A program made the translations under genes and the position numbers. The notes under the pieces were generated by a model. It was not told where the DNA came from. It ran no database searches and saw only the letters and a program-made list of their open reading frames with translations. From the NCBI GenBank assembly GCA_001598975.1, contig BBXU01001370.1, positions 1 to 24,827 on the forward strand: DNA of 24,827 nt, given 5' to 3'. Every line of letters begins with the position of its first letter. Within the stretch, counting starts at the first letter, position 1. The DNA is from Parachlorella kessleri. Lineage: Eukaryota; Chlorophyta; Trebouxiophyceae; Chlorellales; Chlorellaceae. Positions 1-24,827 of the stretch are shown one piece after another.

Positions 1-3
1 ACC

Positions 4-32
4 CACCACACACACACACACACACACACACA
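4..32. repeat. CA dinucleotide microsatellite
   Basis: About fourteen CA units lie at the left edge, inside the intron that follows the last visible exon of gene A (donor at 66). Seen directly. Such tracts are often length-variable, so it could serve as a marker. Confidence 0.9.
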
Positions 33-66
33 ACCCACACGCACCCGCCCCCTCCCCTGTAAGCAC

Positions 67-3000
67 CTGCAGTATGTCCAGGTAGCTCATGCGCCGCTTC
101 TTGCGGTCGTAGATGCGCTGGAACAGGTTGCCGCCGTCCATCAGCTCCATGATCAGGCACACGTTGGTGGGGTCACGCGTGCAGGCACCGTACACACGCA
201 CCAGCCTGCAACCAAGGAATGCAGGCAGTGGCGGTCATGCTGTCATGTGTGCTGTGCTCAGCAGCATGATGATGAGGCTGCTGCAGAGGCGGTGGGTTGG
301 GATTGGGGCAGGCAGACCTGGGCATGGTAAACCCAGTCAACTCCAAAGCGTCAGGTGTCACCGGTGCCCTAGCCTGGGACTTGGAAATGCCCAGAAACCG
401 CAGCAGGACCAGCCCCCACTCCAGACCTACACACCACCATCCTACAAGGTTTTCATCCATACTCCGTCTTTGGCCGCCCCCGGCACCTGTCACTGTTGAA
501 CTTGCTCATCAGCTGGATCTCTCGTATGAGGGCATTGTACAGCTGCTGGCTGGACCCCGGGGCCTGGCTGAGCCCCACCTGGGGCAGCTTCTTGACTGCA
601 ACCCGCCGGCCCCGGTAGGTCCCCTCATACACCGACCCAAAGCCGCCGGTGCCCTGCACAACCCACAACACATCTGTGGAGTGTCCCAGGGTGCTGTGCA
701 GTGTATGAGTCCATGGCAGTCCGTTTGCATCAGTGATGAAGCATGTCCTCTCGTTGATGCCTGGGGCTGCCATCATGACAAGCATGATGCAGCATGCCGG
801 CTGCAGCGGGAGAGCGCCTAGTATGCCCGCCCCTGGCTGAACAACTGTCCACGGCATTCCCCACTGGACACAAACTTCCCAACCTCTATAACACCAGTCA
901 GCGGGCGCCTTGCTCACCCACCAGCGCCCGACACAAGGCCAGCCCGACAGTATACACCGCAAGGCAGGCTGGCCAGGCAACACCCAGCCTTTGGAAGGCA
1001 ACGCTTACCAGGCACCAGCCCAGGAAGGGCGCGACCTCTGTCTCAAAGTCCACGTTCAGGTCTACTCAATAGGAAGCCCACCAACACCAGGCAAGCTCCC
1101 AGTTCGAGGCAGTGCTTACCAGGCACCGCCCCAGAAAGGGGGCGACCTCTGTCTCGTAGTCCACATTCAGGTCCACATCAGGCAGCGGCCCCGCGTGCGG
1201 CGACACCGGCGGCGGCAGCGGCGTGACGGGGGGTATGCCGCCCAGCGCCCGCGCCCGCTTGCCCTGCCGCCGGAACACGTCGGGGGCGGTGCCCCACGTG
1301 GCGCTCAGCTGCAGCACGCCTGCACGGGATGGCCACTCAAGACTAAAGCATTGCCGTGGGCTCCTGCGGGCAACTGTAGGAACTCCTGCCTGCTGAAGGT
1401 GAACCGCCAGCACATGGACTCGACCAACAAGGAAGGGGCAAGTCACCCCAGGTACCATCCTCAGTGTGTCTCACCATCCCAGCTCTTGCTGTGTTTCAGC
1501 GGCGTGGCCGCGGGTGGTGTGTTGGGCTGCAGCATGTCCAGGCTGGAGCCTGAGCTGCTCCTGCTGCTCCTGCTGCGGCTGCTGCGACTGCCGCGGCTGC
1601 TGGAGCGGCCTCGCGCCGGCTCGGTGCGCGGCCCGGCCCGCACGGGGAAGGGAGCAAGCGTGGGGGCTGCAGCACAGCCAGGGACACAGCAGCTAAGCAT
1701 CGTTGGCGGCAGGCACTGTGAAGGGAGGAGAGGTAGGAGTAAAGAACGTGAAGAACTGAATGTACACTCGCTCTGGGGCTTGAAATGACGACTGCAAGGC
1801 GGACAGACATTGTGTCATAAAGGGGTCCCTGCCCCAGGCGTCGCTATTGGGTGGTGTCTAGGTTGTCTGTCAGCTGCAGCTCATGCGGGCCCAGCTAGAT
1901 ACTTCCAGCTAGACCAATGCGTGCACTGGACCTCAGCCACCAGGGCACCCTCCAGGGCTCACCAGTGGACGCCTTCCTTTCCAGCAGGGCCAGCTGGGCT
2001 TCAGTCAGGTTGCCCACGCCGCCACCCCCAGTCCCACAGTCATGCTCCGAGGAAGAGGACCCTGGAAGCAGCACATGCCGTTACTACCCTCAGGGGCGGC
2101 CTGTACCCCACTGCCAGCGCCATGCTGCCAGGGTGCACCCGGGTGGCATGGGCAGCTGGAAAGATCGTCTGTCGCTTTGCTGGGCCATCTGGTTGCGAAT
2201 TGCATGCCAATACACCAAAACAGCCCGTGCAACGTCCTGTTGCTCACCTGGATCAGCCAGAAGCTGCCCACCATCCTGCAGAGCAGACCACAGTACAGGC
2301 ACGTGGTGATTGTGCTTGCATAACGCCAGATGCTGTGGACGGTACGATTGGGGCCTGCTGGAAGGAAGGACTGTGGAACTGCAAACACCTGCGTTGATGC
2401 TCTGCATGGGGTTGCTAACACCACGCAGCAGATGGGCCTCTGCCACACCCCAAGCTCCCACCTAGCCAGGGCTCACGCTATAAACACCTGCGATGCAGTG
2501 CCACTACACTCACCTGCTCCCAAGCCACGCTGCGCCTTTGCAGTCCCTTCCCGTTCGCCATCGCCACCACTCCAGGCACCGGGCTTGCGCTGTGACGGAG
2601 CAGGACAGCGCCTCCAGCCTCCATGCCCCCCAGGTCGTCCATGCGATGACTCAGCGCCCGCTTGCTCCTCTCCTGCTTTTGACGGCGCTTGCGAAGCAGG
2701 AGGAAGCCGGACAGCGCCGCCGCCGCGAGGCCCACGCCTCCAACTGCGGGAAAAGGGCAGCCACCCGGTTGTGCTTTTTCGCGCCTCACTCCAACCCGGT
2801 CAGGCTTGTGCAGAATATACTCAGGCGCCGACCAGCAGTCAGGCAAACGGTTAACACGCACCCAGGCGCGCTTTTCTGTGACTCACTCACCCCTGCTGAG
2901 CTCATGAGCCCGGCAAATGGTATCGTAGGTGATAGACGTGAGAGAAGGCCCCAGCGTTGCCCACATGCTTACAATGCTGGCTGGCTGTCGCGTAGGGCAG

Positions 3001-6000
3001 CCACGCACCTGTCACCCCGGCAATCAGCCCGACGTTTGTACCACTGGAAGAGGCAGGGGGCGGTCCTGGTGGGACGGGGCTCACAGCCGGACCCTCAGTG
3101 CGAACAGCACCGGTGATGGCAGGCTCAGCCGCAGGGGCCTCCCCTGTCACTTCCTCCACCGCGGGTGCTGGTGCCAAACCCTCTGGTATTTGACCTGCTC
3201 ACAGGCAGGCTCACAGCTATGTGTGGATCTCATCCAAGTGTTGCAAGCCGGTGTCGGTCTGTGGGCATGATGCACAGCAATGCACCACTTTGCCCCAGCT
3301 GCCAAGCCAGCCTCATTCTCTCGACCGACACACCCTCACTAGCTGTCCTGCACTCCGGATACCACCTAGTCTAGTCTAACAGGGTACCGCCACCTGACCA
3401 TGCTGCCTTGAGTCCTCGACAGGTGGGGACACCAATCGTCCAGGGTGGGCTAGTGTCCAGAAAAACACAAAATCGGCTACCACCTACCTGCCAGCTCAAG
3501 CTGCTCTGCCTCTGACTTCCAGGACACCCCGGCCTCGTCTGGCGGCCAGTCCGGCGGGATGTACGGGGGCACCGGGGCGGGGCCGGTGCAGCAGTAAGTG
3601 GCAGAGAGGAAGCAACTCTGCAAGGGCATGACTGTGACCCTTGCTGGGCAGCATGTCGGTGACAGTACGCTGCTGGACTAGAGTGGACTGGAGTAGATTA
3701 GGTTTTAGGAAACGTGCTGGGTCCACAGGTTGGCTGAAAGCTTCTGGAGACCAGGCCCAGGGTCATGCAACAATTGCTGATTGAACCGCTGAGCGCCCAT
3801 CCACTCACACCACGGTTCAACCTAATAATCTCACAGTGGAACTCATTTTGGCACGGTGCCGGCTGCGTAGACTTGTGAGTGTGGCAACCTCCCTCCCCGT
3901 CTCAACTGCACTTCTATCTACGCGAGTGCAGTGCAGGCCTCAAGTGCAGTGCAGCCCTAGGGCTCTGCTGGGTTGCTCACCCTGACGGTTCCTCCCTTGA
4001 TGATGTCGCAGCTGACTCCCGGGGGCAGGCTGCTGACACCCAGGGCCGTGCCATTGCTAGCCTGCAGATCAATGCAAGCCCCCGTCCTATGGATTTTGCT
4101 GGCTACAAGGGCGATGAATGTATGACTGTCATGTAACGCAGCTGTGAGGATACTGCTTAACTTCCGCACTTTGAGGTCCATGCAGTGCACCATGTGCAGC
4201 CTCTGGTCCAGGACAGGTAGGTGGATCTCTGTAAGCGGTGGGTGTCTACCAATGGCTGACAGGTGCAGGAGATCATGATCGTCAGTGATCACTGGTTTGG
4301 TAGGCACTCATGCTGCATTAACATATGTCTCGTTTGCCTCACCTTCACGTCAGCGGGTGGCAGAATCCCCCACACCAGGCTGCCGCTGATGTAGGCGGCA
4401 ATGTGCTGGTTCTCCACGAACTTGTACAGCCGCACCAGGTTGTGGGTGGCCGCGCCGCCCGTCTCGTTAGTTAGCGGAGGCAGCACGTAGGAGTAGTCCT
4501 GCGCCGCCCAACTAAAGCATGTTGGTAACCCTGACAATGCCAGGGTAGTATTATGCTGCCCGCAGCATCACTGTACAATGGGGATTCTGTCTTTGTAGTG
4601 CTAGCTGCCGGGTTCGCAGGGTTTTGTAGTGTGCAGCGCCTTCTGAGGCTCGCAGCACGTTTCGTAGGAGTTGCCGCAGTTTGGTGAAGGAATGCCAGGT
4701 GCCTGCGCCATAGCCTGCGCACCTTGTGTGGGTTTAGAAGGGGCTTCCCGCTGACGGAGCTGATGTTGACGTAGATGTCCAGCTTGTCCAGGGCGTACAG
4801 CGGGTTCTGGTTCTGGTCGAAGATGGGAGCAATGGCCCCCGCCCCTGATGGCCTGAGGGTGACGTTGGTCTGGGGGTCAAAGGAGATCCCCACCACAATC
4901 TCCGCTCCTGGGATGTCTGGGTAGCCGCTGATGGGGAAGACATTGATCCCACGGCAACCTGCACAGGGCAGGGGACGCGCCGTCGACGCATGCTTCCCCA
5001 TGTGCTGGATGGAGCCTGTAGGCTGCCCCCGTGCCATCCCGGGCATGCATTAGATCATAGATACTACCTGCGGCTGTGGCATGGGTTTATCAGTGGCAGC
5101 TCCATGGCCATGACCCCAGCACCATTCGGCAGCGACTGGGTTATTGCATTCCTCTTACTGCTCATCATGCTGCTGTCGCATGCTTCATATGACCTACAGC
5201 CTCACCTCCGTCAGCAAACGGGGCGCTGGAGATGATGCAGCTGGCCTGGAAGGGTATCCAGGGGGCCCGCGCCAGCAGAGGCACAATCAGGTCGGAGCTC
5301 ATCCAGTAGCGGAAGCTGAGCGTCGACAGCTCAATGGAAGACAGGTTCTGCACGTTCGTCACCCTGCGCGTGCAGCCAACCAGCAGCCTGGGTAGCGCCT
5401 CACCACCCCAGGTGGCTGTGCGGCATTGGAACATTTCTGTTGGGGTGCAGTGCAGGAGGTGCCCTGGCATGGAACAAAGGTGACTTCTTTGAACCTAGGC
5501 AGGCCCACAGGCTGACCGACTGCCTGCCACACTCCTGCGGTGGCCCCACCTGATCAGGAAGGCACTGAAGGTGGAGATCTGCGGCTGGTCGACAAACTCT
5601 ATCGGCACGTATTGGACCTGCAGTCCAGCGCGGGAATGAGCCCATGAGGTCCCTCAAGCATTGTCATATGCAGCTCCACAATTCCTCCAGTTCCTTTTGA
5701 CCGCACGGCCTGCAAAGTGGTGCGGCTGCCTTTTCAAATTTCGCGCCTAGCACAGACCAATTGCCGCTAAGCCTAGTGGGTATTGATGTGTGATAGCTGC
5801 TACTTACCTGCAGCTTAGTGGAGTTGTACACTGCGAGCGTCTCCTGGCTAAGGTTAGGCTTCGGCACCTCAACCTGCACACAACATCTTGCCATCCCCCT
5901 TGCTGCGGCCCCAGCCCATGTAGCACAAGCCTTGCTTGGGGTGGGAAGCTTCCCAGTAAGGCAGGCAGCTCGCCCCGCTTCACTGCGCTTCCCCAGCACG

Positions 6001-7455
6001 GCAAGTCACACATCAATGCTGGCACAATTTGTGTTCTGGCAGGTAACTGGTAAGTCTTCTCTTGGCAAGAGCACAACACTAAGGCAATGCCCAACAAGGC
6101 AGCAGCTCACCTGCGGGCAGGCGAGGTTCTGGAACACCACCTCATCAATCGGGACCACGGAGTAGGCGGGGTCCAGCAATGCTTGCTCTGCAAACCTTAC
6201 ATGGAGCCGCTGCTAACCAGATGGCGTGCACTAATAGCTATGCGTGGCATGTGGCCTTCGAAGATATGGCTTCATGTGTGGGTTGGCTTCATGTGTGGGT
6301 GGGTGCACACGCCATCAAGAGGGACCGTCTTGCCATTCGGACGCAACCAGCTTCAACCAACTGTCCCACATTATCTTGTAGGTACAGGGTCACAGCCCAG
6401 GGGTCGTGCTGCTGCAATCTAATGCCAGTTGGCTGGCGGCAAGGCACCATGCGAGCGCCAGTGGCTGCCTGGTATAAAATACTGCCTGCCTGGCGGGCCT
6501 GAGAAACTCACCTGGTGTCTTGGTTCCAATGAAGCTCAAGCCTGTGAAGGTTCCATTTCCCAGCAGGATGGGGGACGTGCTGCCAGGGTTGACCAACTGA
6601 AGGTATGTGGGGCCAGCCAGGCTCCTATCCTGCAGAAGCCAGGCAGGCACAGAACTCATAAGGATGCACACAATTTGACAATGTGATGTTGTGGGCAGTC
6701 GCACCACACTCGTATTGTGCAGTGCACAGCAGGCTGTGCCGTGCTTGTAGCTTGCAGGGTGCAACCTGCGAGGTAAACAACTGTGGCAGGACTATCACTC
6801 ACCAATGGCAGCAGGGAGTTCTGAACTTGCACCGCATCTGTGCTCTGTATCGTGGCATTGGCTGGGAACTTCCAGCCAAGAGCCCACAGGTCGGTTGGCA
6901 CCTGGAGACAGGGGCGCAAACATATACTGTACTTATAGCCTTGCACAGCTGCTGCCAGATGTCCGCCTTGCCTGGCAAATTCGACAGGCCAGAAGTTCCC
7001 TGTCCTCAGCTGAGCTGCAGCTGCCTCTTTCCTGTGGGCACTCGACCACCTCCTGCCCTCATTGATGTAGCACACGCCCCACTGACCTTGGGACTGATAA
7101 CAGACAGGAATGCTTGGAAGTTGGGCACCGCCTGTCGGCTGGCGCTTGCGTTGCTGGGCCCAGCAAGCTGCTGGTCTCCCATGTAGACTATATACTGCAT
7201 CGTCAGCTCGCAGCTAGACACATTCGGCGGCAGTCCGCTGTTGCCCCCAGCGGTTCCTAGGAGCAGGTTTGCTGCACCGCCTGGCTGCCCAGCAACCAGC
7301 AGCGGCTGCAGCAACGCCAGGCACACAAGTACAAGGCTGCAGCACAGCTCCAGCGCTGCCTGTGTCCTTGGACCGGCCTTGCCAGGGAGTCCTGATGGCA
7401 CTGGCCTCCCGGCATCCCAACCTTGCTGTAACTGGGGGCCGTCAGCCACTGCCAT
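67..7455 (-). CDS. Receptor-like TKL kinase with CBM2-like and CBM3-like ectodomain, gene A (3' end off window)
   Basis: Likely cell-surface receptor kinase. Exons, 5' to 3' on the minus strand: 7455-7087, 6901-6803, 6629-6512, 6187-6111, 5873-5808, 5617-5550, 5363-5206, 4958-4723, 4498-4343, 4061-3981, 3617-3488, 3194-3009, 2743-2514, 2275-2248, 2061-1963, 1666-1475, 1319-1120, 653-487, 205-67; 933 codons with no internal stop. Residues 37-55 are a hydrophobic export segment after an unusually long N-region. Residues 82-222 look CBM2-like (WALGWKFPANATI). Residues 244-449 look CBM3-like (IELSTLSFRYW, a DYSY turn, SGSLVWGILPP). A membrane-proximal YCCTGP motif follows, then a membrane helix at about 571-596 ending in RKRRQ. 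After a Ser/Arg-rich linker the kinase begins at 832 (GTGGFGSVYEG; Lys852 in VAVKK). The window ends before HRD and DFG. Exon 14 is only 28 nt. Exon phases match gene B throughout, which supports the model. The CBM assignments are by eye. Confidence 0.85.
1003..1062 (-). repeat. Duplicated exon end in an intron of gene A
   Basis: This intronic stretch repeats, 111 bases away, the end of the exon at 1319-1120 (bases 1114-1173), including the donor site. On the minus strand the copy would read DLNVDFETEVAPFLGWCL followed by gtaagc, against DLNVDYETEVAPFLGRCL in the real exon. No usable in-frame acceptor precedes it: the nearby AGs lead at once to a stop. It is probably a decaying partial-exon duplication that kept a decoy 5' splice site. 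Confidence 0.8.
6268..6301. repeat. 17-bp tandem duplication in an intron
   Basis: Two adjacent 17-base copies beginning ggcttcatgtgtgggt, differing only in the last base, lie in the intron of gene A between exons 6512 and 6187. No function is visible. Confidence 0.8.
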
Positions 7456-7806
7456 TAGCCGTGTTTTATGTGCTTCACGCCCGCTGGCCTTTAACAGCCT
7501 GTTTGCTCAACTACAAGCACGTGGGACCGTGCTACCCATCCTTGCCTTGTGTTGGCCAGCATGCTATTTTTGCATGGATTTATGATCATTCACAACTATG
7601 GTAAGCTAGGCGTGGATGAGCAACAAGGCCCGTTACAGTCTGTCTCCCATTCCCATGTGGCTATCTTCCCGCCAAAACCATTTTGGCCTCTCTTTCTCCA
7701 TGGCTTACGTCCCAGCTATTCATCTCCCCATTATGTGTTCCGAGGGCGTGAAATGGTACTAGGACAGCTCCTTGCCTCCCTGCAGTGAGCGGTGGAAGTT
7801 GCACGG
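7456..7806. promoter_or_regulatory. Shared divergent promoter region of genes A and C
   Basis: These 351 bases separate the start codons of A (minus) and C (plus), so both promoters and 5' leaders must lie here. A short upstream ORF at 7753-7788 (MVLGQLLASLQ, stop) precedes the C start and could lower its translation if it is in the transcript. On the minus strand a cataaaac sequence lies just upstream of the A start, but too close to serve confidently as a TATA box. I see no other clear element. Confidence 0.55.
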
Positions 7807-8838
7807 ATGGAAAGCTCGGTTGGGAGGCTCAGGGCTCAGTTATTCGGTCTGATCCTGTTGGTAGCCATATTTACCAAAGCTGCAGCCAGCTATGCCATCC
7901 AAACCACGACCGACGCAGCTGCAGCTGACGGCAGCCCCAGGCATGGCCACAGGGCCCGGCATCTGCTTCAATGTGGACAGTGCCCAGCAGACGCAGCACA
8001 GACTTGCAGCTCCCTCAGCCAAGCAGAGAGAGAGGCCATACGCAACAAGCTCATCAGAAGCTGTCCTCTTGGAGCCTGCTCACAGGGAGGCTGCGCAACA
8101 ACCTGCTGTAGCAGCCTCCCTTCTCCGTCATCACAAGATTGGGCGAACCTCGCGGCATGTATATGGTGAGTCGTGAGTGTGTGCATCATGCGAGTTTGGC
8201 AGCTGCAGCAGATGCACCACAACACCATTGCTGGGTAATGGTCATTCTCTCCGAACACCATCGTCACTGTGCAGCAGCATCTTTCTCAATCTGTCAGTGC
8301 AAAGTGTTGGCCACTGCAAAGGGACAAGCGTGATTCTGTAGCCTTTTGCTGCCACTGCAGCTCCAACCAGATACCCGGGCTGTCCGCGTTTGTGGAGGGT
8401 GAAGCCGTCATCAGGGGTTGCAGCTGCGGCGGCACCTCGACTGCAGCCTCCACTGGACCTGCCTCTGCGCCTCAGCCGCCTGCTGCCCCAAATCTGGTGC
8501 GAGCGCCTCCACAGCAGCCAGGCCCGCCCCCAACCACCACGTGGGTGCAGGTGCAGCCGCCAGCCGCAGGAGCCACAATGCCAGCCCCAGCCAGCAATCC
8601 AACTGGGGCCGCCCTGCCGAGCACTGCGACGACAAATGAGATCCTGAGGGTGCTGGGAGTCGGTCCTTACAGCTCCTCGTCCGCGGCGGGGTCGTCGGCA
8701 GCTACGGCCAATGTGGTGCAGCCCAGCGCAAATCTGGTGGCAAGCCTTCAGCAGCAGCCAGCAGCTGTGGGCCAGCCTCCGGTCCAGCAGGGTGGCCTAG
8801 CCAGTAGCAGCAACACCGCTAGTGCAGGAGTTGGTTGA
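7807..8838 (+). CDS. Secreted 12-cysteine protein with Pro/Ala/Gln-rich tail, gene C
   Basis: Two exons, 7807-8165 and 8361-8838, joined in phase 2 across a GT-AG intron; 278 aa. The start is the first in-frame ATG, directly ahead of a hydrophobic signal peptide (LFGLILLVAIFTKAAA). The mature part has an RHLLQ motif and then twelve cysteines: C-x2-C-x7-C-x18-C-x4-C-x4-C-x3-CC-x16-C-x-C-x19-C-x-C, the last CxC at about residue 140. From about residue 145 it is a low-complexity Pro/Ala/Gln/Ser tail, as in wall-associated or O-glycosylated proteins. There is no C-terminal hydrophobic segment, so a GPI anchor is unlikely. Gene D has the same plan. I do not recognise the family. The CC...CxC order recalls plant 8-Cys lipid-transfer proteins, but that is only a resemblance. 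It is divergently paired with receptor gene A. Confidence 0.8.
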
Positions 8839-9351
8839 GCTAGGTGTGGAGCCCTTTTTCCAGCACCATTGTTTGGAATGGACGATTGTACACATGGGGA
8901 CTTCTTGCTGGTGGGACATTTTTGCTAGTTGGCCATGGTGCTGCCAACCTTACTGTCCTGCTATAGCTATGCATCTGTTCCAATTGCCTGCTGCGACGTG
9001 ACAAAGTCAGGCTTACATCGGAAAGGGGGGCATCGGATTTGAATGAGAATCGCTGAACTGGAGCTGCTGGCAGGGCAGGTTTGCTGCATGCATGCGCGCA
9101 GGACTGCAGCTGCCTGCTGTACACTAAGCTTGGCACTAAGCAAAGCCGGATTGCTACCTGCTTGCTGCTTTCATGTTGTCACGAGGCCTCGTGCTCTCCA
9201 TGTTCTGATCGCTGCCTCCTATTTTTGGCATAGTGATTTGGCCTTTTTCTTTGCATGGGCTGCTTGCTGTCACAAACAGATCTGACCGTCTACTGGTCCA
9301 CCTTTCCTTGCTTACAATGCCAGTCCTCACTGTGCCATGGGTATGTATGCT

Positions 9352-9356
9352 TGTAA
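9352..9356 (+). terminator. TGTAA polyadenylation signal for gene C
   Basis: First TGTAA on the plus strand after the C stop codon, giving a 3' UTR of about 0.5 kb. TGTAA is the usual signal in chlorophyte nuclear genes. Confidence 0.55.
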
Positions 9357-9713
9357 CTGTGCAATGCCGTCTACGCACGCAAGCCATTTAGCTTGTGCCG
9401 GTTGTTAGCGACGCAGATTTGCATCAGACAAGAGCAAACACTACCGAAGACTCGAGACGTCTCCATTTATACAAAAACAGCAAACGGCAGCATTTGCACA
9501 CTGCACGGCTCACTCCAGCGGGCAAAACAACAGTAGGAAGGGCAAAAATGAAAGTGACAACTCATCACTGCATGCTTGACACTTTGGTGACACAAAGGGT
9601 CTACGCCTGAAGGTCAGTCACAGTGTCAGAAAGGAAGGAGCGGGGAAGTGCTGACATTGTGAACCTGGGATAACCGCAGCGTGGACTCGCGACCATCTCT
9701 ACGTTGCTATGCG

Positions 9714-9718
9714 TTACA
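9714..9718 (-). terminator. TGTAA polyadenylation signal for gene B
   Basis: The minus-strand TGTAA (ttaca on the plus strand) is the first one downstream of the B stop codon at 9947. B and C therefore converge with about 360 bases between their signals. I see no gene in 9357-9713. Confidence 0.55.
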
Positions 9719-9946
9719 ACACCTGCAATCTGTTACGAACAGGGCTATGACTGTACAAGACAGAGCAACAATAGCACTGTGCTGTGCCAGTCTACGCCTA
9801 GCTTATACATAAAATGATGGATGCAGCCTGCCCTATTACTACAATATCTCAAACAAAATTGCTTGAGGCCTGGCGCCAGGCAAGCCTTCCTTTTGCGGGT
9901 CCACAGGACAAGCTGCCAGGAAGCGATGCTACGAAACTAGATGGCC

Positions 9947-12900
9947 TTAGCTGCTGCCAGACTCACCGCCTGCCTCCTTGCCAGGTGTATTCCAGGCAGC
10001 CGCTGTCACCATAGCGGCAGTGTCACAGTTTGTGACAGGCCCTGCCTCAACTGCCTCTGCCTGAGTAGCTTGCTGCCTTCCCGAGCTGCCGGCTGACCCT
10101 ACCGCCACTGCTGGCCCTCCTGCGGTCGGCACCGCTGCATTTGCAGCCTGCGCAAGCAGCTCAGCAGCAGCGCCCGGCGCCGGCACTGATGCCGCACGCG
10201 GCGACATGCCCTGCAAGGGAGCGCCGCGGGCCGCGGCCGGCAGCCTGCCGCCTGGCAGCTGTCCCCCTAGCCCATGCCTCTGCAGCTGCTCCCACCTCAG
10301 CAGCTCTTCCTGGATCATGAAGTCTGTGAGCCGCATGATCTCGGCCGGGCTGGGTCGCATGTGGGGGTCCTGGTGCCAGCACTTGGTGATGAGCTTGCGC
10401 AGCGGGTCGGGGCAGTCAGGGTCCATCCACGGCCGCTCGCCGTTGATGGCCACCTGGGACAATAGATGCCATTGTGATGTCAGAACAGCAAGCTTGCAGT
10501 TGCCCATCATCGCGTCCATGACCTGCAAAAGTGTGCCTGGATGCGGCCCGTGCTCTGCCTCCTCACTGGCCGGGGCAGGGTTACGACACTTCCATGCAGC
10601 CCTGTATTCCCAAGGCCTGGGCAACCCATGCATGCCCAAAACCGCATGACCTGCTGGTCTGCAGAATAAAGGGTGTGCACTCCGATGGGCCATGCAACCA
10701 AAAGCGGACCTTGAGGATGATCTGGAAGAAGTGTGAAGACTCCTTCCAGGGCTGCCGCCGTGTGCAGCACTCATTCAAGATGACGCCCAGCGCAAACACG
10801 TCCACCTGCAGACGGTGCAGTGCTTGTGTGGTGGTCGGATGGTATAAAACTCCCGATTTGCCCCGCACTACGGATCGCCTTCAATATGAGCTGCTGACAC
10901 TGATTGAGGTTTGTTGAAAAAGTGGCAGCGGATTGGAAGTCTCCAACACATTTGACTGGCTGAAGGCAAAGCTGCAAGCCACAACAATCGTAAACTCATG
11001 GTAATGGCCACGAACCTTCTCATCTACTCTGCTGCCATTGAACTGCTCAGGGGCCATGTACATGGGCGTGCCATTGTCATTGGTGACTGACAGGTAGGAC
11101 TTTGTGGGGTCCTTGACCTGCAAAGGTAGAATCTCAAAGGGCGTGTCCTTTCACAAACACGTGTCCTTCACAAACACGGTGGACGTCACTGCAACAAATG
11201 GCAGCAGCAGCAGCGAAGCAGGAAGTGATGCCGTAGAAAAGCTGGTCGAAACAGACCTGAACAAAGTGTGGCTGCATGAACCGACAAAAGGGAGTGGAGG
11301 AGAACGGCCATGTGCAGTGGTGGGGTGAACTCACCCTGGAGATGCCAAAGTCTGCCAGCTTCGCCCGCCCCTCCATGTCAAGCAGCACGTTCTGCAGAGG
11401 CGAGCCAAATTGATCAACCAAGCTTATAGTGATGGTTTTAGCTAGCTTAAATCTTTGAGCAAGGATGCTGTATGCTAACCATGCAGGGTGCACTCCACAA
11501 GCCTTGTCAGCACCCTACTCTTTCAAATACGGTAGTATATGCAGACATGCCTCCAGGGCCATCCTTGGGACAAGATCTCAACCTCCAAATCCCCACCTGC
11601 GGCTTCAGGTCTCTGTGCACGACCGAGGGGTGCAGGTACGCAAGGCCAGCCGCCATGTCGTGCGCCAACTGCACAGCAAACATTAAAAGCTGCGTCTGAC
11701 AGACCCCATTCACTTGCAATCATTGGGCATATGATTCAAACCCCCTCAGTTGATCGGCCGTCTCTGGCTCCCTTCTGGCTATGTCCCCCATGTCATGGCA
11801 AGAATCCTCCCCCGCCAGGCAGCATCTGATGATGCACCAGCAGCCCACCTGCAATATGTCCAGGTAGCTCATGCGCCGCTTCTTGCGGTCGTAGATGCGC
11901 TGGAACAGGTTGCCGCCATCCATCAGCTCCATGATCAGGCACACGTTGTGCCTGTCACGTGTGCAGGCACCGTACACCCGCACCAGCCTACAGCCATGGA
12001 ACCATCCTCGGTTGCCTCCCTTCTCATGTGAAGCACACACCTCCGCCCAAACCACTACCTTCCTCAACTCAACCTCAACCTCGATCAGAATACCGTCCAG
12101 CAGCCCATGCAGGCAACGCTGACCCTGGCACATACACGCACCTGTCACAATCGAACTTGCTGGCCAGCTGGATCTCCCTCAGCAGCCCCTCATATAGCTC
12201 CTCGCTGAAGGGCTGGTCTGCGTTCAGCTGCGGCAGCTTCTTGACTGCCGCACGGCGGCCACGCCAGGTTGCCTCGTAGACAGCACCAAAGCCCCCCGTG
12301 CCCTGCACACGTCCTCGAATATTGTATATGCAGGCTTCAGCTGGGCAGCCACCCTTTGAACTTTTGGAGCAGCATGGAGGCATGCAGAGCGCACGCCTGG
12401 CAAGCTGGGTGGTCAAATGGGTGGCATGGGTCTCAACATTGGGTGCCACCATAGGTATGAGAGTGCTGAGAGTGCTATAGCAGTTCTTAGTGCTAAATGG
12501 TCCAGCAAACTACGGCAGGCTACTCACCAGGCACTTGCTCATGAACGGCTTGATCTCCGTCTCGTAGTCAACATCAAGGTCCACATCCGGCAGGGGGCCC
12601 CCACTGGGCAGCACCGGCGGCGGCAGCGAGGCCAAGGGAGGGATGGAATGCGGCAGCGGCACATTAGCCTTGCGGCGCCGCAGGTGGTGCGGAATTAGCT
12701 CCAGGCTGTGCGTCTCGCACATTGTTCCTGCATTGCCGAGGTAGCAGTGCATGGAGCAATACTTCCGCATAACTCAAGCATTGTGGCAGCCATAGCATGA
12801 GGTACTGCCCAGAGTGCTTTTTCCATGCGGTCAGCAAACAGACGATGTGGGGTTCCACCTGGGCAGCCATCAATCACAACTCCCATCGCCAGAGAGGAAC

Positions 12901-15900
12901 CTACATAGGAAGCTGTGTGTGATCTGGGTGCTGGTGCAGACAGCAGCGCACGTAGGGATGAATAAGTAATTATGTGCAAGGGGAACAAGGAGAACAAGCA
13001 ATCGAGGGCAAGCCCTGCTGCTTACCATCCCAGCTCCTGCTGCGACGCTGTTGCCAGGGCTCCAGAGTCCCTTGGCAGCAGGCATGTCGCTGCGTGTCGT
13101 GCCGCGCACTGGGGCTGCACACCGCCGCAGACGGCTGAGGTGAAATGCTTGGAGCTGCAGCACGGGAACGCATTGTCCTATCAACAGCGTCCAATAGTCT
13201 GCTTTCAATTGCATGCCAAGGCTCTCAGCTGCCTACCACAGACACTGTGACCATGCTCAGCTACGGCACCTTCACTGTACAGCATCCTCAGCTCAATGCA
13301 CTGCCCTGACTGCATACCTGTGGCTGCTTTGCGTTCCAGCATTGCCAGTAGCTCCAGGGTGATGCCCTCTTCCTCAGCTTCAGTGGCTGGTCTGTGTCTG
13401 GTGCCTGTTGCAGCCTCCTCTAAAGGAGAGCTCCCTGCGCTCAGCACTTTTCAGACCTTTGTTTGCCGAGCTGTCAGCGTGCCGCATGGGTGCCAACCAC
13501 GCGGGGAGCAGCATACTGGCAACATATGTGGGCGGTATTAGGACCATCCACGCACCAGTGCTTTGGGCAAGCAGCGGCACCAATTTTACGTCACAGCCAC
13601 CTAGCCCAAAGCGCCACCGTCTCTCACCCGAACCCTCCGACTTGCTGACAGTGGGGGAGGCGTCTTTTTGGGCTCCGCTGGAATCCCATCTGATCAGTCG
13701 CTGCTGTGTTGAGCCCATTGGTGTCTCAGCCTCAGCGTCCATGTCAAACACTGCAGTACAAACCCCGAGCTGTACCTTCTGATGGCTATGCATGCTGGAA
13801 GCCCTAACACGCACACTATTAACTAATCACCATATTGCCATGGAATTGCTCAGATTTGCATGGGGCTGCAAGACCTCATGCAAGACCTCATGCTTTGGTG
13901 CCTACCATGGATTATGTCTACCGGATTACAAGCCATGGTGCAATGTGCCCAGTGAATGCTAGTGGTAGTCCCAGGCCTCGCAAAACCCTCACCTGGGTTG
14001 TCATGGGCGCTCGACACACCGCTGAAGCCGCTGCCAAACTTTATGAGGTTGCTGCGCCCGCCGGATGGCTGCCTGGCTAGCAGCGGTAGATTAGACTGTC
14101 GGCTGGGGCTGCTGCGCACTGAGGTAGTTTCAGATGCCGCTGCGCGCTCTGGCAGGCCAGGCCAGAATATGAGGGGGCGCTCCGCGGTGGGAACCTCCAG
14201 GGCCGCTGAGTCTGCCATGCCCTGCAATAGGGGCAACTCTGAAACTTTGAGCTCGTTCAGGCCTGGCTGACAGCCTTGACATCCGAGAACAACATCATCT
14301 CAGACCAGGCTAAGGGTGGGTTGCTTACACGAGCATCAGCAACCCCTTCAGCCAGGATGAGAGCAGGATGGATTAGGAGTCATAGAAAAGGCACAATCAG
14401 GCAGGCCTGCCCATTCATCTCCCTTGGGAGGAACATGCACAGTGGCAGCCACCCACCGGGTATCGTGGGGACTTTGGCGGCTTCCCACTAGAGCTGGCGC
14501 CGTCCTTGTGGATCAAGATGCTGCTGGGTATCATGGCGGTGTCGGTCACAAAGACTCTCCGCTCCTCATCATGCCGCAGACGGCGGCGCCGCCGCAGCCG
14601 GAAGGCTAGGAAGCCAGCCACACACGCTACCACCGCCAGGCCAGCTGCATCAGCAGGTATTAAAAGACAGTGAACACTGCCTTGAATCTCACTAATGGGA
14701 TGCGCTACTGCATGCAACTTGCATGGGTCATCAACTCGGCATAGTCTCGACGGGAAGCTAACAGCTGTAGGCTGGGTAACAGTAGCTGCCAGGCAGCGTC
14801 AGTTCACTTCGCTTGCTTGCCTGCTAGTCCTGCAATCCAAGCCTTGCTGGCGCCGCTGCTGCTCGTGCTAGGAGAAGGGGAAGCGGGAGGCCCCGCAGTT
14901 GCAGGGGCGCCAAGAGACCGTGGTGAGCTATTAGGGGTCGCTTGAGGGCCTGCATTGGATAAATCAGCCAATGTCTACAATGGCGCACAAGATGTGCTTC
15001 TTCGGATAGGATGCCAGTCTTGGACAAGACAACGACTGAGTCATGCTGCATCGTACCAGAAGTGTGCAGACAGGCCGAGCATGGAGCTTTGCAAGCCAGT
15101 GTAAATCTGACCTCTCAGGAACCCTTGCTGAGGTGGCATGCTGTTAAGTGCAAGACTTCCAGGTCCCCCCTACCTGGCAAGCTTGTGCCGTAACCAGGAT
15201 GCTGTGGTGATTGCCCACTCACAGCTGGCAGGCCGGCATTGGCAGGCAGCATGCCAACATCCTCAGGCGGCCAGTGCTCTGGGGGGTACGTGCTAACAGG
15301 CTCCGGCCCCGTGCAACAATAGACAGCAGCCAGGCCGCACCTCTGCAATGCAAGGCAAGATTGCCACGGGTGTAGTTCAGCAGTGTGAGACTACGTCCCA
15401 AGCAGGCAGCATCCTTGGATGCCTTGCGGTGAAGCTAGCTCGACCCACATTGCCGACCTGAGGGAGCTACAGCACTCTTGTGCAGGAAATCTAGCACACA
15501 ACATAACATTCCTGACTAAACACAAGGCCATGAGGTTACCTGTTTGGGTTCAGATGCCGGCCCATCGCAGGTGATCCCCAGTGGAAGGTTGGACTCTGTG
15601 CTTGGAGCCTGTGGAAGGACCCCCTGCAGCCATGAAGTCGTTGAACAATGTGAATTCTGATATAACAATGCCACAGCCAATGCATACCTGCAGGTTGGCT
15701 TGAGTTGTTATGCTCCCACACAAAAGCAGCGGAATTTCTGCCTGGGTCCTATACGGGCCGCTATCTTAGGCAGTCAGTCTAGTCTAGTCAGGCAGTCAAC
15801 CCCTACTGTATCTCACCATCATGTCCTCCATTGTTGGGCTGGGCAGCTGTCCCCACACCAGCTGACCATTTTTGTAAGCGGGGATGTGAGGATTTGCAAT

Positions 15901-18602
15901 GGCCCGACGGGGGATGATGGTGGCATTCAAGTCCACATTCAGCTCAGGAGTGTCCATAAAGGAGAAGTCCTGCAGCCATAGAGTGCTATCAGGTTTTCAA
16001 TGTGTCAGCCATAGACTGTAAGGCTTGGGGGTTATAATGAGAAATACTACTGCAGGTCCCCCAACAGCGATTCCATGGGAGGGCAATGAGCAGGATGGGC
16101 GAGGTGCATGCCGCTCTGGAAGTTTTCCAACCGTCATGGCAGTAGAGGTTCATGACCTCAGCCACTAGGTGCCAGCACACCTAGGCTAGCCGCCCTGGTT
16201 GCCCACACAGATCACCTGTGAGGCGTTGAATGTGGCCACCCCTTGGCGGGTGGCCACTGTGATGAGCAGATCCATGACATCAACCCCTTTCCCCCAAAAC
16301 AGGGCCGGCACTGAGTTCTCCCCTGTGGGCATGAGCAGCCCTGCCGTGCTGTTCATGCTGATGTTGACGAAGAAACGGGCGCCAGGCACGTCAGCAAACC
16401 CTGGGAGCATCTGCAGGTTCACTGAGCCACAGCCTGCATTGCGAGGAGTACCATGTTAGCAGTCGCGCACGGTCTGAGTATCTAGGTGTGAGTTGCGCCT
16501 CACCAAATATTGCAAGGCCTGTCCTGCACCAAGTCACAGGGCATCCAGCTCTGCTTCAGCAACAACTGTCACATCTCGTTGAACAAGGCAGACTGCCGCC
16601 CCCTGGCTTGCACAGATCACAGCGCAGCTGCCAGGCAAGGGGGAGGCCTCACCTGTAGTAGCCCAGTCGCATCGCGCTAAGAAATAGGTGTCAGGGTTCA
16701 GCTGCGAGTACGGCAGCACAGTCTCAGGCCCCTCCAGCCAGTACTGCATGCTGATGGTTGACAAGTCGATGGGGTCGCTGCTCTTCACATTCTTGATCCT
16801 GCACGCATTGTCCCTACTGGCTCAGGGTAGCTGCCACTGTGGCCTTGGACTATACTGTATGCAGCTGTCTTGACTACCCACCCATTTGAGTGCTTGTGCA
16901 AAAGTGCGTCCGCAAGCTAAGGCCGTTGCTGCCAGCCTCACCTTACTAGGAACTGTGTAAACGTGTCAACCGAGGGCTCTTCGGCGTAATCAATGGGCGT
17001 ATACTCAATCTGCAGCGGGCAGAGCTTGCTCAGCAGACGTCAGCCAGTGCCAGAAGCCGTCAAAGTGACTATTCATGGTGGCGGCACCAATGAGACAGCA
17101 GAAAGGGGACCACGCAGCACATGCAACACATGCAGCAAGCACACTCCAGCTGTGACGCTTACCTGCACCTCCGTGGCATTCTTGACGGGGGCGCTGGCAG
17201 AGGGAGCTGGCGACGGGGCCAATGGCAACTGGGATGGTACGGCAACCTGCATGGCAGCATAGTCTCACACAAACGACTGCCAATTAGTGAGCGTGGTAGT
17301 AAGACGGCCAGAGTGTGCTTCCAAGAGCAGCGCCTTTGCCGGCTCCCATCCTGAGCCAAGCTGTACCTGAGAACAACCCATCGCTGCATGCAATCCCGCC
17401 ACCACCTCCTCACGCCCTCGCGCACACTGGGCCACCATTATCGGCGCCTTACGGTACCCGTTACCTGTCCCTACAGGCTGGTAACGCGCATGAAGGCTGG
17501 CGCAAGACATGCCAGCAACCTTACCATAGTACAGAGCAAGTTATTGAACATCACGTTCTCGATAGGCGCCACTTGAAACTGGTTACCAGGGGATGCTGCA
17601 TCAGGCACACACACCAGCCACGGATCAGACGCTCCTAGTTCACTTTGCAGCTGCACGCAGCTTGATGCTGCTGTCCGATATATGCACCAAGCCAGCAACA
17701 TGCAGGCTTGGCACTAATTCTCCCATCACCGTCTGCAGCATGCAACCCGGTCGGGGGCTACGACTTGCGCAGCATGCTGAGCACGCTGGCCCTCATTCCC
17801 ACTGTCAGGTGTACCCACGTGCTGTCAAGTCCTTAGTAGCCAGGAACTGTAGCGGGAAAGGTGTGTCGTCATCAGGTGCCAGTGTGCCGTTGAAACCCAC
17901 TGAGTGCACCACTGGGCTGTCTGAGCCGGGGTTCTCCAGGATGACTGCACTGCTAAAGAGCTCCTGCATCAGTGCAATGCAGTCGATGATTCAGTGTGCA
18001 AGCAGTCATGCATGCAGTCTGCTGGAGCCATAGAAGGGAATATATCCAAGCGGGTCTACAAGCCTGTCAACCGTAGGAGTTCCCGCTGCCAATGTTTTGT
18101 GAGGTTTCACGCACGCCACCAGGACGTCTAGAGAGCTTCTCCTATCATTACACCAGGCCGCAAGAGTGCGCTCCTGGAAAGCGCGGCATGCTTACTGCTT
18201 GCGAGTTAATTGTGGCGTTGTAAGGGAAGGTCCAGCCTAGCTTCCACTCCTCTATGGTGTCCTGCACGTTCACATGCACTCGCTTGATGACTCGCAGCCG
18301 CACAGCACGGCAGAAATTCCAGCAAGGGCCACACGCAAAGCTTCAGCTACACAGGCGCAGTGCAGTACACTTACATTCTGGTTGTTGCTGATGCTGATGA
18401 AGCCCACATATATGGGTACACTGTTATTTTGCTCCCGCCCTAGATCGACATCATATCGCACTGTCACTGGGCACTGGTGGCTGCTGGCTGCTCTGAGCAA
18501 CGCTGCGTCAGCGCCGGTCGGCTGGCCATCTGCTGCGCACACTGCCTGGCTGAGAAAGGCAGCCACAGCAGCTAAGCACCACAAAACAGCGTGTTGCAAC
18601 AT
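9947..18602 (-). CDS. Receptor-like TKL kinase with CBM2-like and CBM3-like ectodomain, gene B (complete)
   Basis: Paralog of gene A, 1180 aa, 24 exons: 18602-18375, 18261-18196, 17963-17819, 17595-17525, 17246-17163, 17009-16942, 16798-16653, 16433-16216, 15969-15817, 15608-15540, 15342-15174, 14949-14821, 14644-14457, 14221-13993, 13434-13318, 13154-13026, 12727-12528, 12302-12142, 11987-11849, 11668-11597, 11391-11335, 11117-11016, 10805-10710, 10453-9947. Signal peptide 1-24. CBM2-like module 44-170 (EEWKLGWTFPYNATI). Pro/Ser linker 171-198. CBM3-like module 199-393 (IDLSTISMQYW, CDWATTGC, DFSF, NGQLVWGQLP). YCCTGP motif, then membrane helix at about 509-530 followed by RLRRRRR. Kinase from 804: GTGGFG, Lys824, HRDLKPQN with Asp923, DFG at 941-943, GTPMYMAPE, a DVFALGVIL helix and WHQDPHMRP. 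All catalytic residues are present, so it should be active, probably as a Ser/Thr-type TKL enzyme. An Ala/Gln-rich tail ends at a TAA. One intron is GC-AG. It shares its upstream region with gene D. Confidence 0.88.
11143..11177. repeat. 17/18-bp tandem duplication in an intron
   Basis: Two adjacent copies of gtgtcctt(t)cacaaacac, differing by one T, lie in the intron of gene B between exons 11391 and 11117. Seen directly; no function inferred. Confidence 0.8.
13868..13891. repeat. Perfect 12-bp tandem duplication in an intron
   Basis: Two adjacent copies of gcaagacctcat lie in the intron of gene B between exons 13993 and 13434. This is one of several short tandem duplications in the window. 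Confidence 0.8.
14645..14820 (-). other. GC-AG intron within the membrane helix of gene B
   Basis: The exon ending at 14821 is followed on the minus strand by gcaagc, so the donor is CAG|GCAAGC. The next exon starts at 14644 after tgatgcag. Only this join keeps phase 1 and rebuilds a continuous membrane helix (WIAGLA then AGLAVVACVAGF). The nearest GT donor gives the wrong frame and loses the helix. Gene A has a normal donor (CAG|GTGCGT at 3009) at the same place. Confidence 0.75.
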
Positions 18603-19444
18603 TGTCTTGCCTCAGGCTGCTGCAACGCTGGAGGCAACCAAGCTCTAGCTGCCTGTTATCTTTCAGACTGGCTCTCTTGCTGCTGCTGGGCTAGGCTGCT
18701 GCATGCTTTTGGCTTGCAAGGGCAGCTCACGAGGCAGAGCTGAGGCTCTGCAGCTGCTGTGGGTCGCTTCCAAGGGCCGCGGTTGCTACTAGCTTCTCGG
18801 GAGAGCCAGCTAGCACCACTATGCGCCCGCGTGCTTGTAGCGTCCTGTCCTTCACCAAAAGCTAGCTGACCGTTGTCTAGCCGGCTGCAGCTGATCTTAG
18901 GTTGCCGCCAATGTAAGAGAGCTCCTCTCAAGCAATGCTCCCTTGCCTTTGTCCTCCAGTACGTCTCTTTAAGGTTAACCTCTGGCGTGTAGCCTCAGGG
19001 CCCCATGCAGTGATTCCTGCTGCTTATACTCTCTTCCCGCCATTGCATGAGGGATTTTGCCATGTTTCTCGGAATATGCACTAATCAGCCCGACGGCAAG
19101 GTCGGGCAGGCACACCTGTGCCGCTGCTGGGAAAGGTTTCAAATGTCGGTTTAAACTGTGCTGCGACATATGGCCCCCAACAACGTCATCCCTGGCCGCC
19201 AACTTGGCAAGTCCTTTCAGGTCAGTCCTTGGCCGCCCAGCTGCCCCTCATGGACCTCCTAACTGGTTGGAGGTCCCCATGAAGGGCAGCTGAAAACCTG
19301 CGGCGCGTCTAGTGGCTGGCCGGCAAGGTTCAAAAATTGGGGAGTGGCATCGGGAGTGGCAGCAGGGCGCTCTATCTGGCCAACACATGGAGGTTGATCG
19401 TGCGAACCCCAATTGTGCAGGCGGTCGTGGTGACATGGAACCGA
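18603..19444. promoter_or_regulatory. Shared divergent promoter region of genes B and D
   Basis: These 842 bases separate the start codons of B (minus) and D (plus), and no other gene is visible. They hold a 10-bp palindrome (AGGTTAACCT at 18972-18981), a long inverted repeat (19238-19292), and an upstream ORF at 19387-19452 that overlaps the D start in another frame and could limit D translation. The region is more than twice as long as the A/C equivalent. Confidence 0.5.
19238..19292. repeat. Long inverted repeat (hairpin) upstream of gene D
   Basis: A 22-base left arm (19238-19259, from cagctgcccc to acctcc) and a 24-base right arm (19269-19292, from ggaggt to ggcagctg) are nearly perfect reverse complements around a 9-base loop. 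The few mismatches and a two-base bulge lie mid-arm. It lies about 150 bases before the D start and 640 before the B start. It could be a dyad protein-binding site, a 5' UTR hairpin, or the remnant of a small inverted-repeat element. Confidence 0.75.
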
Positions 19445-20677
19445 ATGGGTAGGGCGGCTGTAGTAATAGCCCTCCTCCTCTGCACAGCCAGCAACAGCCA
19501 GACAGCTGAGGCAGCCTGCAGTAGGGCCAGCCGCTGGCATCAGGAGGCTGCCGTCCCACGCCGGCAGCTGCAGCAGCAAAGCGGCGGCGGCACATGCTCG
19601 CAATGCCCACCTGCAGGCGCTGCCAACCAGACGTGCAGCGCCTTGGATGCCAGCGACCGGCTGCGCATGCGCTCAGCACTTGTAGCTCGCTGCGGGACTT
19701 CCCTTTGCCCGCCAGGGCTGGCAGCAGCGGCTTGCAGTTCTTGCTGCGCAAGCCTTCCCGATCGGGCGTCGCCTCAGTGGGCCAACTATGCAGCCTGCAT
19801 GTGGTGAGTGGCATGGAGGCTCAAGCACAACCCCAGCCTTGCGCTCCCTGCATGGCCGGTACGTCTTGAGAGTCAATGTTGTAGGGAGACAATGCAAACC
19901 TAGGTTATGACGCTGGACCTGCTGTCTAAACGGGTGTAGTTGCTGTTTTGTTGCTGCTGCTGCAGCTCGGGTCAGCTGGCCGGCCTGGACGCTTATGTCG
20001 ACGTTCCCACAGTCCTTGGCGCCTGCGGGTGTGGCAACCCGGCAGCAGCCTCAGGGTAAGCTAGGCAGACCAGCTGGGTACTGCCATGCAGCATGCCATG
20101 CCGGACCCGCAGCAGCTATTCCTATTTTACCCTAATTGGAATTGTTTTTCTTGAGGAGGTGCACACCCGTTCACATAAACAAGGCTCATGTCTCTGTATG
20201 GCACCGGCCAGGTAGCGTGGCTATGCGCTGCTAACTACTTGCGGACTAGGTGTGCCACAACAACTCCCGTGTCCAGCAGTTGGCTTCGTGCACTGCAGCC
20301 CGCCGGCCGGGTCCCTGCCAGCGCAGCAGCCACCCAACTCCTCTCCAAGCCCACCTGGCAGCACCACGCAGCCCAGCTACGACAGCGGCAGCAGCAGCAA
20401 CACCGGCAGCAGCGGCGCCGGCACGCAGCCGTTCCTTGGCGGCGTGCTGTCAGGCAGCACTGGCCAGGGCGCGGCCGACATTGCAGCAGTGCTCAGCTCC
20501 GCCATCCAGTTTGGGAGTGGGCCCTCAATCTCTGAAGCTCGGCAGGCCGTGGAGGCCAGCGCCGCGGCGGCTCGGGCGGCCGCGGCGAGCGGCGGCAGCG
20601 GAGCGACTTCCACGGGAGGTGGAAGCAGCGGCTCGCCTGGGAGTCCTACAGGGGGCTCTCCCCCTGGGTCAGGCTGA
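19445..20677 (+). CDS. Secreted 12-cysteine protein with Ser/Gly/Pro-rich tail, gene D
   Basis: Three exons, 19445-19803, 19966-20055 and 20299-20677; both introns are GT-AG and phase 2; 275 aa. The ATG at 19445 starts a signal peptide (GRAAVVIALLLCTASNS). Exon 1 is 359 nt, exactly as in paralog C, and ends at the same codon. An RRQLQ motif precedes the cysteine module (residues 51 to about 141): C-x2-C-x9-C-x18-C-x4-C-x8-C-x2-CC-x16-C-x-C-x19-C-x-C. The tail is Ser/Gly/Pro/Ala-rich and includes one more ordered-looking stretch around FLGGVLSGSTGQGAADIAAV. C lacks the second intron. NQTC is a possible N-glycosylation site. Family not recognised. It is divergent from receptor gene B. Confidence 0.8.
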
Positions 20678-21003
20678 TGACTGATTGCTTTAGCCATGAC
20701 CGTTACCTGTGCTGCTTGCCCCGCAACGAAGCACGCCCCACCAGGAAATCTTTCAGGGAAGGGCGCTACGATTTCCACGGCCACTCCCAGGCAGTCAACG
20801 TTTTGCTGGCTGGCTGCGAGCTGCGAGTTTGGGAGATGACTCCTGACACGGTGGAGAAGTTGTTGCGCATTGTACCGACCGAACTGAGGAGGGCAGGTGG
20901 GCCATATTGGCTGCCGCAGGGCAGGGAGCCGTTCCTCGAAAAGACACGCGACATGCCTGACAAACCATGGAATACATGCCCGGGTTTCTCATCTTCTTTG
21001 TGA
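20677..21003 (+). other. 108-codon ORF overlapping the gene D stop (possible second cistron)
   Basis: The D stop TGA shares its last base with an ATG (TGATG) that opens a 108-codon frame inside the D 3' UTR. The product would be mixed, with no signal peptide and no domain I recognise. Bicistronic nuclear mRNAs are known in chlorophyte algae, so it may be real. An ORF of this length can also arise by chance in moderately GC-rich DNA. Confidence 0.25.
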
Positions 21004-21285
21004 ATGGCTGGCAGGTTGCACGAACAATAAATCTATAGTTGTGAACTGACAGCGGTGGATGGCAAGGTATGTATCCTCATTGGTAAATGGTGTGTGCATT
21101 CTATGGGCTGGCTTTGCCGGGTTCAGCCGGGCGGCTTGCACGACATGTTTTTTGTTGACTCGACCGTCGGAGAGCTGCATGCAAGGTTGGGGGCATTGGT
21201 CCCTTGTCGGCTGGTAAACCCCTTCATGGTTTGTTCAGTTTGTTGATGCCAGGGTATGTATGGGACACCTCGAGGCTACGTTGGG

Positions 21286-21290
21286 TGTAA
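21286..21290 (+). terminator. TGTAA polyadenylation signal for gene D
   Basis: First plus-strand TGTAA after the D stop, giving a 3' UTR of about 610 bases. A second copy lies at 21447-21451. Confidence 0.5.
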
Positions 21291-22162
21291 AACATTCTTT
21301 GCCCCTCAGCTTTAGTAGCACTGGGGTTTGACAAGCAAAACCACGTTCCAACACTTTGGTGAATTGGTTGAAGGTGTGCATTAGTCATCTAGCTCTGTTT
21401 GACATGGTACTGGCATGCCTGACAAAGGCAACACAACAAACAAAGGTGTAACGAAGTGGGGACCAAATGAGATACAGGAGAAAGCAAAGGAATTCGAAAA
21501 GGCAGTGGAAATGCTGTCAGCGCAAGCAAGCACACTGCAGCAGAAGCATGTATTGCCGCTGAATGAGAGCAGGAAGCAAGGAAGTCCAGGACATAGCGCT
21601 CACACCAAGGTTGCAGTCTGGCTAAGACATGGCAATGGCTGTACATTCAGCAAGCTGCGAGGCTTACCAGCGACCAGGTTGGCGACGTTGACAGCCAAGG
21701 CAGGGCACGTCCCCACTGGCAAAGGCATGTGAGCAGCAGGGGAAAGAACTGAGCCAACACCGCAGAGCAGTAGGAACCGGACAAGACTTGCCGCCGTGGC
21801 AAGGAGTAGCTACCACACATTGGCCAAGCTTAAGCAGTGCCAGAGAATGGTAACAGAGAAACCAAAAATTTAGATGCCACCGGACATGGGCGAGCACCCA
21901 CTCAGCGGCAAGATCTGGAAAACTGGTCCAACACCCAGCATGAGCAAGCACCAGCTAGCGCCAGACCAGCTGCCACCCCCCTACCTGCCACACCTGGGCT
22001 GATAGCACCACGCATGGCAGTACAGAACACACAAGACAGAGTCCCTCGTCCGTCGGGCTCCCAAAGATCTGTTCGCGCCGCCGGCGGCCAGCAACAAATC
22101 CCTGGTCCCTCAGCGGCCCTGGAGCCACAGCTCCTTGCACATGCTGCAAATGCCTGGCCCCC
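21291..22162. other. Convergent intergenic region between genes D and E
   Basis: It should hold the end of the D transcript and the 3' UTR of E. I find no minus-strand TGTAA for E here. The plus strand from about 21415 to 21730 is unusually A/purine-rich and carries a 105-codon ORF with a charged, helix-like stretch (NEIQEKAKEFEKAVEML). It has no recognisable domain or splice partner, so I do not call it a gene. The right end holds a duplicate of the E stop region. Confidence 0.4.
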
Positions 22163-22198
22163 TCAGCGGCCCTGGAACCACAGCTCCTTGTACTTGCT
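22101..22198. repeat. 53-bp-offset direct duplication of the gene E stop-codon region
   Basis: The end of the E coding sequence (22153 to about 22198, including the stop at 22163-22165) is repeated 53 bases further downstream in E (22101 to about 22145) with a few changes. Both copies carry cctcagcggccctgg followed by ccacagctccttg. Only the copy nearer the reading frame is used; the other lies in the 3' UTR. Confidence 0.8.
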
Positions 22199-24783
22199 GA
22201 GAACTCGGGCGAACTCCTCCACACGGAAGGGCTTGGCCAGCCAGCCGTCAAAGCCCACCTGCAGGGTGAAACAGTTATCAAAGCATGCTGAGCACCAGCC
22301 TCTCACGATGTGGCACTGCCAGGGCCACACCTCGAGGCAGCCCAGCCACTGAAGCCGAACTGCGGCGCGGACCAGTCAGCACATCAGCCACTCTCCCAGT
22401 CTCGCCTCATCAAACCCCACCGACCCCACCAACCACCGCAGGGGTTTCCTGGCTTGTCCAAGGGGCCCAGGCACTAAATTCCTATTGCCAGGACACGTAA
22501 ATGGAAATGCAAGTGACAGGAAGGGGTCAGACAGCAGTGTGAACGGTGCCAGCTGCGTCAATAATAAGGCAGGACCAATAAGGGGGAGCAAGCTGCAAGG
22601 ACATTTGCTGCCAACCCTCCGTAGCGGCCAAGGAATGACAGAAGGAGAGGCTGCACCCACCGCATGCAGCCAATGACAGACAGCACCGAGGAATCCAAAT
22701 GGCACCCACCGCGATGCAGCTGTCGCGGGTGTCCTCAAAGGCATCGGCGGTCACAGCCACAATCTTGGTGCGGCTGGCGGGCCACCGCGCCCGCACCTCC
22801 TTCACCACCTCCATGCCGCCCTGCGGGAGGGGGGGGGGGCGGTCGTTAACTATATATACCTACATATGTTTCAAAGGGGATGCCCTGAACCTGGTCCCAA
22901 ACAGGCCTACCGCCAGGTGATCAACATGTGACTCCCCCCCCGACCCACCATCTTGGGCATGTGCAGGTCCATGAGGATGACGTGGAAGGCATCGGGTCCC
23001 CCCGCATCCACCACCGCCCGCAGCGCCTGCTCTCCATCCACCGCGGTGGTGATATTGGTGTACCCGATGCGCTTGAGGATACCCAGCGCCACCTGCAAGG
23101 CGGGCGGGGTGGAGTGGGGTGGAGTAGTGGGTGGGTGGGGGGTGGGGGGGGGGGGGTATGGCAGGGGGGTACCGGTGTGAGGCGGCGGGTGGAGTGGGGT
23201 TGCTTGGGTTCTGGGTGTTCTGTGGGTGTCTGTGTGGGTGGGTGGTCAAGCTGTGTCTGTGGGTGAGGAAGAGGGGGGGGGACAGGAAGAGAAGTGCCGA
23301 GGGATCGTTCGCATTACTCAACAACAGCAGTGACCCTGGGGTCCACTCGCCTACGAGCAATCTCCGGGGGTTCCGCCCTACGAACAACTCCCAAGCGTCC
23401 ATGAAAGATGGCCAATGCACCAGTAGCAGCTGCATGTACCAAAGTGTACAATTCACATGGCACACAAGCCTTCATGTTCAAAGTGGTACATGCACCAGCA
23501 GCCAATGCATGTGCCGCCATGTACTGCCAGCTGTTACTGCCAGCAGGGGCCCACGTGCCTTCATGTTGATGGCGTTGTCCTCCGCCAGCAGCAGGCGCAG
23601 CTGGGCGTTGTCCTCCTGGGCACACAGCTCCGAGATGTTGGTCTGGCTGTGGCACCGGGCACGCTGCAGGGGGGGAAGAGGGCACTTTCTATCAATCTAT
23701 CAGCTAGGAGGGAGTGGGATACTTGCCGGGAGGCCACAGCGACGTTGGTCTTGCCCTGGCAACCGTGCACGCTGCAGGGGAGAAGGGCTTCTTCCAAGCA
23801 ACCAGGAGGAAGTTGACTAGATGCCGAAAAGCCGCAGCAATCGGTTTGGCTCGCGCACTGTGCATGCTGCAGAATACACCTTACCGCCGGCCTACAAGGA
23901 AAGAGAAATCCATAAGCGCAAGGCCAAGCATTGCACAGTCAGCCTGGCTCTGGCATCACATGTGCGCGCACTGCACGGCCCGCTTCAATTGCATGGGTTT
24001 GCACTAACTCCGTCTTAAAGATCTCCTCAACCCACCCACCCACCGCGCATCGCAGGCTGCCGCAGCTGCCGCCCGACATCGTGCTGAAGCCGTCATCGCT
24101 GAAGCTGTCCTCGGGGTGGTGGCCGGCGCCGGCGCCCGCGCCTCCGTGGCCAGCTGGCAGGCCCCCAGCAGGCACATCGTGCAGCCCAGGCGGCGGGTCG
24201 ACCTGCATGAGAAGGCTTGTTGGAACGCATTGGGCTGCCGCTTCGATCCTTCCATCAGAAAGAAGAGGGGAGGGGATGGGGCAGGGCAGGGCAGTGCGAA
24301 CCGAGCGGGGGCTTGTTACATTTGTGGAGGTGGGCCCAGCCCCAATGCCATGGGGTGACTCCCCTGGGTGGGCTAGAATATGGCCTGCCTGGGTGCGGGG
24401 GGCTCACAGGCAGGAAGAAGACAAGGTCCCGCCAACCATGCCCCAGCCCCCAAGCAGCTGCCAGGCACCCTATTTCCTTGGGCGACGCTTTGCAGCACTG
24501 CCCTCACTTACAGCCCGTGGAGGAGACTCTACCTCAATAACCTTACTCCATAAACAATTAACAGAAGGGAGAGGCAACAATCTCTCATACAGAACATCAC
24601 TCAAACGGATGCCCAGGCCCACCCACCTCCATGGCCATGACTTCTTCCAGCGCCAGCCTTAGTCGTCCCTGCCGTACCGGCCGAGTCACCACCACATACC
24701 CCAGCTGCCGCCTGCCGGGGCCCCCTCCCCCCTCTCCCCCTCCAGCCCCTCCGTCAGGGCCCGGGGCGGCTGCGGGGGCCGCG
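22163..24783 (-). CDS. Hybrid histidine kinase, C-terminal part with tandem receiver domains, gene E (5' end off window)
   Basis: Exons visible on the minus strand: 24783-24627 (start uncertain), 24202-24044, 23663-23559, 23092-22949, 22820-22710, 22258-22163, ending at TGA. The first exon encodes a Gly/Pro-rich stretch and then the end of a receiver-like domain (VVVTRPVRQGRLRLALEEVM), the usual last helix of the first receiver in two-receiver hybrid kinases. A linker with an acidic Ser-rich patch (PEDSFSDDGFS) follows. The final receiver is complete: acidic pair in LLLAEDNAIN, phospho-acceptor Asp in LMDLHMPKM, conserved Thr in AVTADAF and Lys in LAKPF. It should accept a phosphoryl group from a His kinase core or via a phosphorelay. 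The sensor and kinase core are outside the window, so the signal is unknown. The intron at 23093-23558 appears to be GC-AG. It converges with gene D. Confidence 0.85.
23093..23558 (-). other. GC-AG intron in gene E with C-rich polypyrimidine tract
   Basis: The receiver motif is continuous only if the exon ending AACATGAAG at 23559 joins GTGGCGCTG at 23092, so the donor reads AAG|GCACGT. The alternative GT donors a few bases on either shift the frame or add residues inside a well-conserved receiver helix. The acceptor is preceded by roughly 60 bases of almost pure pyrimidine. Confidence 0.6.
23101..23170 (+). other. G-rich tract (C-rich on the transcribed sense of gene E)
   Basis: Runs of G, including a single run of more than ten, fill this stretch of the plus strand. 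In the E transcript they read as a long C-rich polypyrimidine tract directly before a 3' splice site. The plus strand could fold as a G-quadruplex. A smaller run lies at 22826-22841, before the next acceptor. Confidence 0.6.
23732..23880 (-). repeat. Decayed copies of a gene E 3' splice site and exon start
   Basis: The acceptor and first ~40 bases of the exon at 23663 (ctgcag|CGTGCCCGGTGCCAC) recur at 23771 (ctgcag|CGTGCACGGTTGCCA), 108 bases away. A weaker match begins at 23866. The 23771 copy is frameshifted relative to the exon, so it is probably not an alternative exon. Both lie in the intron just upstream of the real exon. Confidence 0.6.
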
Positions 24784-24827
24784 CTGAGTCAGCGACTCCG
24801 GGTGGGGGCCCTCCCGTCGCCGCGGAG

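Follow-up and report, generated by a model that had tools for sequence, protein, structure and literature searches.

The analysed window is one entire contig of the Parachlorella kessleri assembly GCA_001598975.1 (BBXU01001370.1, 24,827 nt), on which four genes are arranged in the order A (minus strand), C (plus), B (minus) and D (plus). A and B are predicted to encode receptor kinases and C and D Cys-rich proteins of the secreted type, and the genes form two divergent head-to-head pairs, A/C and B/D. These pairs had been described in an earlier note on this DNA; the observation largely holds, and the linkage of receptor gene and Cys-rich gene is real. The start codons of A and C are 351 bp apart (7456..7806) and those of B and D 842 bp (18603..19444). 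Comparison of the two intergenic regions for shared 11-mers yielded P = 0.046 against random segment pairs, and common promoter motifs for both pairs were rejected, as this signal is too weak.

Receptor kinase genes A and B

Gene A (67..7455, minus strand) comprises 19 exons in the window, with exons 1-10 at 7455-7087, 6901-6803, 6629-6512, 6187-6111, 5873-5808, 5617-5550, 5363-5206, 4958-4723, 4498-4343 and 4061-3981 and exons 11-19 at 3617-3488, 3194-3009, 2743-2514, 2275-2248, 2061-1963, 1666-1475, 1319-1120, 653-487 and 205-67. It is truncated by the contig end at a CA repeat, and its last five exons were found on contig C1187 (493-2627); the model including this tail has 1341 aa. Gene B (9947..18602, minus strand) is complete, with 25 exons and 1221 aa, and contains one additional exon (no. 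15) relative to A. Automatic spliced dynamic programming performed well for most exons of A and B but placed several wrongly and was useless for C and D; therefore, the models were curated by hand. In the curated models all 19 comparable intron phases agree (introns 1-19 of A against introns 1-14 and 16-20 of B), as the earlier note had stated, although the phases are not fully independent, since the choice of some splice sites took the other gene into account. The phases of four further introns in the tail of A on C1187 also agree with B.

As judged from their translations, both genes follow the generic receptor-kinase plan of a signal segment, an ectodomain, a single span and a kinase with catalytic residues. 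Each protein shows a hydropathy peak near the N-terminus, corresponding to the signal segment, besides the peak of the transmembrane segment. The latter is encoded by exons 12-13 in both genes: in A (2514..3194, minus strand) a Pro-rich stalk is followed by the transmembrane segment (hydropathy 2.05 at residue 574) and an Arg/Lys-rich cytoplasmic start, and in B (14457..14949, minus strand) a Pro/Ser-rich stalk by the transmembrane segment (2.38 at residue 511) and an Arg-rich stop-transfer sequence. Weaker peaks (A: 1.56 at residue 1166 and 1.37 at 292; B: 1.33 at 155) were not taken as spans.

The catalytic motifs GTGGFG, VAVKK/AAVKK, HRDLKPQN, ADFG and APEQ are present in A and B. In A the N-terminal part of the kinase (67..1190, minus strand) carries GTGGFG and VAVKK, while HRDLKPQN, DFG and APE lie on C1187. 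The kinase of B extends from the end of exon 18 to exon 25 (approximately 10290..12600, minus strand), matches Pfam Pkinase with an E-value of 1.4e-52 and has intact catalytic motifs. Among the best 60 of 689 matches to solved structures were TAK1 (E 1.3e-40), CTR1 (E 9.8e-38) and plant CERK1 (E 1.2e-28). Both kinases apparently belong to the TKL group; that TAK1 and CTR1 are the nearest solved relatives among these best 60 of 689 argues against RLK/Pelle without deciding the assignment.

Five database proteins align with A and B over ectodomain and kinase, two of which are evidently models of one Auxenochlorella gene. P0004/P0008 of Auxenochlorella protothecoides are taken as orthologues of B. 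In an unrooted kinase tree A and B grouped together against four other algae (ultrafast bootstrap 94). Three loci in viral contigs match the kinase part only, with 27-30% identity, and no relatives of the Cys domain were detected in viral contigs. These data also bear on whether the locus is an artefact of a collapsed or chimeric contig or of wrong splicing. A does run off the contig at the CA repeat, with its tail on another contig, and the gene models were made by hand; however, the C1187 tail continues A with exon order and phases as in B, homologues in other algae align over both ectodomain and kinase, and D exactly matches an NCBI protein encoded on a contig of 1.39 Mb, so that an artefact is very improbable.

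Ectodomain modules

In both A and B the ectodomain appears to consist of a CBM2-like module followed by a CBM3-like module, together with a short conserved Cys motif. Module 1 of B (exons 1-4, approximately 17525..18478, minus strand) matched Pfam CBM_2 with an E-value of 8e-4 within the whole ectodomain and of 5.4e-5 when cut out (23.9 bits, cut-off 24). The homologous module 1 of A (end of exon 1 to exon 4, approximately 6111..7215, minus strand) was identified by alignment with its relatives and, searched alone against Pfam, gave no CBM_2 match. Module 2 extends in both genes from the end of exon 5 to exon 9 and matched CBM_3 in A (approximately 4343..5820, minus strand; E 0.0014, 19.4 bits) as well as in B (approximately 15817..17175, minus strand; E 3.3e-4, 21.5 bits), the cut-off being 22.4 bits. 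All CBM scores given for A and B thus fall below the Pfam curated cut-offs. With modules cut out and a threshold of E<=0.1, CBM_3 (PF00942) matched six of six family members (P0006 with 15.3 bits against the cut-off of 22.4) and CBM_2 (PF00553) five of six, the exception being A; P0007 exceeded the CBM_2 cut-off with 27.7 bits. Auxenochlorella and three more proteins from the database follow the same plan of CBM2-like module, CBM3-like module and kinase.

Searches against the PDB were in line with these assignments. As a single sequence, module 2 of B matched 6d5b (E 4.4e-6). The family profile of module 2 gave 13 matches at E<=1, the best to a CBM3 (E 5.6e-11); by name, 12 of the 13 are cellulose-binding, cellulosomal/cellulosome, endoglucanase or glycoside-hydrolase entries and one is a 'scaffolding protein'. 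The profile of module 1 gave five matches at E<=1, all to cellulase, xylanase, ChiC or cellulose-binding proteins (best E 0.0023). In the module 1 region, AW and PW of 1exg align to VF and DL. As these two tryptophans, which we take to be binding residues, are not kept, glycan binding may have been lost. A structure model built from P0007 and four relatives (pLDDT 35) was too poor to test folds, and the best 50 Foldseek matches listed were all kinases.

S-domain families and WAK or malectin-type modules were not found in the ectodomains by Pfam scans (E<=10 in one scan, E<=0.1 in two others, and a further scan of A); unrelated weak matches in the A ectodomain were Phage_tail_U (E 0.27) and 7TM_GPCR_Sru (E 0.051). 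An exon-wise ectodomain search of the own genome (E<=1) returned 14 rows, 13 in A and B and one weak (E 0.125), and a second one 15 rows, 14 in A and B and one weak (E 0.27). An exon-by-exon Pfam scan over the genome yielded no CBM_3 match and two weak CBM_2 matches elsewhere; because A and B themselves were missed, it carries no evidence on the rarity of the modules.

The profiles of both modules match those of bacterial cellulases and cellulosome scaffoldins (CBM3 PF00942, CBM2 PF00553). Unlike in these bacterial proteins, the modules of A and B are joined in one chain with a membrane span and a protein kinase of eukaryotic type; compared with bacterial CBMs, the scores are marginal, module 1 of A has no match and the two 1exg tryptophans that we assume to bind are replaced. 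A similar plan of an extracellular carbohydrate-binding module, one span and a cytoplasmic kinase is known from WAKs and CrRLK1L proteins such as FERONIA, whose ectodomains are of the GUB_WAK/EGF or malectin type. A and B differ from both in having neither a WAK nor a malectin-type module and in a kinase nearest to TAK1/CTR1 (best 60 of 689). In Chlamydomonas, C-type and L-type lectin RLKs have been reported (PMC10868138); A and B likewise combine a carbohydrate-binding-type ectodomain with a kinase in a green alga, but their ectodomains are CBM2-like and CBM3-like and not of the lectin classes. Among the matches listed for titles and abstract starts in open-access PMC, none described a green algal kinase with CBM2- or CBM3-like modules. 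Because of the CBM2-like and CBM3-like ectodomain, the wall sensing suggested in the earlier note gains weight.

Cys-rich proteins C, D and E

Gene C (plus strand) consists of exon 1 (7807..8165), coding for a signal-like segment and Cys 1-9, and exon 2 (8361..8838), coding for the end of Cys 10, Cys 11-12 and an Ala/Pro/Ser-rich tail up to the stop codon; the protein has 278 aa. Gene D (plus strand) encodes 275 aa in three exons. Exon 1 (19445..19803) codes for a short start that looks hydrophobic by eye, followed by the first nine Cys of the 12-Cys domain; exon 2 (19966..20055), in accord with P0002, a protein predicted by NCBI, for the end of Cys 10 and Cys 11-12; and exon 3 (20299..20677) for a Ser/Gly/Ala/Pro-rich tail with the stop codon. 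The first exons are both 359 nt long, as had been noted earlier, and end in phase 2 inside a Cys-x-Cys; their equal length conceals compensating indels, and the second intron of D is absent from C. The Cys spacing, earlier described as identical, is so in eight of 11 intervals and differs in three (C: 2,7,18,4,4,3,0,16,1,19,1; D: 2,9,18,4,8,2,0,16,1,19,1). In D two Cys precede the domain, making 14 in total. The tails of both proteins comprise about 135 residues rich in Ala, Ser, Pro and Gly.

Both proteins are probably secreted, as had been proposed. The hydropathy profile of C peaks clearly near the N-terminus, with 1.93 at residue 13; in D no value exceeds 1.3 in a 19-residue window, and inspection of its start by eye shows just a hydrophobic stretch that is shorter. 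P0002, predicted for P. kessleri on the 1.39-Mb contig (NCBI), is 100% identical to D, its start lying 25 residues further upstream than that of the D model.

A protein-database search with D (E<=1, limited sensitivity) returned only D itself and one 169-aa fragment. In its own genome the family consists of C, D and one dispersed copy, E (E 1e-3); a query with C returned C and D only. Five weaker rows, C841, C1627, C1021, C1610 and C251 (E 0.05-2.35), were rejected, as no consistent Cys pattern was seen by eye when C841 and C1627 were judged with flanks and the other three as small loci in tblastn rows. In the 29 kb examined around E neither the kinase (best E 1.5) nor the ectodomain (best E 0.53) of B found a match. 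E shows that the Cys family needs no linked receptor, which speaks against a wall-sensing unit.

The three proteins are equidistant (identities C-D 40/90, C-E 42/93, D-E 40/92), and sequence comparison therefore does not show C and D to be nearest to one another. D and E have in common a Cys interval of 9 residues and, downstream of the domain, a phase-2 intron, both lacking in C, while C and D have in common 12 Cys and the absence of the two additional introns of E; a sister relationship of C and D was accordingly not accepted.

Pfam offered no fitting family for C and D (only EVA_Class_A for C, E 0.1). The lipid-transfer (prolamin 8-Cys) fold has four helices with CC and CxC pairs. Both pairs occur in C and D, and a model of D, computed from P0002 with the two C exons as separate rows, was all-helical but with a pLDDT of 46.7; no PDB fold match at E<=0.001, no PDB sequence match and no Pfam LTP match to this fold was obtained.

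Duplication history and function of the pairs

Synonymous codons are identical in 54 of 174 cases in the ectodomains of A and B (72.2 expected), at or below chance, and in 35 of 85 between C and D (32.4 expected), at chance. Both duplications are therefore old and of compatible ages. They are most simply read as one ancient duplication of the whole block, in agreement with the earlier proposal that the pair was duplicated together and the proteins diverged widely. That two such pairs arose independently by chance is not believable; since one block duplication explains both, they count as one juxtaposition. A recent duplication, which the young-looking kinase exons might suggest, was rejected in view of the saturated synonymous sites of ectodomain and C/D. 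Same-codon rates differ among the kinase exons of A and B (permutation p 0.0004), and together with the saturation elsewhere this makes gene conversion likelier than recent duplication.

A juxtaposition of this kind could also be passive, the Cys gene having merely adjoined a receptor gene when the segment was duplicated in tandem, with no functional tie. The single duplication, the equal distances among C, D and E, the location of E on another contig, with no B-like match in the 29 kb examined around it, and the weak upstream motif signal between the pairs all fit this view; however, the gene order has outlasted synonymous saturation with the start codons still 351 and 842 bp apart, and we regard passive linkage as somewhat unlikely.

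The two receptors evolved at different rates. Four other algae share 118 invariant ectodomain columns; of these, 36 are changed in A only, 6 in B only and 15 in both (p 2.8e-6), while the corresponding changes in 146 invariant kinase columns are 8, 5 and 4. By these alignments B represents the conserved form; in A the ectodomain has departed rapidly from it, whereas the kinase has remained similar, to which gene conversion probably contributed. Rapid evolution restricted to the ectodomain, above a constrained kinase, might indicate that A is an immune-type receptor for foreign wall glycans of bacteria, fungi or parasites, duplicated from a wall sensor B, and by their entry names the solved CBM2/CBM3 relatives belong to cellulose- or chitin-acting proteins. 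Relaxed constraint, however, yields the same pattern and module 1 of A is no longer recognisable as CBM_2, which leaves this explanation quite unlikely.

Co-evolution with a ligand could likewise cause the 36 against 6 changes, and the earlier note had drawn a parallel to the SRK-SCR system. In Brassicaceae self-incompatibility the SRK and SCR genes are linked (PMC11291619), and A/C and B/D resemble them in the tight linkage of a receptor-kinase gene to a gene for a secreted-type protein, with both partners duplicated. In other respects they differ: the ectodomain is CBM-like and not an S-domain, C and D (278 and 275 aa) are larger proteins with a 12-Cys domain and long low-complexity tails, two tandem pairs are present in one assembly, the third paralogue E is unlinked without such a receptor nearby, and a mating role is not known for A-D. 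The SRK ectodomain consists of B_lectin, SLG and PAN and its kinase is of the RLK/Pelle type, while SCR is a small (about 50-80 aa), secreted, 8-Cys defensin-like protein; extreme allelic polymorphism and suppressed recombination mark the system. In addition, other algae have the receptor, whereas the search with D, of limited sensitivity, gave only D and one fragment. The SRK/SCR logic was thus not supported, and cognate receptor-ligand pairs, C for A and D for B, are improbable.

With modest confidence we favour the reading that A and B are wall-glycan sensors and C and D secreted wall proteins, in a block that was anciently duplicated. Polymers resembling chitin and cellulose are reported from the walls of Chlorella vulgaris (PMC8759652); among the open-access papers listed, none was seen to give sugar data for the wall of P. 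kessleri. As single-pass receptors, A and B would hold a polysaccharide of the Chlorellales wall, either a chitin-like or a cellulose-like glycan, and their kinases would report the state of the wall inside the cell. The short shared 5' region would probably co-regulate receptor and Cys gene, and deposition of the wall protein would then coincide with production of the sensor. C and D, whose Ala/Ser/Pro/Gly-rich tails appear wall-protein-like, would act as a matrix co-factor contacting the receptor more likely than as a diffusible ligand. After the old block duplication B would have kept the ancestral ectodomain while that of A changed quickly, and the kinase exons may have been partly re-homogenised. 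A bolder version, which we consider unlikely, is a Chlorellales recognition cassette of receptor and secreted Cys-rich partner in which B/D monitors the own wall and A/C carries a rapidly diversified glycan-binding ectodomain on a kinase that gene conversion keeps matched to the signalling pathway common to both; if true, a receptor-ligand or immune-type system specific to algae would have evolved independently.

Gene editing has been reported for P. kessleri (PMC10916037), as has RNA-seq of strain NIES-2152 under sulfur depletion (PMC4724957). Taken together, the locus probably represents an old duplicated unit for sensing the cell wall and not a lock-and-key system of the mating type. To our knowledge, wall sensing in walled unicellular green algae is little understood; a receptor kinase with CBM2- and CBM3-like modules offers a concrete, testable candidate for it, and the paired arrangement suggests a natural hypothesis for its partner protein.

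Arrangement of the receptor kinase and Cys-rich genes

The searched genome comprised 50.9 Mb in 1,642 contigs, one entire contig (C777) of 24,827 bp forming the window, and gene models were built by a preliminary splice search followed by hand curation. The minus-strand receptor kinase gene B comprises 25 exons encoding 1,221 aa. Its relative A has 19 exons within the window, up to the CA repeat at which the contig stops; another five exons, with order and phases as in B, were found on contig C1187 (493-2627). We infer that these exons continue A, giving a model of 1,341 aa across both contigs with one exon fewer than B. The C-terminal tail of A (L048:1731-2627 on C1187) is Gln-rich with tandem QQLEG..VHQRP..HGQQG-like repeats, which are absent from B.

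As the earlier note had claimed, all 19 comparable intron phases of A and B in the window agree, and four more agree in the tail of A on C1187. The plus-strand Cys-rich genes C and D contain two and three exons, respectively; the equal first exons of 359 nt were recovered in the curated models, and both split Cys-x-Cys 2 bases into the second Cys codon. Over 275 aa, the model of D shows 100% identity to a protein of Parachlorella kessleri (Chlorophyta, Trebouxiophyceae, Chlorellales), N2152v2_006738, which is predicted to begin 25 residues upstream. A draft genome and transcriptome of NIES-2152 are given in PMC4724957. The proposed linkage of receptor kinase and Cys-rich genes is established, and joint duplication of the pair is the simplest reading.

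The sequence TTCCCGCC, which we take to be E2F-like, is present on the same strand in both divergent intergenic regions (7666-7673 and 19034-19041), and its frequency elsewhere is about 0.05 per kb (57.9 kb of other loci); found post hoc, this sharing is only a lead for cell-cycle co-regulation. To the right of D, a response-regulator receiver domain gene lies on the minus strand at about 22150-23650 (Pfam E 1.7e-16; spliced by eye, limits approximate).

Ectodomain and kinase of the receptors

In Pfam searches the B ectodomain matched CBM_2 (E 8e-4) and CBM_3 (E 0.0015) and the A ectodomain CBM_3 (E 0.005), all under the curated cut-offs. When residues 1-460 of the 1,221 of B were searched against 5.8 billion proteins, five of the 7,989 candidates scored matched at E<=1. 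Two of these are evidently models of a single Auxenochlorella protothecoides gene, one comes from EukProt and two come from another source. Kinase domains are present in all five by precomputed annotation. Whole-protein Pfam scans (E<=0.1) of four of them, leaving out the A. protothecoides model P0008, detected CBM_2 in P0004 (the other model of that species), P0005 and P0007, with P0007 exceeding the cut-off, and CBM_3 in P0004 and P0005; neither was detected in P0006. With excised modules (E<=0.1), CBM_3 was matched in 6/6 family members and CBM_2 in 5/6, A being the sole exception. At E<=1, the family profile of module 2 matched 13 solved structures (best 5.6e-11) and that of module 1 matched five (best 0.0023). 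By entry name these are cellulose-binding, cellulosomal, cellulase, xylanase or chitinase proteins, with one exception, a 'scaffolding protein'. On the basis of these module and profile matches, the A and B ectodomains are predicted to carry CBM2-like and CBM3-like modules, after which come a conserved Cys motif and a single membrane span.

The receptor kinase domain keeps its catalytic motifs. Its nearest relatives among solved structures are TAK1 and CTR1; these matches suggest that the kinase originated from a MAP3K-like TKL kinase and not from RLK/Pelle. CRINKLY4-like proteins in Chlorella are discussed in PMC4617170.

Divergence of A and B

A and B are identical at 235/281 kinase positions (84%) and 126/371 ectodomain positions (34%). 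Identity to other algae is 44-48% for B, the closer one, and 29-34% for A. Against four other algae, A+B received an ultrafast bootstrap of 94 in the unrooted kinase tree but only 60 in the ectodomain tree. Quartet columns agree with this contrast, as 60 kinase columns favored A+B versus 29 for both alternatives combined, and in the ectodomain 50 favored A+B versus 68 for the alternatives. Among 118 ectodomain columns invariant in the four other algae, A alone departed at 36, B alone at 6 and both genes at 15 (A versus B, p 2.8e-6); the same count on 146 kinase columns gave 8, 5 and 4.

Synonymous codons were the same at 54/174 sites in the A/B ectodomain (72.2 expected at random) and at 35/85 in C/D (32.4 expected). 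In the kinase, the counts were 37/41 in exon 20 (20.2 expected), 11/22 in exon 21 (10.0) and 16/18 in exon 22 (8.1), and exons 19-25 differed (permutation p 0.0004). This patchy synonymous identity suggests gene conversion. A 139-nt kinase exon (A 67-205; B 11849-11987) lies within a 156-nt stretch of 92% A/B identity, and the remaining repeat pairs in kinase and juxtamembrane exons reach 73-79%. Because of the identities, trees, column changes and synonymous codon counts, our reading is that an old duplication was probably followed by gene conversion within the kinase exons.

Intron 11 of A contains an interspersed repeat of ~105 bp (3366-3474) with at least 39 further copies genome-wide at about 80-89% identity (scoring covered 40 of 456 candidates). 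Intron 17 of A holds a copy (996-1065, 86% identity) of the exon 17 end and its splice donor (1107-1176); the duplicate, VDLNVDFETEVAPFLGWCL, is possibly an alternative or relic exon.

The Cys-rich family and comparison with SRK/SCR

Three Cys-rich members were found genome-wide, C, D and E. Gene E (C368:25628-26818 and beyond; L049:3629-4819) has 10 Cys, two extra introns and the same Cys-x-Cys intron phase; a genome query with C alone returned C and D, not E. Shared residues are 40/90 for C-D, 42/93 for C-E and 40/92 for D-E. The gene upstream of E, on the same strand, is LRR-like by eye. In C368:12000-41000, tblastn (E<=10) with the B kinase or ectodomain gave nothing convincing (best E 1.5 and 0.53, respectively), and C368 was absent from the whole-genome matches of the B kinase at E<=1e-8.

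The 12-Cys domain of C and D found no fitting family in Pfam, NCBIfam or PDB, and the predicted structure of D is all-helical in a model of low confidence. A protein database search with D returned only P0002, its own NCBI prediction, and a 169-aa tail fragment among 7,988 scored candidates, which were those sharing most words with D, many probably attracted by the low-complexity tail.

The earlier note had likened the pairs to the plant self-incompatibility receptor SRK and its ligand SCR. This analogy failed in two tested features: SRK has an S-domain ectodomain, whereas Pfam scans of those of A and B matched none, and SCR is a small 8-Cys ligand, unlike C and D. A and B may work like a receptor with C and D as linked partners, but this fits the domains less well than a wall-directed role. 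Chitin-like and cellulose-like polymers are reported for Chlorella vulgaris walls (PMC8759652) and glucosamine is treated as a constituent of the rigid wall (PMC5908957); the wall composition of P. kessleri itself was not found in the literature consulted. Judged by its domains, each pair is better matched by a candidate wall-glycan sensor and a co-regulated wall protein.
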